Assembly: GCF_024707485.1 (NCBI RefSeq)
Contig: NZ_CP102602.1
Location: 1,488,001-1,552,000 of the forward strand
Reading direction: 5' to 3'
From: Thermococcus thermotolerans
GTDB taxonomy: Archaea; Methanobacteriota_B; Thermococci; Thermococcales; Thermococcaceae
DNA length: 64,000 nucleotides
Shown here: piece by piece, positions 1-64,000 of the stretch
Numbering within the stretch: position 1 is the stretch's first letter
Layout of the letters: each line of letters begins with the position of its first letter
Program-made: the position numbers and the translations under genes
Notes under the pieces: model-generated
What the model was told of the DNA's origin: nothing
The model's input: only the letters and a program-made list of their open reading frames with translations
Database searches by the model: none

Positions 1-996
1 GATGTAGCTTAACGGAGCCGCGACGCTGAGCGGGTAGAACCTGTTGAGCTCGTTCATCCTCTCAAGGATGTGCCTCTCAAGGGCCCTCTCAAGAACGCTG
101 AGATCCCTCTCGACTTCCTCCCTGACGTCCCTGATGACCTTGCCGTACTTGGTGGAGTCCAGCTCGGCCAAGGCCATGCTCAGGTCGTCAACGTGGAGGA
201 GAGGGTCGAGTCTTATGCTCCCTCCAGGTATTATCAGCGGCCTTATCTCCTCTGCGGTCATTCCGGCTGACTTCGCCCTGAGGACCATAAGTATGTTGGT
301 CTTGTCGATTTTGAGCCTGACGAACTCTTCAAGGATGACGCGCTCGTCGTCTTTCCTTGAGAGAGCATAGCGGAGGAGCTTTCCGTAGTGCATCCTGTAG
401 AGCTCTGTCTCGAACTCCTGGAGCGATACCTCTCCAAGGAGCAATCTCTGGTAGGGCTCCTCGTAGGGAGTGCCCTCAAGGATAACGAGTATCTCCTCCA
501 TGGTCTTTGCCTCTGCCATGGCCTTGACCTTCGGGAGCATCGGGCCTATTTCCATGACGTAGTCGCCCGCAACCTCGCCGGCGAACTTGGCCTTGACGAC
601 ACTCGCTATGTTCCTGACGTCCCACTCCTCGAGCATGAACCTGAAGAACGGGCCAACCCTCTTCGGGAGGATCTTAATCATCAGCTCGTAGGTTCCGGCA
701 AGGGCCTTTTCCAAGGCCCTCTCTATCTCCTCGACGGTGTAGGTCGAAACGTCGGTGAGGTAGTCCTTGTAGTCGGTGTCTTCCAGACTGACGACAAAGT
801 TCTGCAGTGTTCTGCTCTCGGCTAACTCATTGAAGCGCTGCTCGGTGAGGAGCTTTGCCTCCATGGCCTTTATCCTGGCGTTTGGGTATGAATAGGGTGT
901 GTACTTCCATACTATCCTTGCCGTCTTATATCCCACCCAGGCGAACACCACAGCCAGCGTCGTGTTTAGGATTCCACTTACGGCTCCTGCTTCCAT
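1..996 (-). CDS. atpC: A-type ATP synthase subunit C (partial, continues past left edge)
   Basis: Open on the minus strand from an ATG at 994-996 to base 1 without a stop, so the 3' end lies outside the window. The 332 visible codons begin MEAGAVSGILNTTLAVVF and contain the helical, charged repeats typical of subunit C/d, the funnel-shaped protein that couples the central stalk to the membrane K ring of the archaeal A1Ao ATP synthase. A GGTGAGG ribosome binding site lies just upstream. It follows atpE by 5 bp, so it is the fifth gene of the H-I-K-E-C operon; F, A, B and D are expected beyond the edge. The order of the neighbours makes the call firm. Confidence 0.93.
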   Translation of the reverse strand, partial: MEAGAVSGILNTTLAVVFAWVGYKTARIVWKYTPYSYPNARIKAMEAKLLTEQRFNELAESRTLQNFVVSLEDTDYKDYLTDVSTYTVEEIERALEKALAGTYELMIKILPKRVGPFFRFMLEEWDVRNIASVVKAKFAGEVAGDYVMEIGPMLPKVKAMAEAKTMEEILVILEGTPYEEPYQRLLLGEVSLQEFETELYRMHYGKLLRYALSRKDDERVILEEFVRLKIDKTNILMVLRAKSAGMTAEEIRPLIIPGGSIRLDPLLHVDDLSMALAELDSTKYGKVIRDVREEVERDLSVLERALERHILERMNELNRFYPLSVAAPLSYI

Positions 997-1001
997 TAAC
1001 C

Positions 1002-1613
1002 TCACCCGAAGAGAGCCTTGGCTATCTCTGCCCTCAGTTCACTCTCAAACCTCTCTATCCTTGCCTCGAAGGTGTTGTCGACCCTAATAGAGCCGTCGGG
1101 GGCCTCCACAAGAACGCCACCTATGCTCTGTATTGGCTCACCGAGGCTTATCTCCACATCCCTTCCGAGCTTTGCCACAACGGACTCCCTGAACTCTCCC
1201 AGCCTGCTCTCAAGGAGCTTCAGGGTCTTCTCGTTGGAGCGAACAATGCAGGCCTCCCCACCGAGCTCCTCGAGGGCCCTAACGGTAAGGTCGATGAGCA
1301 TCGGGAAGTACTCTTCCTCGGGAAGCTCCGCGAGCCTTTCCCTGAGGGCGGTTAGTACTTCCTGAATGAGCTCCTCCTGAACCTCAAGGCGCTTCTTCCT
1401 GACCTCAAGCCTCGCGTTGGCTATTATGCGCTGCTTCTCCGTCTCCGCCTGGGTCTGGGCCTTCCTGAGTATCCACTCAGCCCTCGCTTCGGCCCTCTTT
1501 CTCGCCTCTTCCTTAATCCTCTCCGCCTCTTTCTGGGCCTCGCTGAGTATGTACTGTATCTTCTGCTCCGCTTCCCTGTTTATCTCCTGAATTATCAGCT
1601 CTGCTCCATCCAT
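1002..1613 (-). CDS. atpE: A-type ATP synthase subunit E
   Basis: 203 residues. The N-terminal half is a long highly charged coiled coil (about residues 10-100, rich in E, K, R, A and Q); the C-terminal half is a compact alpha/beta domain ending near KALFG. This is the peripheral-stalk subunit E, which pairs with subunit H and binds the top of the A1 head to resist rotor torque. The ATG at 1613 has a GGAGGAAGG ribosome binding site. Gene order (after K, before C) and length fit archaeal AtpE. Confidence 0.95.
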   Translation of the reverse strand: MDGAELIIQEINREAEQKIQYILSEAQKEAERIKEEARKRAEARAEWILRKAQTQAETEKQRIIANARLEVRKKRLEVQEELIQEVLTALRERLAELPEEEYFPMLIDLTVRALEELGGEACIVRSNEKTLKLLESRLGEFRESVVAKLGRDVEISLGEPIQSIGGVLVEAPDGSIRVDNTFEARIERFESELRAEIAKALFG

Positions 1614-1651
1614 CTTCCTTCCTCCTTGACCTATAAAGAAAGTTGTGGGAG

Positions 1652-2143
<492 letters not shown>

Positions 2144-2155
2144 TCATGCACCTCC

Positions 2156-4132
2156 TTAAGCTTCAAACTCCAGCTCGGAAACTTCTCTTTTTGCCCTGAA
2201 GGGCTGGAAGGGTTTACCTTCACCTGAGTAGAACGTTCCGAAAAATTCAACGTACTGCAGACGGAGCGAGTGAACGAACGCTCCGAGAGCGTTGATGGCG
2301 ACCGAAAACAGCTGGCCGCCGGCAAACAGTATGATTCCGATGACTATGCCTATTGGGACGGGGCCGATGCTTATGCCCCAGACCATTTGGGCCAGTATGT
2401 TGACGACCATCGCGATTCCCGCCGTCGCTAGGGCCAGTGCCATGAGCCTCGCGTAGCTGAGCCAGCTGCCCACGAAGCCGAAGAAGTCTGAGATGACCAG
2501 GAGAACCGCCAGTGCACCGTTCTTGAGCTCGCTGAGTACGAAGAGGATCAAGCCGATCCCGAAGAGCACCTTGCCCGGCATGTCCAGGGACGGGTTGCTA
2601 CTGGCGAGGAACAGGAAGGTTATTCCGAGTATTATGAGCATCCACGAGAGCTGGTCGAGTATCGCGTCCTTGATTTCGCCGTTCCTGAGCTTGACTATGA
2701 AGCCGACTGTGTAGCCTGTGAAGAGGTGGGCTATACCTATCGCGAGAGCAAGCTGGAGCACCACTAGGGCATCCTGGAAGGTGTCCCAGACGCGCGGGAC
2801 CGTGAACCCAGCCAGATCAAGGGCGTTGCCGAAGTAGCTGCCGAAGATAACGCCCATCACCATTGTGAAGAACGAGCTTATAAGCAGGGTGTAAGCGAAC
2901 TTGTAGGTGCCGTCGTTGAACTTCCTGTGCCCCTTGACAAGGAGGGCCGCTATTATCGCTATTATGAGGCCGTACATGAAGTCCGTGAGCATGAATCCGA
3001 AGAAGAACGAGTATGTGAAGGTTATTATCGGCGTCGGGTCTATCTCGTTGTACTTGGGGACGCCGTACATCTCGGTGAGCATCTCGAAGGGCCTGGCCCA
3101 GCCCGGGTTCTTGAGCTTTATTGGAATCTCGTCGAGCTCTTCCTCGGTCGGCTCCCTGACGTTGATGTAGGCGGTGCCGTTGGTCACCCTCTTGATGCCC
3201 TCCAGAACCTTGGGGACATCGCTCCTCGGAAGCCAGCCGGTCAAAGCAAATGTCATGTTCGTCCTGGCCAGCATCGGCAGTACGGTTGACTTGTCACGCT
3301 CGTTCTCCATGAGCTCCTGGTAGAAGAGGACATCCTCGTAGTACCGCTCAGCCAGCATCTCCGCGTCCTTCTTGGCGCTCTCAAGCTCCTCCTCCTTTCT
3401 CCTGAGCTTCTCCTCGTAGACGGCTATGAGCTCCCTGGGAGTCCCCTCACCCTCCGGAATCTCAAGCCTCTCAAGGGAGTACTTGGCCAGAATCGGGTTG
3501 GCCCTGTCGTAATCGGCCTTGAGGAAGACGAAAACCGCCAGAACCTTGTCCTTCAGTTCCCTTGAAACTATGACCGCCCTGTTCTCCGTGGCTTTGGTAA
3601 CCTCCTCAACGAGGGGCTTAAACCGGTTTCTGTCAACGGTTCCGACGACGATTTCCAGCATTTGGGTTGATCTGAGGTATGACACATCAAGGTTGAGAGC
3701 CGAAAGAAGCTCCAGTATCGCTATGTCGCCCTTTATCCTCTCGATTTCAGTCTGGGTGGTGGTTATCTTGCCCTCAACTGCCTTTATCTCGGGCTCAACT
3801 TGAGCAAGGAACGCTTCAACGTCCTTTATGAGCCTCTCGATTCCCTCGTACCTGTACTTCTTCCTTGCCCGCTCCTTCGGGAAGATGAACTCCCTGAGGC
3901 CACCCCCGGTGGACTTTCTGTAGGCCTTAAGGAAATCTGCAAGCCTTGAGATGGTTATGCTGTACGAAGCGGCCTTCCTGTGGTACTCGTTGGGAGAATC
4001 ACTCTGGGCAACTTCGACGTTGAGCTCCCGTATCTCCACAATACCGTTCTCGTGGAGGTACGTTAGGAGGCTGTCCTTGTATCTGTTAAGCGTGATGACC
4101 TCTATCCTGACCATCTCTTCAGGCTTGAACAT
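2156..4132 (-). CDS. atpI: A-type ATP synthase subunit I (a)
   Basis: 658 residues. The N-terminal cytoplasmic half (about 1-340) is charged and partly coiled coil; the C-terminal half carries seven or eight membrane helices, including the FFGFMLTDFMYGLI and GSWLSYARLMALALA segments that in the family hold the ion half-channels and the essential arginine (the R in YARLMAL). It is the stator membrane subunit through which ions pass to the K ring. ATG at 4132 lies one base after the atpH stop, with AGAGGGGG as ribosome binding site inside atpH, so translation is probably coupled. Confidence 0.96.
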   Translation of the reverse strand: MFKPEEMVRIEVITLNRYKDSLLTYLHENGIVEIRELNVEVAQSDSPNEYHRKAASYSITISRLADFLKAYRKSTGGGLREFIFPKERARKKYRYEGIERLIKDVEAFLAQVEPEIKAVEGKITTTQTEIERIKGDIAILELLSALNLDVSYLRSTQMLEIVVGTVDRNRFKPLVEEVTKATENRAVIVSRELKDKVLAVFVFLKADYDRANPILAKYSLERLEIPEGEGTPRELIAVYEEKLRRKEEELESAKKDAEMLAERYYEDVLFYQELMENERDKSTVLPMLARTNMTFALTGWLPRSDVPKVLEGIKRVTNGTAYINVREPTEEELDEIPIKLKNPGWARPFEMLTEMYGVPKYNEIDPTPIITFTYSFFFGFMLTDFMYGLIIAIIAALLVKGHRKFNDGTYKFAYTLLISSFFTMVMGVIFGSYFGNALDLAGFTVPRVWDTFQDALVVLQLALAIGIAHLFTGYTVGFIVKLRNGEIKDAILDQLSWMLIILGITFLFLASSNPSLDMPGKVLFGIGLILFVLSELKNGALAVLLVISDFFGFVGSWLSYARLMALALATAGIAMVVNILAQMVWGISIGPVPIGIVIGIILFAGGQLFSVAINALGAFVHSLRLQYVEFFGTFYSGEGKPFQPFRAKREVSELEFEA

Positions 4133-4133
4133 T

Positions 4134-4445
4134 TCAGCCCCCTCTCACGAGCGCTATTCCAGCGGAGATGGCCTTCTCAAAGTTGTTGGTGGCTCTGACC
4201 TTGAGCTCTTCGATTTCAGAATCTCCCGCCTCCAGTATCTTCTTCGCCTCTTCCTCCCCTTCGAGACGTGCTTTTTCAATGAGGGATTCGGCGTTCCTTT
4301 CGGCCTCCTGCACTATGTTCTTTTCCAGAAGCTTGGCCTCTTCACGGGCCTTGAGGACTATCCGCTTGGCTTCCTCCTTGGCCCTCTCGATCCTCTCTTC
4401 CGCCTGTTTCTCTGCATCAACAATCTGCTTGATGACGTCCTCCAT
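4134..4445 (-). CDS. atpH: A-type ATP synthase subunit H
   Basis: 103 residues, nearly all one charged right-handed-type coiled coil (DVIKQIVDAEKQAEERIERA onward). Subunit H dimerises with E to make the peripheral stalk. It is the first gene of the ATP synthase operon here; a TATA box lies about 65-70 bp upstream of its ATG, and the next upstream gene on the same strand ends about 150 bp away. Length and position match the family. Confidence 0.92.
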   Translation of the reverse strand: MEDVIKQIVDAEKQAEERIERAKEEAKRIVLKAREEAKLLEKNIVQEAERNAESLIEKARLEGEEEAKKILEAGDSEIEELKVRATNNFEKAISAGIALVRGG

Positions 4446-4509
4446 GATTAGCCCCCCAATGACACCGAAAACAGGTGATCCTCACGCCACCTTTGGCTTC
4501 CCTAATCGG

Positions 4510-4517
4510 TTTAAATA
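4510..4517 (-). promoter_or_regulatory. TATA box of the ATP synthase operon
   Basis: Minus-strand TATTTAAA followed by a purine-rich stretch, in the 146-bp gap between the TrkA-like gene and atpH. Transcription would start near 4485-4490 and give a leader of about 40 nt. Seen by eye only. Confidence 0.5.
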
Positions 4518-4591
4518 GTTTTTGGCCTATGGGCCGAGGATTTGACGGGGAAAGAACAAAAATGGACATGAAAGTTGAAAAAAATGTCATA

Positions 4592-5284
4592 TTAACTTTC
4601 ATTGTTGGGTTTCTTCTTCTCCAAAAGCCTCTTCACGTCGTCGAGGACACTGTTCTTGGCGAAGATTATGACCTGTCCCCTGTCCGGAAGCTTTGTATCG
4701 CCAGAGGGAATTATCAGGTTGCCCTTCTCATCGTAAACAGCCACCATGAGTGCGTCCCTCGGCAGCTTCAGCTCCTTGACCAGCCTGCCCGCTATCTCGC
4801 TGTCTCCGTTGATGGTAAAGCGAACTATTTCAGCGCCCTCCTTTGGGAACAAAACGCGATCGAAGCCCGGCGTGACTATGTTCCTGCTGATGTATTCAGC
4901 GGCTATCTCCTCCGGCGATATCACGAAGTCGAAGTAGCGCTTCAGGTCGGTGACCTCCTCAAAGATGCGCCTGTTCTGGGGATTGCTTATCCTGAGCGAC
5001 GTCTTGATCTTCGGGTTGAGGTGCTTGGCCAGTATACATGCCAGCAGGTTGGCATCGTCCTTGCCCGTCAAGGCTGCAAAGGCATCCGCCTGCTTTATGT
5101 TGGCCTCCTCCAGCGTTTTGGGGTCAGTGGCGTCGCCTTCAATGACCAAACCATTGATGAGGAGGGAGAGCTCCTTGGCGCGCTCCTTGTTCATCTCTAT
5201 TATCGTTACGTCGTGCCCCTCCTCCTCAAGCATCTTTGCCACGAGGAAGCCGACCCTGCCAGCACCCATTATCACGACGAACAT
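4592..5284 (-). CDS. TrkA/KtrA-type potassium channel regulatory subunit (RCK domain)
   Basis: 230 residues. The N-terminus MFVVIMGAGRVGFLVAKML is a Rossmann GxGxxG nucleotide-binding motif followed by the acidic end of beta 2 (IIEMNKER), as in RCK/TrkA-N domains; residues about 140-225 look like a TrkA-C ligand domain. Proteins of this kind sit on the cytoplasmic face of K+ transporters and gate them in response to NAD(H), ATP or cyclic dinucleotides. The ATG shares one base with the secD stop (TGATG), so it is translated from the secF-secD transcript. No membrane partner is next to it, so the partner transporter is unknown. Confidence 0.85.
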   Translation of the reverse strand: MFVVIMGAGRVGFLVAKMLEEEGHDVTIIEMNKERAKELSLLINGLVIEGDATDPKTLEEANIKQADAFAALTGKDDANLLACILAKHLNPKIKTSLRISNPQNRRIFEEVTDLKRYFDFVISPEEIAAEYISRNIVTPGFDRVLFPKEGAEIVRFTINGDSEIAGRLVKELKLPRDALMVAVYDEKGNLIIPSGDTKLPDRGQVIIFAKNSVLDDVKRLLEKKKPNNES

Positions 5285-6807
5285 CAGTCCTCACCGAGGA
5301 GGTATTTGGCTATCTCCGCATAGGCAGGCCTGGTTATCAGGATTCCGATGAGCACTCCGAGTATCGTCGTGAAGGCAAAACCCTTGAGCGTTCCGACGAA
5401 GTAAACCAGCAGGAAGCTCATGGCAGCTATAGTGGTCGCTGCTGACGCGAAGATGACGAAGAACGCCCTGCCCATCCTCTTGAGCATGCTTGAGCGTCTG
5501 CTTATCCTCGTGGTCTTCTCCCCACCGAGTAGCTCATCGGTTATGACTATCTGCTGGTCGACACCAGTACCTATGGCCGCAATGATACCAGCGATACTGG
5601 GCAGGTCAAGGTTCCACCTGATGAGCGCCGCGAAGCCCAGGATGATTATCGCCTCGAAGAGGCTGGTCGAGGCAACGGGTATGGCTATCCTCCACTTCCT
5701 GTAGTGGAAGTAGACGATGAGCAGGACGGTTATGAGTGCACCAATGCCCGCGTAGAGAGCCTGCGTCCTGAAGCCCTCGCCGAGCCTCGGGGATATGAAC
5801 TCCATACCAACGACGTTGAGCTTGACCGGAAGCGACCCGCTCTTAAGGACGGTGTAGATGGTGCTCGCCTCCTGCTCGGCCGTAAGCCTGTCCGGAGCGC
5901 TTCCAGTTATCTGAACATCCTGCTGGGGTTCTCCTACGGTAAGACCCTCGCCAAGGGAATACGGGCCGTAAAGGCCAAGAACCCTGACTATAAGCGCGTG
6001 GTCACTCTCCCCCTGGGCCCTCGGGACGTACCTTACCGTGATGTTCATTGCCTCAAGCTGGGTCTGAAGCTCCCCCGGGACGTCAACGAGGACTATCCTG
6101 CCCTTGCCCTGAGCGAGCTTGACTATCTCGTCGGCGCTCTGGTTGGCGTAGGCGACGACGCTTATGTTAAAGGCCTTGGTAATCCTCTCAAGGAGCGTCG
6201 GTGCCTCCGGGGCGTTGGCGTTGAACTCCGAGCTGTTCATCGTCTTGTAAACGCTCTCGGGGACAATCATCAGAGAGTTGACCGGCGGGTCAAGGAACAT
6301 GTCAACCGGCCAGCCGGCCTTACCCTTGGCAAGCTCAGCAAACTTTTCGGCTGCGCTCTTGGAGATTCTGAAGGGAACGCTCCAGCTGTTGTCGGGGTTT
6401 ATTTTATAGATACCCACATACTCAACGTCGTTTCCCGTTCCAAATACAGTCCCCGCGAACTCCATGTAGAAGACACCCTGACTCTCGATGACGCTCTTTA
6501 TCTGATTCGCCTCCTCCGGAGAGGTAACGTTGGCGACTTTAATCAGCACTATCTGGTCTCCCTGGGCCTCAACGGTTATGTCTCTAAGGCCGAGGGTGTT
6601 CAGCCTCTTCTGAAGGGAGTCAGTTACGAGCTGCATGGTCTTGGTGTCAACGGGGTGTTCGGTCTGAGCAACGAGTGCGACACCGCCGCTTATGTCGATA
6701 CCAAACGTGAGAGGCCTAACCGCAAGGGTCACTATCGAGCCTATGAGAAACAGAGTGAGCAGGATTATCCTCCAGTTTAGGAGAAGCTTTTTGGTTCTTC
6801 TCTTCAT
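5284..6807 (-). CDS. secD: Protein-export membrane protein SecD
   Basis: 507 residues. One N-terminal membrane helix is followed by FGIDISGGVALVAQTEHPVD (family motif near residue 35), a large extracytoplasmic region, and a five-helix C-terminal bundle with GTGVDQQIVITDEL, the RND-type signature. With SecF it uses the ion gradient to pull secreted proteins out of SecYE. The start overlaps the secF stop by 4 bp (ATGA), so the pair is co-translated. In archaea the D and F order is reversed relative to Escherichia coli, as seen here. Confidence 0.95.
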   Translation of the reverse strand: MKRRTKKLLLNWRIILLTLFLIGSIVTLAVRPLTFGIDISGGVALVAQTEHPVDTKTMQLVTDSLQKRLNTLGLRDITVEAQGDQIVLIKVANVTSPEEANQIKSVIESQGVFYMEFAGTVFGTGNDVEYVGIYKINPDNSWSVPFRISKSAAEKFAELAKGKAGWPVDMFLDPPVNSLMIVPESVYKTMNSSEFNANAPEAPTLLERITKAFNISVVAYANQSADEIVKLAQGKGRIVLVDVPGELQTQLEAMNITVRYVPRAQGESDHALIVRVLGLYGPYSLGEGLTVGEPQQDVQITGSAPDRLTAEQEASTIYTVLKSGSLPVKLNVVGMEFISPRLGEGFRTQALYAGIGALITVLLIVYFHYRKWRIAIPVASTSLFEAIIILGFAALIRWNLDLPSIAGIIAAIGTGVDQQIVITDELLGGEKTTRISRRSSMLKRMGRAFFVIFASAATTIAAMSFLLVYFVGTLKGFAFTTILGVLIGILITRPAYAEIAKYLLGED

Positions 6808-7721
6808 GCCTTACCACCCCTGACAGCTTCCCTGGTAAGGTACCACTTGAGCACGCCCGCGTTGAGAACCCACGTGTTCATGAAGTCCGCGAGCAGACCG
6901 AAGATTAGGACTATGGCGATGTTGTCTATGGTCTGGGAGGTCGAGATTATCCAGAGAATCAGCAGGGCACCCAGGGTCGTGGTGCTCATGGTGAAGCCCG
7001 TCGAGACGGCCGAGAGGTAGGCCTTGTCTATGGAGTCCTCCTTTCTCTTGAGGAGTTTAGTCGTCAGGAGGATGTTGCTGTCAACGGTGTAACCTATGAG
7101 CATGAGCAGCGCCGCTATAGTGGCGGTGGTGAGCTCTATCCCGAAGATGCCCATCAGGGCAACTGCTATCGTCATGTCCGAGAGTGCGGAGAATATTATC
7201 GTGAGCGACGGCACGAGGTTCCTGAAAAACAGAAAGACCACGACTGCCATAGCAAGGAACGCAAATGCCAGCGCCCTTATTCCCTGCTGCTGAGCTATCT
7301 CTCCAAAGGTTGGCTGCACCTCGCTGTGGGTATATTCAGCACCAGGATACTTCTCCTTCATGGCATCGATTATTCTGAGCGGGTCGGTGCCTATAGGCGC
7401 ATAAACCCTGACACCGCTGGTCTCGACACCGGTGAAGCTCTCGACCCTGACGTCCACACCGATTTTATCGCTTATGTACTTGGCCAGTTCATCCGGGTTT
7501 GCATTAACTCCGTAGGCGGTAACCACAACACCGCCCCTGAGGTCTATCCCCAGCGTCGGAAAGTTGACCGCGAGGAGTATTAAGGCTATCACGAAGACCA
7601 CAAGCGGATACATTATCATTTTTCTGTATTCCATCCTTGCGAGGAAGCTCAGCTTTTCCTGTTTCTTCGCCCTCACGGCATCTCCCGCCGTGGGCTTTGC
7701 CTTTGATTTAGGCTTCGACAT
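6804..7721 (-). CDS. secF: Protein-export membrane protein SecF
   Basis: 305 residues with six membrane helices. It carries the family motif LGIDLRGGVVVTAYG near residue 52 and the RND-like segment GYTVDSNILLTTKLL. A charged Lys-rich cytoplasmic tail precedes helix 1. It forms the SecDF complex with the next gene. The ATG at 7721 has GGGGTGAAGGT upstream; a TATA-like TTTTAAAA lies at about 7773-7780. First gene of secF-secD-trkA-like. Confidence 0.95.
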   Translation of the reverse strand: MSKPKSKAKPTAGDAVRAKKQEKLSFLARMEYRKMIMYPLVVFVIALILLAVNFPTLGIDLRGGVVVTAYGVNANPDELAKYISDKIGVDVRVESFTGVETSGVRVYAPIGTDPLRIIDAMKEKYPGAEYTHSEVQPTFGEIAQQQGIRALAFAFLAMAVVVFLFFRNLVPSLTIIFSALSDMTIAVALMGIFGIELTTATIAALLMLIGYTVDSNILLTTKLLKRKEDSIDKAYLSAVSTGFTMSTTTLGALLILWIISTSQTIDNIAIVLIFGLLADFMNTWVLNAGVLKWYLTREAVRGGKA

Positions 7722-8052
7722 ACCTTCACCCCTTCGTGAGTTTTAGTAAACTTGTCGTTAGTTGGAGGTATGAGTTTTAAAATTAGTGGTTCACGCCTAA
7801 AAAAGGCCATCGGTGAGCATGATTAAACTGGGCGCAGAGGGGACTTAACCCATGAAAGAGCCTTCAAATCGGAATTGCAGGGAATCCTCCATGAGCTTTC
7901 GGAAAATTTCAATAACGAGCTAGATATAACTGTTCAATAAATTCCAGTCCAGTTCAGAGCAGTTCAACGCCAAAACGGCCCGTTCACAGCTCTCCGCTTC
8001 AGGGCTTAACTTTAAAAAGGGTTCGTAATAGGAGCAACAAGAGGTGAGAGCC
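7722..8052. other. Intergenic region between secF and speH with promoters and a possible gene remnant
   Basis: About 330 bp without a clear gene. A secF TATA-like element lies near 7773-7780 on the minus strand, and a speH TATA box (CTTTAAAAAGG) near 8009-8020 on the plus strand. Between them, 7848-7940 reads on the plus strand as 30 codons with protein-like composition (AFKSELQGILHELSENFNNE) but has no start and is preceded by a stop. It may be the decayed end of a lost gene; this is weak. Confidence 0.4.
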
Positions 8053-8484
8053 ATGGCTGAGATAGAGACGATCGGGTTCCATTACGTTGTTGAGGCAGCA
8101 GGTTGTGATCCCGAAATCCTCGGTAACGCTGACAAGATAAGACAGATATTCCTGGAAGCAGCCAAGGTCGGTAAAATGGAGGTCAAGGCAAGCTATTTCT
8201 TCAAGTTCTCCCCCACCGGTGTCAGCGGGATGGTCATCGTCGCAGAAAGCCACATCTCAATACACACCTGGCCCGAGAAGGGCTACGCGGCTTTGGACGT
8301 TTACACCTGCGGAACCACCGCCGACCCTGAGAAGGCAGTTGACTACATCCTCGACAAGCTCCGCGCCCAGTACGCCCACGTTTCCGAGATAAAGCGTGGA
8401 ATAGAGGAGGAAGACGAGACCTTTACCCACATGATACTCACGTGGGAGGAGAAGCTCGAGAGGAAGAACAGCGAAAAAGACTGA
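8053..8484 (+). CDS. speH: S-adenosylmethionine decarboxylase proenzyme
   Basis: 143 residues. The self-cleavage site is visible in VAESHISIHTWPEKGYAAL: cleavage before the Ser of ESH creates the pyruvoyl group, and the downstream His and Cys (DVYTCG) are the processing and catalytic residues of the small prokaryotic class. The enzyme makes decarboxylated AdoMet, the aminopropyl donor for spermidine and the long-chain polyamines of hyperthermophiles. I chose ATG 8053, with GAGGTGA 5 bp upstream, over an in-frame GTG at 8044 that lies inside that ribosome binding site. Confidence 0.95.
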   Translation: MAEIETIGFHYVVEAAGCDPEILGNADKIRQIFLEAAKVGKMEVKASYFFKFSPTGVSGMVIVAESHISIHTWPEKGYAALDVYTCGTTADPEKAVDYILDKLRAQYAHVSEIKRGIEEEDETFTHMILTWEEKLERKNSEKD

Positions 8485-8515
8485 GGTTAGTTTTCCTTTA
8501 TACTTCCTTTGCCGG

Positions 8516-9022
8516 CTAGCGTTTTCTCCTTATAAACTCCCCCACGTCGGTAACGTTGAGGATGAACTTCCTTCTGCTCTCCGGGTTTATCCTGCCGATG
8601 CCGAGGATAACACCGTTCTCGTCGTAGACCACCAGTTTCTTCGTTCCCTGCCAGACGTATCTTCTCACGCCGCTTCTCGGCACGTCCTTTCCGGTGGTGA
8701 AGAGAAAGCCCGCCTTTGGGGTCAAGACGGCATAGTTCTTCTCAACCTTCACAAAGTAGAAGAACTCCACGTTGGGATAGAACTTCTCAACAAGGTTTTT
8801 GTCCACCTTTATCGTGCCGACGAAGGTTCCGTAGGCGTAGGGCTTAACCTTCATTCGTTCGATCTCTCGCCACAGACTTTCGTTCACGGCGTAAACATCG
8901 CGGAACCTCCCCTCCACCACGGCAAAGAAGTGATGCTTTAGCTCACCATACTTCTCGGCCTCGCGGAGGATCAAATCGTACTCCCATGCGGAGGCACGTC
9001 TATATCTCAGCTCGCCCTCCAT
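8516..9022 (-). CDS. Nip7-like ribosome biogenesis protein (pre-PUA and PUA domains)
   Basis: 168 residues. It begins [20 protein letters not shown] and has a C-terminal PUA-like domain (about 95-165) with [17 protein letters not shown]. This matches archaeal Nip7, an RNA-binding factor of large-subunit assembly, including the [14 protein letters not shown] stretch. The assignment is from memory of archaeal Nip7; a generic PUA protein is the alternative. It converges with speH, 31 bp apart. Confidence 0.75.
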
Positions 9023-9042
9023 GAACCCACCGGTTGGGAGTC

Positions 9043-9639
9043 TCAGGCATGCCTTAAAAGGCTTGGCTCAGCTCGAGTCCGAGAGATTGACAGGCACCCC
9101 ACCAACCCCACGACAACCGTGGCGTTTTCTGGCCCCCCTTTCATGCTGGCGTGGACGTAGTAATCCACCGCAACCCACTCGGCAATAAGGGTGCTTATCA
9201 GGGCGGAGACGCCGAGGAGGGCCATTACCGCGGCCGCTGCCGCCTCAGGAATTCTCTCCCCCGCCAGCCAGAGGGCTATGATTCCGCAGAGGGAGGTGGC
9301 GAACCATATGCCAAAGGCAACGAACAGCAGGGGCGTCTCAGCACTTGAGATGGATTCCACGATGACCCAGACCGAGCCGAGCATTCCAAAGGCGAAGTAA
9401 ACCGTCCCGAAGAGCCTGCCCGTTTCAAGCCTGGGCGAAACCCCCAGATAGTAGAGGGACAGCAACGCTGTTAAAAAGTACCCGAGGATGAAAAGCTTAA
9501 GACTCCACGCCAGCTCAAGGTAGAAGAACTCGGGAAGCACTTTGGAGAACATTATGGCCGGGATTCCGTAGAACACCAGGCCGAGCACCGCCTGTACCAG
9601 GAAAGAGGCAAGGAGCAGCGTGGTCTTCCAGTCCCCCAT
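9043..9639 (-). CDS. Multi-pass membrane protein of unknown function
   Basis: 198 residues with about five hydrophobic helices (residues 8-30, 40-65, 78-97, 103-125 and 133-160) and a short polar tail. I recognise no family motif. The ATG at 9639 has weak ribosome-binding context and the TATA-like ATATATC lies close, so it may be nearly leaderless. The neighbours do not suggest a role. Confidence 0.65.
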
Positions 9640-9666
9640 GTTCGAATATAGTCAAAGGGGATATAT

Positions 9667-10182
9667 CTACCTTTCGAGCTCATCAATGAGCCTCGCGAGG
9701 CCATCCATGTCGGTTTTCTCGAACTCCCTCTCAAATTCGAGGCCGAGCCGGGCAATCTCCTCCGGAGTTATAAGCGTTTCAGGGTTTTCAGCGTTTATCC
9801 CCGGGCAGGATGCATCGTAATAGAGCCAGAGACTCTGGCCCTTGTACCGAAGCGGTTTTTCTCCCTCGACCCCGAGGGGCTTTCGCGAAACCATGAAGGG
9901 ATAAATCCTGCAGATTACCGGGTTGACCTCATGAATCCGGCATTTTCCGGTCTCAGGGTCGTGGAAGATACACCCCAGATCCCACTCCCTCACCGCTAAA
10001 ACGAAGCGGATTTTATCCCCCTCTATGGAGAACGTCACGAACTCCTGGGGGTCGTGGCCGGCTCTCGCTATTCTCTCTATGTCCTTCAGGGTCAGATAGA
10101 CATGCCTCCCGCGGCAACAGTCGAGGCAGTAGAGGCACCTGAAGGGCACAGGTTCGGTGAAAGGCCTCGGTTCGAACCTCAT
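9667..10182 (-). CDS. YkgJ-family putative zinc/iron-chelating protein
   Basis: 171 residues from ATG 10182. The N-terminal FRCLYCLDCCRGRHVYLT and the later DLGCIFHDPETGKCRIHE and VICRIYPF give the cysteine pattern of the YkgJ/CxxCxxCC family, which binds metal or an iron-sulfur cluster; its biological role is unknown. The open frame extends 26 codons upstream to 10260, but ATG 10182 starts the conserved domain and has an ATTTTTAAC TATA-like element about 25 bp upstream, which suggests a nearly leaderless mRNA. Confidence 0.8.
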   Translation of the reverse strand: MRFEPRPFTEPVPFRCLYCLDCCRGRHVYLTLKDIERIARAGHDPQEFVTFSIEGDKIRFVLAVREWDLGCIFHDPETGKCRIHEVNPVICRIYPFMVSRKPLGVEGEKPLRYKGQSLWLYYDASCPGINAENPETLITPEEIARLGLEFEREFEKTDMDGLARLIDELER

Positions 10183-10309
10183 ATGTCCCAGTCGCACCGG
10201 GAAGTTAAAAATGCATCGGGCACCTATGCCTGACCCTCTGTTAACAGAACAGACTGCCATAATCTGGCAAGACCAATGAAAAAAGAGACTGAAGCAGGGT
10301 TTAACCCCC

Positions 10310-10837
10310 TCAGCTTTTTCCGTAGGCGACCTTGAAAGCTCCCCAGTCGGTTTTCTCGCCGTAGGTCACGGTGAAGTTGACAAGCTCGTACTTCTCGGGG
10401 TTCCCATCGGGTTTGTAGAAGATCAGGTGATAACCGGGCTCCACATACCAGTAGAAAGCAGAGGTCACCACGAAGAAGTACTTGGAGATCGCCAGCTTCC
10501 TCACGCACTTCTCGCTCACGATGAACTTCTGCCCGTCCCAGAAGGCAACGTCCGCACACCAGCCGGGCGTTTGGATCTCAAGGAGAACCGTGTTTCCGTA
10601 GTCCTCGCTGCCCTTCAGTATCAGGTGATTCTGCATATCAATCGCGTTCTCCCACGTGTAGTTGCCGAGTGTTATGTTTTCGAGGAGGAGTATCTGTCCC
10701 TTCGGAGCGGCAACGCCGTAGGGCACAACCTTGTGGGTGAGGAGGGGATAGTAAACTATCCTGAAGATGAGAATCCCAAAAACAAGGACTATAAAGAGAA
10801 CTTTGAGCCGAAACGCCGTTTCGTAGGATATCCTCAT
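10310..10837 (-). CDS. Membrane-anchored secreted protein, paralogue 1
   Basis: 175 residues. A signal-anchor helix (about 10-30, VLFIVLVFGILIFRIVYYPL) is followed by an extracytoplasmic beta-rich domain with two cysteines (GWCADVAF and EKCVRK) that could form a disulfide. It is a clear tandem duplicate of the next gene upstream: both share YYPLL near the anchor, GVAAPKGQI, QTPGWC, YELVNFTVTYG and TDWGAFKV. No known family is recognised. Confidence 0.75.
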   Translation of the reverse strand: MRISYETAFRLKVLFIVLVFGILIFRIVYYPLLTHKVVPYGVAAPKGQILLLENITLGNYTWENAIDMQNHLILKGSEDYGNTVLLEIQTPGWCADVAFWDGQKFIVSEKCVRKLAISKYFFVVTSAFYWYVEPGYHLIFYKPDGNPEKYELVNFTVTYGEKTDWGAFKVAYGKS

Positions 10838-10846
10838 GGAACCACC

Positions 10847-11416
10847 TCATGACTTCCCAAGGGACACCTTGAATGCCCCCCAGTCCGTTTCCCCGCCGTA
10901 GGTCACTGTGAAGTTGACAAGCTCGTAGTTCTGGACGGGGCTCTCTTTGTGGAAAACTATCACGTAGCCCGTCTCAAGGTACCAGTAGAGTATCTCCTTT
11001 GCCTCGTGGGTGGGAATCCTCTTGAAAGCGTACTGACTCAGCTGGACCTCTCTGACGCAGTCGTACTTCTGCTGCCAGCCCTTCGACGAGCCGCCCCACG
11101 TCCACAGGTCAACGCACCATCCTGGAGTCTGGACTTCCAGGGTGAGCGTGTCCCCCAAGTTGTCGTTGCCCTTGAGCACAAGCAGGTTGTTCTGGGAGGT
11201 TGCCGGAACAGCATTGGTGTAGTTCACGGAACCGAGGGTAAAGTTCTGGGCGAGAACGATCTGCCCCTTGGGCGCCGCCACCCCCCACGGGTTGGTCTGA
11301 TGGCTCAGCAGGGGGTAATACACTATCATGAATATGGCGATTCCAAAAATGAGCGCCAATATGAGAACCTTGGCCCGGAAACTCGTTTCGTACGAGACCT
11401 GGTGCTTTTTCACCAC
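10847..11416 (-). CDS. Membrane-anchored secreted protein, paralogue 2
   Basis: 189 residues with the same plan as its downstream neighbour: an N-terminal signal anchor (about 13-32) and an extracytoplasmic domain with conserved GVAAPKGQI, QTPGWC and TDWGAFKV, plus a Cys in YDCVREV. GTG 11416 or the adjacent GTG 11413 could start it; GGTGAG lies 6-9 bp upstream. A TATA-like CTTTTAAG lies near 11453-11460. The two genes are 9 bp apart and form a two-gene operon from a tandem duplication. Confidence 0.75.
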   Translation of the reverse strand: MVKKHQVSYETSFRAKVLILALIFGIAIFMIVYYPLLSHQTNPWGVAAPKGQIVLAQNFTLGSVNYTNAVPATSQNNLLVLKGNDNLGDTLTLEVQTPGWCVDLWTWGGSSKGWQQKYDCVREVQLSQYAFKRIPTHEAKEILYWYLETGYVIVFHKESPVQNYELVNFTVTYGGETDWGAFKVSLGKS

Positions 11417-11536
11417 TCCGGCTCACCTCAGTCTATACTTGTTCACCGGTGCTTAAAAGTTTTACTGATGAGAAAAGGTTTTTTCAACCAATAGGGAGAG
11501 CTAGAAAACCAAAGCAGGGAGAGAATAAAACACTAT

Positions 11537-13309
11537 TCAGGTGTTTAAGTGCCCGTCGAAGTGCCCGCGAATTTCGAAGTCAGCGTAGCTCCTATCGAGC
11601 CTCTTGGCGACATAGGGCCCGTTCTTCCGGTAGCCGAACTTCCGGTAGTAGTTCCTGACTCCCACGCCGCTGATGACGAGCATCTTCTTAACCTCGAACT
11701 CCTCGCGAGCTATCCTCTCGGCCTCAGCCAAAAGCTCCCTTCCGTATCCCCGGTGCTGCCACTCGTACCTCGGCTTCCCGCCTATCGGCACGAGCGGACC
11801 GTAAACGTGGAGCTCCCTGACTATGGCTGAGGGACAGCAGTTTATCTCCTTCCTGTGGGCCCTTTCGCTCGGAATTCTCAGCCTGAGGAAGCCTATCAAG
11901 ATGTCGTTCTTAACGTCCTCGAAGCTGAGGAATATCTCTTTACCTCCAGCCGCTTCATAGTCCTCACGGAGGAGCTTGATGTGCTCGATTTCGGGCTGAA
12001 CCCCGAACTTTTCCATCATGTGGCCAACTTCCCTAAACCTAATCTCCCTCGGCCTTATGCCCCTCTCCACGAGCTCGTTGAAGACGAGCTGGCCCAGATT
12101 GGAGTGCTTGACCCCATCAACGATGAGCTGAACGGGTATATCGCGCTGGATCCTCATCACGCGAACCCACTTGGGGAAGAGCTTGTAGGCCTCGACGAGA
12201 AGCTCAACGGCCTCCTCCGTGCGGTAGGGGCGGTACTTACCCTCCTTCCACTGGCGGTAGAGCGGTGCATCTGCCGTAACGAGCGTGGGATATATCTTCA
12301 GCATGTCGGGCCTGAAGCGAGAGTCTTCAAAAATCGCCCTGAAGGTGTACAAATCCCTCTCGAAGTTGCTTCCCGGAAGGCCCGGCATTATGTGGTAGTT
12401 GATTTTAAGGCCAGCGTCGCGGAGGAGCTGGGTTGCTCTGACTATCTCCTCAACGCCGTGCCCGCGCTTGGTTCTCTCGTGGATGAAGTTGAATATCGTC
12501 TGAACACCGAGCTCGACCCTCGTGGTTCCGAGCTTCAGCATTCTGTCTATGTGCCTCTCGAAGGCCCAGTCGGGGCGCGTTTCGATGGTCAGGCCAACCA
12601 TTCTGACCTTAGCCCTTTCGTTCTTCCTCTGCTCGTCTTCGAGGTAGTAGTAGGGCTTTGCGTGCGTTTTCTCCCATGCCCCCTTAAACTTCGGGTCCTC
12701 GTCAAAGACGGACTCGTCTTTGTGGACTATCAGCCTGACGAGCTTCTCCTCAAGGTTTTCCACATCCTTAAAGTGCGGGAAGTCGTTCATGGCCTTGAAG
12801 GCACACTTGACGAACCACTCCTGGTAGTCCAGGTCAACCGCTGGAAAAGTTCCACCTTGGATTATGACCTCGACCTTGTCCACGTCGTGTCCTATATCGG
12901 TGAGCTGCTTAAGGCGACGCATCATGATGATGTAGGGATGGTAGGCGCTCTGAACGGCCCTCAGGGCGGAGGGTTCCTTTCCGGTGTAGCTCTGCGGCGA
13001 GCCGACGCTTGGCCCCCCTGGACAGTAGATGCACCTGCCGTGAGGGCAGGGAAATGGCCTGGTCATCATGGCAACTACCGCAACGCCGCTTATCGTCCTC
13101 GTCGGCTTTCTTTTCAGCAAGTCCCTGAACTCTTCCCTTCTCTCCTCCGGGATGGCCCTGAGGATGTCTGAGTTACCGGGAATCTTTGAAAGGTGATACT
13201 TCCTGGATACGGCTATCTTGTACCTGTTGAGCTCCTCACGGCTCTTTATCTCACCGTTCATGACGGCCCTCGCGAGCTCTTCAACAGCCTTCCGGAACTT
13301 CTCACTCAT
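11537..13309 (-). CDS. elp3: Elp3 tRNA uridine(34) acetyltransferase (radical SAM plus GNAT)
   Basis: 590 residues. The radical SAM motif is in FPCPHGRCIYCPGGP (near residue 95), the TIM-barrel runs to about residue 390, and the C-terminal GNAT acetyl-CoA domain holds HRGYGRELLAEAERIAREEF and YYRKFGYRK. Archaeal Elp3 acts alone to start cm5U34 formation on tRNA anticodons. Full length. A TATA-like TTTTAAAA lies about 30-40 bp upstream at 13341-13349, in a 99-bp divergent region shared with the Nif3-like gene. Confidence 0.95.
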   Translation of the reverse strand: MSEKFRKAVEELARAVMNGEIKSREELNRYKIAVSRKYHLSKIPGNSDILRAIPEERREEFRDLLKRKPTRTISGVAVVAMMTRPFPCPHGRCIYCPGGPSVGSPQSYTGKEPSALRAVQSAYHPYIIMMRRLKQLTDIGHDVDKVEVIIQGGTFPAVDLDYQEWFVKCAFKAMNDFPHFKDVENLEEKLVRLIVHKDESVFDEDPKFKGAWEKTHAKPYYYLEDEQRKNERAKVRMVGLTIETRPDWAFERHIDRMLKLGTTRVELGVQTIFNFIHERTKRGHGVEEIVRATQLLRDAGLKINYHIMPGLPGSNFERDLYTFRAIFEDSRFRPDMLKIYPTLVTADAPLYRQWKEGKYRPYRTEEAVELLVEAYKLFPKWVRVMRIQRDIPVQLIVDGVKHSNLGQLVFNELVERGIRPREIRFREVGHMMEKFGVQPEIEHIKLLREDYEAAGGKEIFLSFEDVKNDILIGFLRLRIPSERAHRKEINCCPSAIVRELHVYGPLVPIGGKPRYEWQHRGYGRELLAEAERIAREEFEVKKMLVISGVGVRNYYRKFGYRKNGPYVAKRLDRSYADFEIRGHFDGHLNT

Positions 13310-13373
13310 CCCGACACCTCTCGGCTGGAGTTGAGGCTCGGTTTTAAAAGGGTTTGCCGGACATATTCAGTTA

Positions 13374-13386
13374 GTGAATAATTCAC
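13374..13386. promoter_or_regulatory. Palindrome in the elp3/nif3-like divergent promoter region
   Basis: GTGAATAATTCAC is a near-perfect palindrome, flanked by further TTCA and GTGAA half-sites (13366-13395). It lies 23 bp before the Nif3-like ATG, about where transcription of that gene would start, so it could be an operator. No regulator is identified. Confidence 0.35.
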
Positions 13387-13408
13387 CAAGTGAATACGGG
13401 GTGGGAGA

Positions 13409-14161
13409 ATGAACCGCGACGAGCTCGTTGCTTTCCTCGATGAATATCTTCAGATTTCAGCTTATCCAGACAAGTCGAGCAACGGCCTCCAGGTTGAGGG
13501 AAAGGCGGAGGTCGAGAGAATAGCGTTTGCCGTCGATACAACGCTAAGAACAATCGGGAGGGCCGCGAAGGCCGGGGCCGACATGCTCATCGTCCACCAC
13601 GGCATGATATGGGGCGGTCTGGGATACATCACGGGGGTGCACTACAGACGCCTGAAAGCGCTCTTCGATGCGGGCATTAACCTCTACGCGGCACATCTGC
13701 CGTTGGATGCCCACCCAGAGGTCGGGAACAACGTCGGGCTTTTGAGGCTCCTAGGCCTTGAACCGAAGGAGCCCTTCGGGGAGTACAGAGGGACAACGAT
13801 CGGCTTCCTCGGGGAGTTCGAGGAGCCGCAACCGATAGAGAAGGTCGCCCAGGTAATAGCCGAAAAGCTCGATACAACCGTTAAAACCTACGAGTTCGGG
13901 GAGGGGAAGATAAAAACCGTCGGAGCCATCAGCGGGGCTGGAGCATTCGCCCTTGAAGAGGCGTGGAGAAAGGGAATAGACCTCCTCGTAACCGGAGAAT
14001 TTACCCACGCGGACTACCTGACTGCCCTCGACCTTGGAATAAGCGTTGCCGTTGCAGGACACTACAAGACCGAAACCCTGGGCGTCAAGGCCCTGATGGA
14101 GGTCGTAAAAGAAAAGTTTGGGATCGAGGCTTTCTTCATAGACGCGCCCACCGGACTATGA
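13409..14161 (+). CDS. Nif3-like dinuclear metal centre protein
   Basis: 250 residues. It begins MNRDELVAFLDEYLQI and contains the paired metal ligands of the Nif3/YbgI family: IVHHGMIWGG (near residue 60), YAAHLPLDAHPEVGNN (near 92) and, at the C-terminus, AVAGHYKTETLGVKAL. Some relatives are called GTP cyclohydrolase I type 2, but the in vivo role is not settled. GGTGGGAG lies 3 bp before the ATG. Confidence 0.88.
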   Translation: MNRDELVAFLDEYLQISAYPDKSSNGLQVEGKAEVERIAFAVDTTLRTIGRAAKAGADMLIVHHGMIWGGLGYITGVHYRRLKALFDAGINLYAAHLPLDAHPEVGNNVGLLRLLGLEPKEPFGEYRGTTIGFLGEFEEPQPIEKVAQVIAEKLDTTVKTYEFGEGKIKTVGAISGAGAFALEEAWRKGIDLLVTGEFTHADYLTALDLGISVAVAGHYKTETLGVKALMEVVKEKFGIEAFFIDAPTGL

Positions 14162-14229
14162 GAAAACGTAAAGGCCTACACAAATAGTTAATAAGAGACA
14201 AAGCCCCAATATCTTAGGAGGTGGTCGGG

Positions 14230-14700
14230 ATGAACAAGGGGCTACTTGTAATGGCAGTGGTAACTATGGCACTCGCAGCGTACGCCCTCACAACCGCCCA
14301 GATACCCCCAGCGAGCATCGAATACCGCGAGGTATTCTACATGAGCAACCAGAGTGTCACTTTCGTTACAAAGGACGGTTTTGGGCTGTTTTCAATGGTG
14401 ATACACCCCCGTGTTGACTCCTTTGATCTCACCATAACGTTCCCTGAGGGCACGGAATATATGGTACGCTACGGGGAAGAGATATACAAGGGTGAAGGAA
14501 CGTTCAAGATAACTGTCAAGAAAGACAGCCTGCCCGACGAAGTCTACGTCCAGTTCCAGTTGCCAAAGGAGGTAACGGAGAGAATAGTCCAGCAGGGTGA
14601 GGAGGCGCAGATAACCATCAGCGGGGACAAGCTCCCAGTCTGGCACGCAAAGGACGTGATATACATAAGGTACAGGAAAGAGGCCAACTCAAAGGGATGA
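14230..14700 (+). CDS. Signal-peptide or signal-anchor protein, Thermococcales hypothetical
   Basis: 156 residues from ATG 14230, with AGGAGGTG 7 bp upstream (an in-frame GTG at 14221 lies within that ribosome binding site). An N-terminal hydrophobic stretch (LLVMAVVTMALAAYALTTA) precedes a beta-rich extracytoplasmic domain. No family is recognised. Its last 12 bp overlap the convergent gene at 14689. Confidence 0.7.
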   Translation: MNKGLLVMAVVTMALAAYALTTAQIPPASIEYREVFYMSNQSVTFVTKDGFGLFSMVIHPRVDSFDLTITFPEGTEYMVRYGEEIYKGEGTFKITVKKDSLPDEVYVQFQLPKEVTERIVQQGEEAQITISGDKLPVWHAKDVIYIRYRKEANSKG

Positions 14701-15051
14701 AAGGGACTTTATCTTCTCCATTATCTCCTCCGGTTTTATAACCTCTGTCCTTACACCTATTTCTTGAGAATATTCAAACACCCAGCGGGGACGGGCAGTA
14801 AAGGGCGTCACAACCCAGAGCTCCGGGAAACCTGCCCGGTGGGCCTTGACGACGTCGTAGAGGAGCCTCTGGGGAAACCACTTGAATGAGGCCTCAAGCT
14901 CTATGGCGAGGAGCTTTTGCTCGCCGTTGAGGACAGCTATGTCTATCCTCGTGCCGTCAGGCGTCCTGTACTCTGGAACCGCGCTAAGGCCGAGTTCATT
15001 TGCAAGCGCGACGATTTCCCTGGTCAGGGTTTTGACCTTGATTGGGGACAC
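14689..15051 (-). CDS. PD-(D/E)XK nuclease-like small protein
   Basis: 120 residues. YRTPDGTRIDIAVLNG followed by LLAIELEAS has the D-x(n)-E-x-E spacing of PD-(D/E)XK nuclease folds (Asp near 33, Glu near 51 and 53). The usual Lys after the second acidic residue is absent, so activity is uncertain. GTG start at 15051 with poor ribosome binding; a TATA-like GTTTTTAAC lies at about 15075-15083. It could act in DNA repair or defence, but nothing nearby says which. Confidence 0.55.
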   Translation of the reverse strand: MSPIKVKTLTREIVALANELGLSAVPEYRTPDGTRIDIAVLNGEQKLLAIELEASFKWFPQRLLYDVVKAHRAGFPELWVVTPFTARPRWVFEYSQEIGVRTEVIKPEEIMEKIKSLSSL

Positions 15052-15083
15052 CAGAGAAAAAGGAGAAACGGGAGGTTAAAAAC

Positions 15084-16007
15084 TTACTCGATGAGCTTGA
15101 GAAATATTTCTTCCAAACTCGGCTCTTTCACCTGCATCGTAAGGACTTTTGCGCCCTGGGAAGCAACGAAGTCGTGTAGCTCCTCGCGAATGTCATTCTC
15201 GGCAACCACGCGGTACTTGTTCTCACCGAGGGGACTCACGTTCCACCCCGCCAAACCCCAGTCCACGGGCCTGTTGGTCTCAATGACAATGGTATAGCCG
15301 GCCTTCCTCAGGAATTCCCGCTTGATGTTCTCGATGCTATCCTCCAACCGGAGTTTACCCTTAACGATCACTCCAACCGTGTCACAAACCTCTTCAACAT
15401 GAGCCAAAATGTGGCTGGAAAAGAAGACGGTTTTCCCGGCCTTCTTCTGCTCCCTGATGATCTCCTTGAACTCGGCAATACCCCTCGGATCCAGCCCGGT
15501 CATCGGTTCATCGAGGATTAAAAGCTCTGGATCGTTAATCAAAGCCTGAGCCAAAAGAAGCCTCTGACGCATTCCTTTGGAGAACTTGCCAACCTTCCTC
15601 CTTCGAGCTTCTTTCAAACCAACCAGGTCGAGGAGTTCACTTATGCGCTTCTCCTTCTCTGCCCTGGGAATCCCAAAGGAGTCGGCAATGACCTCAAGAG
15701 TCTGCTCTGGCGTTAAAAAATCCCACAGAGTGGCGTGCTCCGGCATGTAACCTATTTTAGCTTTGGCCCTGACGAGCTTACCCTCATCAAACTTCCCGTC
15801 CTTGAAGACCTCCTCGCCAAACAATTCAATCCTCCCCTCCTGGGGGAAGACGAGACCGAGGGTGCTCAGGATTGTAGTGCTCTTGCCAGCGCCGTTCGGC
15901 CCGAGGAAGCCGTACACCTGACCATGCTTAACCTCAAGGTTAAGACCATCCAAAGCCCTAACGTCCCTATAAACCTTAACCAAACCCTCAACCCTCAACA
16001 CGACCAT
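15084..16007 (-). CDS. ABC transporter ATP-binding protein of the ABC-2 exporter
   Basis: 307 residues from ATG 16007, which overlaps the permease stop (TGATG). Walker A is GFLGPNGAGKSTTI (near 35), the signature is FSKGMRQRLLLAQALI, and Walker B is PELLILDEPMTGLDPRG. About 80 extra C-terminal residues match the CcmA/NatA-type tail. It powers the three permeases encoded just upstream in the same operon. The operon order suggests it exports the cysteine-rich peptides from 19.7-20.1 kb, but the link is inferred from position only. Confidence 0.88.
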   Translation of the reverse strand: MVVLRVEGLVKVYRDVRALDGLNLEVKHGQVYGFLGPNGAGKSTTILSTLGLVFPQEGRIELFGEEVFKDGKFDEGKLVRAKAKIGYMPEHATLWDFLTPEQTLEVIADSFGIPRAEKEKRISELLDLVGLKEARRRKVGKFSKGMRQRLLLAQALINDPELLILDEPMTGLDPRGIAEFKEIIREQKKAGKTVFFSSHILAHVEEVCDTVGVIVKGKLRLEDSIENIKREFLRKAGYTIVIETNRPVDWGLAGWNVSPLGENKYRVVAENDIREELHDFVASQGAKVLTMQVKEPSLEEIFLKLIE

Positions 16008-16927
16008 CACCTCAAATCCATTCTTCTGAACCTGAAGAGGGCCGCTCCAAGGTAGATGGGGATAAGCCCAACTATCAGCGCCGTCTGGGCGGAATTGTCA
16101 GCTATGGCCCGCTTAACCCCGATGTACTCAACGGTGTACGTGCCGTCGTCGTTGAAGGTGGTTTTGTCTATGTCCGTGAAGATGTCGAGCATGAGTACCT
16201 GGGGGATGTAGAAGAGGTACTTCAGGTGGTACTCCCTGTAAAGCTCGTCCAGGCGCTCGCGGTAGGCCCTTTTCTCCTCCGGCGAAAGCTTGCTGAAGTC
16301 CCCCCACTTCTCAATCCCGAACTCCTCCTTCGCTTTGTCCTCGGCGAAGCCGTCCACGATCTGGGGCATGACGAGGCCGGTAACGAAGAACAGAACCAGG
16401 GCCAGCCCCAGGGTGGTGTTCGAGGAGCGGACAAAGGTTGAAATCAGCAGACCGAGAGCTAAAAGCTGGAGCATGGTGAGCAGGATTAGCAGGTTCGAGA
16501 GAACCAAATCGCCAGCGAGGGAAGCCGTGAGGGAGAGGCCGTAGTACTTTGTTACCGCGAAGGAGAGCAGTGTTGCGAAGACCATCGCCACGACTATGCT
16601 GAGCGCCTGGCCGAGGAACTTGCCGAGCAGGTACGAGGCCCGTCCGAGGGGCTTGCTGAGGGCAACCCTGACCGTTCCGTTCTCAAGGTCATTATTAACT
16701 GAAGTCGCCCCGGCCATGAGGGCGTAGACGCCGATGAAGAGGAACGCACTGACCGCTATGTAACCCACAAGGCTCGTGACGAGCACTTCCCCCGGATTTG
16801 TGGCACCTTCGAGGTTGTCCCTCACTTCCCTGAAGGCCATGGCGTAGATTAGCAGAATCAAAACCAGTATCAGCCAGAACTTCTTCGTCCTCAGACTTTT
16901 CTTCAGCTCAAGCTCGAACCCCCACAT
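16007..16927 (-). CDS. ABC-2 type permease
   Basis: 306 residues with six membrane helices. VNNDLENGTVRVALSKPLGR (near 90-110) is the conserved amphipathic ABC-2 segment with the SKP-x-x-R motif shared by the next two permeases. The protein ends in RMDLR, the same ending as its neighbours. GAGGTGATAGA precedes the ATG. It lies 4 bp after the upstream permease stop, so the genes are one transcript. Confidence 0.85.
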   Translation of the reverse strand: MWGFELELKKSLRTKKFWLILVLILLIYAMAFREVRDNLEGATNPGEVLVTSLVGYIAVSAFLFIGVYALMAGATSVNNDLENGTVRVALSKPLGRASYLLGKFLGQALSIVVAMVFATLLSFAVTKYYGLSLTASLAGDLVLSNLLILLTMLQLLALGLLISTFVRSSNTTLGLALVLFFVTGLVMPQIVDGFAEDKAKEEFGIEKWGDFSKLSPEEKRAYRERLDELYREYHLKYLFYIPQVLMLDIFTDIDKTTFNDDGTYTVEYIGVKRAIADNSAQTALIVGLIPIYLGAALFRFRRMDLR

Positions 16928-16931
16928 TCTA

Positions 16932-18440
16932 TCACCTCAGGTCGGCTTTCCTGAACCTGAGCCACGAGACGACTAAGTAGACGAACGTCGGAACGACCAG
17001 CATAGCCAGATTACCTTCGTAGTTTAAAATCTTATCCATCTCTGCTGGAGGAAGGTGGCGCCCCCGGAAGAGCGCGGAGCTGAGTACAGCGTACTGAACC
17101 GACGGTGCCGGGAGGTAAAGAGCCTTCTGGGCAAGTTCTTCCGAGCGCCCGAACGAGGCGAGGAAAGCTATCGGGGCAACGACGCCAAGCAGGAAGGCCA
17201 GAACCAGCGAAGCAAAAAGCGCCTTCCTGCCCCTCATGAAGGCCGAAAACAGGTAGCCGAGGGCCAGATACTGGACGAGCGAGAGAAAGAGAAGAAAACC
17301 AAAGACAAGGCCGAGTTCGAGGGTTTTACCCAACGGAGAGCCAAGGTGCAGGGCGTAGGCAACGATGAAAGCAACGTAGAGAATAACTCCAGCCAGCACA
17401 GCAAAGATGTCGCTCAGGAGCGTCCCGAGGAAGAAGTCCCTCCTTCTCAACGGCTTGCTCAGCAAAACTCTAACAGTGCCATTCTCGATGGCCGAGCCTA
17501 TTGAAAGCGCCCCCAGGGGGAGAACCACGAGGGGGAGGAAAGAGCCATTCAGGGTCTGGATTACGGCGTTGAGAAGGCCAGGAAGGCGGTAGATGGAGTA
17601 GTACTTGTCGAGGGTGGCTTTATTTAAAAGCGCCATAAGGGCAGTAAAGGCAACGAACGCCAGGAAGCGCCTGCTCTGGAGACTAAGTCCAAGGAAAACG
17701 CCGTAGAGCCCGCGGGGGGAGAAGGAAAAACCCGGAACTGAGAATGACCCGGGGCTTCTAAGCTCCCTCCTCTTGAAGACTTCCATTCCAACGAGCGACA
17801 GGCCAATGAAAAGGGCCAGAAGCTCACCAACGGCGGTATAGCAGACGGAAAAGTCTTCCCCAATAGAAACGGCCCTCTCAAGGTAAGAAGTTGGGATAAA
17901 GGAATAACCGAACTCCCCAAGGAGAAGGAGAACTACAAACGCTCCAAGCCCGAGGAAAACTCCCGCATCACGGGAGGTTGCGAAGGGAATGAGGAGCAGG
18001 GCGATTCCGAGGACGCCGATTAGCGAGAGCGAAAGGGCGAGGGAACCGATGAGGTAGTCCTCAACCACGAAACCGTGAGCCAGCATCGCGAGCGCTCCAG
18101 AGAGTGTTACTCCCAAAGCTGAAATCAGAGCGAGCTTCATACCCTCAACTGCCCAGTCGAGGAAGTAGCGCCTCCTCGTGAGGGGCTTTGAGAGGAGTAG
18201 AAGGACGTTCCCTCGCTCGAAGTCCGAGCCAAAGCGCGAGAGGAGCAGGATTAAGATTAGGGGAACCAACAGGAACTTGAAAAAGCTGGGGAGCCACTTG
18301 GCGAGCAGGTCTGCTGTGACAAGATGGCCAAGCTCTTCGGCCGGAATATCCGGGTAGCGAGCGGTGAACTTTGATACGTCTATCTCGACCGCTAAGGCGG
18401 GGAAGAGTGAGAGGAGGAAAAGCACGAGCTTATGTCTCAT
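16932..18440 (-). CDS. Double ABC-2 type permease
   Basis: 502 residues from ATG 18440, which overlaps the upstream gene by 4 bp (ATGA) with GGGGTGG as ribosome binding site; the frame stays open 159 codons further upstream only because it crosses the neighbouring gene. Two SKP motifs are present, LLLLSKPLTRRRYFL and VRVLLSKPLRRRDFF, each with its own set of helices, so the protein looks like two fused ABC-2 permease halves. It ends in RKADLR. Confidence 0.82.
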   Translation of the reverse strand: MRHKLVLFLLSLFPALAVEIDVSKFTARYPDIPAEELGHLVTADLLAKWLPSFFKFLLVPLILILLLSRFGSDFERGNVLLLLSKPLTRRRYFLDWAVEGMKLALISALGVTLSGALAMLAHGFVVEDYLIGSLALSLSLIGVLGIALLLIPFATSRDAGVFLGLGAFVVLLLLGEFGYSFIPTSYLERAVSIGEDFSVCYTAVGELLALFIGLSLVGMEVFKRRELRSPGSFSVPGFSFSPRGLYGVFLGLSLQSRRFLAFVAFTALMALLNKATLDKYYSIYRLPGLLNAVIQTLNGSFLPLVVLPLGALSIGSAIENGTVRVLLSKPLRRRDFFLGTLLSDIFAVLAGVILYVAFIVAYALHLGSPLGKTLELGLVFGFLLFLSLVQYLALGYLFSAFMRGRKALFASLVLAFLLGVVAPIAFLASFGRSEELAQKALYLPAPSVQYAVLSSALFRGRHLPPAEMDKILNYEGNLAMLVVPTFVYLVVSWLRFRKADLR

Positions 18441-19666
18441 TCCACGCCACCCCACGCGCTGAGGTCCATCCTCGAAATCCTCAGGGCCGAGACGGAGAGG
18501 GGAACGACTGAGAGGAAGGCAAGTGTTAGGGAGGCCGTTCCCGACCCGATTGCCGGGGCAAAGAGGAGCGCGAGCACGGGGATTAGGACTAAGGCACCCC
18601 TCCTCGTGAACAGCCCCATGGAGAAAGTCAGGGACGCCAGAAAGAAGGCAACCCCATAGGAGAACCCAACAACAGGGGTCGAAATTCCAAAGAGCAGAGA
18701 AGCAACGAGGAGGCGCCTTAGGAGGTAGTTTCTGCCAACGGGCTTGCTGAGGATTAAAACCGGGTTCTCCGAGAGGATTTCCAAGGAAGCGAGGGGCAGG
18801 AGGAAGAGCAGGACAAAGGCCTTGAGGGTTCTCCCAACTGGAAGAACCAGAAGGACAAGAAGGGCCTGGAAGGTTCTTGAGGCCCACAGGCCAGCGAGTT
18901 CTTTTCCAAACCACCAAGGGAGGAACGGTACGTAGAGGGACGGAAGGGAGGGTTTGATAAAGGTTCCGGGCTCGAAGCGCAGGAAGAGGAGAAAGACGAG
19001 CACGGTGAGGGCAAGGAAGGTGACCAGCGTTAGGGAGAGCCTGAGGAGGGCATCGCCCTCACCGGATTCGACCCCTCTCGCGAAGAGCTCAAGCTGCGCC
19101 CCCGGAGAAAGGAAGGCATAGTTGGAGTAGCGCTTTTCAAGCTCCAGCACGAGGGCGTGGTACTCCTCTTTTTTGGCCTCGTAGTCCTCCAGGCTCTTTA
19201 TCCCAAGGGTAGCTTGAGCCTTTTCCTGGGCCTTAATCTGAACGATTCCCGGCGGAACGAAGGTGAGGAGGAGAAACACCAGCACTCCAACCGCCATGGT
19301 TTTCCGGGAGTTCTTCAGCATCAAAGCCGTCAAATAATCCAGAGGCAGGAATGGAAGGGCAAAGAAGGCAAAAAGTGCAGATATCGGGTTAAGGAGGGCA
19401 AAGGGCGCAATTAGGAGGGAAACCAGGAGCAGGTGGGAAAGGGAAATCTCAAGGAACAGGCGCGAGCGTTTGTAGGGCTTGGACATTAAAAGCTGGCAGG
19501 TCCCCCACAGGTCGCCCGAGAACACGATGAAAAGAAAGCCCGCGATAAAATAGGGAATTAGCAAAGCGATGTCGTCGAGAAGCGGAAAGAGCGCTAACCC
19601 CAAGGCGTACGGTAACAACAACCCCTGCTTGAGCTTCATTGCCTCGACTCTCAGCACAGGGTACAC
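18437..19666 (-). CDS. Double ABC-2 type permease, first gene of the exporter
   Basis: 409 residues with about ten hydrophobic helices and two SKP motifs (QLLMSKPYKRSRLF and LILSKPVGRNYLL), again a doubled ABC-2 arrangement. Start is GTG 19666 with a weak GGGGGTAG upstream. It lies 62 bp after the second cysteine-rich peptide gene, on the same strand, with a hairpin in between. The three permeases share motifs and probably came from duplication. Confidence 0.8.
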   Translation of the reverse strand: MYPVLRVEAMKLKQGLLLPYALGLALFPLLDDIALLIPYFIAGFLFIVFSGDLWGTCQLLMSKPYKRSRLFLEISLSHLLLVSLLIAPFALLNPISALFAFFALPFLPLDYLTALMLKNSRKTMAVGVLVFLLLTFVPPGIVQIKAQEKAQATLGIKSLEDYEAKKEEYHALVLELEKRYSNYAFLSPGAQLELFARGVESGEGDALLRLSLTLVTFLALTVLVFLLFLRFEPGTFIKPSLPSLYVPFLPWWFGKELAGLWASRTFQALLVLLVLPVGRTLKAFVLLFLLPLASLEILSENPVLILSKPVGRNYLLRRLLVASLLFGISTPVVGFSYGVAFFLASLTFSMGLFTRRGALVLIPVLALLFAPAIGSGTASLTLAFLSVVPLSVSALRISRMDLSAWGGVE

Positions 19667-19690
19667 GAAACTACCCCCGATTAATAAATT

Positions 19691-19718
19691 CCCATTTCCA
19701 TTAAAAATTGAAAATGGG
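19691..19718 (-). terminator. Hairpin between the peptide genes and the exporter genes
   Basis: The 7-bp arms CCCATTT and AAATGGG are separated by a 14-nt AT-rich loop. On the minus strand the hairpin follows peptide 2 by about 10 bp. It could partly terminate transcription or protect the mRNA end, so that small peptides are made in excess over the exporter. There is no strong U tract directly after it. Confidence 0.35.
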
Positions 19719-19728
19719 ATTTAAAAAA

Positions 19729-19914
19729 CTAAAATGGATCCAAATCACACAGGTCCAGCTCACCACATGTGTCTATGAGGAGACAACCTCCTGCATCGTA
19801 TCCACAGTCATCCCACAGTCTGCATCCGCCGTTATCTTCTATGCAGGAATCACTGAGCCAACAGTACGGCTGAATGGTGTGTGAACTTGTAGTCTTTGTA
19901 AGTCTGCGGAACAA
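19729..19914 (-). CDS. Cysteine-rich RiPP precursor peptide 2 (ranthipeptide-like)
   Basis: 61 residues from a TTG at 19914 preceded by TAGGAGGG, beginning MFRRLTK like peptide 1 (MFKKLN). Seven cysteines at 18, 24, 31, 37, 44, 50 and 56 form repeats CWLSDSC, CRLWDDC and CLLIDTC joined by Gly-Gly linkers. Each cysteine is followed by Asp at +4 (18, 31, 44, 50) or +3 (24, 37, 56). The repeat and the neighbouring radical SAM gene mark it as a substrate peptide. In characterised ranthipeptides such as freyrasin, CX3D motifs receive Cys-to-Asp beta-carbon thioethers. Sactipeptide-type links or disulfides are alternatives. Confidence 0.82.
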   Translation of the reverse strand: MFRRLTKTTSSHTIQPYCWLSDSCIEDNGGCRLWDDCGYDAGGCLLIDTCGELDLCDLDPF

Positions 19915-19933
19915 TTCACACCCTCCTAAGAGC

Positions 19934-20098
19934 TCAGTTGTAATCCCTGCCGCAGGAATCCCTTATCTTGCAGTCACCGTGGTCATAGTCGCAACTGTCA
20001 AAAAGCCAGCAACCTCCACTGTCAATGGTCTTGCAGCTATCTGATATCCAACACAGGGGCTCCACCGGGTTGCCGCCGGCGTTCAGCTTCTTAAACAC
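19934..20098 (-). CDS. Cysteine-rich RiPP precursor peptide 1 (ranthipeptide-like)
   Basis: 54 residues from a GTG at 20098 that overlaps the end of the radical SAM gene by 8 bp. A perfect AAGGAGGTGAT ribosome binding site lies 6 bp upstream, inside that gene. Six cysteines at 16, 22, 30, 36, 43 and 49 form CWISDSC, CWLFDSC and CKIRDSC. Asp lies at +4 after cysteines 16, 22, 30 and 43 and at +3 after 36 and 49. The leader (about 1-15) is Cys-free. The non-ATG start and small size make it easy to miss. The paralogous pair directly after a SPASM enzyme strongly supports a RiPP precursor. Confidence 0.85.
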   Translation of the reverse strand: MFKKLNAGGNPVEPLCWISDSCKTIDSGGCWLFDSCDYDHGDCKIRDSCGRDYN

Positions 20099-21542
20099 TC
20101 TCTATCACCTCCTTCGGTTTTTGGGTTTTGGCCTCATCGGACTCCTCGGCCCTCACCCCTCTCTGGAGTGAGCGTGAAAAGACCTTATTCAACCAATCCT
20201 CGTCAAGATTTGAGTAGAGCCAGGAACCCCACTTCACGAGAGCAAACATGTAAGAGCAGTGGAACTCGTCAGGGAGGAATATATCGCCGTTGTAGTAATG
20301 GTTGTTGTAGATACAACCACCGCCACAGTAAGCCCTTATCGGGCAGTTCGAACAGTTGGGCCTCCTATCTACGGTATGGCGCAGAATCTTCTGAATGAAC
20401 TCGTTCTCCCATCTGAAATCATCAACGTGACCAACCACAAATTCTTCCATCCCAACGAACCGGTGGCAGGGATATATCTTTCCGTCCGCCGAAACCCCAA
20501 AGTAGCTCCTGGCAACGCCGCATGGATAATGGCGGTAGGTGCCGGAGTATATCATGTGAACCATCTCACGGAGCTTCGTGTAAACGATTCCCTTCTCCTT
20601 GTAGTGTTCAAGCTCGTCCTTCGCTATCTTCTCCAGGGCGGACTCAATGAGTTTGGCATGCTCCTTGGTTAGCGGTGTGCTGGTGGTGGCGGGCTCAAGA
20701 TGAACGCTCCTAAATCCAAAATCAACGAAGAACCGGTAAATCTCATAGTACCTGCCGAGCTGTTCGGGCAGAATCGTCGCGCGGACGCTAACCTTAACGC
20801 CGCGCTCAAGCATCTTTCGAGCGTTCCTGGCCACAACATCAAAGGTTGGATACCCACCGCGTAGAGGTCTGTTGTAATTCTGAATGTCCTTAGGACCATC
20901 AAAGCTCAAAGTTACCGTGAAGTTGTTTTCGAGGAAAAAGTCAATGACCTTGTCCGTGATGAGGTAGCCGTTAGTTGTTATGCTGAATGTAACGGTTTTG
21001 CCGTATTCCTCAGCCTTCTCCTTGGCGTAGTGAACAAGCTCCCGAATCAGCGGAAAGTTCAACAAAGGTTCGCCACCGAAAAACTGAAGGTTAACAGCTT
21101 TCTTCCCTTCTTTCATTAGCAAGTCAATGGCCTTTTTACCAACTTCAGGACTCATCTTGGTGTTGGGGGTGTGGTAAGTCCCACCATCACCATAGCAATA
21201 AACGCACGCAAAGTTACAGTCCTCCATGACGTTAAGGGAGAGGGAGGAGATCTTAGATTTCATAATTCCAAAATATGGTTTTACAGGAGGTTTAGCTTCA
21301 AAGAACACCCGGCGCAGGCTCTCATCGGATTTAATCTCATTTATCAAAGAATTCCAGTCAGATTCGGAGTACTCCCTTACAAAACGCTCTCTGGCATCAC
21401 TCCAGCCCATTTCTGCCACAAACCTGCAGAAGTCATAGGTTTTCTTATCGACTTCAAAGAGGGTTCCTGTGGATGAATGCAAGACAAAATACTTGCCACC
21501 AACATGGAAGGTGTACAATTCCGGTTTTACATCTCCAGACAT
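20091..21542 (-). CDS. Radical SAM/SPASM peptide maturase
   Basis: 483 residues. An N-terminal PqqD/RRE-like segment (about 5-45, with LHSSTGTLFEVDKKTYDF) resembles that of SCIFF-type maturases and would bind the leader. The radical SAM CxxxCxxC is CNFACVYC (near residue 110). The SPASM region has YPCGVA, KIYPCHRF and CSNCPIRAYCGGGC (about 340-410), ligands for two auxiliary [4Fe-4S] clusters. Such enzymes put thioether bridges into cysteine-rich peptides; the two substrates follow directly. The start has GGAGGTG 10 bp upstream and its own TATA box. Anaerobic sulfatase maturase is less likely because no sulfatase is nearby. Confidence 0.88.
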   Translation of the reverse strand: MSGDVKPELYTFHVGGKYFVLHSSTGTLFEVDKKTYDFCRFVAEMGWSDARERFVREYSESDWNSLINEIKSDESLRRVFFEAKPPVKPYFGIMKSKISSLSLNVMEDCNFACVYCYGDGGTYHTPNTKMSPEVGKKAIDLLMKEGKKAVNLQFFGGEPLLNFPLIRELVHYAKEKAEEYGKTVTFSITTNGYLITDKVIDFFLENNFTVTLSFDGPKDIQNYNRPLRGGYPTFDVVARNARKMLERGVKVSVRATILPEQLGRYYEIYRFFVDFGFRSVHLEPATTSTPLTKEHAKLIESALEKIAKDELEHYKEKGIVYTKLREMVHMIYSGTYRHYPCGVARSYFGVSADGKIYPCHRFVGMEEFVVGHVDDFRWENEFIQKILRHTVDRRPNCSNCPIRAYCGGGCIYNNHYYNGDIFLPDEFHCSYMFALVKWGSWLYSNLDEDWLNKVFSRSLQRGVRAEESDEAKTQKPKEVIESV

Positions 21543-21582
21543 TGTACTCTAACACCTCCGAAAAAAAAAACTGAGATTAGTA

Positions 21583-21590
21583 CTTATAAA
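21583..21590 (-). promoter_or_regulatory. TATA box of the radical SAM/peptide operon
   Basis: Minus-strand TTTATAAG in an AT-rich block, about 41-48 bp upstream of the maturase ATG. It indicates a separate promoter from the ABC pair upstream. By eye only. Confidence 0.5.
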
Positions 21591-21621
21591 ATTTTCCATT
21601 CATTTAAAAATCAAGGAAGTG

Positions 21622-22620
21622 TTAAGATTTTTCTACCTCGCTAAAACGACTAAAAACAAGCAGAAATACATCCTCTAGTGATAATTCCTCCACCTTAATC
21701 TGAAGGGCACCCTTTGAGGAGAGAAACCTCACGAACTCATCAACTTCTTCGACCTTAAGGTACGCCACGACATGGGTATAACCGTTCTTAAAGGTGCACT
21801 TCACGAGACCCTCCCAGCTGCAGTCGAACTTTCCCTCCACCAGAGCCACAACCTTCTTATCAATCGGAGCCCTGAGCTTCCTGCTTATCTCCTCGGGCTT
21901 TCCCTCCAGGATAGGCCTCTTGTTGAAGAGCAGAACCCTGTCGCTCAGCTTCTCCGCCTCCCCAAGGTCGTGGGTGGTGAGGATAACCGTTGTCCCAAAG
22001 TCACGGACTAAGCTTAATATTGCATCATGTATCTCGCTCTTGGTTATCACATCGAGAAAAACCGTCGGCTCGTCGAGTATGAGGTATCTGGGCTGTACCA
22101 CAAGGGCGGAGGCGATGTAAACCTTCTGCTTCATTCCGGCCGAGAGCTTCTGGTACCACTCGTCCCTCTTCTCCCACAGGTTCAGCAGCTTGAGCGCGTA
22201 CTCTATGCGCTCCCCTATCTCACCCTCCGGGACCTTCCACAGCCTCGCGATGAACTGGAGGTTTCGTTGAACGCTCAGACGCCACTGGAATATGCCCCAC
22301 ATGTCCCTCTCGCCGGTGAAAACGGTGAACATCTTGCTCGCAACTTTGCCGTGCTCCCTAAAGCTGTCGTGGCCGTCGATGAGCAGTTTTCCAGAACTCG
22401 GCTCGAGGAGGCCGTTGGCGATTTTACAGAGGGTTGTCTTTCCCGCGCCGTTGGGGCCGAGGAGGCCGAATATCTCCCCCACCCTCACCCGGAAGCTCAG
22501 GTCTATGAGGGCCGGAATCTCCTCCCTGGGCTTTCCGAGAAAATCACGAAGGCTACCCAGATCGAAGAAGCCCCTGAAAGGGGGCGGATAGTACTTGGTG
22601 AGATGCTCTGCTTCTATCAT
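21622..22620 (-). CDS. ABC transporter ATP-binding protein
   Basis: 332 residues. Walker A is GLLGPNGAGKTTLCKI (near 55), the signature is KLSAGMKQKVYIASALV and Walker B is PRYLILDEPTVFLDV. The N-terminus has an insertion, YYPPPFRGFFDLGSLRDFLG, seen in ABC-2 ATPases. GAGGTGG precedes the ATG. It lies 9 bp after its permease. Located just upstream of the maturase operon, it might take part in peptide export or immunity, but it may be unrelated. Confidence 0.88.
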   Translation of the reverse strand: MIEAEHLTKYYPPPFRGFFDLGSLRDFLGKPREEIPALIDLSFRVRVGEIFGLLGPNGAGKTTLCKIANGLLEPSSGKLLIDGHDSFREHGKVASKMFTVFTGERDMWGIFQWRLSVQRNLQFIARLWKVPEGEIGERIEYALKLLNLWEKRDEWYQKLSAGMKQKVYIASALVVQPRYLILDEPTVFLDVITKSEIHDAILSLVRDFGTTVILTTHDLGEAEKLSDRVLLFNKRPILEGKPEEISRKLRAPIDKKVVALVEGKFDCSWEGLVKCTFKNGYTHVVAYLKVEEVDEFVRFLSSKGALQIKVEELSLEDVFLLVFSRFSEVEKS

Positions 22621-22629
22621 CTGACCACC

Positions 22630-23427
22630 TCACACGTGCCCGAGGGTTCCCAGCTGCATTGCCTTTCCAACGCCCCACCGAAAGGTCGCGATTCCAACCA
22701 GGAGCATGACGCCCGTGGTCAGGGCAAGGTTCACGAAGCCCGGCCAGATCTGGGACACTGAATAGCCCCCGCCCATCGTCAGCCTGGCCATCTCAAGAAT
22801 GTACCTCTCGGGGTGTATCTTGGAAATAGGCTGGAGCCACCAGGGGAGAACTTGAGGAGGAAAGTAGAGACCGCTCACGAGCTGGGAGGTGAGGTTGAGG
22901 AACCAGTTTATCGGGTCCTGCCTGGCCTTGGTCGCCGCCCGAAAGCCGGCGGAGAAAAGTTCAAGGGCGAAGGTGAGGGTGAAGCCCGCGAGGATAACAA
23001 GCAAAGCACCGAGGTTGATGTGTATGACCAGGCCGTAGAAGAGAACGAAGATCACAGTTATCAGGCCCATTATCATAAGGCTCCAGACGACGTTCCAGGC
23101 GTTTATTCCCACGAAGATCGCCACCATTCCGGCGGGGGAGGCGTAGAGCATCGGGAAGCTGCGCCCAATCAGGAGCTTGGAAAGGCTGCCCCGCGGAAGG
23201 AATATTATGTTGTGCACGATGAAGCCTATCAGAAAGAACTGGAGGAAGGAGTCGGTGCCGTACTGCTCGATGTTGGCGTCTATCGTTACCAGGCTGGCGA
23301 ATATCCCCATCACTGCAACCTGGATTAGAAGGCCTATCAGATAGCTGACCACGTCCCAGCGGTAGCTGAAAAAGACCTCCCTCTGGACCCTGAAGAACTC
23401 GCGGACTATTCTAAGGCCGTCCATCAT
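22630..23427 (-). CDS. ABC-2 type permease
   Basis: 265 residues from ATG 23427 with six membrane helices and an ABC-2 layout (FLNLTSQLVSGLYFPPQVLP near 180). The open frame starts at 23487, but a TATA-like CTTTTAAAC at about 23455-23463 places transcription downstream of that codon, so 23427, with a very short leader, is the better start. Paired with the ATPase 9 bp downstream. Confidence 0.85.
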   Translation of the reverse strand: MMDGLRIVREFFRVQREVFFSYRWDVVSYLIGLLIQVAVMGIFASLVTIDANIEQYGTDSFLQFFLIGFIVHNIIFLPRGSLSKLLIGRSFPMLYASPAGMVAIFVGINAWNVVWSLMIMGLITVIFVLFYGLVIHINLGALLVILAGFTLTFALELFSAGFRAATKARQDPINWFLNLTSQLVSGLYFPPQVLPWWLQPISKIHPERYILEMARLTMGGGYSVSQIWPGFVNLALTTGVMLLVGIATFRWGVGKAMQLGTLGHV

Positions 23428-23497
23428 TTCAACCGAAAAAAGTCGGAAGGGAGGTTTAAAAGAATATCGGCCCCACAATGGAAACATCCATTAAAGC

Positions 23498-26239
23498 TCA
23501 GCCGAGCCTCCTCTTCACTTCCTCAATAGCTTCCTCGGCCTTGAGCGGGTTCTTTATCTTGCCCTGCGCGAGCTCCTTCCTCCCACCGCCACCGCCGCCG
23601 GCGACGCTCGTTATAACCTTCGCAAGCTCGCCGGCCTTGAGGTCGAGGTTGTCCCCAACGGCAACGACGAAGTGGCCCTCCCGGCTTATGAGGACGACAA
23701 CCCTCTTCTCCTTCCTGAGCTTGTTTGCCGCCTCGCGTAGATCCTCCATAGTCCCCTCGACGACCTTGCCTATGAACTCAACGTCGCCGACCTTTTCGGC
23801 CTCGCTCTCAAGCTCGTAAACGAGGAGCTTCGCCAGCTCCTTCCTCAGCTTCTCCACCTCTTTCCTTGCTTGCTTCCACTCGCTGAAGAACCTCTCGGCC
23901 GTCTCTGGAACCTTCTCGGGCGGCACGCGGAAGACCTCGCTCGTTCTCTTCAGTATCCTCTCGGTCTCCTGCATCCAGTTGATGGCAGCTTCTCCGGCTG
24001 CAAAGATTATCCTCTCGACGCCGTCCTGTATGCGCTCGGTTCTGAGAATCTTAATCGGACCTATGAGTCCGGTGTTCGGCAGATGCGTTCCACCGCAGGC
24101 CTGAACGTCCCAGTCCTTGATGTTGAGAACCCTGATGATCCTTCCAGGAACGACTCCGCCCTGGTAGAGGCGGAAGCCGTACTTCATCTCGGCTTCTGTT
24201 CTCGGAAGCCACTCCCACTTCACGGGCCTGTTCTCCATGACGACGCGGTTGGCAAGGCGCTCGATTTCTCTGAGCTCCTCCTCGGTTATGCGTTTGTAGT
24301 GGCTTATGTCAAGCCTGGCCCAGTCGGTGCTGAGCTGAGAGCCAGCCTGCCAGACGTGCTTGCCGAGAACCCTAACCAAAGCGCCCATGAGGACGTGGGT
24401 TCCGGTGTGGTGGCGCATGTGCTGGATTCTCCTGTCCCAGTCGATCTTCCCGTGGACGGTCATGCCCTCCTTGAAGGCCTCGGGTTTATCAACGCGGTGG
24501 AGGATTACCTTTCCGACCTTCTGGACGTTGGTTACCCTCACTTCCGCGTCCCCCGCGGCGAGCACTCCGGTGTCGTAGGGCTGGCCTCCGCCCTCGGGGT
24601 AGAAGGCGGTCTGGTTCAGGATTACCCAGTCGTCTATGACCCTGAGAACCTCTGCATCGAACTCCTTCATGAAGGGATCCTCGTAGTAGAGCGTCCTCGT
24701 GTCGGGCAAATCTTTGACCAGCTCGAAGTCAACGACGTACTTGGCGGCCTCCTCTTTCGCCGTCCTCTCGGCGTCCTTCGCAACCAGGGTGTAGAAGTTG
24801 TCGGGGATGTGAACCTTAACCCCCTCGCCCCTGGCCACTTCCGCGACTATCTCCGGAGTTAAGCCGTGGCTCTCGTAGAACAGGATTAGCTTTTCGAGGG
24901 GTATCTCGTCCTTTCCTGCCTTCTTGAGCTTGGCAATCTCCCTCTTGACCAAATCGCTACCGCGCTTGAGCGTCTCGTGGTAGCGCTTCTCCTCGACGTT
25001 AATTATGTCAAGGATTACATCCTCCATCTCCTTGAACTCCGGGAAGGTTGGTGAGAGCTCCTTTATGTGCATGGCGACGATCTCAGCGAGCGGTGTCTCA
25101 AGCCCAAGCTCGCGGAGGTGCCTTATGCTCTTCCTTATGAGGAGCCTGGCCAAATAGCCGGCTTTAACGTTGGAGGGGATTACACCGTCGGCGAGCATGA
25201 AGGTCAAGGCCTTCGTGTGGTCGGCTATGGCATAGATGAGCTCGTAGGGCCTTACTGCCTTCTCAAGCTCCTCGACGCTTATGCCGACGCGTCTCGCGAC
25301 TTCCTGGCGGAGAACCTTGAGGTCACCCATGTCCTCGATGTCGAACATTCCAGCCAAGCGGGAGTTCTCCATGAGGATTCTCTCGTCTATCTTCTCTATT
25401 CCAGCGAGCTTCTTCAGCGGTTCAACGACGTAGCCGAGGACGGCATCGTAAGCCGTCGGCGTCCCCTGGCTCATCCAGACGAGCCTTTCAAGGCCGTAGC
25501 CTGTATCTACAACCCTCGTCTCCATTGGCACGTAGCGGTCGCCCTTTATCTCGACGACCTGGTCAGCTGGAGCGTTCTCCGGGGCTTTCTTGTACTGCAT
25601 GAAAACGAGGGTTGCAACCTCCAGACCGCGGTAGAGCACCTCGAATGCCGGACCGGCGTTTCCTCCGCCGGCCCACGGGTTCTCCTTGAAGGTTATGTCC
25701 TCGGGCTTCATTCCAAGGTCTTTCGTAAAGAACTCGAAGGCAAGTTCAACCGTCTCATCCATCCAGTATATCGGCTTCCCCGGATAGTTGAAGGCATGGT
25801 GTGCCATCATTTCAAATATCGTGAAGTGCCTGCCGGTTATTCCGACGTTGTCTATGTCGGTGAACCTTATTGAGGGCTGGCTTATGGTGAGCGGGTTCGC
25901 CGGCGGGTCGGCCTCGCCGCTTATGACCCAGGGCTGGAAGTCCATTATGCTCGCCCCAACGAGGAGGACATCATCGCGCCAGCGCGGTAAAACCGGGTAG
26001 CGCTTCACCCTTCCGTGGCCGTGTCTCTCGAAGAAGCTCAGGAACTTCTCGCGCATCTCCTCAAGGGTGTACCTCTTAGGTATGCCGGGCTTTCCTATGA
26101 AGGCGTACTCGTCACAGGGCGGGTCACCGCAGGTCTCCCTGTCCGGGTCGAGCGTCCAGAAGGGCTTGCCGCACACTTTACACGTTTTTCTTATCCATCC
26201 TTCCTCTTTAAACATCTCAGTGGTCATGTCCATGCTCAT
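23498..26239 (-). CDS. alaS: Alanyl-tRNA synthetase (archaeal type)
   Basis: 913 residues from ATG 26239 with GAGGTGA 5 bp upstream (an in-frame GTG at 26248 overlaps that site). An archaeal N-terminal zinc-binding segment, [18 protein letters not shown], precedes the class II catalytic core. The editing domain has [18 protein letters not shown], and the [13 protein letters not shown] stretch is its cysteine/histidine zinc site. The Gly-rich [17 protein letters not shown] near the C-terminus is typical of the C-Ala domain. Full length. It charges tRNA-Ala and removes mischarged Ser and Gly. Confidence 0.97.
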
Positions 26240-26296
26240 GATCCTCACCTCTTTAAACTGAAGTAGAAACGGAAGCGGGACTAATTAAAGTTTCCC

Positions 26297-26593
26297 TCAT
26301 TCTTTCGAATCAACTCCCAAATCAACATCGACATCCTCGAACTGTTCCTCATCTATAACAACAATTGGAATCTTAGCCTTCCGGAGAAACTCAATGAGTC
26401 TCTTTTCACGTTTCTGTATCATCTCTATCTTATGCCTCAGACTGGTGTTCTCTATGGCGAGTCTGTTGGCCTCATCAACCTTCAGTTTGAGCTGCATGCG
26501 GAGTTCGATTATCTCTTCCTCCAGCTCCCGAATCGAACGTTCGAGACGTTCAATCTCCTCCAGATACTCACGACAGATGCGCCTTCGTATCAT
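26297..26593 (-). CDS. Short coiled-coil protein, Thermococcales hypothetical
   Basis: 98 residues. About 5-75 is one charged coiled coil (YLEEIERLERSIRELEEEII and on), followed by AKIPIVVIDEEQFEDVDVDL. No family is known to me. The ATG lies only about 3 bp beyond the D box of the box C/D sRNA, so the sRNA occupies its leader. The integrated element has separated both from their original upstream DNA. Confidence 0.65.
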   Translation of the reverse strand: MIRRRICREYLEEIERLERSIRELEEEIIELRMQLKLKVDEANRLAIENTSLRHKIEMIQKREKRLIEFLRKAKIPIVVIDEEQFEDVDVDLGVDSKE

Positions 26594-26596
26594 TGT

Positions 26597-26650
26597 GGTC
26601 AGCCCCGCGAAACCTCCTCACCGATCAGGGGGCTCCAGAGTCATCATCCC
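26597..26650 (-). ncRNA. Box C/D guide sRNA (intact, at the left attachment site)
   Basis: All four boxes are present with ideal archaeal spacing: C box ATGATGA (26641-26647), 12-nt guide CTCTGGAGCCCC (26629-26640), D' box CTGA (26625-26628), 4 nt, C' box TGAGGA (26615-26620), 12-nt guide GGTTTCGCGGGG (26603-26614), D box CTGA (26599-26602). Such RNAs, with L7Ae, Nop5 and fibrillarin, direct 2'-O-methylation of the target base paired five nt from the D or D' box. From memory, the D guide can pair over CGCGAAACC with a conserved archaeal 16S stretch (GCGCGAAACC); the D' target is not recognised. Its 5' half is the attachment site. Confidence 0.85.
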
Positions 26651-26852
26651 AATTTCCAATTAAGGACAAATTAGTGTTCTTTTTTAATATTCCAGCATGC
26701 TGAAGGGTCTCCTGACCATAAAGGCCAATTTTAAAGTGAATTTCCCTAATTAATGCCAATTCCAAAGTTTTTGATATATTTATGCCTAAGTCTTTAGCTA
26801 TTTTAAGTATTTCTTCATCTACCAGCACACTTGTCCTGACTTTTTTGCTCAT
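26625..26852 (-). CDS. Integrase N-terminal fragment, Int(N), ribbon-helix-helix-like
   Basis: 75 residues from ATG 26852, which has GAGGG 8 bp upstream; an ATG at 26867 in the same frame has no such site. KKVRTSVLVDEEILKIAKDL followed by INISKTLELALIREI is a ribbon-helix-helix-like N-terminus. The last codons read NWDDDSGAP across attL, and the stop is the TGA of the sRNA D' box. At attR the catalytic fragment reads DDESGAP in the same frame, so excision would fuse this piece in frame to the recombinase. That is the SSV-type suicide integrase arrangement. A stand-alone antitoxin-like protein is the alternative. Confidence 0.85.
   Translation of the reverse strand: MSKKVRTSVLVDEEILKIAKDLGINISKTLELALIREIHFKIGLYGQETLQHAGILKKNTNLSLIGNWDDDSGAP
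26627..26650. repeat. Left attachment site (attL core)
   Basis: A 24-bp direct repeat of 45888-45911 with one mismatch (26640 G versus 45901 C). It covers the C box, the D' guide and the first two bases of the D' box of the sRNA, and encodes DDDSGAP in the integrase frame. Sequence on either side differs between the two copies, as expected for a recombination core. Confidence 0.9.
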
Positions 26853-26869
26853 TTTAAGGTCCCTCATGT

Positions 26870-26891
26870 TAGTATATACCAGTATATACTA
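26870..26891. promoter_or_regulatory. Perfect 10-bp inverted repeat, likely operator
   Basis: TAGTATATAC, then CA, then GTATATACTA lies between the divergent Int(N) gene and the 91-residue RHH-like gene. It covers the region just before the Int(N) start and could overlap its promoter. Likely bound by the neighbouring RHH-like protein or by the integrase N-domain. Confidence 0.6.
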
Positions 26892-26977
26892 GTATTCAGA
26901 AATAGTATTTTAAGTTTTCTGCCTAACAAAAACTGTTAAATACAAACACAAAATAATCAACAATTAGGTGATGATAA

Positions 26978-27253
26978 ATGGCAGAGGAAAAGAAGACTCC
27001 AAGACACAATATCCAGCTTGATAATGAAACCTTTGAAAAACTAAACACCTTACAAACTAAACTCAAAGAGGCATTCAAGACAAGATATACTAAATCAGAA
27101 GTCATCTATGCATTGATTGAATATTTTAAACATAGTGTAGATACTGAAGAGCTTATAAAGTTCAAAAAGTTCCTGGATGAAGCAAAATTAAAGGGGAAGT
27201 CTGAAAAACAGACAGATTTAACAAGCATAATAGAAGACCTTAAAAAACTGTGA
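26978..27253 (+). CDS. Small putative ribbon-helix-helix/coiled-coil regulator
   Basis: 91 residues, ATG 26978 with AGGTGATGATAA upstream. RHNIQLDNETFEKLNTLQTK then RYTKSEVIYALIEYFKHS has the strand-helix-helix spacing of RHH DNA-binding proteins, with a charged tail. First rightward gene of the element, next to a palindromic operator. A copy-number or integrase regulator is plausible; no family name is assigned. Confidence 0.65.
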   Translation: MAEEKKTPRHNIQLDNETFEKLNTLQTKLKEAFKTRYTKSEVIYALIEYFKHSVDTEELIKFKKFLDEAKLKGKSEKQTDLTSIIEDLKKL

Positions 27254-27322
27254 ATAATTGCTTCTTATCTTTGTCTGTTTTTAGGATATTACACCCTAAG
27301 TGATATTTCTATTAATCTATTA

Positions 27323-27742
27323 ATGGGATACACATTGGAAAAGCAAAAAAATGCCATCAAGAGATTATCAAAATCATCAATCATAGTGTCAGTACAATAT
27401 AAAGGGAGAACAATTAAGAATGTTGTCATTAAAAAGGTTCACTTTGATGTAACTCACTCTACAATCAAGGTTTTCTTTAATGTTAAGGACATAGAAAAAC
27501 TCAAACTATATCAGGGGAAATGGAAATTAGTTTATCAATACAAATACAGTATCAGTGTATCATTATATCCTTGGAGGTCTGGATTGCAATTGACAATACC
27601 CTCAAAAATTGTAGAGTTTCTCAATATGAATGAAAAATTAGTTATAGGTATAAAAACACACCCATCAAAAAATGAGATACATTTCTTTTTGTTCCCCAGA
27701 AAAATTGAGAAAAAGCTTCTAAAGATTATAACAAGAAGCTAA
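27323..27742 (+). CDS. Unknown element protein with an AbrB-like C-terminal stretch
   Basis: 139 residues, basic. LQLTIPSKIVEFLNMNEKLV (about 95-115) resembles the beta-hairpin 'IPxxI...L' core of swapped-hairpin AbrB-type DNA-binding domains. Two leftward genes at 42.2-43.2 kb have a similar plan. ATG 27323 lacks a clear ribosome binding site and follows the previous gene by 69 bp. Function unknown. Confidence 0.6.
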   Translation: MGYTLEKQKNAIKRLSKSSIIVSVQYKGRTIKNVVIKKVHFDVTHSTIKVFFNVKDIEKLKLYQGKWKLVYQYKYSISVSLYPWRSGLQLTIPSKIVEFLNMNEKLVIGIKTHPSKNEIHFFLFPRKIEKKLLKIITRS

Positions 27743-27782
27743 CCACTTTCAACATCCCCATTACCCAAACATTTGCACAAAG

Positions 27783-27791
27783 TATTTTAAA
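27783..27791 (+). promoter_or_regulatory. TATA box of the BREX operon, with a short leader ORF
   Basis: TATTTTAAA lies about 60 bp before the brxP ATG. Downstream, a 25-codon ORF (27813-27890, MIETLRYSVTSINGG...) has AGGTAGGGG upstream and overlaps the brxP start in another frame. brxP itself has no evident ribosome binding site, so translation of the leader ORF could control entry to brxP. Speculative. Confidence 0.4.
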
Positions 27792-27849
27792 GTGAGAGGT
27801 AGGGGTATTTTCATGATAGAAACATTAAGGTACTCAGTGACCAGTATCA

Positions 27850-30246
27850 ATGGGGGCCAAAGACATGTATGGAGTCACATGGCACTTTGAATCTGGGGGT
27901 ATAAAATTACTAAAAAAGAGTCTTGGAGACATCTCCCCTGATATCAGACCAGTGTTTTGGGAGGAACTTGACCTCCTAGGATTTAATGAATTTTGGGACT
28001 ATCCTCACTCTAATGAACCTCTTCTATGGGCTGTTGGGAGAGACTATTATTATCAGGGCAGAATAGTTGCCAAAGCTGTTGGAGGAGGGTTCTTCCATAG
28101 ACCTAAGTTAAAGGTAATAGAAACTGACCTTGCTCTAGAACCTGTAAATCTGGAAGAAATGTTAAAGGTCAACAAAGAAGTCCTGGACAAATTAATAAAC
28201 TCTACATTAGATTCTATTAGAAACATCTATCTCACAAATAAAGATAAGGTTGACCTAATGGCTGTGTCTTTTAGTGGGGGCAAAGATTCTACTGTACTTC
28301 TTGACTTAGTCCAGAGAGTAGTTCCCCCAACAGAATTTGTTGTTATATTCAATGACACTAACATGGAGCTAAGCCCTACTTATGAGTATGTGGAGATTAT
28401 AAAAAGGAGATACAAAAATCTGAATTTTAGGACTGCAAAAACAGACTTACCAGCTCCTGAAATGTGGAGAAAGATGGGACCCCCTTCCAGGGTGCACAGG
28501 TGGTGTTGTAGTGTCTATAAATCTGCCCCCACAATTAAACTCATTAGAAAGCTAGTAAACAAGGATACCCCAATATTGTTGTTATTTGATGGTGTCAGAA
28601 GTGATGAAAGCCAGAGAAGAACTGCTCTAGGAAAGCTGTTAAAAGAGAAAAACACACTTACATCTCAAGGCAAATATCTCATACAGAGAAATGTACATCC
28701 AATTTTATACTGGAACTCTGCAGAAGTATACCTCTATTTGTTATACAGGGATATCCCCCTTAACAGGCTATACAGATTGGGTCTAAGAAGAGTAGGTTGT
28801 GCAGTATGTCCTTTTGCTTCTCCTTGGAAAGAAACTATAATGGGATTGGCATTTACTACTGAAATACAACCATATCTTAAGATAATTGAGGACTATGCCA
28901 GAAACAAAGGCATAAAAGATGAGTCTGAGATTAAAGAGTTTATTGAAAAAGGCTACTGGAAAATGAGAATAGGAGGAAATGACCTAAAGAGAAAGGAAAA
29001 GGTCATAGTATCAACTTCTAATGACAAGACTTCAATTGTTATCTCAGACCCCAATGAAAAATTCTTTGAGTGGGCCAAAACACTGGGGGATATGGTAATC
29101 TCAAAGAATACATTTGTTTTAAAAGTTGAGAGTGAGATATACAGGTTTAATTGGAAAGAAGACATCACTAAAAATCAATTCATCATTGAGTATGCTAACA
29201 AGGAGATATCAGAAAAGCTTCAAAACCTCATTAAAATAGTAGCTTACAAAACTTCTGATTGTGTTCATTGTATGGTCTGTGAAGCAGTTTGTCCCACAAA
29301 TGCTATTGACATGAGTGAAGGAAAAGTTAAAATTAACAAAGAAAGATGTACTCATTGCTATACATGTCTCACATTTACAAACAGAGGATGTCTTGCTTCA
29401 GATTCACTAAGAGTTGATATGGAGGTCAAAAGTATGAAGAAAGATAAAGGCTTTGGCAGGTATAAAGGCTTTGGCATAAGAACTGAGTGGATTAGGGAGT
29501 TCTTTGACACCACTGAAGACTGGTGGAGCTCTCATACTTTGGGTCCTGAGCAATTCAAAGCAATGAAGCACTGGCTAAATGAAGCTGAGATAATCAAAGT
29601 CCAAAAAGGTAAATACACTATAACAAAGTTAGGTAGAGCATTAATTTCAATTGGAAGCTCAGACCTGTTTACATGGGGCATTATCTGGAACAATCTAGCA
29701 AAGAATTCTCCTCTAATTAAATGGTATCTTGAAAATCTGAAATGGAAAAGAACATACACTACAGAAGACATCTTTAACATCCTAGGTGAAGAATATGCCC
29801 AGAGAACAAAAAAGAACATCCTCAGCTCACTAAGAGAGATATTTGATAAGAGCCCCTTGGGAACTAAACTTGAATTGGGCATAGTGCTAAAACAGAAGAA
29901 CAAAATGATAGGCATTGCCAAACCAGGCTTAAACTTTGGAAATCTCAGTGAACTTCAGATTCAAATGCTAATTCTGTACTCACTATATAGATATGCTGAA
30001 GCTACAGAGAGATACAGCCTGACTATCTCAGAACTTTATGATACCACTCTCCCTGAGGGTCCATACAAGGTATTTGGGGTAGAGAGAGAACAACTAGAGA
30101 AAATATTGCATGGCCTAAGTGAAACCTTTGGGCATGAATGGATTAGAGTTGAAATAATTGCTGACCTTGACAACATATTCCTTTCACCCCAGAAAAACAG
30201 TAAGGATATAATCAATATCTACAAAGAGATGAAACAGAAGGCATGA
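27850..30246 (+). CDS. brxP: BrxP: PAPS reductase-like BREX type 4 protein with ferredoxin domain
   Basis: 798 residues. The PP-loop SFSGGKDSTVLLDLVQRV (near 140) marks an N-type ATP pyrophosphatase of the PAPS reductase/DndC kind. Cysteines in HRWCCSVYK and RRVGCAVCPFASPW could bind an Fe-S cluster. CVHCMVCEAVCPTNAID plus CTHCYTC (about 470-515) is a two-[4Fe-4S] ferredoxin domain. The last 260 residues (FGRYKGFGIRTEWIREFFD onward) look like DUF4007. In BREX type 4 this protein stands where PglX methylase is in type 1; sulfur chemistry on DNA has been proposed but I cannot show it here. ATG 27865 is an alternative start. Confidence 0.88.
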   Translation: MGAKDMYGVTWHFESGGIKLLKKSLGDISPDIRPVFWEELDLLGFNEFWDYPHSNEPLLWAVGRDYYYQGRIVAKAVGGGFFHRPKLKVIETDLALEPVNLEEMLKVNKEVLDKLINSTLDSIRNIYLTNKDKVDLMAVSFSGGKDSTVLLDLVQRVVPPTEFVVIFNDTNMELSPTYEYVEIIKRRYKNLNFRTAKTDLPAPEMWRKMGPPSRVHRWCCSVYKSAPTIKLIRKLVNKDTPILLLFDGVRSDESQRRTALGKLLKEKNTLTSQGKYLIQRNVHPILYWNSAEVYLYLLYRDIPLNRLYRLGLRRVGCAVCPFASPWKETIMGLAFTTEIQPYLKIIEDYARNKGIKDESEIKEFIEKGYWKMRIGGNDLKRKEKVIVSTSNDKTSIVISDPNEKFFEWAKTLGDMVISKNTFVLKVESEIYRFNWKEDITKNQFIIEYANKEISEKLQNLIKIVAYKTSDCVHCMVCEAVCPTNAIDMSEGKVKINKERCTHCYTCLTFTNRGCLASDSLRVDMEVKSMKKDKGFGRYKGFGIRTEWIREFFDTTEDWWSSHTLGPEQFKAMKHWLNEAEIIKVQKGKYTITKLGRALISIGSSDLFTWGIIWNNLAKNSPLIKWYLENLKWKRTYTTEDIFNILGEEYAQRTKKNILSSLREIFDKSPLGTKLELGIVLKQKNKMIGIAKPGLNFGNLSELQIQMLILYSLYRYAEATERYSLTISELYDTTLPEGPYKVFGVEREQLEKILHGLSETFGHEWIRVEIIADLDNIFLSPQKNSKDIINIYKEMKQKA

Positions 30247-30337
30247 CTTCCCTTAATTTGACTTTATGAATCATCAAAAGGATTAAAAAGATGTTAAGGG
30301 TTAATCACCAAGAGAGCAAAAGAAGGGTGAAGGTAAT

Positions 30338-33300
30338 ATGGAGCCCCAAACATATGCTAAATACATTGAAATTGATGAAAATTTTGTAGCTGTTTTTGGA
30401 GAAGAAGTTGACAAGAAAAACAAAGACATGTGGAAAACATTCATACCCCATTCAAGATTCTATGAGATGTTATGGAAACTTCTTCCAAGTTTAAATAGAG
30501 AAGGGTCTGAACCTAAGCCATTGTGGATATTTGGTGCATATGGAACTGGAAAAACCCATGCAGCTTTTGTAATTAAACATCTATTATCAGATGACATTAA
30601 TGATGTTATGGGTTATCTCTCAAAATATGAGATACCCAGCAATTTAAGGGACAAACTGCTTGAGCTTAGAGAAAACAACAAAATCTTGGTGGTTTACAAT
30701 TATGGGTCAAGTGATATAACCTCTGAAAGAAAGCTTCTTCTTGTGTTGCAAGATAGAATCCAAAAAGAACTAAAGAGGATAGTCAAAGAACAAAATACTG
30801 ATAAGCCCTTCATTACAAAGACTGAAATTGAACTGCTAAAAGAAAGACTAGAAGATACAGTGATTAACTGGGATGAATTCATAAAAAAACATGAAGAATT
30901 CTATGAAATGGGAATTGAAAGCAAAGAGGATATCCTTGAGAAGTTAAACCAAGAAGAGATTGATATAGATTTTGTTGAGTATTTAATTGAATCTCTTGAA
31001 GAAGATGGAATAAGCCCATCCTCTAATAGATTCAATGTTGAGACTTTTGTTAACTGGCTAAAAGAGATATTTGAGAGTGGAATAGTGTCTAGGATAGTAT
31101 TCATATGGGATGAATTTTCAGACTTCTTTAACCAAGACCATCCTCCCTTGACAACACTCCAAAAACTTGCTGAGATTACAAAATCAATACCATTTTACTT
31201 GATTCTCATAACACATAGACATCCCAACCAGTTCAAAAGTGCCAGAGTAGATGACATTCAAAAAATCCAAGCCAGATTCAATCTTATTCACTATTACATG
31301 GAACCTGTGACAATCTATCAATTAATGTCAAATGTAATACAGCCAAAGAACTCTGAAGAATGGAAGAAATTTGTGAAACAACAATGGGAACAGTTATCAA
31401 TGTATTACTATCTTGAAGATGAAGTCATGAAGCTAATCTCTGAAGAGAAAAATGCAAATTTGAAGGATATGAAGAAACTATTCCCAATACATCCATACTC
31501 TGTTTATCTGGCAGCTAGGATTTCACAACATATTGGCTCATATCAAAGAACACTCTTTAAATTCTTGAAAGGAGGAGAAAAAGCTGAGACTGTATCCTTT
31601 AGAAAATTTATCAATGAATATCCAAAAGGGATGTGGTACCTCCTAACTCCTGACTTCTTATGGGAATATTTCTTTGTATCAAATGAGGGCATCCACATAT
31701 TCCACCAAGACATTGTAGAGATTATCAACTATTGGGATACATGGAAAGATAAATTATCAGAAGAAGAGCTAAAAGTGTTCAATGTCATAATGATGCTAAG
31801 TGCATTAATGAAGAGAGTTTCTTCTGTACCATTACTTAAGCCCTCTAGAGAAGCCCTTAAAGTGGCATTTTCCGGAACTCCCTTATATCTGAAGCTTCAA
31901 GAAGTTATTAATTCTCTAATGAAAAAAGGAATCATAGCAAGTATAGGGGATGAATTCATCTTACCTTACATGGGACAAATTGACATAAGCAATATTGAGG
32001 CACCAAGATTTAGTTTATTTATCAAAAACAATGAAGCTATTTTATCCAAGGTTAAACAATTAGTAACTTTAGGAAAAGAAAGACTCTCAGTCAGATTCAA
32101 TGCCAAAAATCAAGATATCCCTGTTATTCCAGTTGAAGACTTGGCACTTATGAGAACTCCAAATATCAAAAAAGAACCATATCAGTTGAATGTCATATTT
32201 GGTGTTATGAAAGAAGAGACCCCTCTTTCAGAGATTAAAGAAAAATTGACAAAGATAGCACAGAACTATCCAAATACTGTGTTCATTGTGTCACTATCTG
32301 AACTGGGTGACAAAAACTGGGAAGAAATAGAATTAAACTATAAACATCAGAAAGCACATGAGAAAGCAAATAGGTTTAAAGAAGCAGAGTACTTTAAGAA
32401 GAACATTGACTTCATTGTTGATAAGTGGATGAGCAACATTGAAAATGGAAGATTCCTTGTAGTTTCTCTACTTGAAAATGGCACTGAGAAAGAGTTGATG
32501 GTTGAAGATAACATTTACACAGCCAAAGCATTGTCCTCAGTTCTCAACTCAATTATAAAGAAAGTGTTCAATCATGGACTGGATGAATGGATTAAAAATG
32601 ACACTCTCTGGAGATATGAGAAAAGACCTGAAGCAATTATTAAAAGAACACTAAAAGCATTCCCCCAGCTTGGAAAAGGACAAACTAGAGAGATTTACAA
32701 TCTGCTGGTAGATACCTGGAGAATTGTGGATATACAGGGAGAGTTCATACCTGAAGAGTGCAACCCACAAAAAATACCAGTATGTGCAATGAGAAGAAGA
32801 ATCAAGGAACTATTCCCAGAGACTGAAGAGAGAGTCTCATTATTCCTGTTGTGGGATGAATTGACCAAACCTCCATTTGGGTTGTATCCTTCAAAAATTG
32901 GGGGGATAATATTTGCATTGTTATTAAAAGAATTCAGCAAAGGTTATTATTACACAGATGGAATAAATGATGGGGAGCTAGATGTTGGTACCTTGGGAGA
33001 TTTGATAACTGAAACAATTACTAAGAGGAAAGAATTCTTCATACAAAGACTAAGTTATGAGCAGAGAAGATTCTCTGAGTTATTAAAAGAGATTTTTACT
33101 TTGGATACAGAGTCAAAATATCCCAGAACAGCAATAATAGATGTAAGATTCAAAATCAAGTCCACATTGAAGTATCCTATATGGGCAATAAAATATGGTC
33201 CCTTCAAACTAACAGAGGAAGAAGAAGTCCTTATTGATGTCTTGGATTTTGTAATCAAAAATGAAGAAATTGACAAGCAGGGCACCCAATTACCCAAGGG

Positions 33301-34690
33301 AATTGAAGAACCAATCAAAGACATTGTATATACACTAGATGGACCTGCACAGGATTTAAAAGAAAAATTAAGATATGCCTCTAACCATCCAGAATATTAT
33401 CAGAAAGGATTCTTCAACTTCATACTCAGGAGCCTAACCTCTAATACAATAGAGGGGGAACTAAATAGTGAACAGGGACTAAAAAGAGCACAATTTTATC
33501 AGAAGCTTGAAGACAAAATAAGAGAACTTCTTCAGGAAGAGCCATGGGCATGGAGAGAAGAAGAAGTCAAAAAGGTAATCCAAATCCTTGAGTATGAGAT
33601 TCTTCTAACTAGAGAGCTCTCAAAAGTATTGCACATTAGCAAGGAAGTTATGTTCTTGGAGGACTTAATAGAGAACCTAAAAGAGAAACTACAAAACCTT
33701 GAACTGCTACCTCTCTGGATGTATGAATACCATCCCCAGCTAGTGGAGAAACCCAATCCAGACATCATAGCAATATTGAGAGCATTGTCCCAAATAGTAT
33801 CAATACAAGATGCAGTGAAGGTCAGACAGAAATTTGAATTTGGAATATTATATGAGAAAATCCCCCAAAATGCCAAACAAATTGAAGAAATATTAGATGA
33901 CAAAATGGAGGTTTTAAAATCTTGGGTATCAAGTAAACTAGGTGAAGAGATTGACAGAGAGATTCTCAATGAAATTATGGAAGAAATCAGAGGGATAGTC
34001 AAAGATAGGGGGCCAGAGAAAGTCAGTGAAGAAAGCCTTGTAATAAAAGTTAGAACTGTCATAACTAGGGCAAGGAAGACCAAAATAAAGAAAGAAATTG
34101 AAGACTCCCTCATCAAAATTATTGGCACAAGTGACATAAGAGAATTCCTGAGAACAAAAATGATTCCTGTTGAGCTAATTAAGTATCTTCCAGGAGTTCC
34201 TGAAAATGTGGCAAATAATGTTGAAAACTTAGTTAGAGCACTACTGGAATTCAGGAATATTGATTCAGAAAACAGGCTTACAGAGATAAAGACACTAATT
34301 GAGACATACTCCTCAGAACTCAGTCTTCTTTCTAAAGAAGACATACATTACAAGATTTTCAGAAGTTTCTTTGGGGAAGATTGGATTGAAGGACTGTTAA
34401 CTAAACATGACTTTGCAGATATGCTAAATGACATGAAACTCAAATTAGGGGAGAATGTGGAAAAATGGACAACAAAACAGATTAGAGACTTTTACAAAGA
34501 ATGGGTCAGGGAGAAATACAAGGAAGAAATGTATGATAGGATTCAACAGATAATTCATGCACTACCACCAGAAGAACTCAAAGAGCTTGTTACACTTATT
34601 ATCAAAGATGACCCAGGAGTTGGACTCAAAATTGCAAAATTAATTAGAAAGTATCAGGGTGAGTCAAATGGAGAATACTCTCAAAGTTAA
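30338..34690 (+). CDS. brxC: BrxC/PglY: large BREX P-loop ATPase
   Basis: 1450 residues. Walker A is GAYGTGKTHAAF (near 67) and Walker B is RIVFIWDEFSDFF (near 250), followed by ITHRHPNQF, as in the BrxC/PglY ATPase. The remainder is helical and charged, with no other motif I can name. GGGTGAAGG precedes the ATG. It is the second gene of the brxP-brxC-pglZ-brxL run and overlaps pglZ by 23 bp. Length is in the usual range (about 1200-1500). The only CpG I found in the element lies in this gene, at 31873. Confidence 0.88.
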   Translation: MEPQTYAKYIEIDENFVAVFGEEVDKKNKDMWKTFIPHSRFYEMLWKLLPSLNREGSEPKPLWIFGAYGTGKTHAAFVIKHLLSDDINDVMGYLSKYEIPSNLRDKLLELRENNKILVVYNYGSSDITSERKLLLVLQDRIQKELKRIVKEQNTDKPFITKTEIELLKERLEDTVINWDEFIKKHEEFYEMGIESKEDILEKLNQEEIDIDFVEYLIESLEEDGISPSSNRFNVETFVNWLKEIFESGIVSRIVFIWDEFSDFFNQDHPPLTTLQKLAEITKSIPFYLILITHRHPNQFKSARVDDIQKIQARFNLIHYYMEPVTIYQLMSNVIQPKNSEEWKKFVKQQWEQLSMYYYLEDEVMKLISEEKNANLKDMKKLFPIHPYSVYLAARISQHIGSYQRTLFKFLKGGEKAETVSFRKFINEYPKGMWYLLTPDFLWEYFFVSNEGIHIFHQDIVEIINYWDTWKDKLSEEELKVFNVIMMLSALMKRVSSVPLLKPSREALKVAFSGTPLYLKLQEVINSLMKKGIIASIGDEFILPYMGQIDISNIEAPRFSLFIKNNEAILSKVKQLVTLGKERLSVRFNAKNQDIPVIPVEDLALMRTPNIKKEPYQLNVIFGVMKEETPLSEIKEKLTKIAQNYPNTVFIVSLSELGDKNWEEIELNYKHQKAHEKANRFKEAEYFKKNIDFIVDKWMSNIENGRFLVVSLLENGTEKELMVEDNIYTAKALSSVLNSIIKKVFNHGLDEWIKNDTLWRYEKRPEAIIKRTLKAFPQLGKGQTREIYNLLVDTWRIVDIQGEFIPEECNPQKIPVCAMRRRIKELFPETEERVSLFLLWDELTKPPFGLYPSKIGGIIFALLLKEFSKGYYYTDGINDGELDVGTLGDLITETITKRKEFFIQRLSYEQRRFSELLKEIFTLDTESKYPRTAIIDVRFKIKSTLKYPIWAIKYGPFKLTEEEEVLIDVLDFVIKNEEIDKQGTQLPKGIEEPIKDIVYTLDGPAQDLKEKLRYASNHPEYYQKGFFNFILRSLTSNTIEGELNSEQGLKRAQFYQKLEDKIRELLQEEPWAWREEEVKKVIQILEYEILLTRELSKVLHISKEVMFLEDLIENLKEKLQNLELLPLWMYEYHPQLVEKPNPDIIAILRALSQIVSIQDAVKVRQKFEFGILYEKIPQNAKQIEEILDDKMEVLKSWVSSKLGEEIDREILNEIMEEIRGIVKDRGPEKVSEESLVIKVRTVITRARKTKIKKEIEDSLIKIIGTSDIREFLRTKMIPVELIKYLPGVPENVANNVENLVRALLEFRNIDSENRLTEIKTLIETYSSELSLLSKEDIHYKIFRSFFGEDWIEGLLTKHDFADMLNDMKLKLGENVEKWTTKQIRDFYKEWVREKYKEEMYDRIQQIIHALPPEELKELVTLIIKDDPGVGLKIAKLIRKYQGESNGEYSQS

Positions 34691-37091
34691 TTTTTCAGAA
34701 TTAATTCCTCTGCTCAGGGAAGAACAGGAACACCCATCATATCAAGGGTATCTTGGAGGTAGATTTCCAACTAAGATTATTTATACTGATGATTATTATA
34801 CCTATGTCCAAATTGTTAAGGGAATAACAGAAAAGTTTAACCCCATCCAAGTTCACTTGTCAGAATATTGTACAAAAAGAGACACTCTTCCAGATATCCA
34901 TAAAGCAATAACTGAAATTAAAGATGAACTAAAAAAAGGAGAGAACTCATTGCTACTGACTTCACTTAGTGAAGTTATCAGACTGAATAAAAGGAAAGGA
35001 ACTAAGGGTTACCACCCAGTGCATCTCCTGAGTAGGATACACTCAATTGAAGTTACCCCATATACCCAAAGCAGACTTTGGGTGGTTCTGTTTGGTGTAT
35101 CTTCTTTTGTGCAAGAATATTGGAAAAACTCACAAGATACAAGAAAAGTCCCTCCAATCTATGTGCCCCCAATTTTTCCAGAAGAAAAAAAGAAACCTAA
35201 GATTTGTATCACCAAAGACAACACAGTGATGACTTTAGCCCAAGACCTGGGAAAAAATAAAATCTTGCCTGTTACTGGATACAGAGAATATCTGAGTTTG
35301 TATGAAAGTATACCCTCTTTGGAGATGTTGATGTCAGCTAAAATTCTCTTAACAGGATCCAAGATACTATCTAAATACTTGGAAAAGGGAGACTTTCCTG
35401 GAATTGATATTGAACACATCTCTACATTAAAAGATGTTGCAGAGAAGATTCTGAGCATTAATATACCTTTTGAATATTCTCATGATGAGTTGAAGTTTTG
35501 GAAAGAGTTACTAAGAGAACTAAATAAGTTAAAGATTCCTGATATTGTGGAATACCTAAAAACAACATTCAACATAAAAGAGTTCTCATGGACCCATCTA
35601 CTGAAACAATGGAAATCAAGTACTGATTACAAGAGATGGTTAATCTTCAACTGGATGAGACTCAATGTAAACTTAATTGATAATCAATATCTTAAACTTG
35701 TACTGAACAACAAAGCTATCAATTATGCATCATTTGAAAAGAGTATTTGGGTATATCCTCTAGAGAGAAAACTAACACTAAACCTTTCTGAAATAAAAGA
35801 GAGGAAAGAAGTTATTATGTTAATGGACCTAACACCTCCTCAAGAATTCTTTATCTTGCTTGAAGATACAGATAACCCAATTCAAAAGTTATCAGTACTA
35901 CTTGGAACTAAAAAGGAAGATAAGATACAAATTATTCTATCAGTCAGAGATGCCATAAAGAGAGGTATCTCTTTAGAAAAGACACTAAGAATACTACAAA
36001 TAACATTTCCAGACCTTTATCATTACATTGCATTCATAAACAACCCAGAAATCCCTGAGAGAGTTCAAGAGTACTTTAGAGAATACATTCTCTCCAAAGT
36101 GTTGAATGAGCCAAGTGACAAACTTCTTAGACTTCAGAGGGAATTTAATAGAGATAATCTACATACCAAGTTCAAACACAGGAATTCTGTTATTTCTGAA
36201 CTATTGTCTCCACCAATAGTCTTTATTGATGGATTGGGGGTTGAGTGGAGTGGATTACTTAAGTGGTACTTAGAAAAACATTTCACTAATCATGATATCA
36301 GAATAACATTTGCAAAAGCTAGTATGCCAACTACAACTGAATTCAACAAGTTGCTAGGGGACAAGACAATAATTCTAACTAGAGACCTTGATATTGTGCT
36401 GCATAGTAAAGAATATCCAGAAAATATTATTGAGGAAATAGAGACAATCAAAGAGATAATACAAAACAAAATCTCCAAGCTAAAAGGCAAAAAATTCATA
36501 ATAACTTCTGACCATGGAGCCACCCAATTTAATGGGTACATTAAAGACAGGATTAAACTACCATCTTCAATTCAAGGACAGCATAAAAGAGATGGTAGAT
36601 ACTTTGTAATAACTGAAATTAATTCACTGGAAGATATTGATAATACACCAGAGTATTTAGTAGAGATAAAAGAAGACAAAAAAATATATTTGATATCCAG
36701 AACATATAAGGTATTCCCTGGTGGAAAAAGAAGTATCACAGAGACTCATGGGGGAGCCACCCCAGAAGAACTTATTGTACCAGTTATATTTGTCAGCCCC
36801 CTTTCAGAAGCTCCTGCAAAAGTTAGGGTTATGAAAAAAATAGTTAGACTTGTGAAACCTATATTAGAAGTGAAAATTGAAAGCCTATATGGTCTAAATG
36901 AAGTGATATTAAGAATAGATGGAAGAGACATAAAAGGAGAAACAAAAACAGGGAACTTATGGAAGTTCAATCTAAGAAAACTCAAACTTAGGCCTGGAAA
37001 GTACAAAGGAACTCTGATATCTGGAGATAAGAAAATTGGTGAAGTTGAATTTGAGATTAGGGGTGGTCTTGAAGAAGAAGAGTTAATTTAG
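34668..37091 (+). CDS. pglZ: PglZ: alkaline phosphatase-superfamily BREX protein
   Basis: 807 residues from ATG 34668 (AGGGTGA 5 bp upstream, inside brxC; a GTG at 34659 is in the same frame). The C-terminal half holds the PglZ-type metal-binding motifs: PIVFIDGLGVEW (near 517), IITSDHGATQF (near 612) and ETHGGATPEELIVPVIF (near 690). The order D, then DHG, then THGG matches the alkaline phosphatase fold of PglZ, the marker gene of BREX. A beta-sandwich-like tail ends in EFEIRGG. The overlap with brxC implies coupled translation. Confidence 0.92.
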   Translation: MENTLKVNFSELIPLLREEQEHPSYQGYLGGRFPTKIIYTDDYYTYVQIVKGITEKFNPIQVHLSEYCTKRDTLPDIHKAITEIKDELKKGENSLLLTSLSEVIRLNKRKGTKGYHPVHLLSRIHSIEVTPYTQSRLWVVLFGVSSFVQEYWKNSQDTRKVPPIYVPPIFPEEKKKPKICITKDNTVMTLAQDLGKNKILPVTGYREYLSLYESIPSLEMLMSAKILLTGSKILSKYLEKGDFPGIDIEHISTLKDVAEKILSINIPFEYSHDELKFWKELLRELNKLKIPDIVEYLKTTFNIKEFSWTHLLKQWKSSTDYKRWLIFNWMRLNVNLIDNQYLKLVLNNKAINYASFEKSIWVYPLERKLTLNLSEIKERKEVIMLMDLTPPQEFFILLEDTDNPIQKLSVLLGTKKEDKIQIILSVRDAIKRGISLEKTLRILQITFPDLYHYIAFINNPEIPERVQEYFREYILSKVLNEPSDKLLRLQREFNRDNLHTKFKHRNSVISELLSPPIVFIDGLGVEWSGLLKWYLEKHFTNHDIRITFAKASMPTTTEFNKLLGDKTIILTRDLDIVLHSKEYPENIIEEIETIKEIIQNKISKLKGKKFIITSDHGATQFNGYIKDRIKLPSSIQGQHKRDGRYFVITEINSLEDIDNTPEYLVEIKEDKKIYLISRTYKVFPGGKRSITETHGGATPEELIVPVIFVSPLSEAPAKVRVMKKIVRLVKPILEVKIESLYGLNEVILRIDGRDIKGETKTGNLWKFNLRKLKLRPGKYKGTLISGDKKIGEVEFEIRGGLEEEELI

Positions 37092-37102
37092 GAGGGACCC
37101 AA

Positions 37103-38557
37103 ATGCCAATGGACCCATTAGGAGAAAAAATCAGAGAAATATTTTATGAAGAGAGTGTATACAAAGACCCTCAAAAATCTAAGGTATTTTCATCTCTAAA
37201 TATACCCTCCTATCTAAGGGATTGGCTAGTTAAAAAATTCTCAGATGAAGAAGGAAATATTGACATTGAAGCTATCAGGGAGTTCATTAGAGAGAAAATA
37301 CCAAGGAAGGAAGATGCTCAAGTCCTTAAAGACAGACTAATAAACAAACAGGAACAAGTCTCTATTCTAGCAAAGATTGTTGTTGAAATTGATATAGCTA
37401 CAGGTGAAGCCCTCTTTCACTTACCTGAGTTAGGACTCCCTGAAAGAAAATATCAGGGAAGAGTGGAGAGATATCTAATACAAAAATATGGAGAAGAACT
37501 GCTATCTCTAGAAGGAGCCTGGGGTATTGTAACCCTGGACTGGAGAATTGAAAAAGTTCCTGGAAAATCAAAGGAAGAGGGAAGACTTGTATGTGTTGAT
37601 TTTAAACCATTTAGACCTTATAGGATTGATATTGACTACTATAAGGAAGCCAGAAGGGAGTTTTCAACAGAAGAATGGATTGATGTCTTGTTAAGGGCAA
37701 TGGATTACAATCCTGAGGGATTTATCTCAAAAAAAGCAAAGCTCTGGATGATAGCTAGACTTCTCCCATTTGTTGAAAAAAGAGTTAATCTTATTGAACT
37801 AGCCCCAAAAGGAACTGGTAAATCCTATGTTTACTCACAGTTAAGCAAGTATGGTTGGTTAATAAGTGGAGGTAGTATAAGCAGAGCCAAATTATTCTAT
37901 GATTTAAACAGAAGGAAACCAGGATTAGTGAGCAGATTTGACTATGTTGCCTTAGATGAGATACAGACAGTACATTTCCCAAACCCTGAAGAGCTCAGAG
38001 GGGCTCTTAAAGGATATCTTGAAAGTGGGGAGTATAGAGTTGGTAACCATAGAGGAGTTGGTGAAGCTGGATTCATCCTCCTAGGAAATATTCCCATTGA
38101 TTTCCAAGGGGAAAATAGGAAAGTATTCCTCACTCTTCCTGAGTTTTTCCAAGAATCAGCCCTCATTGATAGATTCCATGGATTCATTAAGGGATGGGAA
38201 CTACCAAGGATAAAAGAAGGCATGAAAGCCAGAGGATGGGCTTTGAATGTTGAATATTTCACTGAGGTCTTACATAGATTTAGAGATGATTTAACATACA
38301 GGGCCATAGTAGATAGCTTATTATATGTCCCATCTCATGCTGATAGCAGAGATGTAGAAGCAATAAAAAGAATTAGTACAGCATTCTTGAAATTGCTATT
38401 CCCCCATGTTGAGAGGCCAGAAGATGTGCATATTGATGAATTCAAAAAATACTGCTTAGACATGGCAATTGAGATGAGAGGGTTCATAAGAAAACAATTG
38501 CACATAATGGACCCAGAGTATTCACCTAATCTTCCAGAGATTGAAGTTATCTACTAG
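37103..38557 (+). CDS. brxL: BrxL: AAA+ ATPase of BREX, without an evident Lon protease domain
   Basis: 484 residues with GGAGG 9 bp upstream. NLIELAPKGTGKSYVYSQLS (near 230) is Walker A; RFDYVALDEIQTVHFPNPEE (near 277) is Walker B; GFILLGNIPID resembles the sensor 1 strand. This is the BrxL core, including the DPLGEKIREIF N-terminus. Longer BrxL proteins have a C-terminal Lon-like domain; here the protein stops soon after the helical lid at EIEVIY, so no protease domain is visible. It closes the four-gene type 4 BREX set. Confidence 0.88.
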   Translation: MPMDPLGEKIREIFYEESVYKDPQKSKVFSSLNIPSYLRDWLVKKFSDEEGNIDIEAIREFIREKIPRKEDAQVLKDRLINKQEQVSILAKIVVEIDIATGEALFHLPELGLPERKYQGRVERYLIQKYGEELLSLEGAWGIVTLDWRIEKVPGKSKEEGRLVCVDFKPFRPYRIDIDYYKEARREFSTEEWIDVLLRAMDYNPEGFISKKAKLWMIARLLPFVEKRVNLIELAPKGTGKSYVYSQLSKYGWLISGGSISRAKLFYDLNRRKPGLVSRFDYVALDEIQTVHFPNPEELRGALKGYLESGEYRVGNHRGVGEAGFILLGNIPIDFQGENRKVFLTLPEFFQESALIDRFHGFIKGWELPRIKEGMKARGWALNVEYFTEVLHRFRDDLTYRAIVDSLLYVPSHADSRDVEAIKRISTAFLKLLFPHVERPEDVHIDEFKKYCLDMAIEMRGFIRKQLHIMDPEYSPNLPEIEVIY

Positions 38558-38591
38558 ACTTTTCACCCATTACTTTGTACTTCAAAATGAG

Positions 38592-39178
38592 TGTAACCCC
38601 CTGTGGTTACAATGGTTACATCCCAGAAATCATTCTGTTGGCTGAATAGAGCCTTTACAAGCCCCCAATAACTGCTGTTTTCATTAGAGATTACATCCCT
38701 CTCCTGTCTCTGATAGCCTAACAGAGCTTGCTCCTGCCTGCTATATGTAACTTTGTAACCACAACTTTGGAATTAAATTTTAATTTTTCATTTTTCCTTT
38801 ATATTTATCAAGGGTTAATACAACTATGTAAAGAAAATTGATGCAACTCAATTGAGGTTACATTGGTTACAATGGTTACAATTACCAGATTCCTCTTTTT
38901 GTTGAAAGAAGGCACAATAGAGCTTTATTTGGCAAAAGAATGAAATGGCTTGAGAGGACTTCATTGGCACAAAAGAAGGCAGGAGCTTGCTGTAACCATT
39001 GTAACCAATGTAACCACAAGGGGTTACAGCAGTTTTTGATACAATTTTTGCAAATCCCTTTTTGCAACAAGAAAAATTGTCATTTTTTGCAGTTTTAGGG
39101 TTTGAAGTCACAACTAGAAAGTATTGTTCAAGCTGTGGTTACACTTGGTTACACCCAAAAAAGTTTGAGGTTGTAACC
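38592..39178. repeat. Iteron array, likely replication origin of the element
   Basis: The 640-bp gap between brxL and the PrimPol gene has at least 14 copies of GGTTACA or its complement TGTAACC. Clusters include 38605/38614; 38856/38865/38874 (period 9); 38991/39000/39009 (period 9, opposite strand) with 39022; 39137/39147 (period 10); and singles at 38592, 38754 and 39172. The two period-9 triplets are inverted relative to each other, 110 bp apart. An AT-rich stretch (38766-38800) lies between clusters. Repeats beside an initiator gene point to an iteron-controlled origin. No other gene is convincing here. Confidence 0.8.
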
Positions 39179-39197
39179 AAAAAGAAAAGTGATGGGG

Positions 39198-42100
39198 TTA
39201 AATTCTCTTGACCTTGAACACTGGAACTTCTGAGTTCTTGAGCACTGAGGATAGTTCAGTACCCATGAGTTCTATGTGTCTCCTGAACTTGGTTAACAGG
39301 AGTTCCTTAACTCTCTCTGCAACTTCCTCTTCATCATTGACACTTATTCTGGTGAGGAGGAGTGCAATGAACCTGTCAAAGCTTATTGACTTCTCATTCT
39401 TAAGCTCCTTGAGGAGCTGGTAGACCTCTTCCCTCAACTCTTCTTCATCAACCCCTCTCATTCTTGTGGCTTTTGAAAGATTCACAACAAGGGCTTTGAT
39501 GACCTTGCCTTTGATTCTGACAGTCTTAACCCTTGCAACATCATTGTACTTGCTATTGATTACCCTTTCAAGCTCTCTCAGACTCTTAATTTCTTCAAAT
39601 AGGGTGTTGTTCTCTCTGAGTATCTTGAGTGCTGAGCTGGTAACAATTAGTTCTCCATCTTCTGTCTTCTTGATGAAACTTGAGTTTTCCAACTTTTCAA
39701 GCATGTCATCAACATAAATTAGCATTTCTGAAACATCATCCTGTTGTGATTCTATCTCCCCTATGAGATTTGCAGTGTTCTCCAGTACCCTATCAATCCT
39801 CTTGACAAGTTCCATTTTGTTGTGCTTCTCTGCAATGACTCTGAGTAGGATTAGTCCCTGCCAAATCTGACTGTAGAGCTTTAGCCTTCTGGAGTGTATG
39901 TCTGTTAAAACATCCCTCATTTTCTTGTAATACATTTTAGCATACTCTGAGAAAGTCATTTTGTACTGGTTCATTATTGAGAGCACTTCATCAAGCATAT
40001 AGTACCCTGTTCCCCCAGTGATTTCTTCAATCAGGTCTATTGTTTCTTCATCTGTGAAGACATATGCTTTCTCTTCCTCATTACTAAGCTTAATCTGGAT
40101 AATCCTATCCTTGAATGCTTCATCATTTGTAACAAATCTGGTATTGCTGGTAACAAAGAGTGTGGCTCTGAGGTCTATGCTGACTGTACTGAGGTCTGCC
40201 CTGCCCCTGCTGATTGATTTAACACCAGTCAAGTAGGATTTTATGAAATCTCTTAGATTGTTGTCTATTTCCCTTGATGACACATCATCAAGCACAATTG
40301 GGAGTGTGGCCAGGCTAAGTGCACTAACAATTCTGAAGTTGCTTTTAGCTTCTTGGATTGAGAGCTTCTTTATTGCAAAGAGTTTCTCTGAGATGAATTC
40401 CATTAGGGTTGATTTTCCCAATCCTGGTTCCTTGCTCCAGACCCAGATAAGGGGCTTCAATCTTAGCTCATTGTTGAAGAAGCTACTGAATAAGGCCCCT
40501 GATACCACTGCAAAGAGCTTGTCATCCCTGATTCTGTTGAAGACTTCCAATGCCTTTTCTATATCTTCCTCTGATACTTTTTCTTGGTAATTTCTGACAT
40601 CTGAGACACTGTATGTCTCATTATAGAATTCTGTGGCATTGTGAGTGTATTTCTTCTTCTCTTCATTCCATTCTACTTCAAAGACTTCTGATACCTTGGT
40701 TATCTTAATTCTGTAATATCTGATGAGTATGTCAAAAACTGCCTGAAGTATGGTCTCTATTTGCTGTTTTGACTTCATTCTAACAAGGGGTGAACCATAC
40801 AAGTACTCTGCTATCCTTCTGAGTGGGGCTTGCCTGAATTCCTCATTTGTGTATTCTGATTGGATTTTGACTGTGTAAAGCCACTCACTTGTTTTCTTCA
40901 TATCATTTCTCTTGACTATGACTTCCTTCAGGATGATTCTTGCCTTGATGAAGTATTCTCTACCTACTAACTGGTCCCCTTCATCATTCTTCTTGTACCA
41001 GGCAAGGGCTATGCTATCCCTGTAAACTTCAACATCCATTATTCTTCCCTTGTTGCTGATTCTGACCCTTCCCAGGAACTTTCTGTTGTAGGTTTGACCA
41101 TGTTTCTTAAGTAACTCAATTATGTCATTTTTGAGCTTTATTATGACATCCTTTGCTTCTGAGAGTTCAATTTTGTTGGCTGAAGCAAACTGACTGAGTC
41201 TTCTATCCTCAAGTAGTTCTCCTTTGTCATTTTGTATAAAGAAGAAGCTAACTGTTGCTATTTTATCCCTACCCTCCTCTTCAGCCTTTTTTGTAATGGA
41301 CTTCACAATGCTCATTCTTTGTTTGTACTCCTCATCACTCAAGAGATTGATGAGTTCTTCTGTAATATAGTAAAGTTGTTCCTCAGTGATTCTTGTATAT
41401 TTGTATATTGTTGCCAGTGTGAAGAACAAGAGGTTGTGTCTTGTCCCAATTGCATAATAATCTTTGATGATGAGGTAGATTTCCTTTGCTATACTGTCCA
41501 ACTTCTCTTCTTCCAAATCAACAACTTCTTCTTCCTCATACTGTTTTTCTGTTCTTGTTTTGGCCTTCTTTTTCTCTTCAAGCTCCTCTATGAGCTTAAT
41601 TATGACTTCTTTCTTTGCTGTTTCATCTGTTTGGTAGATAATCTTTGCCTGTTGCTTTGACTCTTGATTTATGCTCCAGGGGATTCTGATTATTCTAGCA
41701 AAATCATATATGTTGTCTGCCTTGCAATCAGTACCCTCAAACAGCTCTGCCAGGGCTGAGAGTCTCTTGTATTCCCCCTCTTTTAGGGGTGTGTTAAGTA
41801 GTATCTTGATATGTATTCCCCTACCAGAGTGAATTACTGTATATGGTATTCCCCTCTTCTTGAGCTTCTCTTCAAGTAGTGGAGCAATTTTTGTGTTCAA
41901 TTCCTTCATTGTGATAGTCTGGTGTTCTCCCTTATCCAAATCAATATAGGTGACCCTGCTCTCCTTGAGGGCATACTTTTCCTTCCTCTGCTTCTCCTTG
42001 TAGATGAAAATGCTGTGGTAGATGTTGTATTTTTCAAGGTTTTTCATTATCCAGTTCTTGATTTTCTCTGGCTCTTCTTTGAGTTCTCTGATTGTGAAGT

Positions 42101-42290
42101 AGAAGCTCTGTTTCCCCCCTTCTGGTCTTCTGAAGAGTACAATATACCAATCCTCCCTGTCCCCCCAGCCCTGTTCTTCAATATAATATCTTCTAAGGTA
42201 CTCTACAATCTCCTCTGCTGTTTTTTCAGTAATCTTTAAGTGTTCATTACTCCTATTATTATTGAGGATTTGGGTGCTTGCCTCAGCCAT
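39198..42290 (-). CDS. Replication initiator: AEP primase-polymerase fused to SF3 helicase
   Basis: 1030 residues. The N-terminal archaeo-eukaryotic primase domain shows its three motifs: YIDLDKG (Asp 117 and 119), HSGRGIHIKI (His 160) and DFARIIRIPWSIN (near 200). The C-terminal helicase has Walker A EPGLGKSTLMEF (near 620), Walker B LPIVLDDVSS (near 668) and the sensor ATLFVTSNT (near 713), as in SF3/D5-like helicases. PrimPol-helicase proteins open and prime the origin of many archaeal plasmids and viruses. GGAGTGATG precedes the ATG. It is transcribed leftward towards the iterons. Arg codons are AGA/AGG. Confidence 0.9.
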   Translation of the reverse strand: MAEASTQILNNNRSNEHLKITEKTAEEIVEYLRRYYIEEQGWGDREDWYIVLFRRPEGGKQSFYFTIRELKEEPEKIKNWIMKNLEKYNIYHSIFIYKEKQRKEKYALKESRVTYIDLDKGEHQTITMKELNTKIAPLLEEKLKKRGIPYTVIHSGRGIHIKILLNTPLKEGEYKRLSALAELFEGTDCKADNIYDFARIIRIPWSINQESKQQAKIIYQTDETAKKEVIIKLIEELEEKKKAKTRTEKQYEEEEVVDLEEEKLDSIAKEIYLIIKDYYAIGTRHNLLFFTLATIYKYTRITEEQLYYITEELINLLSDEEYKQRMSIVKSITKKAEEEGRDKIATVSFFFIQNDKGELLEDRRLSQFASANKIELSEAKDVIIKLKNDIIELLKKHGQTYNRKFLGRVRISNKGRIMDVEVYRDSIALAWYKKNDEGDQLVGREYFIKARIILKEVIVKRNDMKKTSEWLYTVKIQSEYTNEEFRQAPLRRIAEYLYGSPLVRMKSKQQIETILQAVFDILIRYYRIKITKVSEVFEVEWNEEKKKYTHNATEFYNETYSVSDVRNYQEKVSEEDIEKALEVFNRIRDDKLFAVVSGALFSSFFNNELRLKPLIWVWSKEPGLGKSTLMEFISEKLFAIKKLSIQEAKSNFRIVSALSLATLPIVLDDVSSREIDNNLRDFIKSYLTGVKSISRGRADLSTVSIDLRATLFVTSNTRFVTNDEAFKDRIIQIKLSNEEEKAYVFTDEETIDLIEEITGGTGYYMLDEVLSIMNQYKMTFSEYAKMYYKKMRDVLTDIHSRRLKLYSQIWQGLILLRVIAEKHNKMELVKRIDRVLENTANLIGEIESQQDDVSEMLIYVDDMLEKLENSSFIKKTEDGELIVTSSALKILRENNTLFEEIKSLRELERVINSKYNDVARVKTVRIKGKVIKALVVNLSKATRMRGVDEEELREEVYQLLKELKNEKSISFDRFIALLLTRISVNDEEEVAERVKELLLTKFRRHIELMGTELSSVLKNSEVPVFKVKRI

Positions 42291-42760
42291 GACTCATCAC
42301 TCCTTTCCATCATACCTCTTTCTTTTTCAAAACCAGGAGCTGGGTCAAACACTCTCTCAACTTCCCACTGTGGCACCTCAAGAATTAGTTTCTGAGTGTT
42401 TTTCTCTACATCTATCAGTATTGTGACATCTACTGTGAATCTAGTCCCTGAGAGGCCATATTCAACCATGAGAAGGTCTATGATTGATGTTGGGATTTGG
42501 TATATGACAACATACTTTTTGTAGTTGTACATTTTACTGATGAATTTAATCTTCTCTCCTTTGATGATTATCTCTGCATTTGCCTTGTCTTTTCTTTTTA
42601 GTTCTATGAGGCTGTCAAGGTGTTTCTTTTTGACTGATAAGTAGCCTGCTCCATTTTGAATGTAAACAATTCTCCCTGAGACTGTGATTTTGAACTGTGT
42701 TGCTGTGAGTTGCTCCACAATAACATTATCATCAAGCTGATTGGTGACTTTACCCATCAT
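42236..42760 (-). CDS. Unknown element protein, paralogue with AbrB-like C-terminal segment
   Basis: 174 residues, GGAGGTGA 6 bp before ATG 42760. Shares a plan with the next upstream gene: FKITVSGRIVYIQNGAGYL versus FKFSKKRIYISNEAGYI, then KIKFISKMYNYKKYV versus KIKLITKVLENKYNY, then YQIPTSIIDLL versus YLPVSIMRTLI. The 'I/LPxSI' hairpin recalls AbrB-type domains. Its end overlaps the PrimPol gene by 55 bp, and its start overlaps the upstream gene by 11 bp, so it belongs to the replication operon. Function unknown. Confidence 0.7.
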   Translation of the reverse strand: MMGKVTNQLDDNVIVEQLTATQFKITVSGRIVYIQNGAGYLSVKKKHLDSLIELKRKDKANAEIIIKGEKIKFISKMYNYKKYVVIYQIPTSIIDLLMVEYGLSGTRFTVDVTILIDVEKNTQKLILEVPQWEVERVFDPAPGFEKERGMMERSDESWLRQAPKSSIIIGVMNT

Positions 42761-43160
42761 GGTTCATCACCTCCTTAACCTTCACATAACATAATATTAC
42801 AGAATGCTTAGGATAAAAATTAGAAAAATTGATTTTAGCAAGCACTGAGTTGAATTCAAACTCCAACTCAACATCAGCAGTCAGGGGTTCCTTGAGCTTG
42901 TAAATTCTGATTAGAGTCCTCATGATGCTCACTGGAAGGTAAATCCTGTAATTATACTTGTTTTCAAGAACTTTTGTGATGAGCTTGATTTTATCCCCTC
43001 CCACTTTGATTTCAACTGGAATCTCTTGTGGGAAGCTCACCTTGTTCTTCAAGTCTGATTCCTTGTTGATGATGATATACCCTGCTTCATTGCTAATATA
43101 GATTCTTTTCTTTGAAAATTTGAAAGATTGAGAAGGGGTGAAGCCTGTCACAATGTACAT
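42750..43160 (-). CDS. Unknown element protein, paralogue of its downstream neighbour
   Basis: 136 residues from ATG 43160 with GGGGTGG 7 bp upstream; a TTG at 43178 lies further up in the same frame but would overlap the previous gene and has no ribosome site. It holds RIYISNEAGYIIINK and YRIYLPVSIMRTLIRIYKL, aligned with the 174-residue protein downstream. Possibly a DNA-binding partner of the initiator; this is inference from position and the AbrB-like hairpin. Confidence 0.65.
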   Translation of the reverse strand: MYIVTGFTPSQSFKFSKKRIYISNEAGYIIINKESDLKNKVSFPQEIPVEIKVGGDKIKLITKVLENKYNYRIYLPVSIMRTLIRIYKLKEPLTADVELEFEFNSVLAKINFSNFYPKHSVILCYVKVKEVMNHDG

Positions 43161-43174
43161 GACCAGCCACCCCT

Positions 43175-43660
43175 TCAATTCTCAACTATGATACCTGCCC
43201 TGACATCATACTCATAACCATCAACTCCTTGTATTTCCTGAGCTGTTTCTTTTGCTTCCTTTATTGCATTCTTGAATGCTTCTATGACTTCCTCTTTGTG
43301 TTTTTCAAGGAATTCTGAGAGTTTGAGGTCATCATAGTCTTCATAGTCATCACTGTCAAACCAGTGGCTCTCATTCAAGTCATCATAGAATTCCCAGTCC
43401 TCTTCTCCAATCTTTCTGGCAAAGTAGACTTCTGAAGCAATTATGAACCTGTAAAGCCCCATATGGCCCTCTTTTTCTGCTCTATTGACTGCTCTGAGGA
43501 GAGCTTCAAAGTGTTCTCCATCACTGAATTTGTAATACTCTCTGTGTGCTCTGTGTACTCTACCAAATCCAGTGAGTGCTTCAAAGTATTCATCTTCAAG
43601 TTCTTTGAGCTTCTTCTCATCAATCTTGGTTTGGATATCATCAACCTTACCCCCTGTCAT
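43175..43660 (-). CDS. Acidic element protein of unknown function
   Basis: 161 residues from ATG 43660 with GGAGGTGG 6 bp upstream. Very acidic in its middle (EEDWEFYDDLNESHWFDSDD and on) and helical at both ends (EFLEKHKEEVIEAFKNAIKE). No known domain. A DNA-mimic or anti-defence role would fit the acidity but there is no direct evidence. First gene of the 43.7-39.2 kb leftward operon. Confidence 0.65.
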   Translation of the reverse strand: MTGGKVDDIQTKIDEKKLKELEDEYFEALTGFGRVHRAHREYYKFSDGEHFEALLRAVNRAEKEGHMGLYRFIIASEVYFARKIGEEDWEFYDDLNESHWFDSDDYEDYDDLKLSEFLEKHKEEVIEAFKNAIKEAKETAQEIQGVDGYEYDVRAGIIVEN

Positions 43661-43699
43661 GGCAACCACCTCCATCACCAATCTTCATTTTTATAATAA

Positions 43700-43714
43700 T
43701 ACAAAAAGTACTTA
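43700..43714 (-). promoter_or_regulatory. Element promoter motif, copy 1
   Basis: Minus-strand TAAGTACTTTTTGTA, about 40 bp before ATG 43660, with TTATAAAAA just downstream. It matches 44146-44160 in 14 of 15 bases. A shared promoter or regulator site of the element. Confidence 0.45.
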
Positions 43715-44116
43715 GGGGGTATCAAAAAACAACACCCCTAGGTGCACACTATTGTTTATTTTACTGAGGAAAATGTACAATGTTAGCTTGTTGAATTCTT
43801 GTTTAAACCAGATGCTTTTGACATGGTATTCCTTGAAGATGGCTTGTGTGAAGTCACTGTCAAACTCAATTAAGTCATCATTACCCCTGTGGACAACTTC
43901 CTTCTCAAGCTCCAAGAACACTTCATCATTCCAGCTTGGAATGATGAAGTAAAGCTTGATATTGTCAAACTGGTTGATGAGTTTGTTGTGTAGCTTGAGC
44001 ACTGTTCTATCCTTGACTATGACTTCAAAGTCTCCTTCATCAAGGGGGCACTCATAAAGCCCCCCAACCTCAAAACCATCAATCCCAACCTTATTGTGGG
44101 TACTTGCCCCAGTCAT
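43712..44116 (-). CDS. Element protein of unknown function
   Basis: 134 residues, ATG 44116 with GGAGGTGATG upstream. Mixed alpha/beta composition with several hydrophobic strands (IKLYFIIPSW, KLTLYIFLSKI) and no motif I know. The short distance to the next operon (stop at 43712, promoter motif at 43700-43714) means it is probably a single-gene transcript. Confidence 0.6.
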   Translation of the reverse strand: MTGASTHNKVGIDGFEVGGLYECPLDEGDFEVIVKDRTVLKLHNKLINQFDNIKLYFIIPSWNDEVFLELEKEVVHRGNDDLIEFDSDFTQAIFKEYHVKSIWFKQEFNKLTLYIFLSKINNSVHLGVLFFDTP

Positions 44117-44145
44117 AACTCATCACCTCCTTCATTGTATAATTG

Positions 44146-44160
44146 TACAAAAACTACTTA
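44146..44160 (-). promoter_or_regulatory. Element promoter motif, copy 2
   Basis: Minus-strand TAAGTAGTTTTTGTA, 30-44 bp before ATG 44116, preceded by a TATA-like CTTTTTAAG. It matches the site at 43700-43714 with one mismatch. Confidence 0.45.
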
Positions 44161-44263
44161 AAAAGTTAATCATTATTTCAAACATTTGTGTACAGTAGTG
44201 CATCAATAAAACACCAAAAACATTATAAACTTTTTATTGGTATCCTTGTTGAGGGGATTGGCC

Positions 44264-44677
44264 ATGGAACAGGAGTATTATGTGATGTATGGGATTGATG
44301 CTGGGGATGACTACTTGAAATTCCTCACTGCTGAGGAGTTTGAAAGTGTCAAGGAAGCTATCAAAAAATTCACTAGTAGTGAGTGTGTTTTTTGTGACCT
44401 CCCAGACCAGCAGAGACTTAAACTCTTCAAGAATAATGTGACATACCTAGCAAAGAAGCTAATAGAAAAAAGGGAGCTAGAACTTATTTCAAACAGTGTT
44501 GTATTCCTTGATGGGGATGATGTTGATGATATGGGGTCTGATGATGAGGCTAAAGAGATTATCAACACACTTATAGAGAATGCTGAATTTATCAAAAAAC
44601 TCACAGTAGAGTTTTTATACAGGTTTAGAGTGTTAAGCACTGAGATATTTGTCTTCAAGTTAATATTTGCTGAATGA
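44264..44677 (+). CDS. Acidic element protein of unknown function
   Basis: 137 residues from ATG 44264 with GAGGGGA 6 bp upstream; the frame extends 9 codons further to a TTG with no ribosome site. Acidic, helical, with FLDGDDVDDMGSDDEAKEII (near 85). TATA-like ATTATAAAC lies at about 44222-44230. It converges with the small membrane protein and overlaps it by 23 bp. No family recognised. Confidence 0.6.
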   Translation: MEQEYYVMYGIDAGDDYLKFLTAEEFESVKEAIKKFTSSECVFCDLPDQQRLKLFKNNVTYLAKKLIEKRELELISNSVVFLDGDDVDDMGSDDEAKEIINTLIENAEFIKKLTVEFLYRFRVLSTEIFVFKLIFAE

Positions 44678-44909
44678 TTGTTTTCATTATTTCCATTAGC
44701 TTTTCTATGAGTTCTTGAGTGTTTACTATAATTGTATTTAGGATCATGCTCAGCCTAACACCATGTCTTTGTAATAATCCATATAATGAGTATGTAATGA
44801 TACTAACAACAACTACAGCAATAAGTGTGGGTAGTCTTCTTATCAAAACCACAATGATGTAACTTATGAGCAATATGATTATAAGTTGTGAAATAATCAT
44901 AGCCCCCAT
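44655..44909 (-). CDS. Small membrane protein of the element
   Basis: 84 residues. Two hydrophobic helices (about 4-24 and 27-46), an RHG turn and an amphipathic tail (NTIIVNTQELIEKLMEIMKT). It resembles the small one- or two-helix proteins common on archaeal plasmids and viruses. ATG 44909 or 44900. It lies 16 bp after the integrase stop side, on the same strand, so may follow the integrase on its transcript. Confidence 0.6.
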   Translation of the reverse strand: MGAMIISQLIIILLISYIIVVLIRRLPTLIAVVVVSIITYSLYGLLQRHGVRLSMILNTIIVNTQELIEKLMEIMKTIIQQILT

Positions 44910-44925
44910 CAGAAATTAAGAACAA

Positions 44926-45927
44926 TTACATCTTGAAGATTATGTGTGAAAAAACTTTATCATACTCTTGTTTAAGCCTCTCTATTTCCAGTTTCAGGTA
45001 GTTTTGGGTTGTTACTAATCCCTTGTGCCCAACAATCAGCTGTAAGACCATGCTATCCCCATTTTTCCTTTTCCATTCTTGTATGAAGAATTTTCTGAGG
45101 TCTTTAAGCCTCAATTCTGTATTCAAGTCTTCTCTGAAGATTTTATCTAAATATGTTTTGTTTGATTGGTATATTGTGAAGTCAAATACTCTCTCATTCT
45201 TTTCCAGTCCTTGTAGATGCTTTTCCAGTAGGCTTCTCACTTGGTTTGTGAAAAATGTCACCCTGAACTCCCTTTTCTTTGTGTATTCTGATTGGATATA
45301 TATTGCCCTACTCTCTAAGTCTATATCTCTCTTCTTCAACTTTAAAGCCTCCACAATCCTCATTCCAGTAACTGATAATAGGAGAATCAAAAGAACTAAT
45401 TGGTCTTTCTCACTATTGGGTAGTTTACTCTCCTTGACAATCCTAATAAACTCTTCTACATCTTCCTTTTTGACTATTTTGATTTGATGGTTCACTTTCT
45501 TGTAGGAGAAGAGGTTTAATAATCTCTCATCAACCCCAACAACCTTGCAAAGTTTCTTTACATACATCAAGTACCTGTTGTAGGTTTCATCACTCCATTT
45601 TTTGTCTATCATCTTGAAAAACCTCTTCAGTGTTGGGTAGTCAACTACATAATTTGAGAACTCCAGAAAAGTGTTGATAATCTTCTCTATATGTTTTTTG
45701 TGCCTGGGTGTGATGTCTTTATTTTCATAGTGCTCCCAGAAAAGTTGCAGGTGTTCTTCTTTAATTCTCCACTTCTTTGTGAAGAGGGTCTCACTCTCAA
45801 AATTGTCCTTTTTAGCAGAATTTCCTTTAAAGTATTGCTTTTTAGCAGTAAAAACTTTCCCTTCCTTTGTTTCCCCAAAAAACCTCAAGGGGGCTCCAGA
45901 CTCATCATCCCTGCAGAGGTTAGCCAT
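44926..45927 (-). CDS. Integrase C-terminal fragment, Int(C), SSV-type tyrosine recombinase
   Basis: The frame is open for 333 codons up to an ATG at 45927 that lies in host DNA and has no ribosome binding site; genuine element codons begin at the DDESGAP encoded by attR. Catalytic residues are visible: Arg in SVTGMRIVEALKL (near 188), Lys in YTKKREFRV, KxxR in LRLKDLRKFF (near 276), His in VGHKG (near 300) and Tyr in TTQNYLKL (near 308). K-x-x-R in place of H-x-x-R and the split at the attachment site are typical of archaeal SSV-type integrases. Probably not translated while integrated. Confidence 0.9.
   Translation of the reverse strand: MANLCRDDESGAPLRFFGETKEGKVFTAKKQYFKGNSAKKDNFESETLFTKKWRIKEEHLQLFWEHYENKDITPRHKKHIEKIINTFLEFSNYVVDYPTLKRFFKMIDKKWSDETYNRYLMYVKKLCKVVGVDERLLNLFSYKKVNHQIKIVKKEDVEEFIRIVKESKLPNSEKDQLVLLILLLSVTGMRIVEALKLKKRDIDLESRAIYIQSEYTKKREFRVTFFTNQVRSLLEKHLQGLEKNERVFDFTIYQSNKTYLDKIFREDLNTELRLKDLRKFFIQEWKRKNGDSMVLQLIVGHKGLVTTQNYLKLEIERLKQEYDKVFSHIIFKM
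45888..45911. repeat. Right attachment site (attR core)
   Basis: Direct repeat of attL, 23 of 24 bases identical. It keeps the C box and D' guide of the sRNA, but the D' box is broken (CTTGA) and there is no C' or D box beyond, so this is only a 5' half-copy of the sRNA. Confidence 0.9.
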
Positions 45928-45934
45928 TGGAGGT

Positions 45935-45943
45935 TAATAACGT
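45935..45943 (-). promoter_or_regulatory. Probable original sRNA promoter, now orphaned at attR
   Basis: Minus-strand GTTATTAAC is centred about 27 bp before the C-box half-site, the normal archaeal TATA distance for an sRNA starting near 45912. It lies in host DNA and now faces the half-sRNA and Int(C). The ATG of the Int(C) frame (45925-45927) would lie upstream of that transcription start. Confidence 0.45.
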
Positions 45944-46084
45944 TACCCAGAGTCAAGAGCCCCCACTGAATGCCCTCCACTGCGACCATTCCAATTTTAC
46001 AAACACAATTGAAAGTGCGCCAAATGCATGACATTTTATCCAATTATATTTCACAAACCTTAAAACATATGATGTTCATAACCA

Positions 46085-46117
46085 TTAACGTTAAAGTACA
46101 CTAACGTCAGCAAACGT
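46085..46117. promoter_or_regulatory. AACGT repeat block upstream of the alanine symporter
   Basis: The palindrome TTAACGTTAA (46085-46094) is followed by AACGT at 46103 and 46113. It lies 50-80 bp before the AGCS gene and could be an operator. Another AACGTT occurs at 45939-45944. Nothing else is recognisable in the 240 bp between attR and the gene. Confidence 0.3.
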
Positions 46118-46167
46118 GGCATAAGGCATTTACATGCACTAGAATGAACTTATATGGGGGTGCTTCA

Positions 46168-47718
46168 ATGGGCATGTTGGTGGACTTTATCAACTGGTTG
46201 GACGGAGAAGTCTGGGGCCTGCCGATGATAGTACTGCTGGTGGGCACCGGGCTCTTCCTGACAATAATACTGAAGGCGATTCAGTTCCGCCGCCTCGGGT
46301 GGTCCATAAGGTTCACCCTCTTCGAGGGCAGAAAAAAGAAAGGTGAGGGCGACATCACCCCGTTCCAGGCACTCATGGCAACGATAGCCGGAACCGTTGG
46401 TATCGGAAACATCGCAGGTGTCGCAACGGCTATCCACTACGGTGGCCCCGGAGCCCTCTTCTGGATGTGGGTCACGGCGCTCGTAGGAATGGCAACCAGG
46501 TACTCAGAGGGTCTTCTCGGTGTCGCCTTCAGGGACAAGTTGCCAGACGGTACCATGATAGGCGGGACTTTCAACTTCCTCGAAAAGGGCTTCGCCATGG
46601 AGAACATACCAAAGACCGGCAAATATCTCGCCTCGATATTCACCCTGTTGTTTGCTCTGTTCGTTGCCAAGTCTGCATTAAGCTTCAGCGGTGCGCTTCA
46701 GATCGGCGCAATAATAGTCGCCGTACTGTTTGCAATACTGGGCATCTTCCTCCTCAAGGACGACGCCTACCCGACTCTCGGAAAGGTGCTGGCGGTACTC
46801 TTCGCGCTCTTCGCGGCCATAGCTGCCTTTGGTATAGGAAACATGACCCAGTCCAACTCAGTTGCTGACGCAATGAAGACGGCATTCAACGTCCCGATGT
46901 GGGTCACAGGGCTTGTACTGGCGGTTTTGACATTCATAGTTATCGTCGGCGGTATCAAGAGGATCGGTGAAGTTGCTGAAGCCCTCGTTCCATTCATGGC
47001 AATAATCTACTTCCTCTTCGCCATCGGCGTCTGGATAAAGTTCGCAGGAAAGCTACCAAGCGCCATCGCACTTATCATTAACGATGCCTTCACCGGAAAG
47101 GCCGTCGCCGGCGGGGCCATCGGAAACGTCATCCTCTGGGGTGTCAAGAGGGGTCTGTTCTCCAACGAGGCCGGTCTCGGTACGGCAACCCTTGCCCACG
47201 CCGCGGCCAAGACCGACCACCCGTCGAGGCAGGCGCACGTTGCAATGCTCGGTCCGTTCATCGACACCCTGATAATCTGTACCCTCACCGGCGTCTCGAT
47301 AGTTGTCACCGAGGCTTACCTCAACCCGGAGCTCAACGGCGCACCGCTCACCCAGGCAGCCTTCGCGGCAGCCTTCGGACATGCGGGCGAGATAATGGTT
47401 GCAATAGGCATCGTGCTGTTCGCCTACTCTACGATACTCGCCTGGTCGTTCTACGGCAGGCAGAACGTCATGTACCTCGCCAAGTGGCTTGAGCAGGACC
47501 CAGAGAAGTTTGCCAAGCTCTATCCCAGGCTGCACCTCATCTACAACCTGCTCTTCGTCGTCTTCATCTACATCGGTTCAGTGACCAAGCTCGAAACGGT
47601 CTGGACTTTCTCAGACATGATGAACGGACTGATGGCAATACCGAACCTCATAGGCCTGCTCGTGCTGTTCTGGTTCGTCAGAGAAAAGACCGACGAGTTC
47701 ATCGCGGCCAACCCGTGA
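46168..47718 (+). CDS. AGCS-family sodium/alanine (glycine) symporter
   Basis: 516 residues from ATG 46168 with GGGGGTG 5 bp upstream (an ATG at 46144 is in the same frame without such a site). About eleven membrane helices. TIAGTVGIGNIAGVATAIHY and GPGALFWMWVTALVGMATRY are hallmark AGCS sequences, as is GLFSNEAGLGTATLAHAAA. It imports alanine or glycine with Na+. A T-rich stretch at 47722-47742 could end the transcript, but the next gene starts only 39 bp on. Confidence 0.92.
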   Translation: MGMLVDFINWLDGEVWGLPMIVLLVGTGLFLTIILKAIQFRRLGWSIRFTLFEGRKKKGEGDITPFQALMATIAGTVGIGNIAGVATAIHYGGPGALFWMWVTALVGMATRYSEGLLGVAFRDKLPDGTMIGGTFNFLEKGFAMENIPKTGKYLASIFTLLFALFVAKSALSFSGALQIGAIIVAVLFAILGIFLLKDDAYPTLGKVLAVLFALFAAIAAFGIGNMTQSNSVADAMKTAFNVPMWVTGLVLAVLTFIVIVGGIKRIGEVAEALVPFMAIIYFLFAIGVWIKFAGKLPSAIALIINDAFTGKAVAGGAIGNVILWGVKRGLFSNEAGLGTATLAHAAAKTDHPSRQAHVAMLGPFIDTLIICTLTGVSIVVTEAYLNPELNGAPLTQAAFAAAFGHAGEIMVAIGIVLFAYSTILAWSFYGRQNVMYLAKWLEQDPEKFAKLYPRLHLIYNLLFVVFIYIGSVTKLETVWTFSDMMNGLMAIPNLIGLLVLFWFVREKTDEFIAANP

Positions 47719-47757
47719 CCTTTTCGTTTTTTCCTTTAACATTTCGGGGCGGTAGTT

Positions 47758-49140
47758 ATGTCTTCTGAGTATCCGAGAATAATTGTCACTCCTCCAGGCC
47801 CAAAGGCCAGAAAGCTGATAGGGAGGGAAAAGAGGGTTATATCCCCCGGCCTTGGTGTCAAGCTCTTCCCCGTTGTCCCGGAGAGGGGCTACGGGGCACT
47901 GATAGAGGACGTCGACGGCAACGTATTCATAGACTTCTTAGCTGGAGCGGCAGCGGCTTCCACCGGCTACGCACATCCAAAACTGGTGAAGGAAGTTCAG
48001 GAGCAGGTTGCGAGGATACAGCACTCAATGATAGGCTACACCTACAGCAAGAGAGCCATAGAGGTCGCCGAGATGCTCGCTGAAAAGGCCCCCATCGAAG
48101 ACCCCCTGATTCTGTTCGGACTGAGCGGAAGCGACGCGATGGATTTAACCATGCAGACGGCGAGGTTTGCAACGAAAAAACCCTGGATAATAGCCTTTAT
48201 CGGTGCCTATCACGGACAGACCTACGGGGCAACCTCGATAGCGGCATTTCAGAGCTCCCAGAAAAAGGGTTTATCCCCCCTCATCCCCAACGTCGTGTGG
48301 GTGCCCTACCCCAACCCCTACCGGAACGTCTGGGGAGTAGACGGCTACGAAGAGCCCGACGAGCTGATAAACCGCTTCCTCGACTACCTTGAGAGCTACA
48401 TCTTTGCCCATGTGGTTCCTCCAGATGAAACGGCCGTCCTTATAGCCGAGCCGATACAGGGGGATGCCGGAATAGTCGTGCCTCCCGATGACTTCTTCAT
48501 CGAGCTCAGGAAACTCCTCGATGAGCACGGGATACTCCTAGCTATGGACGAGGTGCAGACTGGAATCGGAAGAACCGGGAAGTGGTTCGCGAGCGAGTGG
48601 TTTAATGTTGAGCCGGATCTCTTGGCGTTCGGAAAGGGTGTTGCCAGCGGTATGGGGCTCAGCGGTGTCATCGGGAGAAGAGAGCTGATGGAAGGGCTCA
48701 CTAGCGGTTCGGCGCTTCTCACGCCGGCAGCAAATCCCGTCATCTCTGCGGCTGCCTACGCCACGCTGAGAATAATTGAGGAGGAGAATCTGCTAGAAAA
48801 TGCCCTGCGCGTTGGTGTCATCATCCAGAAGCGACTGAGGGAGATGCAGGAAAATTACGAAGTAATCGGAGACGTCCGCGGGAAGGGGCTGATGATAGGA
48901 GCAGAGATAGTCAAACCTGACGGAAAGCCGGACCCGGAGCTTACCGGGAAGATATGCTGGCGCGCCTTCGAGCTGGGCCTCATCCTGCCGAGCTACGGAA
49001 TGTCCGGAAACGTCATCAGGATAACGCCACCGCTCGTGATAACAGAGGAGCTGGCCGAGAGGGGCCTTGAGATAATGGAAGATGCCTTGAAGGACGCACT
49101 GGCGGGAAAGGTCACCCACAGGGTCGTGACGTGGCATTGA
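47758..49140 (+). CDS. Class III PLP-dependent aminotransferase-family enzyme (aminotransferase or amino-acid racemase)
   Basis: 460 residues. The fold-type I PLP site is seen in LLAMDEVQTGIGRTGKWFA (PLP-binding Asp) and LAFGKGVASGMGLSGVIG, whose Lys forms the Schiff base. LFGLSGSDAMDLTMQTAR and GAYHGQTYGATS are family motifs. In Thermococcales, close relatives are ornithine/GABA-type aminotransferases or amino-acid racemases; sequence alone does not separate them. Its place directly behind an alanine-type symporter supports an amino-acid substrate taken up by that carrier. GGGGCGG lies upstream of the ATG. Confidence 0.85.
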   Translation: MSSEYPRIIVTPPGPKARKLIGREKRVISPGLGVKLFPVVPERGYGALIEDVDGNVFIDFLAGAAAASTGYAHPKLVKEVQEQVARIQHSMIGYTYSKRAIEVAEMLAEKAPIEDPLILFGLSGSDAMDLTMQTARFATKKPWIIAFIGAYHGQTYGATSIAAFQSSQKKGLSPLIPNVVWVPYPNPYRNVWGVDGYEEPDELINRFLDYLESYIFAHVVPPDETAVLIAEPIQGDAGIVVPPDDFFIELRKLLDEHGILLAMDEVQTGIGRTGKWFASEWFNVEPDLLAFGKGVASGMGLSGVIGRRELMEGLTSGSALLTPAANPVISAAAYATLRIIEEENLLENALRVGVIIQKRLREMQENYEVIGDVRGKGLMIGAEIVKPDGKPDPELTGKICWRAFELGLILPSYGMSGNVIRITPPLVITEELAERGLEIMEDALKDALAGKVTHRVVTWH

Positions 49141-49159
49141 GAGCCTCAGGGCTCTTTTT
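49141..49159 (+). terminator. Hairpin plus T run after the aminotransferase gene
   Basis: GAGCC, a short loop, GGCTC, then TTTTT immediately after the stop codon. Compact stem with a U tract, consistent with transcription termination. Confidence 0.6.
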
Positions 49160-49210
49160 AATATTTCTTCATCCGCTAACCCTTTAAGCCGTGCGTCAGA
49201 GGTTATCCCG

Positions 49211-49345
49211 GTGCTGGAGATGTTCGAGTTACTGAGAAAGGCCTACTGGAAATGGCGCTCCCGCTGTCCGTTCGTGAGGAAAATCGAGGAATGGAGAATG
49301 AGGCGAAAGGCAAGGGAGTTCAGGGTTGAAACAAGGAGATACTAA
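49211..49345 (+). CDS. Small basic protein, 44 residues
   Basis: GTG 49211 (or ATG 49220) to TAA 49345, with AGAGGTTAT upstream. Reads VLEMFELLRKAYWKWRSRCP and continues with many Arg and Lys; codon use matches the host. One cysteine, one probable amphipathic helix. No family is known to me. Located alone between the terminator and the large secreted protein, so it is a candidate orphan small gene. Confidence 0.45.
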   Translation: MLEMFELLRKAYWKWRSRCPFVRKIEEWRMRRKAREFRVETRRY

Positions 49346-49484
49346 ATCTTGAATCTTTTTATCCCGGGCTTCACTGCTCTCAAATTAGTATCCATTTTTT
49401 GTGTACTATTTTAAGTGGTGTGCTAAATCTGAATAGAAAAATCTTTTAAATTTATACTGTCTCTAGTATTTTGGTGAAGCAGGT

Positions 49485-52436
49485 ATGAAGAAATTAATAG
49501 GTCTGTGGTTGGTAATGCTAATTGTAGGCATGACAGTAAGTGCGGGAGCGTCAAACAACTACGTCAAAGCGGCAACAACCGGCCCCTACGAGGAATTCTG
49601 GCGGATTCTTAACAGGGAAGCCGAACTCGTGATCCAATTCAACTCCACAGGTAATGTCTCCCTCGCCCAGGAGTTGATCCAGAACTCCCGCCTAGGCGCT
49701 GAGAACGCGGTTAATGTCTCAGCGTTAATCTGGCAGGCTCTGGAAGAACTGAAATCCTCAGGAGTTAAAACTTATTACACCGCTCAAGAGCTCCAAGAGA
49801 TGGCGCAAAACATCAGCCAGAGCGGCCTGCCCAACGAGACTGTCCAGTCCTTAAAGGCTCAAGGCTGGACTGACACTCAGATCCAGGCTTTGGAAGAGTA
49901 CATTGCCCAGAACGCTGGAGAGATTAACCAAGACTTCAACATGACGGCCTTTCTTGAGGAGTTCTCAATGGCATTCATCAACGTGGCATTCAAATACAAC
50001 GAGTATGAGGCATGGACACTGAAAAGATGGAAATGGACGAGCACCCAAAAAGCCCCTCAGGTAAGTGGCGGCTACCTCATGAACCCAGCACTCGGTGGGG
50101 ACTGGGTTATACTGTACCTGAGGTATTCCCAGAGGGATTATCAGAGAATGGAGCCTGCCGCTAAAACATTGAGACAGTCAATGTATGACCTCATAACAGG
50201 CGCCGGCGGGAGTGTCACCCTGTTATCCTACGGTGAAAGCGCTTCGCCCTCCCCGCTCCAGGGAAGTGTGGACTCAATTATATGGGTAGAGAACGGTGGG
50301 CTGCTGATCACCGTAACCACGAAAAAAACAACGACGACCGAGGTCATAACAGAGAAAACAACCTATTACTGGCCCAGCGCCCTGAGAGCATACGAGCTGG
50401 TGGGCAATGTCTACACCCTCATAAAAGCGAGGAACTATGGAAACAACAACCCCAAAATCGATTCCATACTCAATCAAAAGATTGCCGAGCTCAAAGAGGC
50501 CCTAAAGGTTGCAGTAGTTTCCAGTGAAGTCACGAGCACCCCCATAACAAACCCAACACCGGTAAAACCGGTTCCTATCAAGCCAGGCGACCCAGTAATC
50601 CCTGATCCCCTACCGAAGCTCCCGCTGGATTCCACTACAACAACTGGCACAATCACTACCGGTTCGAGTGATGCCGGTGGAGTAACCCTAGACGGAGTTT
50701 TAATAGACTCAAACGTGCTCAGGGGAGCGCTCGATACCCAGAACGATCCAGGTATATTGACGATAACAGACGTGGCAGTTATCGTCGACAAGAACGTTTC
50801 GGGTGAGGTCACGTACCATGTTAAGGTATCTCTCAAGGCAGAGAACAACGCGGTCAGCAACATCGGGATCAACGTTAAGGATTACACAACCGGTGGTTCT
50901 GACTCTGGAACTGTCTCATTCCTCAATTCTGGGGAGAGCTATACCTGGAACACCAAAGGCTTCACATTGGCCCACACAATGGCCGGGGAGCTTATCGTGA
51001 GTGGAAAAGTTGAGATAGCTTATACCCCCTCCTGCGGCGCAGTGCCGCTCTCCGGAAACCAGGGGGTACTTTCGACCTCCCCCAGCTGTCAGGAGAGGAC
51101 TGTAACAAAGGAATACTCGGCAACGATAAACCTTAAGTCTCCAGTGGACTGGAGGATGGTCGGCATTAGAGTGGAAGCCTCACGGGAGAGCATTACGAAG
51201 GGTGAGAGCGTTACCTACAGGGTTATCGTGGAGAACAACAACAGCAAGGCCTTGAGCGGGGTGAGGTACTCCATCACAGTCCCGTATTCCATAACCAAGT
51301 CATCCACACAAACTGGGACAACAGACGTCCCGGCAAACGGGAAAACCATTCTGTATGAAAAGACCATAACTTACACTGACACTGGCACTTACGTTGTTCA
51401 CGCTTCAATCTACTGGAACGGACACTCAAAGAGCGCCAGTAAAAGTGTTACAGTGACTTCAGGAACTTTAAGCATAACCGGCGTTGACGTCTCGCCAGCG
51501 AATCCGACACACGGGGACAGTGTAAGTTTTGACGTGAGCGTGAAAAACCCAGTTTCCAGATCCAGAACATTAACGGTAAAGCTTTTCATTGATGGTCAAG
51601 AAAAGTCGAGGGAGAGCCTCACGATCGGTGCCGGGGGTTCTGGGGTGGTGAGCTTAACTTGGACTGCCCAGGCTGGAGAGCATGCGTGGAGGGTTGAAGT
51701 CTGGGAGGGCAGAAAACTGGAGGCGTCGAGGAGCGGGAGCATCAGGGTCAATTCCAACGGAGATAGTCAGAAAAGTGGATCCAACACAATCAATGCAAAC
51801 TTGGAAATTACAGACTTCGCTTGTATGCCAAAAGAAGTTGGGCTGTATGAATGGAGACTGGACAGAGACAAGGTTTCTTGTACCGTTACTATACAAAATA
51901 AAGGTCCAGAAATCCAAATAGCCCCAAGAGTTGTGATTGATGACATCGAGACCTTTTGGCTTAATATAAGAACGTTACCAATAAACTCCTCAATAAATCT
52001 ACAGTATGAGGTTAAGTTCAGCGATGGACTGGCTCAAATTATGTATGGACCATCAGCAACTGCATTGAGCTTTGTTCGTACTGTTGAGGAAAGCGGCGGA
52101 ACTGTATGCCAGCGTGGAGTATGCTACAACTCGACAAGAATCTACTACTTGCCCGAGAATCATACGATAAGCCTGAAAATTTACAAGGCAATAAACTTTA
52201 TGCCAACGACAGAAGCACTAACACAAAGTGAGAAAGAAGTCATCACAGTCAAATACGACGGATACGTGGAGAAGAAAACAATGATTTATTATTTCAAGAT
52301 CGGCAAGACGAGTGCCGAAGTTCTTGGGCTATATCTAACAGTGGAATATGCAGCTGTAAAGGCTGGAGCAGAAGCAGGTTTGAAAGAACTAGGAAAAGAG
52401 TTCCTCAAGAAGGTATTGGATTGGTTAGTGGGGTGA
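49485..52436 (+). CDS. Large secreted surface protein with CARDB-like repeats
   Basis: 983 residues. A signal peptide (1-22, LIGLWLVMLIVGMTVSAGAS) precedes a helical region (about 30-330), a Pro/Thr/Ser linker near 350-400 (TPITNPTPVKPVPIKPGDPV), then Ig-like beta repeats. Two resemble CARDB/NEW3 modules (ESITKGESVTYRVIVENNNS and VSPANPTHGDSVSFDVSVKN). The C-terminus has an amphipathic helix (YLTVEYAAVKAGAEAGLKEL), not a clear anchor. Likely a cell-surface or binding protein. TATA-like CTTTTAAATTTATA lies near 49443-49456. Many Asn-X-Ser/Thr sequons could be glycosylated. Confidence 0.8.
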   Translation: MKKLIGLWLVMLIVGMTVSAGASNNYVKAATTGPYEEFWRILNREAELVIQFNSTGNVSLAQELIQNSRLGAENAVNVSALIWQALEELKSSGVKTYYTAQELQEMAQNISQSGLPNETVQSLKAQGWTDTQIQALEEYIAQNAGEINQDFNMTAFLEEFSMAFINVAFKYNEYEAWTLKRWKWTSTQKAPQVSGGYLMNPALGGDWVILYLRYSQRDYQRMEPAAKTLRQSMYDLITGAGGSVTLLSYGESASPSPLQGSVDSIIWVENGGLLITVTTKKTTTTEVITEKTTYYWPSALRAYELVGNVYTLIKARNYGNNNPKIDSILNQKIAELKEALKVAVVSSEVTSTPITNPTPVKPVPIKPGDPVIPDPLPKLPLDSTTTTGTITTGSSDAGGVTLDGVLIDSNVLRGALDTQNDPGILTITDVAVIVDKNVSGEVTYHVKVSLKAENNAVSNIGINVKDYTTGGSDSGTVSFLNSGESYTWNTKGFTLAHTMAGELIVSGKVEIAYTPSCGAVPLSGNQGVLSTSPSCQERTVTKEYSATINLKSPVDWRMVGIRVEASRESITKGESVTYRVIVENNNSKALSGVRYSITVPYSITKSSTQTGTTDVPANGKTILYEKTITYTDTGTYVVHASIYWNGHSKSASKSVTVTSGTLSITGVDVSPANPTHGDSVSFDVSVKNPVSRSRTLTVKLFIDGQEKSRESLTIGAGGSGVVSLTWTAQAGEHAWRVEVWEGRKLEASRSGSIRVNSNGDSQKSGSNTINANLEITDFACMPKEVGLYEWRLDRDKVSCTVTIQNKGPEIQIAPRVVIDDIETFWLNIRTLPINSSINLQYEVKFSDGLAQIMYGPSATALSFVRTVEESGGTVCQRGVCYNSTRIYYLPENHTISLKIYKAINFMPTTEALTQSEKEVITVKYDGYVEKKTMIYYFKIGKTSAEVLGLYLTVEYAAVKAGAEAGLKELGKEFLKKVLDWLVG

Positions 52437-52442
52437 TCTGCA

Positions 52443-52694
52443 ATGGAGGTTAGATACTGGATTCTTATCTTTATCTTTTATATTTCTGCGGTAATTGTCC
52501 AAGAGGAGATTAGTATTTGGGATTTTATAGGCTTCTTAATCCTTGTACTTGCGTTTATGGTGAGCCAGAAAAAAAGAATGACCCAAAAGGAGCCCTACAT
52601 CATCGGGAATTCCACAGAAATCGAATATCTGACCCCTAAAGAGCTGGAGAGAAGACTACAGAACAGAAAGAGGGACAAAGGTCATAATTTGTAG
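52443..52694 (+). CDS. Small membrane protein
   Basis: 83 residues starting 6 bp after the surface protein stop, so probably on the same transcript. Two hydrophobic stretches (5-20 and 24-40) and a charged tail (SQKKRMTQKEPYIIGNSTEI). No family recognised. It may assist the surface protein. Confidence 0.55.
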   Translation: MEVRYWILIFIFYISAVIVQEEISIWDFIGFLILVLAFMVSQKKRMTQKEPYIIGNSTEIEYLTPKELERRLQNRKRDKGHNL

Positions 52695-52711
52695 GGGAGA
52701 CTCTAAAGTAG

Positions 52712-52792
52712 TTACCACAAGACCCCAAGGATGGAGAGCACGGGTGGAGGATTGAAGTCTGGGATAATCGGAATACTTGAAACAGTAACGGT
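52712..52792 (+). pseudogene. Decayed copy of a surface-protein repeat
   Basis: The frame reads PKDGEHGWRIEVWDNRNT then a stop, matching AQAGEHAWRVEVWEGRK of the large surface protein. At DNA level 52730-52764 matches 51672-51706 in about 31 of 35 bases. It is a fragment left from a partial duplication or a lost neighbouring gene. Nothing else is recognised between 52695 and 52887. Confidence 0.6.
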
Positions 52793-52887
52793 TAAAGGAG
52801 GTAAAGAACTGGCATGGATATTACACTACCACACATTGCTTGAGGATCGAGAAACGCCTAACAATAATATTATTGGGGGCTGAACGT

Positions 52888-53340
52888 ATGAATAGTGGGG
52901 ACTGGGGTGTACTGGTGCTTGAAACCCTCTGGTTTTTTACAATATTTTTAGCAGCCATACTGATAGCCGCCAAGTATATGGCCGGTGATTCTCAGAGGAA
53001 GAAAATCCTGCTGGCAACGGCTCCAATCCTGAGCCTAATAATCTCAGTGTTTGCAATGGTGGCGTATTACCCACCGGAGCAACCGGGCATTCTTCTGGTG
53101 GGAGTTGGAGTTACATACGTCATCTACAGGGTTTTCACCCGATTTGACCAGATCCTAAAATGGGGAGGAACCCTGTACAGGACTTTCGAAATCGCAATTC
53201 CACTGCTGGCGTTAAGCACGTTTGAAACTCCACAACTGTTCATTGTGAACGCGGCGTTTACAGCGGTTACGTTACTGCTCCTGGAAACCACGAGACGAAA
53301 ACTGGAGGCCAAACCAGCGAAAACAATATTAGAGACATAA
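52888..53340 (+). CDS. Membrane protein of unknown function
   Basis: 150 residues from ATG 52888, with GGGGGCTG upstream; the frame is open back to 52840. Four hydrophobic helices (about 8-30, 42-60, 67-82 and 105-128). No family motif. The following 208 bp (53341-53548) contain no gene I can support. Confidence 0.6.
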   Translation: MNSGDWGVLVLETLWFFTIFLAAILIAAKYMAGDSQRKKILLATAPILSLIISVFAMVAYYPPEQPGILLVGVGVTYVIYRVFTRFDQILKWGGTLYRTFEIAIPLLALSTFETPQLFIVNAAFTAVTLLLLETTRRKLEAKPAKTILET

Positions 53341-53548
53341 TGCCCCAAGAAGAAGCTTCATTAGGAGGACATTGGAGGACTATAACAACGCCACCTAGAG
53401 GAACGGTCAATACAGAGAAACCCACATGCCCAGTATTGAGTACCCACTTTCAGGAGAACTGAGGGAAGACTGCGGAAAGGAAAAGGAACAAAACCCACCG
53501 CCCCACCGCAAATAGGGGAATATTGAGAAAGGTAACATAGAACGAAAT

Positions 53549-54862
53549 TTAGCCCCTCAACATCCCAGCGATGGCGTCCACAACCTTTTCCTTTTCCACC
53601 ATCCTTTGCTCGCCGCTCTCCATGTCCCTTATCGTTACCTTGCCCTCCGCGAGGTCCTTCCTTCCGACGAGGACGACGTAAGGCACGTTGAGCCTTCCGG
53701 CGTAGTCCAGGGCCTTCCTGAGCTTCCTCCCGGTCAGCTCGTAGTCGGCCTTAACTCCGACCCTTCTGAGGGAGGAGACTATCTCGATGGCGGCCCTTTT
53801 GAGCTCCGGCTCCTTTCCAATCGGGATAACGTAAACGTCCGGCCTGAGCTTGGGCTCCGGAATGAGGCCCTTCCACTCGAGTATCGGGATGAGGCGCTCT
53901 ATGCCTATCGCAAAGCCGGTAGCTGGCGTTGGTTTGCCCCCAAAGACCTCTATGAGGTTGTCGTACCTCCCACCGCCGCCTATTGACCCAATGCCGAGGT
54001 CGTTGGGCGCTATGGCCTCAAAGACTATGCTCGTGTAGTAATCGAAGCCCCTAGCGATGCCGAGGTCTATGAGGATCCGGTCTTTAACGCCGTATGCATC
54101 GAGGAGGTCGACCAGCCCGTAGAGCCTCTTGATTTCTGCCTCAGCCTCTTCGCTCGTAAAGAGTTCCTCCGCCTTTGGGAGAACCTCGTCGGGCTCCCCC
54201 TTAATCTCGATCAGCGAGAGAACCTTCTCAATCCCTTCATCGTCCAGCCCAAATTCCTTCAGGGCACCTATGAAGTCCTCGCGGCTCATCTTGTCCTTCT
54301 TGTCTATGAGCCTCATCAGACCTATGTCATCTTTAACGCCGAGCATCCTGGCGAACTCGTCGAGGAGAACGCGGTCGCCTATGTTGACCGTGAAGTCCTT
54401 GAGGCCAGTTGCAAGGTAGCTCTCAACGAAGAGGGCTATGACCTCTGCATCGGCCTCAACTCTATCGCTTCCGAGAAGCTCAATGCCGGCCTGCCAGAAC
54501 TCCCTATAGCGGCCGCTCTGGGGCTCTTCATAGCGGAACATGTTGGCCATGTAGTACCACTTTATCGGCTTGGGCGCGTTCTGGAAGGAGTTGACAAATA
54601 GACGGGCAACGCTCGAAGTCATGTCCGGGCGGAGTGAGATGTTCCTGCCGCCCTTGTCGTCGAAGGCGTAGAGCTGTTCGACGACCTCCTCGCCGCTCCT
54701 CAGCTGGAAGAGCGTGGTATATTCAAAGGTCGGCGTGAGTACCTCATGAAAGTTATAGCGTTCGAAGACCTCGCGTATTCTCTCAAATACCCATCTCCTC
54801 TTGGCCATTTCCTCGGGGAGCAAATCTCGCGTTCCTTTGACCCTCTCAAGTCTAACTTTCAT
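53549..54862 (-). CDS. hisS: Histidyl-tRNA synthetase
   Basis: 437 residues from ATG 54862 with AAGGAGGG 6 bp upstream (a TTG two codons earlier overlaps that site). Class II motifs: VKGTRDLLPEEM at the N-terminus, motif 2 MFRYEEPQSGRYREFWQ, the HisRS-specific GIARGFDYYTSIVFEA and GIGSIGGGGRYDNL, and motif 3 GFAIGIERLIP. The C-terminal anticodon-binding domain follows (about 325-437). Full length. Confidence 0.97.
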   Translation of the reverse strand: MKVRLERVKGTRDLLPEEMAKRRWVFERIREVFERYNFHEVLTPTFEYTTLFQLRSGEEVVEQLYAFDDKGGRNISLRPDMTSSVARLFVNSFQNAPKPIKWYYMANMFRYEEPQSGRYREFWQAGIELLGSDRVEADAEVIALFVESYLATGLKDFTVNIGDRVLLDEFARMLGVKDDIGLMRLIDKKDKMSREDFIGALKEFGLDDEGIEKVLSLIEIKGEPDEVLPKAEELFTSEEAEAEIKRLYGLVDLLDAYGVKDRILIDLGIARGFDYYTSIVFEAIAPNDLGIGSIGGGGRYDNLIEVFGGKPTPATGFAIGIERLIPILEWKGLIPEPKLRPDVYVIPIGKEPELKRAAIEIVSSLRRVGVKADYELTGRKLRKALDYAGRLNVPYVVLVGRKDLAEGKVTIRDMESGEQRMVEKEKVVDAIAGMLRG

Positions 54863-54928
54863 CTTCAACCCTCCTTTTCCTGGGAAAAGCGGAAGAGGTT
54901 AAAAGTTTAGCCCAGGGGTTTTCGACAT

Positions 54929-55543
54929 TTATCCAGCAGACGTCATGAGCAGGTATATTCCAACGACGCCCTGCACCATCATCTGCGCCCCAATCGCCAT
55001 CGTGAACATACCTATTATCCTTATGAAGACACCGAGAGTCGTCTTGCTCACGTTCTTGATGACGTAGAGGGTTATGAACATGGTGAGCGCCGTGAGGAGT
55101 ATGGCGATGAATATAGCAGCGGTGGCGTGGTAGAGGCCCTTCTCGGCCGTCAGGGTTATCGCGGTGGTTATGGCTGCCGGGCCCGCTATCAGAGGTGTCG
55201 CAACAGGAACCGCGGCAAGGGCGAGTATGTTCTTCTCCCTCTTGAGGGTGAGCATTCCGCCGCTCTCAAGGGCCTCCAGACCGATCTTGAAGAGCACGAA
55301 GCCACCTGCAACGCGGAGGGCGTTTATGTCTATGTGGAATATCTGCTGGAGGATTATCTGTCCGGAAACCGCGAAGATGAACAGCAGGAGGAAGCCTATC
55401 AGGTTCGCCCTCACGATAAGAGTTCTTATGTCCTCTATGTGGAAGTCCTCGCGGAGGAGGCTGACCAGAAGTATCTTATCGCTCGGGTCTATCATGATGA
55501 GCATGAAGAGCGCCGAACTGAGTATCGAAAGCCACTCGCTCAT
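54929..55543 (-). CDS. MarC/UPF0056-family membrane protein
   Basis: 204 residues from ATG 55543 with six membrane helices. [19 protein letters not shown] and the later [18 protein letters not shown] are MarC-family motifs (the first usually reads DPxG). The function of the family is unknown; E. coli MarC is not a drug pump. A GTG at 55552 is in the same frame, but the TATA box at 55564-55572 is about 25 bp upstream of ATG 55543, which fits a leaderless mRNA starting at that ATG. Confidence 0.85.
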
Positions 55544-55563
55544 GTTCGCCACTGCGGTGAGGG

Positions 55564-55572
55564 TTTTATAAA
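55564..55572 (-). promoter_or_regulatory. TATA box for leaderless marC-like mRNA
   Basis: Minus-strand TTTATAAAA centred 25 bp before ATG 55543. It decides the start codon of the downstream gene. Confidence 0.55.
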
Positions 55573-55649
55573 GCTATGCCCATAACTGTACTTTGAGCGA
55601 TGACGAGACCGGCACTGTCTGAGCCGTGATGAGCACTCGGTTGGCCGAG

Positions 55650-56792
55650 CTAACCCTTTGAGAAGGCGACCTTCAACAGGGGTGGTGTCACGAGCGTCGT
55701 CGCCATTACCATCGCTATCGCTATGGAGAAGCTCTGCTGGCTCAGAACCCCTTCAGCCAAGCCTATGTTGGCCATTATCAGGCCAACCTCCATCCTCGGA
55801 ATCATGCCAACACCTATCTGGATGGACTCATGGAGGTTAAACTTCGAGAGAATCCCACCGATCCCACAGCCGATGACCTTGCCGGCTATCGCCAGGAGGG
55901 AGTATATGAACGCAAATGTTCCAGCGGCGAATACGACATGGGCGTCAGTTTCGGCGCCGACTCCGACCAGGAAGACGGGTATGAAGAAGGCATAGCCGAG
56001 GGTAACTATCTTGTCGGTTATCTTTCTGGCGTCCTCACTCCCAGCAACGAGTATTCCAGCCAGGTAAGCTCCGGTTATTGCCGCTATCTGGAAGTACTCC
56101 GCCAGGTAAGCGAAGACCAGCATGACAACAAGGGCAACGGTGGTAACTGTTTCGGGCAGGTTTATTCTATGGGAACCGCGGAGAACCCTCTTAACAATTC
56201 CCCTGCCGAGGAGATAGCTGAAGAAGAAAAACGCGGCTATCTCAACGAGAAGTATGGCTATATCCTGGGTGTAAACAGTTCCTTTGGTGTTCATTCCGAC
56301 GAGTATCGTGAGTATGATTATGCCCAGTATATCGTCGACAACGGCCGCCGCCAGAATCGCCGCCCCAACGCGCGTTCTGAGACGCTTCATCTCCATAAGG
56401 ACGCTGGCGGTTAGGCTGACGCTCGTGGCCGTCATGACTCCACCCAGAAACAGGGCCTCCATCTTCGGATAGCCCCACCCAATGGTCACAAAGTAACCGA
56501 AGACAAAGGGAAGGGCAACCCCAAGGGAAGCGATAACAAAGGCGGGAAGGCCTACACCCCTGAACTCCTCCATGTCCGTTTCGAGGCCTGCCAGAAAGAG
56601 CAACATTATGACACCGAGGTCGGATATGAGCCTCACACCCTCCCCGTATGTGACGAAATCCAGGAGGCTAGGGCCGAGAAGGATTCCCCCCACTATCTGG
56701 CCAAGGGCAGCCGGAAAGCCCAGCCTGCTGCTTATGTATCCTCCCAGCTTGGCCGTCACCAGTATCACTGCAAGCTCCAGGAAGACGTCCAT
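55650..56792 (-). CDS. CPA2-family cation/proton antiporter
   Basis: 380 residues with about 12-13 membrane helices. SRLGFPAALGQIVGGILLGP (near 24) and AAILAAAVVDDILGIIILT, holding the paired Asp of the ion site (DD near 153), are CPA2 (KefB/NapA) signatures; MIPRMEVGLIMANIGLAEG is the helix-10 region. No C-terminal RCK domain. It exchanges Na+ or K+ for H+. GGTGGGAG precedes the ATG. Confidence 0.9.
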   Translation of the reverse strand: MDVFLELAVILVTAKLGGYISSRLGFPAALGQIVGGILLGPSLLDFVTYGEGVRLISDLGVIMLLFLAGLETDMEEFRGVGLPAFVIASLGVALPFVFGYFVTIGWGYPKMEALFLGGVMTATSVSLTASVLMEMKRLRTRVGAAILAAAVVDDILGIIILTILVGMNTKGTVYTQDIAILLVEIAAFFFFSYLLGRGIVKRVLRGSHRINLPETVTTVALVVMLVFAYLAEYFQIAAITGAYLAGILVAGSEDARKITDKIVTLGYAFFIPVFLVGVGAETDAHVVFAAGTFAFIYSLLAIAGKVIGCGIGGILSKFNLHESIQIGVGMIPRMEVGLIMANIGLAEGVLSQQSFSIAIAMVMATTLVTPPLLKVAFSKG

Positions 56793-56814
56793 GCTCCCAC
56801 CTGATTGGAGGTTG

Positions 56815-57360
56815 TCAAAGCGAGACTATGCGGATGAGCCGGATTATATCCTTTACCTCAAGCAGCCCATGAACGCGGCCCTTTTCATCAACCACCGGGA
56901 GGTGGTGCTTTCCCGTTTCGAGCATGATCCTTATGGCATGGCCCAGGTTATCATTGATGCTTATGGTTATGGGCTTCGTCACCATGATGTCCCTGACGTA
57001 GGTCGCCCTCGTGACTGAATACTTTTTGAGGAGGCCGAATCCCACTATTGAATGCCTCCTTGGGACGTCAAAGAAATGGAGCACATCCTTCATCGTTACA
57101 AAACCAACGAGGTATCCCGAGTCATCGACGACCACGGCGGAGCTCTCCTCATCACCCATGTTCTCTATCAGGGTAATAAGAGAGTCGCTGGGTTTAACCT
57201 TCAGGAACTCCCTGTCCATGACGACACTGACGGGAACCTTCGAGATGTACCTGATGTTGTGGCTCATCTCCTCCTTTCTCTTAAGCTGGAGGAGCCTCCT
57301 CTTGCTGTGGATTATCTTTATCTTCTTCGCCTTGGCGTTTTTAGATTTCTCCCCAGGCAT
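56815..57360 (-). CDS. CBS-domain protein
   Basis: 181 residues from ATG 57360. After a basic N-terminus (KSKNAKAKKIKIIHSKRRLL), two CBS motifs follow: VKPSDSLITLIENMGDEESS with VGFVTMKDVLHF, and ISINDNLGHAIRIMLETGKH with VHGLLEVKDIIRL. Such pairs bind adenosine nucleotides. A TATA-like CCTTTAAAC at about 57393-57401 leaves about 12 nt of leader. Just upstream of the antiporter on the same strand, it may regulate it. Confidence 0.82.
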   Translation of the reverse strand: MPGEKSKNAKAKKIKIIHSKRRLLQLKRKEEMSHNIRYISKVPVSVVMDREFLKVKPSDSLITLIENMGDEESSAVVVDDSGYLVGFVTMKDVLHFFDVPRRHSIVGFGLLKKYSVTRATYVRDIMVTKPITISINDNLGHAIRIMLETGKHHLPVVDEKGRVHGLLEVKDIIRLIRIVSL

Positions 57361-57516
57361 TATCCCACTAAGAACCGTAGTGCCCAATTCTGTTTAAAGG
57401 TTTCGGGAAGTCATTGCCATATTGCTGTCGAAATTTGGAACATGAAAAGAGCAAATTAACCAAAAATCTGCCAAAAACTTTTTAAGGGATTTCCCATAAA
57501 CCTCGGCAAGGGAAAT

Positions 57517-58968
57517 ATGGTTTCTGAGAAAACCTACGATGTCGTCATAATCGGCGCCGGCCCGGCGGGGCTTTTTGCGGCCTACGAGCTGGCGGAAAGG
57601 AGCGATTTTAAGGTTTTGATAATCGACGAGGGTGGAGACATCGACCAGAGGATATGCCCGATGTACGAGCTCGGCTACTGCATAGGCTGCCAGCCCTGCC
57701 ACATAATGAGCGGTATCGGCGGTGCTGGAGGACTTAGCGACGGCACGATAAACCTCCGTCCAGACATCGGGGGCGACCTGAGCGAGCTCACCGGGGACGA
57801 GAACTACGCCTGGCAGCTCGTCTGGGAGGTAGACAGGATTTTCCTTAGGCACAAGGCACCGAAGAACCTCTTCAAAGGCAACCCCGACCAGGTCAGGTAC
57901 TGGGAGCAGCGGGCGGCTCAGGCCGGAGTAAAGTTCATCCCGATAATCCAGAGGCACATAGGCTCGGACAGAACGCCCGGGGTTATCGCGGAGGTAAAGC
58001 GCCACCTCGAAGGCAAGGGCGTGGAGTTCCTCCTCTGGACGAAGGCCCTGGAATTCGGACAGGGACGGGTGAAGGTAAAGAGGGGAAAGGACATCTTCGA
58101 CATAAACACCCGTTATATCATCGTCGCTCCGGGCCGCGGCGGCGCGGACTGGTTCCACGAGGTGGCAGGGAGGATAGGCCTCAAAGCCAGACACGGGCCG
58201 ATCGACGTCGGCGTTAGAGTGGAGGTGCCCGCGATAATCATGGAGCCCATAACGAGCATAAACCACGACCCCAAGTTCCATATATACACCGACACCTACG
58301 ACGACTTCGTGAGGACCTTCTGCACCAACCCGAACGGCTTCGTGGTTAAAGAACGCTACGACGGCTATGTTGGAGTAAACGGCCACTCGATGCACGAGAA
58401 AAAGAGCAACAACACCAACTTCGCATTCCTGACGAGGATAGAGCTCACCGAACCGGTCGAGGACACCACCGCCTACGGGAGGAGCATAGCCCAGCTGGCT
58501 ACCACGATCGGCGGAGGGAAACCGATACTCCAGAGGCTAGGCGACCTCAGGCGAGGGAGGCGGAGCACATGGGCGCGCATAAGAAGGAGCGACGTCGAGC
58601 CGACGCTGAAGCACGTCACTCCAGGGGACATAGCGATGGCCCTGCCGCATCGCGTTGTCACCAACATTTTGGAGGGCCTGGAGAAGCTCGATAAAGTTCT
58701 GCCTGGAGTTGCCAGCGACCACACCCTGCTCTACGCGCCCGAGATAAAATACTACGCCATGAAGGTTGAGGTCGATGAGAACCTTGAGACGAGCATCGAG
58801 GGTATCTTTGCCGCCGGCGACGGTGCCGGACTGAGCAGGGACATAGTCAACGCGGCCGCGACGGGAATTCTGGCGGCGAGGGGGATACTCAAGAAAGAGG
58901 GCCTTTACACGGAGAAGGACTTCAGGAGGCCTGGCAACTGGAAGGAAAGAATTGAGAGGATAACTTAA
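57517..58968 (+). CDS. COG2509-type FAD-dependent dehydrogenase
   Basis: 483 residues. The FAD-binding GAGPAGLFAAYELAER (near 12) and IIVAPGRGG, plus the C-terminal GIFAAGDGAGLSRDIVNAAA that closes over FAD, give a two-dinucleotide-fold flavoprotein. GYCIGCQPCHIMSGIGGAGG holds a CxxCxxC. It resembles the uncharacterised COG2509 dehydrogenases; substrate unknown. AAGGGAAAT lies upstream of the ATG, and CTTTTTAAGG at about 57478-57487 is its TATA box. Confidence 0.85.
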   Translation: MVSEKTYDVVIIGAGPAGLFAAYELAERSDFKVLIIDEGGDIDQRICPMYELGYCIGCQPCHIMSGIGGAGGLSDGTINLRPDIGGDLSELTGDENYAWQLVWEVDRIFLRHKAPKNLFKGNPDQVRYWEQRAAQAGVKFIPIIQRHIGSDRTPGVIAEVKRHLEGKGVEFLLWTKALEFGQGRVKVKRGKDIFDINTRYIIVAPGRGGADWFHEVAGRIGLKARHGPIDVGVRVEVPAIIMEPITSINHDPKFHIYTDTYDDFVRTFCTNPNGFVVKERYDGYVGVNGHSMHEKKSNNTNFAFLTRIELTEPVEDTTAYGRSIAQLATTIGGGKPILQRLGDLRRGRRSTWARIRRSDVEPTLKHVTPGDIAMALPHRVVTNILEGLEKLDKVLPGVASDHTLLYAPEIKYYAMKVEVDENLETSIEGIFAAGDGAGLSRDIVNAAATGILAARGILKKEGLYTEKDFRRPGNWKERIERIT

Positions 58969-59026
58969 TAATCCGTCCAAACCTATTCTTTCCTTTTCGT
59001 CATGATTCAAGTAGTACGCATCTGGA

Positions 59027-59659
59027 TTATTTCCGCCTTCTCAATAATACCACCAACCCAGCAGCACCGATTGAAGTTACTACGGCGAAGAACACAAAGC
59101 TAACCGAGGGAATCACTTCCAATGACTGTTTTCGGCCTTCAAATGCCCTCGTCTTCATCACCGCAATCGTAGCGTTTAGTGTAACCGATGACGTCCTAAC
59201 CGTAAGATAGCTTACTGGCTCTATCTCTGTCGGAGCCTCAAAAGAAGCCGAAACGTTACCGTTGTAAAGCAGGATTCTCCGGGTAGTCAAAAGTACCGTT
59301 ACATCGCTTCCCGGCTTCCACGTCCCAAGATAAACACTTTCTCCAGGAAAGAATGCATATATGCTCCCGTTCATATCAAAGTAAAGCACCACTATTGGGG
59401 AAAGAGATGGATACCTACCTCCAACAGGGCTAATCACAATACCGGGTCCCTTAACGAATGTGATGTTTTCTGCAACATCTATGCTTGTTATTTTGATTTT
59501 CAAAATATCCCCATGCGTCATATTTAGGGGTATCCATTTTTCATCAACAGTTGCGTTGATGTGTTTAGTGAAAGTATCTCCACCCTTCACTGTTGGCATG
59601 TTGGAAAGTATTACAAACACCACCAGAATCCAACCAGCAGTTCGTGTTCTGTTTCCCAT
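59027..59659 (-). CDS. Secreted protein with C-terminal membrane anchor
   Basis: 210 residues. A signal peptide (about 8-25, GWILVVFVILSNMPTVKGGD), an extracytoplasmic beta-rich domain with several sequons, then a membrane helix and RRRK at the end (VSFVFFAVVTSIGAAGLVVL). Third gene of a three-gene minus-strand operon; ATG 59659 lies one base after the previous stop with GGAGGGG upstream. No family recognised. Confidence 0.65.
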   Translation of the reverse strand: MGNRTRTAGWILVVFVILSNMPTVKGGDTFTKHINATVDEKWIPLNMTHGDILKIKITSIDVAENITFVKGPGIVISPVGGRYPSLSPIVVLYFDMNGSIYAFFPGESVYLGTWKPGSDVTVLLTTRRILLYNGNVSASFEAPTEIEPVSYLTVRTSSVTLNATIAVMKTRAFEGRKQSLEVIPSVSFVFFAVVTSIGAAGLVVLLRRRK

Positions 59660-59660
59660 T

Positions 59661-60116
59661 CTAAATCCCCTCCCATCGTATAATGAGAACTTTGAAAAAA
59701 TAAAGGAGGCTCAGACTAAGGATGGATGGAATTACAAAAATTAAGGCAGGAACATAGTTGTCAGAGGTTACAGTTGATACAACGGCAAAGAGAGCCAATG
59801 CCGAGGCAAACATCAAGATGTTGGAGTTTGGGTCATTCCTCCCCAGTACAGGGACCAGCACATAGAGAGCACTGCAAATAAAGGATAGGAAGACAAGAAG
59901 GGGAGTAATACTTTCGGATACATAGAGTATTCTCAAAACAAACAGCAAAACTACAAAGATCAGGCCCAACAATCTCTCTCTAAGGGTTATAGAAAAGATC
60001 ATCAAAACTAAAGTACCTAAAATGAGCGGTAATATGAGAAAGCTTCCTTTCACAACACCAAAAGCCCCCGCTAGAATGAAATAAATAAAAGATAACAAAG
60101 CGCCCAACCTGATCAC
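59661..60116 (-). CDS. Membrane protein of unknown function
   Basis: 151 residues, almost wholly hydrophobic, with five or six helices and a RWEGI end. GTG 60116 overlaps the upstream stop (GTGA). Second gene of the operon. No motif recognised. Confidence 0.6.
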   Translation of the reverse strand: MIRLGALLSFIYFILAGAFGVVKGSFLILPLILGTLVLMIFSITLRERLLGLIFVVLLFVLRILYVSESITPLLVFLSFICSALYVLVPVLGRNDPNSNILMFASALALFAVVSTVTSDNYVPALIFVIPSILSLSLLYFFKVLIIRWEGI

Positions 60117-60901
60117 CTCATTCCCGGCATTTGACTACCTCCAATCAATTTTAAAGTTTCATCGCTGGCTTTTATTACCTCTGGGAGTTTGAGGATATCT
60201 TTGTTCTTCTTTTTGAGCCGCTGAAGTGCATCCTTTGCCAAATAGCGAGAGGTCGGATTGTTGTCCATACCAATTACAGCACTATCGGTACCAACTTTCT
60301 TAAATACCGCCCCATAGAATTTATACCATTCACCATAGGCATATGTGGCTGTAGCAACCTGTGAATTTTGAGGTACCCTAAATCCTACCGCAAACTCGGC
60401 ATAGTCATCAAATACAAACCACCACCCAACCCAGCTTGGTTTGGTCCCACTAACTTCCCAGATAAAGTGATGGAGCGAATCGGTTTTTTCATAGTATGAG
60501 ATAAATGCCCTTGGGATGTAGACGTTAAATCCAATTCCCTCATAGCTAAAAGAAACGGAATTCTGGCTTAATACAATCCCTGCCTGAGGTCTGTGGTTTT
60601 CAGGAACTTCTATAGCTGTTGTGGGAAGAACTCCTATATCAACGTACAGATATAGTGGGCCGACCCATCCGTTATTCCTGTACTTTACATCTGTCACTGT
60701 GACCTTAACCGCATAATAATCATGATTGGAGTCGGAATCTTCAGTGTTTCTGTAAAGGGCTCCAGATAGTTTCATTATCCCACTAGTGCCATAGGCATAG
60801 TCACTGTCTACAACCACTTGAGATGCCATTACGCTCTCTGCCGTTACTCCAAACAGGAGCAGTCCAATGAGGACTGCCATTAGACCCGGCCATCGCATCA
60901 T
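60113..60901 (-). CDS. Secreted protein of unknown function
   Basis: 262 residues from ATG 60901 with GGGGGAGGTGAGC upstream. Signal peptide (GLMAVLIGLLLFGVTAESVM, cleavage after ASQ likely), then a beta-rich domain (KVTVTDVKYRNNGWVGPLYL) and a charged helical tail (AKDALQRLKKKNKDILKLPE). First gene of the operon. The 255 bp upstream hold its promoter on the minus strand and, from 61033, a gene remnant. Confidence 0.65.
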   Translation of the reverse strand: MMRWPGLMAVLIGLLLFGVTAESVMASQVVVDSDYAYGTSGIMKLSGALYRNTEDSDSNHDYYAVKVTVTDVKYRNNGWVGPLYLYVDIGVLPTTAIEVPENHRPQAGIVLSQNSVSFSYEGIGFNVYIPRAFISYYEKTDSLHHFIWEVSGTKPSWVGWWFVFDDYAEFAVGFRVPQNSQVATATYAYGEWYKFYGAVFKKVGTDSAVIGMDNNPTSRYLAKDALQRLKKKNKDILKLPEVIKASDETLKLIGGSQMPGMR

Positions 60902-61032
60902 GCTCACCTCCCCCGAATTCTTGCATTACCATATGAACAACTTTTCCTTATAAATTTTTTCTTTTACTATAAGTAAGTTTGATTCATTTTTTTTCGAGTG
61001 CAAATTTTTTCAGAGTTGGGTTTTGCTCTTAG

Positions 61033-61152
61033 AATGAACAAAAAGAAGCCAGAGTAAAGGAGTTGCATGACGATGCAATTGTCATTATTAATAAGGAAGG
61101 CACCGTTTGTACCCGCAAGGTATATTTAGACCCAGCGCAGATGTTGGTATGA
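61033..61152 (+). pseudogene. Possible C-terminal remnant of a lost gene
   Basis: Forty codons ending in TGA read EQKEARVKELHDDAIVIINK and continue to VYLDPAQMLV. The frame has coding-like composition but is preceded directly by a stop and has no start. It may be the tail of a deleted gene. Low confidence. Confidence 0.3.
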
Positions 61153-61162
61153 GTGGTTTGGC

Positions 61163-61768
61163 ATGAGCGAGATAATTCAACGACTTTTGCGGAAGAAGGA
61201 CGGCATTGCCCTGGTAGAGTACCGCTCAACGGACCATCCCGAGAGGATATTCTACGAGATACTGATGGGATGGAGAGAAGTGGGAGTAACCCCACTGATA
61301 GTCGACATATGGGACACCCTCCACATCTTCACGCAGAACCTCAGGTTTGCGGGCTTGAGCCTTGAACTTGATGACGTACCCGTGATAAAGGAGAAGGGGA
61401 CGATAAGGATAGGAAACGTACTCGGCTTGGTGGACGTCATAGAGGACTTTGAACACCATCTGGCATCCTACGGACGGCTGGCAAAGAACGTCCCCGAAAA
61501 GAGCAGAAATCACACAATAGTCCTCGGGATGGAGAAGTTCTCATTCACGTTTCTCGACAATCCTCCAAAGCTCGAAAGGTATTTTGAAACCGTAACCCGG
61601 AGATACCTCCCGATCAGATGTAAGATGAACTTCCTGTTCCTGAACACCAGCATAGCTTCCGAGTACCTCAGGAAGGGGCTTGAACAGGACTCGGACTATG
61701 TGCTCCGGGTTTCTGGAAGAAGGGTGGAACTGCTGAAATTCCCGGAGGTGAGCGAGGATGAGATTTGA
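61163..61768 (+). CDS. DUF257-family protein
   Basis: 201 residues. GIALVEYRSTDHPERIFYEI (near 14) and VTPLIVDIWDTLHIFTQNLR resemble the RecA/KaiC-like core of the Thermococcales DUF257 family, which lacks a canonical Walker A. Function unknown. First of three related genes here (61163, 61758 and 63443). Confidence 0.8.
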   Translation: MSEIIQRLLRKKDGIALVEYRSTDHPERIFYEILMGWREVGVTPLIVDIWDTLHIFTQNLRFAGLSLELDDVPVIKEKGTIRIGNVLGLVDVIEDFEHHLASYGRLAKNVPEKSRNHTIVLGMEKFSFTFLDNPPKLERYFETVTRRYLPIRCKMNFLFLNTSIASEYLRKGLEQDSDYVLRVSGRRVELLKFPEVSEDEI

Positions 61769-62369
61769 GGAGTACCTCGGAACCATAAAGCCCGGAGAAA
61801 GCGTCCTCATAGAGCACACATCGCTCTCAAAACATCCTGTCATCTTCCACCTCATAGGGACAAACTACGGCTGGAACAACATGCTGGTAATCGACATAAT
61901 AGACTCCCTCATGCCAATCCTGAGGTGGCTCAGCATCTCCGGAACCTCCGTCCCGGACAACATCGCCAGGATAAAAGTCGGAGGAACTTCACAATGGGGC
62001 AGGGTAATACTCGAAGTAGACCCCCACAAGGATCCCGGCATATTCCTAAGCAGGTTTATCCAGAAGTTGCGGGAGCGTTACTCGAAAAACCCGGGGACTG
62101 TTACGTTGATACTGAACCCCGAAAGACTGATACCACTCCAAAACAACAATAGGCGTTTTATACTTGCCCTATCCAATCTCGCCTCGGCTTTCATCGGGAA
62201 CTCCAAAAGAATAACTTTCTATTTTGTCAACCGAGAGATGGTCGAGGGCATGTATCTGGCCCTTCTTGAGGAAGCTTTTACACGCGTCCTCATCGTCAAA
62301 AATGATGGGAGGGTTCTAATAGCCAAGTCCCCCCATCTGGAAGAGGAGGGCATGAGCCTGGAAATATAA
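61758..62369 (+). CDS. DUF257-family protein
   Basis: 203 residues overlapping the previous gene by 11 bp, with GGAGGTGAGCG before the ATG. ESVLIEHTSLSKHPVIFHLI and MLVIDIIDSLMPILRWLSIS align with its neighbour. Paralogue in a tandem pair; function unknown. Confidence 0.8.
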   Translation: MRFEEYLGTIKPGESVLIEHTSLSKHPVIFHLIGTNYGWNNMLVIDIIDSLMPILRWLSISGTSVPDNIARIKVGGTSQWGRVILEVDPHKDPGIFLSRFIQKLRERYSKNPGTVTLILNPERLIPLQNNNRRFILALSNLASAFIGNSKRITFYFVNREMVEGMYLALLEEAFTRVLIVKNDGRVLIAKSPHLEEEGMSLEI

Positions 62370-62426
62370 CCGCGTTTAGGGATTAAAATTAAAAGGCCAC
62401 CACCTCCTCTATTTTCGGTGAGAGAA

Positions 62427-63350
62427 ATGCCCATGAGGTGCAAGTTCTGCGAGAAGCCAGCTTTCATTAAGCTTCACTACCCAAGAACCTACCTCTGCCC
62501 GGAGCACTTCACGGAGTACTTCGAGAGGAAGGTGAAGAGGACAATAGAGCGCTACAAGCTTATCAGACCGGGCGAGAGGATTCTGGTTGTTGTGAGTGGC
62601 GGGAAGGACTCAGCGGTTACAGCTTACGTGCTGAAAAAACTCGGCTACGACATCGAGTGCCTCCACATCAACCTGGGCATCGGAGAGTACTCGGAGAAGA
62701 GCGAAGAATATGCAAAGAAGCAGTGCGAAGCTCTGGGGGTTCCCCTCCACATCGTCAGGGTTAAGGAGCTTTTGGGCCATGGAATCGGCGAAGTTAGGAC
62801 GAGACGGCCCACATGCTCCTACTGCGGCTTAACCAAGCGCTACATCTTCAACAAGTTCGCCTACGACAACGGATTTGATGCAGTCGCCACCGGCCACAAC
62901 CTCGACGACGAGGCGAGCTTCATCTTCGCCAACCTGATGAACTGGAACACGCAGTACCTGGCAAAGCAGGGGCCCGTAACTCCTTCCCAGTTCAACGGAA
63001 AGCTCGTGAAGAAGATAAAGCCTCTCTACGAGCTGACCGAGAGGGAGGTCGTGGCGTACGCCCTGGCGAACGGCATAGAGTACCACATCGAAGAATGCCC
63101 CCACGCGGTTGGGGCCCCGACCATAGAGTACAAGGGCATACTCAACGATATGGAGGAGAAGAGGCCCGGAACCAAGATAAACTTCGTGAAGGGCTACCTT
63201 AGGAAGAAGCACATCTTCGAGGCCGAGCTCCAGGAGAAGGAGTTGAGGGAGTGTAAAGTTTGCGGGATGCCATCGAGCGGGGAGGTATGTTCGTTCTGCA
63301 GGTTCTGGCGCATGGAGAAAGCGCTTGATTTCAGCCTCAGAAGGGAGTAA
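62427..63350 (+). CDS. ttuA: TtuA-type tRNA 2-thiolation enzyme
   Basis: 307 residues from ATG 62427 (GGTGA 6 bp upstream; ATG 62433 is possible). An N-terminal zinc ribbon (CKFCEKPAFI with YLCPEHF), the PP-loop VVVSGGKDSAVTAY (near 58), TCSYCGLTKRY with ATGHNLDDEA, and a C-terminal zinc ribbon (CKVCGMPSSGEVCSFC). This fits TtuA, which thiolates U54 (or TtcA-like C32) in tRNA using an Fe-S cluster; thiolated U54 stabilises tRNA in hyperthermophiles. Confidence 0.9.
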   Translation: MPMRCKFCEKPAFIKLHYPRTYLCPEHFTEYFERKVKRTIERYKLIRPGERILVVVSGGKDSAVTAYVLKKLGYDIECLHINLGIGEYSEKSEEYAKKQCEALGVPLHIVRVKELLGHGIGEVRTRRPTCSYCGLTKRYIFNKFAYDNGFDAVATGHNLDDEASFIFANLMNWNTQYLAKQGPVTPSQFNGKLVKKIKPLYELTEREVVAYALANGIEYHIEECPHAVGAPTIEYKGILNDMEEKRPGTKINFVKGYLRKKHIFEAELQEKELRECKVCGMPSSGEVCSFCRFWRMEKALDFSLRRE

Positions 63351-63442
63351 TCCATTCCGAAGCACACTTAAACGTTCGATCTTCATCCACAATAGCATAC
63401 TTTATTAAAGATATCAAACCCAATAGGTATAGGTGACCTGCG

Positions 63443-64000
63443 GTGAGTGTCCCAGACGGCCTCATGGATACGCTTTGGGAATCCCTCAAAAGGGGTGAGA
63501 TAGTCCTGATAGAAAGGACAGACAGTGGGGACCAGTACTTTGGGCTATCCCAGTTAATACGGTGGGGAAATGAAAAGGGGTACACAGTGGTGGTTGTGGA
63601 CATTTTTGACTCGCTTTACCTTCTAAAAGCAAAGGCGAAGCTGGCGGGAATAAACGACGAGATTTTTGATAAAGTCAAAGCGATTAAAATAGGGGGCAAA
63701 ATCGAAACTGGAGATATACTGGGGTGGATAAGGGACACCTCCGAACCTGTCATACTGGCAAAGAAGTTTGAGGAAACTTACGAGGAAGTCCTAAATTCAG
63801 AAGCCCCATTACTGACCGTGGCCGTGGGGCTTGAAAAGCTCTTTGTAACCTCAGAATTCTACCCAAGGAACATTCAGGCCATAATAACCGCCATATCGAG
63901 ATATGTTGGGGACGAAAGGAGGCTTTCAATACAGTTTCTGAAGGCCAAGGTAATTGACTCATCAAGGAGGTCCGTTGTGGACATCCTTGAGGATATTGCC
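63443..64000 (+). CDS. DUF257-family protein (partial, continues past right edge)
   Basis: GTG 63443 with GGTGACC 6 bp upstream, open to the window end (186 codons). GEIVLIERTDSGDQYFGLSQ then YTVVVVDIFDSLYLLKAKAK matches the two DUF257 genes at 61.2-62.4 kb. The 3' end is outside the window. Confidence 0.78.
   Translation, partial: MSVPDGLMDTLWESLKRGEIVLIERTDSGDQYFGLSQLIRWGNEKGYTVVVVDIFDSLYLLKAKAKLAGINDEIFDKVKAIKIGGKIETGDILGWIRDTSEPVILAKKFEETYEEVLNSEAPLLTVAVGLEKLFVTSEFYPRNIQAIITAISRYVGDERRLSIQFLKAKVIDSSRRSVVDILEDIA

Follow-up and report, generated by a model that had tools for sequence, protein, structure and literature searches.

The locus described here raises the question of what is made from two short reading frames in which every cysteine has an aspartate three or four residues downstream, and to what use the product is put. 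The frames lie in a window (the whole stretch of 64,000 nucleotides of DNA that was analysed) of a complete 2.07-Mb archaeal genome, whose closest named relatives at the locus are Thermococcus sp. On the minus strand the genes follow one another as ABC-2 permease, ABC ATPase, radical SAM/SPASM protein, the precursor peptides P1 and P2, M409, M484, M306 and ABC ATPase, and most of this order is kept in related genomes. P1 (19934..20098, minus; 54 aa, 6 Cys) starts with GTG, carries the leader MFKKLNAGGNPVEP and reads MFKKLNAGGNPVEPLCWISDSCKTIDSGGCWLFDSCDYDHGDCKIRDSCGRDYN; P2 (19729..19914, minus; 61 aa, 7 Cys) starts with TTG, carries the leader MFRRLTKTT.. and reads MFRRLTKTTSSHTIQPYCWLSDSCIEDNGGCRLWDDCGYDAGGCLLIDTCGELDLCDLDPF. 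A strong Shine-Dalgarno site precedes both genes at normal distance (GGAGGTGAT, GGAGGGTGTGA), and an 8-nt overlap joins the start of P1 to the stop of the maturase gene. Our answer, to which we assign a probability of about 0.77, is an archaeal RiPP operon whose peptides would receive in-line Cys-to-Asp rings, lose their leader and leave the cell through an ABC-2 system, likely serving in antagonism or signalling.

The preliminary description of this DNA had claimed an Asp at +3 or +4 of every cysteine, with X3 and X2 largely alternating in P2, and both statements are right. The 13/13 motifs of the two peptides comprise eight CX3D (Asp at +4) and five CX2D (Asp at +3); the core of P1 has four CX3D and two CX2D (X3,X3,X3,X2,X3,X2) and that of P2 four CX3D and three CX2D (X3,X2,X3,X2,X3,X3,X2). 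When the cysteines were held fixed and the other core residues shuffled, a mean of 5.6/13 and a maximum of 12 were obtained, and 13/13 never appeared in 200,000 trials. Neither P1 nor P2 matched any NCBIfam model, nif11 included, and an assignment of P2 to PF23601 (DUF7140; E 0.016, under the gathering score) was rejected. We also surveyed 396 ORFs with at least five Cys in 0.97 Mb of sequence, a non-random sample picked around such enzymes; D/E at +2 to +5 of all Cys was confined there to precursors beside PapB-type enzymes and two other ORFs, the first being the homologous precursor in G004, where the locus no longer has its enzyme, and the second a window ORF (46165-46437) that looks like a chance case.

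Conservation of the Asp residues in homologues had been proposed as a check, and no free variation was found. Clade A loci with one to three precursors each occur in G022, G035, G018, G025, G070, G079, JdFR-02 (L056) and AUK126 (L057), and in nine Thermococcus-type genomes the precursor leader (MFKKLN..) is kept and the cores diverge. Across 18 precursors, which are not independent given the closeness of G018, G022 and G025, 113/113 cysteines have D/E at +2 to +5 (mean 75 and maximum 88 in 5,000 shuffles), and each can be assigned its own distinct acceptor. It is the spacing that varies: Asp at +3 is commonest (52), followed by +4 (42), and a few Glu acceptors are present in clade A (CNVE, CAFGE, CTSE). 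CX2D had been thought unusual; it dominates in several relatives, the P2 peptides of G018 and G022 having runs of five, and PapB cross-links CXnD with n = 0-6 in vitro (PMC9413430). In the P1 pair of L056 and L057, changes at Cys/Asp codons number 8 synonymous to 1 non-synonymous, against 4 to 20 at other codons, the single Asp lost being a surplus one (CIDYD vs CIKID). Between P2 and its G004 homologue, 24/26 changed core codons are synonymous and 2 non-synonymous, with 9/9 synonymous at Cys/Asp, and P2 is therefore a selected gene. A deeper relative in G048 shows CX3D/CX2D alternation like P2, clade B precursors (CGALD, CPFPE, CWWPE, CYRPE) are mostly CX3D/E, and those of clade C are tiny, often tandem and have CX4D in all ten. 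The Cys-then-acid rule is thus general and its spacing clade-dependent, aside from exceptions in clade C, where two second Cys and a stray one in the leader break it. The reversed order, with Asp upstream of Cys, was rejected: D stands at -2 of 57/113 cysteines as the end of the preceding unit, several first or inner Cys break an upstream rule but none breaks the downstream one, and PapB rejects D-C (PMC9413430).

Several side observations concern other loci. Downstream of clade C maturases, tandem tiny precursors (~30-40 aa, CX4D..CE) are found at L039 6593-7092, followed there by an MFS-like gene, and at L101 7527-7764. A clade C maturase with an MFS transporter lies on a Thermococcus nautili plasmid (L116 4941-7980); plasmids are thus one vehicle for this branch. 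The window's own genome has a second candidate RiPP locus (L031 2109-4994; G000:C1 near 363,000) with a 502-aa radical SAM protein next to a 412-aa ORF, together with an ABC ATPase and a 51-aa peptide in which Cys, Gly and Ala abound. A TIGR04463/Clo7bot/CefB-like maturase has beside it three peptides (L110 2209-2782) in which about every fifth residue is Cys and the +3 residue varies (D, E, Q, R, N), and at L102 6871-7083 (G079) a 70-aa peptide with 12 Cys immediately precedes another radical SAM protein.

The enzyme expected to act on P1 and P2 is the radical SAM/SPASM peptide maturase encoded directly upstream of P1 (20091..21542, minus; 483 aa). Its CX3CX2C motif (C109, C113, C116) and seven SPASM cysteines (C341, C359, C397, C400, C406, C410, C429) are all invariant in 18 homologues. 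Against NCBIfam models it scores 280.7 bits for the nif11-like rSAM maturase (TIGR04064, curated cut-off 518.7), 279.9 for PapB (NF047865, 340), 273.1 for QhpD (TIGR03906, 453) and 253.0 for SCIFF (TIGR03974, 425); falling below the PapB cut-off it is not classed as PapB, and since it stays under every curated cut-off, its substrate chemistry is assigned by analogy. None of the enzymes in 115 genomes of the phylum passes the PapB cut-off. The AlphaFold2 model (mean pLDDT 81) finds its best fold match in CteB (5why/5wgg; TM 0.75-0.76 by query length). Residues about 9-72 are modelled as beta-beta-beta-alpha-alpha-alpha (pLDDT mostly 80-94 in this block), the alignment with CteB starting at residue 9, and we predict an RRE-like N-terminus as a candidate leader-binding domain. 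Three Thermococcaceae clades (A, including the window, B and C) are monophyletic (support 100/99); a tree with QhpD, nif11, SCIFF and PapB references has long branches and gave these clades no settled place. A scan of genome contigs retrieved just two further close relatives. As a separate observation, an enzyme of an Anaerococcus plasmid (L119) passes the PapB cut-off at 359.1 bits and has upstream a 50-aa candidate precursor (L119 2228-2380) starting MFEKINLGNN, whose MFEKINLG resembles the archaeal leader, a likeness that is suggestive only.

The locus may be compared with described systems. As in ranthipeptides, a radical SAM/SPASM maturase is encoded with the precursor and the core holds Cys together with conserved acceptors (113/113). 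With freyrasin (PapA/PapB of Paenibacillus polymyxa), itself a ranthipeptide, it shares a SPASM maturase whose neighbouring precursor is Cys-rich, repeats Cys-Xn-Asp and has an Asn conserved in its leader; however, freyrasin has six CX3D, some of them nested, whereas P1 and P2 mix CX2D with CX3D in line, so that 5/13 acceptors depart from the all-CX3D PapA type. The archaeal host, the usual presence of two precursors, cassette swapping and the sub-threshold PapB score (279.9 vs 340) set the locus further apart. QhpD, which acts in the maturation of quinohemoprotein amine dehydrogenase, is 33% identical to the maturase over nearly its full length (Paracoccus enzyme), and in both systems the maturase gene overlaps the substrate gene. 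QhpD forms Cys-to-Asp/Glu thioethers in QhpC. The latter is, however, an enzyme subunit with longer spacings, the archaeal score is far from the QhpD cut-off (273.1 vs 453), and no QhpA/B/C genes were found in the neighbourhood of the maturase. The thioether-forming SCIFF/CteB system of Clostridia offers the best structural match, CteB combining radical SAM and SPASM parts with an RRE like the one predicted here; yet in the SCIFF precursor the six Cys form no repeat with Asp, and the archaeal enzyme reaches 253.0 of the 425 required. The nif11-like maturase gives the highest NCBIfam score and has a similar architecture, but P1 and P2 lack a nif11-type leader and the score (280.7) is under its cut-off of 518.7.

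The earlier suggestion of freyrasin-like Cys-to-Asp thioethers is supported by a PapB/QhpD/SCIFF-type SPASM neighbour and by acceptors kept in 113/113 cases; from the enzyme family we infer that cross-linking by the maturase is likely, and the carbon position would follow by the same analogy. In vitro, PapB cross-links Cys-Xn-Asp for n = 0-6 (to completion for n = 1-5), accepts Glu and forms rings either in line or nested, and RRE binding has been proposed for an Asn conserved in the leader (PMC9413430); the thiol of Cys binds to one auxiliary cluster, and C3 of Asp is the site attacked by the dAdo radical (PMC10470005). On this model the archaeal maturase would join each Cys to its Asp repeatedly along the core, giving up to six rings in P1 and seven in P2 and a predicted mass loss of up to 12.09 Da and 14.11 Da, respectively. 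A strongly knotted peptide had been envisaged; as the acceptor is nearly always reached before another Cys occurs, consecutive small rings, side by side, are predicted instead. It is improbable, in our view, that the enzyme performs sactipeptide-type or other radical chemistry, linking Cys to alpha-carbons or altering Asp in some other way, with Asp retained, for example, for substrate recognition. Related SPASM families do make several bond types, and, by the title of 5wgg, the first description of CteB itself was framed around sactipeptides, but only Asp/Glu is conserved within a set distance downstream, it is what PapB and QhpD are known to use as acceptor, and the nearest scored families include Cys-to-Asp/Glu maturases. 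After ring formation the leader would be cut off by a protease encoded elsewhere, no dedicated peptidase being found near the locus. The processed product would then be exported by one of two ABC-2 systems: that upstream of the maturase, with a DrrB-like permease (22630..23487, minus; true start probably ~20 codons in) and a DrrA-like ATPase (21622..22620, minus), or that downstream, with the ABC-2 type permeases M484 (16932..18386, minus; start codon uncertain) and M306 (16007..16927, minus) and an ATPase (15084..16010, minus).

The use of such peptides may be approached through the way their genes vary. In the closer clade A loci the DNA is ~85-95% identical as far as some 10-35 nt into P1 and is usually unalignable thereafter until M484, the conserved flank, where identity resumes at ~72-85%. 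This variable segment (18437-20060 in the window; also in L065, L064, L067, L066 and L136) holds the precursor cores and a type-specific gene, and is replaced as a unit between species. The window's type-specific gene is M409 (18437..19666, minus), a polytopic membrane protein with ~11 hydrophobic segments and no Pfam match; this type recurs in G004, the M409 pair being 55% identical and the P2 cores nearly identical. One cassette type, with a 122-131-aa lipoprotein-like protein (LGGC or LGC lipobox), is common to G018, G022 and G025 only, those of G035 and G070 contain two membrane proteins and a permease-like protein, respectively, and in the G079 cassette no type-specific gene was seen. G022 and G025 have a second copy of the maturase 3' end (107-114 nt; sharing 99% and 92% identity with the other copy; L066 9502-9600 and L067 17932-18030), preceding a third precursor in G025 and the contig end in G022, suggesting the footprint of cassette gain by recombination there. 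The swapping itself suggests a peptide travelling with a cognate immunity or transport partner, for which M409 is a candidate; the cassette-specific membrane protein or lipoprotein would fill that part, immunity by the linked gene being our hypothesis. More tentatively still, and with the odds rather against it, the whole may be a swappable specificity cassette, in which multi-ring Cys-to-Asp peptides of hyperthermophilic archaea with natural CX2D rings are exchanged, together with a cognate immunity protein, between constant maturase and exporters by recombination at the maturase 3' end.

The locus is patchily distributed, being present in 7/61 genomes of the genus, with precursors in 8, which fits a conflict or recognition system. 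At the sites in G004 and G008 (L136 4306-4494; L044 5597-5761) most of the maturase is lost: the G008 copy is decayed, and in G004 the enzyme is a 21-residue remnant although an M409 homologue and a P2 homologue under purifying selection are kept, either through recent loss, or since the peptide is useful without the enzyme, or by another enzyme handling P2. Both sites also have a similar protein pair (340-345 and 393 aa). Retention of P2 in G004, and the ability of repeated Cys/Asp to ligate a metal, would suit a metal-binding (iron, zinc) or disulfide-rich small peptide next to a radical SAM enzyme acting elsewhere. We give this little credence: in 9/9 genomes with the enzyme the first precursor directly follows the maturase and overlaps its end, the conserved leader and divergent core are RiPP-like, and the odd and varying Cys numbers (5, 6, 7, 8) are unsuited to complete disulfide pairing or a fixed metal site. 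Within the ring-forming reading, likely use would be antagonism or signalling between close relatives. That the same chemistry yields a housekeeping or signalling peptide, not an antagonistic one, has a chance not far short of even; two ABC-2 systems could serve signalling, but the patchy presence (7/61), the decayed loci and a core swapped along with a linked gene for a membrane protein or lipoprotein fit conflict systems better.

No paper dealing with Thermococcales RiPPs turned up in full-text literature searches, and archaeal ranthipeptide clusters have been reported in bulk by one survey (PMC12144867). Chemistry of this kind is known, but the archaeal family, the spacing of its rings and the exchange of cassettes between species appear undescribed. 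If our reading is true, it would establish natural CX2D and mixed-spacing thioether rings and place ranthipeptide chemistry firmly in hyperthermophilic archaea. To our knowledge, few RiPP products come from such organisms. The locus would likewise be a source of heat-adapted maturases for thioether-ringed peptides, and the natural spacings within one enzyme family (X1-X4, with Asp and Glu) test the natural use of the promiscuity that PapB displays in vitro. Cassette exchange, finally, would provide a testable model for peptide-based competition among Thermococcus species.

Follow-up and report, generated by a model that had tools for sequence, protein, structure and literature searches.

A lineage of integrative elements in Thermococcus that is virtually free of CpG dinucleotides

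Within the window (the whole 64-kb stretch of DNA that was analyzed), an integrated element of 19,283 bp extends from att core to att core (positions 26628 to 45910), as delimited by the CpG count, the att repeat, and the unoccupied site in related genomes. A 22-bp direct repeat with one mismatch bounds its two ends, with the left copy, GGGGGCTCCAGAGTCATCATCC, at 26628 to 26649 and the right copy, GGGGGCTCCAGACTCATCATCC, at 45889 to 45910. The 64-kb window contains no tRNA gene; the integration target is the C/D-box sRNA gene sR23 (26597 to 26649, minus strand; Rfam RF01138, 74.1 bits against a gathering threshold of 45), which contains the repeat and whose 5′ part comes from the att core. In dozens of Thermococci genomes, the 23-bp word of the right copy adjoins alaS, and in many of them the site is empty, with the core directly beside the alaS region (in G014:C2, for example, the core lies at 181570 to 181592 and the alaS match starts at 181592).

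The integrase gene is split between the two ends. At the left end lies int(N) (26625 to 26867, minus strand; Pfam CcdA, 1.3e-7), an N-terminal ribbon-helix-helix/CcdA-like piece, and at the right end lies int(C) (44926 to 45927, minus strand; Pfam Phage_integrase, 4.1e-16), the tyrosine-recombinase part, in which the att core occupies codons 6 to 13 and the first residues are encoded by the host. Joining the element ends yields a single open integrase frame of 400 amino acids, which rules out the left-end CcdA-like frame as an antitoxin. The element is thus an integrative element with an SSV-type (suicidal) integrase, whose gene carries att and is split upon integration. The att repeats, split integrase, and empty sites bear out the original prediction of a mobile element. 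Its extent was predicted as 26624 to 45940; this holds for the CpG-free stretch, and the element proper is slightly smaller. Elements of the pTN3, TPV1, and pT26-2 types likewise have a split integrase with att in its 5′ part, a large plasmid-type replication protein, and a similar size; unlike those, att lies here in a C/D-box sRNA gene rather than in a tRNA gene.

Two small genes precede the cargo on the plus strand. The first (26978 to 27253) encodes a 91-amino-acid protein with 40% identity over 47 amino acids (E = 0.001) to a 98-amino-acid protein located at the end of a sister element described below, and the second (27323 to 27742) encodes a 139-amino-acid protein conserved in the sister (40% identity, E = 5e-29). 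Next come, also on the plus strand, brxP of the PAPS-reductase type (27850 to 30246; PADLOC BrxP, 1.6e-257; Pfam PAPS_reduct), brxC (30338 to 34690; PADLOC BrxC, 6.6e-93), pglZ (34659 to 37091; PADLOC PglZ, 1.1e-55), and brxL (37103 to 38557; PADLOC BrxL, 4.5e-217; Pfam BrxL). PADLOC thus finds the type 4 set of BrxP, BrxC, PglZ, and BrxL complete in one operon, which, judged from its genes, is type-4-like BREX. All four genes follow the order known from the phosphorothioate-linked type 4 systems; unlike in those, the operon is CpG free and sits inside a mobile element.

Beyond the cargo, an intergenic region with direct and inverted repeats of TGTAACC/GGTTACA (38592 to 39161), found by repeat search, is a putative replication origin; the sister has similar DNA (72%) at the corresponding position next to rep. 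The adjacent rep gene (39198 to 42290, minus strand) encodes a primase/helicase-type replication protein of 1,030 amino acids (PHROG DNA polymerase/primase, 2e-6; 62 to 63% identical in the sister) and serves as the marker gene of the element lineage. It is followed on the minus strand by the gene for a 174-amino-acid protein conserved in the sister (42236 to 42760; 64% identity), for which structure prediction gave no confident model (pLDDT 31), and by three small genes (42750 to 43178, 43175 to 43681, and 43712 to 44116), the first of which encodes a divergent paralogue of the 174-amino-acid protein. Open reading frames of 146 amino acids (44237 to 44677, plus strand) and 84 amino acids (44655 to 44909, minus strand) complete the gene content.

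How complete is the loss of CpG? A machine count of 26627 to 45911 (19,285 bp, GC content 0.362) revealed one CpG, at 31873 to 31874, versus ∼630 expected, and the nearest host CpGs lie at 26622 on the left and 45941 on the right. The near-total loss and these three positions are exactly as predicted. The single CpG falls in brxC at the border of a TCC and a GGA codon (Ser-Gly). The flanks of the element have CpG observed/expected (o/e) ratios of 0.88 and 0.87, within the host range of 0.87 to 0.92, and the longest CpG-free runs in 440-kb and 400-kb samples of two host chromosomes were 270 bp and 304 bp. AT-rich host windows (GC < 0.43) still have a ratio of ∼0.65.

A further genome of this genus, G060, contains a second member of the lineage. 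This sister is 22.2 kb long, has no CpG versus about 672 to 679 expected, carries different cargo, and has another C/D sRNA gene, sR43, as its insertion site. Common to both members are rep, an integrase, and three small proteins, one of DNA-binding size and two unknown; neither a nuclease nor a deaminase is among the shared genes, and BREX is present in the window element only. The originally proposed search for related elements with the same signature thus yielded one case in Thermococci, and the absence of CpG is therefore an old lineage trait rather than an accident of one integration. The two rep genes are 62% identical and their 4-fold sites approach saturation (43% identity, where independent sequences would give 30%), indicating that the trait was kept across a long divergence. 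Because both members descend from one common ancestor, they represent one evolutionary event, not two. We found no further members in genome contigs, phage records, or plasmid records, and none of the phage and plasmid records searched matched the elements in sequence. There were also none in viral contigs, where one distant resolvase match (L105) was CpG normal, and none among 398 genomes from another archaeal phylum, which gave only short distant primase/helicase matches with CpG ratios of 0.5 to 0.65.

Pooled, the two elements retain 1 CpG where ∼1,300 are expected. Fifteen of the 16 NCGN contexts are empty, with 22 to 166 sites expected per context, and the exception is one CCGG. Intergenic DNA contains no CpG (32 expected). 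Arg CGN codons number 0 of 292 in the window element and 0 of 284 in the sister (0 of 576 jointly, versus 11 to 36% elsewhere). Shuffling synonymous codons in the five largest genes left at least 171 CpGs (mean, 204) versus the single one present. Codon choice by itself is thus not a sufficient explanation of the loss, which, as originally proposed, acts at the level of DNA. The BREX cargo took part in this loss, again in agreement with the prediction, since a BrxP homologue elsewhere (genome G016, ∼50% identical) is CpG normal. Where the G016 gene has CpG at codon borders, with amino acid and following G kept, the window has TG in 9 cases and AG in 2, and CGN Arg codons are replaced by AGA wherever Arg is kept. 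BREX itself is ruled out as the cause, given the CpG-free sister without it.

CpG is not the only motif affected. GATC occurs 2 times versus 64 expected in the window element (35356 to 35359 and 44742 to 44745) and 0 times versus 80 in the sister, far below the Markov expectation for short palindromes. The sister also lacks CATG (0 versus 69), GCWGC (0 versus 16.8), GGNCC (0 versus 10.8), and GGWCC. The absence of GATC, CATG, GCWGC, and GGWCC is a signature of restriction-site avoidance. Other Thermococcales elements have lost a 4-bp site and kept CpG, including an island in G062 (GATC, 0 versus 55), pIRI48 (CATG, 0 versus 44), and a G063 plasmid (GATC, 0 versus 23); complete motif purging is thus common in this mobilome. 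A 3.6-kb plasmid co-resident with the sister in G060 avoids GATC, CATG, and GCWGC and has a CpG ratio of 0.78. The shared avoidance indicates a long stay of the sister among Thermococcus, and the retained CpG means that the CpG agent is not general to that host.

In these two diverged members, then, the loss of CpG and GATC is complete or nearly so, with CpG purged from every context, including Arg CGN codons and intergenic DNA. The hosts have normal CpG, as do other elements of Thermococci and the homologue of a BREX gene. We lean, by a little, toward the view that this is a lineage of plasmid- or virus-like integrative elements in which CG is not tolerated, owing to a CpG-reading, restriction-type defense that acts on the free form. 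Each CpG in the extrachromosomal element would be a target of a host defense reading only CG, and nearly all CpG-bearing variants would be eliminated; the lineage would shed CpG completely, together with GATC (and, in the sister, CATG, GCWGC, and GGWCC), and then stay CpG free. The force would be selection by a nuclease or another CpG-reading defense outside the chromosome, rather than hypermutation. Of the two mechanisms originally offered, counter-selection is favored because GATC is also missing and because CGN codons are gone although deamination cannot silently remove them at conserved Arg; ordinary m5C deamination should be insufficient. Known restriction-site avoidance in phages and plasmids resembles this case in the total loss of short motifs irrespective of coding, and differs in that the main motif purged here is two bases long, in all contexts, across ∼1,300 sites.

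Could CpG-directed hypermutation leave the same picture? In one host or another, or at one stage of the life cycle, CpG cytosines might be methylated or, as in RIP, enzymatically deaminated; heat, which accelerates m5C deamination, would then turn them into TpG/CpA. Symmetric TpG/CpA ratios are indeed raised (1.19 in the window element and 1.30 in the sister versus 0.9 to 1.0 in CpG-normal elements), and T is favored as the base that takes the place of C before G at 4-fold sites. The rise, which the original prediction proposed as a discriminating test, was seen but does not tell the mechanisms apart, since CpG removal itself lifts TpG and CpA and C-to-T is the commonest escape route; it is partly an arithmetic consequence of zero CpG, slightly exceeding pure redistribution, above all in the sister. 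At most one CpG per ∼1,300 demands a loss/gain ratio of several hundred, beyond the decay in methylated genomes; conserved Arg residues have not retained CGN; and the missing GATC, CATG, and GCWGC stay unexplained. Vertebrate m5C deamination and ZAP-type RNA sensing of vertebrate viruses also produce a CpG-specific deficit with TpG/CpA above average, yet ratios there are ∼0.2 to 0.5 with many CGN Arg codons, versus ∼0.001 here, without CGN or GATC, and in a CpG-normal host. These points leave room only for a mutator so extreme that each CpG becomes a lethal load. A very intense, RIP-like mutator directed at CpG would nevertheless leave nearly the same traces as selection, and we regard hypermutation as unlikely, though a serious contender.

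The agent was also sought in the hosts. Neither host (G000 or G060) has a match to a C5 methylase (PF00145), which the original prediction had proposed to look for, or to MethyltransfD12, and neither an enzyme that restricts at a bare CG nor a GATC nuclease was identified there. The lack of a C5 methylase match and the normal CpG of the hosts speak against hypermutation, although m4C or other enzymes may be present. We know of no restriction enzyme that reads only a two-base CG target. Thermococcus does have m5C methylases, one of which, in genome G018, is part of a DISARM locus. CRISPR spacers from 115 Thermococci genomes gave no convincing match to the element, and avoidance of a CRISPR PAM is ruled out, as CC/GG is not reduced.

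Alternatively, the elements may come from, or alternate with, an unsampled host that disfavors CpG, such as a Methanocaldococcus-like or other vent archaeon, with Thermococcus a recent stop. Plasmids are documented to move between Thermococcales and Methanococcales (PMC3543421), 1 CpG per 2,648 TG/CA sites suggests a short time in a CpG-tolerant setting, and the co-resident G060 plasmid shows no CpG loss. The plasmids tested do not support the Methanocaldococcus-type past host originally suggested and argue against Methanocaldococcus as a simple source: the ratios are 0.33 for a Methanocaldococcus jannaschii plasmid, in which CpG-free stretches reach at most 1.6 kb, and 0.58 for pMETVU01, not zero. 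The sister's motif avoidance matches its present host's plasmid, the att sites are Thermococcales sRNA genes, and a CpG-reading force would be needed in the other host too. We therefore consider this origin improbable. Less probable still is a cause in the element's own biology, either self-immunity to a CpG-targeting weapon of itself or its relatives or a replication or packaging step that fails at CpG; the trait does track the rep lineage rather than the host, but the two members have no nuclease or deaminase in common. Assembly error, chance, AT-richness, and codon usage can be dismissed, given two independent genomes with clean att borders and intact genes, other elements of GC content 0.36 to 0.38 with CpG ratios of 0.5 to 0.8, and the synonymous shuffling.

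These elements, ∼20 kb of double-stranded DNA carrying genes for replication, integration, and cargo, function on 15 of the 16 dinucleotides; to our knowledge, there is no comparable case in archaea or bacteria. They show how far motif avoidance can go, imply a strong anti-CpG force outside vertebrates, and provide a naturally CpG-free gene set that includes a whole BREX operon. We give even chances to the proposal that hyperthermophilic archaea, or a host visited by the lineage, own an undescribed defense against bare CpG, either two-base and restriction-type or a CpG-directed mutator, which the lineage would have escaped by eliminating CpG genome-wide. The question is directly testable with the genetics of Thermococcus kodakarensis.

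The original prediction of a near-total absence of CpG was borne out by direct count, with one CpG in 26627-45911 (19,285 bp; GC content, 0.362) where ~630 were expected, and the positions it gave for the nearest host CpGs on both sides were exact. The flanking host DNA, which it described as CpG rich, has an observed/expected (o/e) ratio of 0.87 to 0.88; in a 440-kb sample of the host chromosome, the longest CpG-free run was 270 bp, and AT-rich windows still had a ratio of ~0.65. Within the element, all 16 NCGN tetranucleotides are depleted, with a complete deficit in each context. As claimed, the loss holds in codons (CGN for 0 of 292 Arg), across codon borders (1 CpG versus 307 expected), and in noncoding DNA (0 intergenic CpGs versus 32 expected). 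Can codon choice explain it? Reshuffling the synonymous codons of the five largest genes, which preserves their CpG-free codon usage, gave a mean of 204 CpGs and a minimum of 171 versus 1 observed, in agreement with a loss that acts on DNA, beyond codon choice. The element's brxP has no CpG, versus 71 in a homologue from another genome (G016; two aligned segments, 53% and 47% identical). Thus, the BREX cargo has been purged as well, as had been proposed.

A 22-bp att repeat marks both ends of the element (26628-26649 and 45889-45910; one mismatch between copies); it is the 5' part of sR23, a minus-strand C/D-box sRNA gene downstream of alaS (26597-26649; Rfam RF01138, 74.1 bits). Dozens of Thermococci genomes have an empty site, with the identical core adjoining alaS and no insertion. 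The integrase gene contains the att core, and joining the element ends yields a single open 400-aa integrase. When integrated, the left end carries its ribbon-helix-helix/CcdA-like N-terminal piece (26625-26867; a CcdA antitoxin, the likely annotation call, is ruled out), and the right end carries the recombinase piece (44926-45927). The two pieces enclose a type-4-like BREX operon (brxP-brxC-pglZ-brxL), the gene for a 1030-aa primase/helicase-type replication protein (rep), and several further small genes. Next to rep, an intergenic group of repeats of TGTAACC/GGTTACA, both direct and inverted (38592-39161), may be the replication origin.

Relatives of rep were sought in 115 genomes of the phylum, and only one close relative was found, in a genome of the same genus (G060; 63% identical, 62% over the full-length alignment). 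It lies in a 22.2-kb chromosomal stretch with no CpG (672 to 679 expected), so the suggested search for the same signature in related Thermococcales elements succeeded. This sister element, possibly a virus, has in common with the window's element rep and small proteins at 64% identity, at 40% identity, and with weak similarity; its cargo differs (AAA ATPase, 998-aa membrane-anchored protein, serine resolvase, and PD-(D/E)XK nuclease). No third member of the CpG-free lineage was found in these 115 genomes or in the other collections searched, and a distant rep relative in genome G062, 30% identical, has normal CpG (0.8). At fourfold sites, identity between the rep genes of the two elements is 43%, versus 30% expected for independent sequences. 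Together with a CpG-free sister and different cargo, this marks the CpG-free state as a lineage trait, one that has been maintained through long divergence and cargo exchange. Both members share one ancestor, so the loss has been observed once.

The sister is hosted by another C/D-box sRNA gene, sR43 (L029:9888-9947; Rfam RF01128, 58.5 bits). Its own att core, GGGACTGTGACAAGAAAGCAC, has neither of the two CpGs of the host copy, GGGACGATGACGAGAAAGCAC; between the two copies (L028:7637-7657 and L029:9887-9907), the host CpGs are changed from CG to CT and from CG to CA, which may reflect a different donor sRNA. Both CpG-free elements are thus integrated in C/D-box sRNA genes, with different integrases. 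Archaeal integrases mostly target tRNA genes (PMC8371274), and no C/D-box sRNA gene target was found in the literature searched.

Other words are also missing. A k-mer scan found GATC twice in the window's element (64 expected) and never in the sister (80 expected), which also lacks CATG (0/69 expected), GCWGC (0/16.8), and GGWCC/GGNCC (0/10.8). In the sampled parts of both host chromosomes, GATC is under-represented and still present. CpG is retained in a G062 island (GATC, 0/55), the known Thermococcus plasmid pIRI48 (L100; CATG, 0/44), and a G063 plasmid (GATC, 0/23). Because a four-base site is wholly lost from these other Thermococcales elements, complete motif purging is general in this mobilome. 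The G062 locus with the 30% identical rep (L032; G062:C1:1385001-1405000) avoids many palindromes together (besides GATC, CTAG 2/30, CATG 8/39, ACGT 15/49, and GCWGC 1/24), with near-normal CpG, and the 7.7-kb G063 plasmid (L147; G063:C2) also strongly avoids GANTC (3/29) and GTAC (2/21).

Were the CpGs removed by mutation or by selection? A RIP-like mutator is a less likely cause, and would have to be so intense that every CpG is a lethal load. Ordinary methylation-deamination predicts a rise in CpA/TpG, and o/e ratios are indeed raised, to 1.19 in the window's element and 1.30 in the sister versus 0.9 to 1.0 in CpG-normal elements; part of this rise is forced, since setting CpG to zero alone gives ~1.12 (our arithmetic, by simple renormalization), and a CpG is most often lost by transition. 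Three points argue against ordinary methylation-deamination: the residue is ~1/1,300 over the two elements; CGN encodes 0 of 576 Arg in both versus 11 to 36% in comparable elements, and deamination cannot remove CGN silently where Arg is conserved; and GATC and other words are missing too. Nor did a search of both host genomes for a C5 (m5C) methylase, a check that had been suggested, find one in either. In other genomes, a DISARM-like locus (DrmB, PLD nuclease, and m5C methylase) is followed by a MutY/EndoIII-like glycosylase gene (L075:49-3449 in G018; L076 in G102), whose product could plausibly repair the damage left by m5C deamination in the heat; G075 has a comparable methylase-glycosylase pair (L077).

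Both integrated copies sit in chromosomes with normal CpG. A 3.6-kb plasmid co-resident with the sister avoids GATC (2/18), CATG (0/8), and GCWGC (0/3.6) as the sister does, and has a CpG ratio of 0.78. Avoidance of the four- and five-base words thus fits a Thermococcus setting, whereas the force against CpG is limited to this lineage, to another visited host, or to a stage skipped by the small plasmid. One CpG versus 2,648 TG/CA neighbors suggests that the window's copy came into a CpG-tolerant state only recently.

The element's components are of known kinds: a split-integrase integrative element, an AEP-like replication protein, and a type-4 BREX. CpG is absent from the topics of a k-mer study on archaeal cells and mobile elements (PMC7962313) and unmentioned in a 2026 Thermococcales virus survey (PMC12934983). 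These two elements stretch motif purging to a two-base motif, and the novelty is the loss of a whole dinucleotide from a functioning element family.

Follow-up and report, generated by a model that had tools for sequence, protein, structure and literature searches.

A 19.3-kb mobile element in Thermococcus thermotolerans very probably uses the 5' half of a C/D box guide RNA gene, sR23, as its attachment site. Integration there would split the integrase gene of the element, rebuild sR23 and displace the sR23 promoter, and C/D genes appear to be used in this way recurrently. The element lies in a 64,000-nucleotide stretch of DNA, hereafter the window, and was compared with 94 genomes of the order Thermococcales. 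Integration into C/D sRNA genes recurs in this order: at least two types of integrase target sR23 and another targets the gene of a second guide RNA, sR55, so that the case extends past the single site from which it was first read.

The sR23 gene stands at the left junction of the element (26597-26649, minus strand). It matches the Rfam family RF01138 over its full length, with 74.1 bits (gathering score 45) and model positions 1-54 all aligned, which bears out the sequence-only reading that the target is a C/D sRNA gene. Read along the minus strand, the gene consists of GG, the C box ATGATGA (26647-26641), a 12-nt D' guide (26640-26629), the D' box CTGA (26628-26625), a 3-nt spacer, the C' box GTGAGGA (26621-26615), a 12-nt D guide (26614-26603) and the D box CTGA (26602-26599). 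The spacing of 12 nt for both guides is as first described. The boxes had also been called perfect; this is true of C, D' and D, whereas the C' box is one base off the usual consensus RTGATGA.

The element is bounded by a 24-bp repeat. The left copy, attL (26627-26650, minus strand), spans the C box, the entire D' guide and the first half of the D' box of sR23, and the right copy, attR (45888-45911, minus strand), is a truncated sR23 that comprises positions 1-23 only (24.6 bits); both had been proposed from the letters of the window. The 21-bp core of the repeat occurs twice in the window and in none of 100 shuffles. Over 24 bp the two copies show a single mismatch, at the first base of the D' guide, which is C on the left (26640) and G on the right. 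Both attR and the empty site of the relative G071, described below, carry G; the C of attL was brought in by the element, and the crossover lies deeper inside the core. At 84 sites of other genomes this base is G in 68, A in 11 and C in 5, a natural variation that supports the earlier view that the mismatch is harmless.

We found sR23 in 90 of the 94 genomes, the searches giving no match in the remaining four (G036, G054, G069 and G081). The 21-bp core, with at most one mismatch, is present in 85 of the 94, in a single copy everywhere except in G000, which has two copies; among the other 93 genomes the site was found in 84, once per genome. The empty site sought by the sequence-only reading, with the sRNA lying between both host flanks, was found in G071: the right host flank joins the core (64 bp at 98%) and the core joins the left host side (228 bp at 92%). 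A conserved sRNA thus exists at this locus in relatives. G071 is empty at the junction, though not across the whole region, because it carries two insertions of its own near sR23. One of them, of 1.46 kb (L063 8411-9874), lies just upstream of the sR23 promoter and contains a TnpB-like gene, recognized by eye from its translation; the other is about 5.2 kb downstream. As a separate observation, G069, listed as 99% complete, was searched twice without a match to sR23. It may have lost the gene or have a gap in its assembly, and sR23 may therefore be dispensable.

The host genes around the element point to the same site. Directly downstream of sR23 is a conserved neighbour, a 98-aa coiled-coil-like ORF (26297-26593, minus strand), whose position relative to sR23 is about +56 in most relatives. 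It is followed by a host gene conserved in synteny (23498-26248, minus strand), which we take from its translation to be alaS, and on the far side of the element stands a host gene (46144-47718, plus strand) that presumably encodes a sodium:amino-acid symporter-like protein, again judged from its translation. Of 50 sR23 loci in 49 genomes, 12 combine a symporter within 300 bp upstream of sR23 with the 98-aa ORF at about +56, and alaS comes next in 9 of these 12. This order is the arrangement predicted for the site before insertion. In two genomes (G070 and G068; loci L021 and L079) the 98-aa ORF is some 0.9 kb away from sR23, something having been inserted on the 3' side.

The integrase is of the split, SSV-like kind, as first proposed, with parts at both ends of the element. 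The N-terminal fragment (26625-26867, minus strand) is 80 aa long, has a CcdA-like ribbon-helix-helix domain (Pfam PF07362, 32.3 bits) and ends at a stop codon that is the TGA of the sR23 D' box. The C-terminal part (44926-45927, minus strand), element-encoded from the core at 45911 inward, holds the catalytic domain (Pfam PF00589, 59.7 bits). Joined across the core, the two parts form one open frame of 400 aa with no internal stop. Pfam, PDB and NCBIfam sequence searches all agree on a tyrosine recombinase. Enzymes of this family share the catalytic motifs R..KxxR..H..Y, and alignment with relatives shows the set to be present here as TGMR, KDLR, GHKG and QNYL. Just upstream of the N part, a repeated palindrome-like sequence, GTATATACTGGTATATACT (26870-26895), is a possible operator for its ribbon-helix-helix domain.

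The closest relatives of this integrase are 24-34% identical to it. In all 13 that were inspected (L034-L046), tRNA gene sequence occupies the corresponding region, and the matched parts of the best-matching tRNAs of most relatives (L113, L114, L115) are 3' halves. One tRNA-targeting relative, L038, also has a CcdA-like N-terminal domain. At 15 loci around relatives L034-L048, Rfam and ARAGORN detected no whole tRNA or C/D gene, the tRNA parts being truncated. In the att region of the window integrase no tRNA match was found, and sR23 stands there instead; no tRNA gene was found anywhere in the window either, and insertion into a tRNA gene was rejected. With tRNA sequence in 13 of 13 inspected relatives and sR23 here, the window integrase belongs to a group that targets tRNA genes but has itself a guide RNA gene as its site. 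Scans of plasmid, phage, viral and other genome collections, which can detect close integrase relatives only, found none, and we therefore treat the window element as a single case. It is present in just one genome of the 94, and the sR23 core had 0 matches in viral contigs.

Taken together, these features suggest how the element would have entered. Within its integrase gene, the free circle would have 24 bp that correspond to the C box, the D' guide and half of the D' box of sR23, and the encoded tyrosine integrase would recombine these with their counterpart in the host sR23. Integration would split the integrase gene, with an 80-aa DNA-binding N part at the left end and a catalytic C part at the right, rebuild a complete sR23 on the left from a 5' half of the element and a 3' half of the host, and leave the host sR23 promoter at the right junction. 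The precision of the restoration would then reflect selection for a functional sR23. The sequence of sR23 is indeed restored with an element-supplied 5' half, as the sequence-only reading held: the copy is complete on the left and truncated on the right, and G071 provides the empty site. One could suppose that the element came in elsewhere or by homologous recombination and that the repeat is secondary, given that it occurs in a single genome and that its integrase is without a close relative. However, repeat, split frame and empty site agree to the base, and the architecture is that of the tRNA-targeting relatives, of which L038 shares even the CcdA-like domain. Such an entry is already disfavoured and, in our judgement, highly improbable.

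The integrated DNA itself (26651-45887), delimited by the repeats and by the empty site in G071, has a G+C content of 0.361, against 0.54 and 0.51 in the flanks. Its cargo includes a BREX operon on the plus strand (27850-38557) that looks complete, with brxP (27850-30246; PADLOC BrxP, 854.7 bits), brxC/pglY (30338-34690; BrxC, 310 bits), pglZ (34659-37091; PglZ, 187.3 bits) and brxL (37103-38557; BrxL, 719.7 bits, with Pfam BrxL domains) in order. From this gene set we take the system to be of type 4. Gene set and order are those of the known BREX type 4 systems; being the cargo of an archaeal integrative element sets this one apart, and it is otherwise ordinary. A 1030-aa protein (39198-42290, minus strand) may act in replication, to judge from a sub-threshold Pfam match to DUF5906 (18.3 bits).

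A second type of element uses the same gene. It is about 16.9 kb long and occurs in two genera, in G016 (L134 726-17600) and G001 (L133 1018-17906), where it is bounded by a 15-bp repeat, TGGGATGATGAGTCT, and a complete sR23. G040 provides a precise empty site for G016: the flanks align at 91.6% as far as roughly position 15 of sR23, and from sR23 onward at 96.1%. This element encodes a different integrase together with an MCM helicase, HsdM, HsdS, HsdR and GmrSD. Counted from the ATG in the C box, the integrase has 714 aa, in a frame that opens ATGATGAGTCT; the C box could thus serve as its start codon (ATGATG), and the gene is not split. The identity of 97-99% between the two copies of this restriction-modification element, across genera, points to a recent transfer.

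In a third genus, G076 retains a deleted copy, a 2.4-kb remnant at sR23. Its rebuilt sR23 begins GATGATGA, whereas its attR begins AATGATGA, a start shared by 10 of the 12 genomes of its genus that have a match, which provides a second marker of an element-derived sR23 5' end. The DNA upstream of sR23 in G026 and G073 resembles the end of the second element, and these regions look like scars of it. We screened the 94 genomes for partial copies by searching for GRATGATGANTCT on the same strand and contig, up to 20 kb upstream of sR23, and obtained five genomes (G000, G001, G016, G076 and G052). In G052 the additional match to the start of the core falls within a coding frame and was dismissed as due to chance. 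The two sR23 integrases are placed apart in the tree and come together in 4% of 200 bootstrap trees. A single origin of sR23-targeting integrases thus finds no support in the bootstrap, yet the AU test does not reject it (p 0.0855), the branches being long.

Two sRNA families, sR23 and sR55, were examined for insertions. The sR55 C/D sRNA is present in 85 of the 94 genomes. When seven loci with distant integrases were screened for RNA genes, two had the integrase directly upstream of sR55, and the other five gave no C/D sRNA match. In G044, 12,259 bp separate an 18-bp sequence, ACCGATGAGGAGTGTCAT, from a complete sR55 that opens with the same 18 bases, and G033, contiguous at sR55, offers the corresponding empty site (84% and 87.7% on the two sides). 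The G044 element encodes McrBC and a 421-aa integrase that scores just under the Pfam cut-off (26.3 vs 27.1). Another element likely sits at sR55 in G058, where one contig has a truncated sR55 of 21 nt followed by a 458-aa ORF with no Pfam match (together L207 9854-11465), and a second contig has the whole gene (L208 1282-1340). In G026 an integrase homolog is found directly upstream of sR55, and host homology with G029 begins at sR55 +5; about 51 kb of upstream sequence yielded no second repeat, and G026 was left out of the cases. The use of the same half of C/D genes by different integrases suggests that the 5' half is favoured as a target, perhaps for its high conservation.

Exchange of the 5' half has a consequence for expression. 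We built a BRE/TATA model from 34 non-redundant native sR23 upstream regions (45 before near-copies were removed; leave-one-out median 10.4), excluding four upstream regions that proved to be element or scar. The native sR23 promoter, with the BRE/TATA sequence GGGTAACGTTATTA (45935-45948, minus strand), is now stranded upstream of the integrase C part. It scores 14.2, a value reached by a fraction of 0.000 of random stretches, and sits 39 nt upstream of the GATGATGA motif. Near the rebuilt sR23, the best promoter-like site (26682-26695, minus strand) is weak: 5 of the 34 native sites score as low as its 3.1, and 15-22% of random stretches score as high. A candidate integrase promoter (26908-26921, minus strand) is found 273 nt ahead of the GATGATGA motif; it scores 10.2 bits, and sites this strong occur in the element about 0.5 times per kb and strand. 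The sequence-only reading had assumed the same logic as at tRNA genes. Restoration of the RNA gene does follow that logic, whereas the promoter fares differently. At the tRNA genes targeted by the relatives, element and host have the 3' half in common and the tRNA retains its promoter; here the 5' half is exchanged in every case and the sRNA is thereby separated from its own promoter.

At the second type of element, the element-side promoter at -39 scores 14.5, 14.5 and 13.2 in G016, G001 and G076; the host side of attR is less clear (9.8, 4.8 and 8.8 in the same genomes). Compared with 3.1 in the window, these values indicate that the second type swaps in an equal promoter, whereas the window element does not. 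Because the promoter of the window element is weak, sR23 is probably made in this strain by read-through from the integrase promoter. This is plausible since, according to one review, most archaeal C/D sRNA genes can do without a dedicated promoter and more than half of them overlap an end of an adjacent gene (PMC7994747). Lacking a native-like promoter at the left junction, sR23 may also be under-expressed or silent in the window strain.

The integrases might simply recognize conserved DNA that by chance falls inside an sRNA gene, the function of the RNA having no part in the choice or the restoration of the site. The block formed by the C box and the D' guide, found in 85 of the 94 genomes, would be a good target by itself, and neither the weak promoter of the rebuilt window gene nor the want of a target for the D' guide speaks for a functional requirement. 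However, different integrases pick the same half of sR23 and another picks the same half of sR55, and the upstream DNA brought in by the second element type has a promoter spaced as in native genes (14.5 at -39), as selection for a working gene would predict. We consider it unlikely that conserved DNA explains the pattern by itself, and favour selection for a working sR23 as the reason for its restoration.

The D' guide gave no convincing match in the 16S and 23S rRNA of the genome, and its exact target strings occur in no RNA gene, being found only in coding-like DNA or att sites. A search for a published target retrieved no open-licence paper naming sR23 together with Pyrococcus. The guide itself (26629-26640) is nearly invariant in the order and stands as an orphan guide under strong constraint. 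Could the element instead control or alter sR23 for its own benefit, through the new promoter and the new 5' guide arm? The promoter is exchanged every time, the first D' guide base is changed from G to C in the window, and in G016 the host promoter now immediately precedes the integrase gene, which has its ATGATG start within the C box. Against this, the altered base is the one that varies naturally among the 84 sites, and a D' guide target through which a benefit might act was not found. Such a hijacking seems improbable, even more so than a response to conserved DNA, and restoration of a working guide RNA by the integrase reaction is the reading that we retain.

The window element shares with SSV-type (type I, 'suicidal') integrases a tyrosine integrase with attP in its own gene, which is split on integration, a direct repeat and the restoration of a conserved RNA gene; the 13 relatives at 24-34% identity have the SSV-type form of the att region. 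It departs from them in its site, sR23 instead of the usual tRNA gene. According to the accessible parts of a review of archaeal tyrosine recombinases, an att site in a tRNA gene is usual though not strictly defining for SSV-type integrases, and the targets listed are tRNA genes, intergenic regions and protein genes; a term search of the review gave no match for sRNA or snoRNA as a target (PMC8371274). In the pT26-2 plasmid family of Thermococcales every attB overlaps the 3' end of a tRNA gene, as far as the available text describes them (PMC6972569), whereas here the 5' half of sR23 is used and the promoter is exchanged. Splitting and regeneration of the target, with a displaced fragment at the far end, is described for other elements (PMC4383910, PMC12424338, PMC12884075) and is the same here. 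The sites named in the passages available from PMC12884075 are tRNA and tmRNA genes, intergenic regions and protein-coding genes, with no guide RNA (0 matches for snoRNA or ncRNA). The dusA islands, in the passages available, integrate at the 5' end of their target gene as our elements do; unlike sR23, their target is protein-coding and they are bacterial (PMC4482086). Within the searchable portion of the open-licence (PubMed Central) literature, we found no earlier description of integration into a guide RNA gene. The integrases are thus of a known kind, and what is new is the class of target, an exchange of promoter unseen at 3'-half tRNA targets, and the recurrence in three genera and at two sRNAs.

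Guide RNA genes widen the range of RNA genes known as landing sites of integrases, and are used by different integrases at junctions that are exact and testable. Where a tRNA gene is the target, restoration of the RNA goes together with retention of its promoter; here the two are separated. Att sites of this kind exist in nearly every genome of the order, and such insertions may explain defence cargo (BREX, type I restriction, McrBC) found beside small RNA genes. That C/D guide RNA genes form a general archaeal class of integration site beside tRNA genes, with integrases that cut inside the 5' half and so exchange the promoter and part of the D' arm each time, is a tentative extension which we hold to be possible, with the odds still leaning against it. 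If it were true, mobile elements would carry pieces of guide RNA genes between species, and the timing of guide RNA synthesis, and possibly the methylated base, could change. The window also holds a second C/D sRNA gene, snoPyro_CD (55596-55651, 49.1 bits), which seems ordinary.
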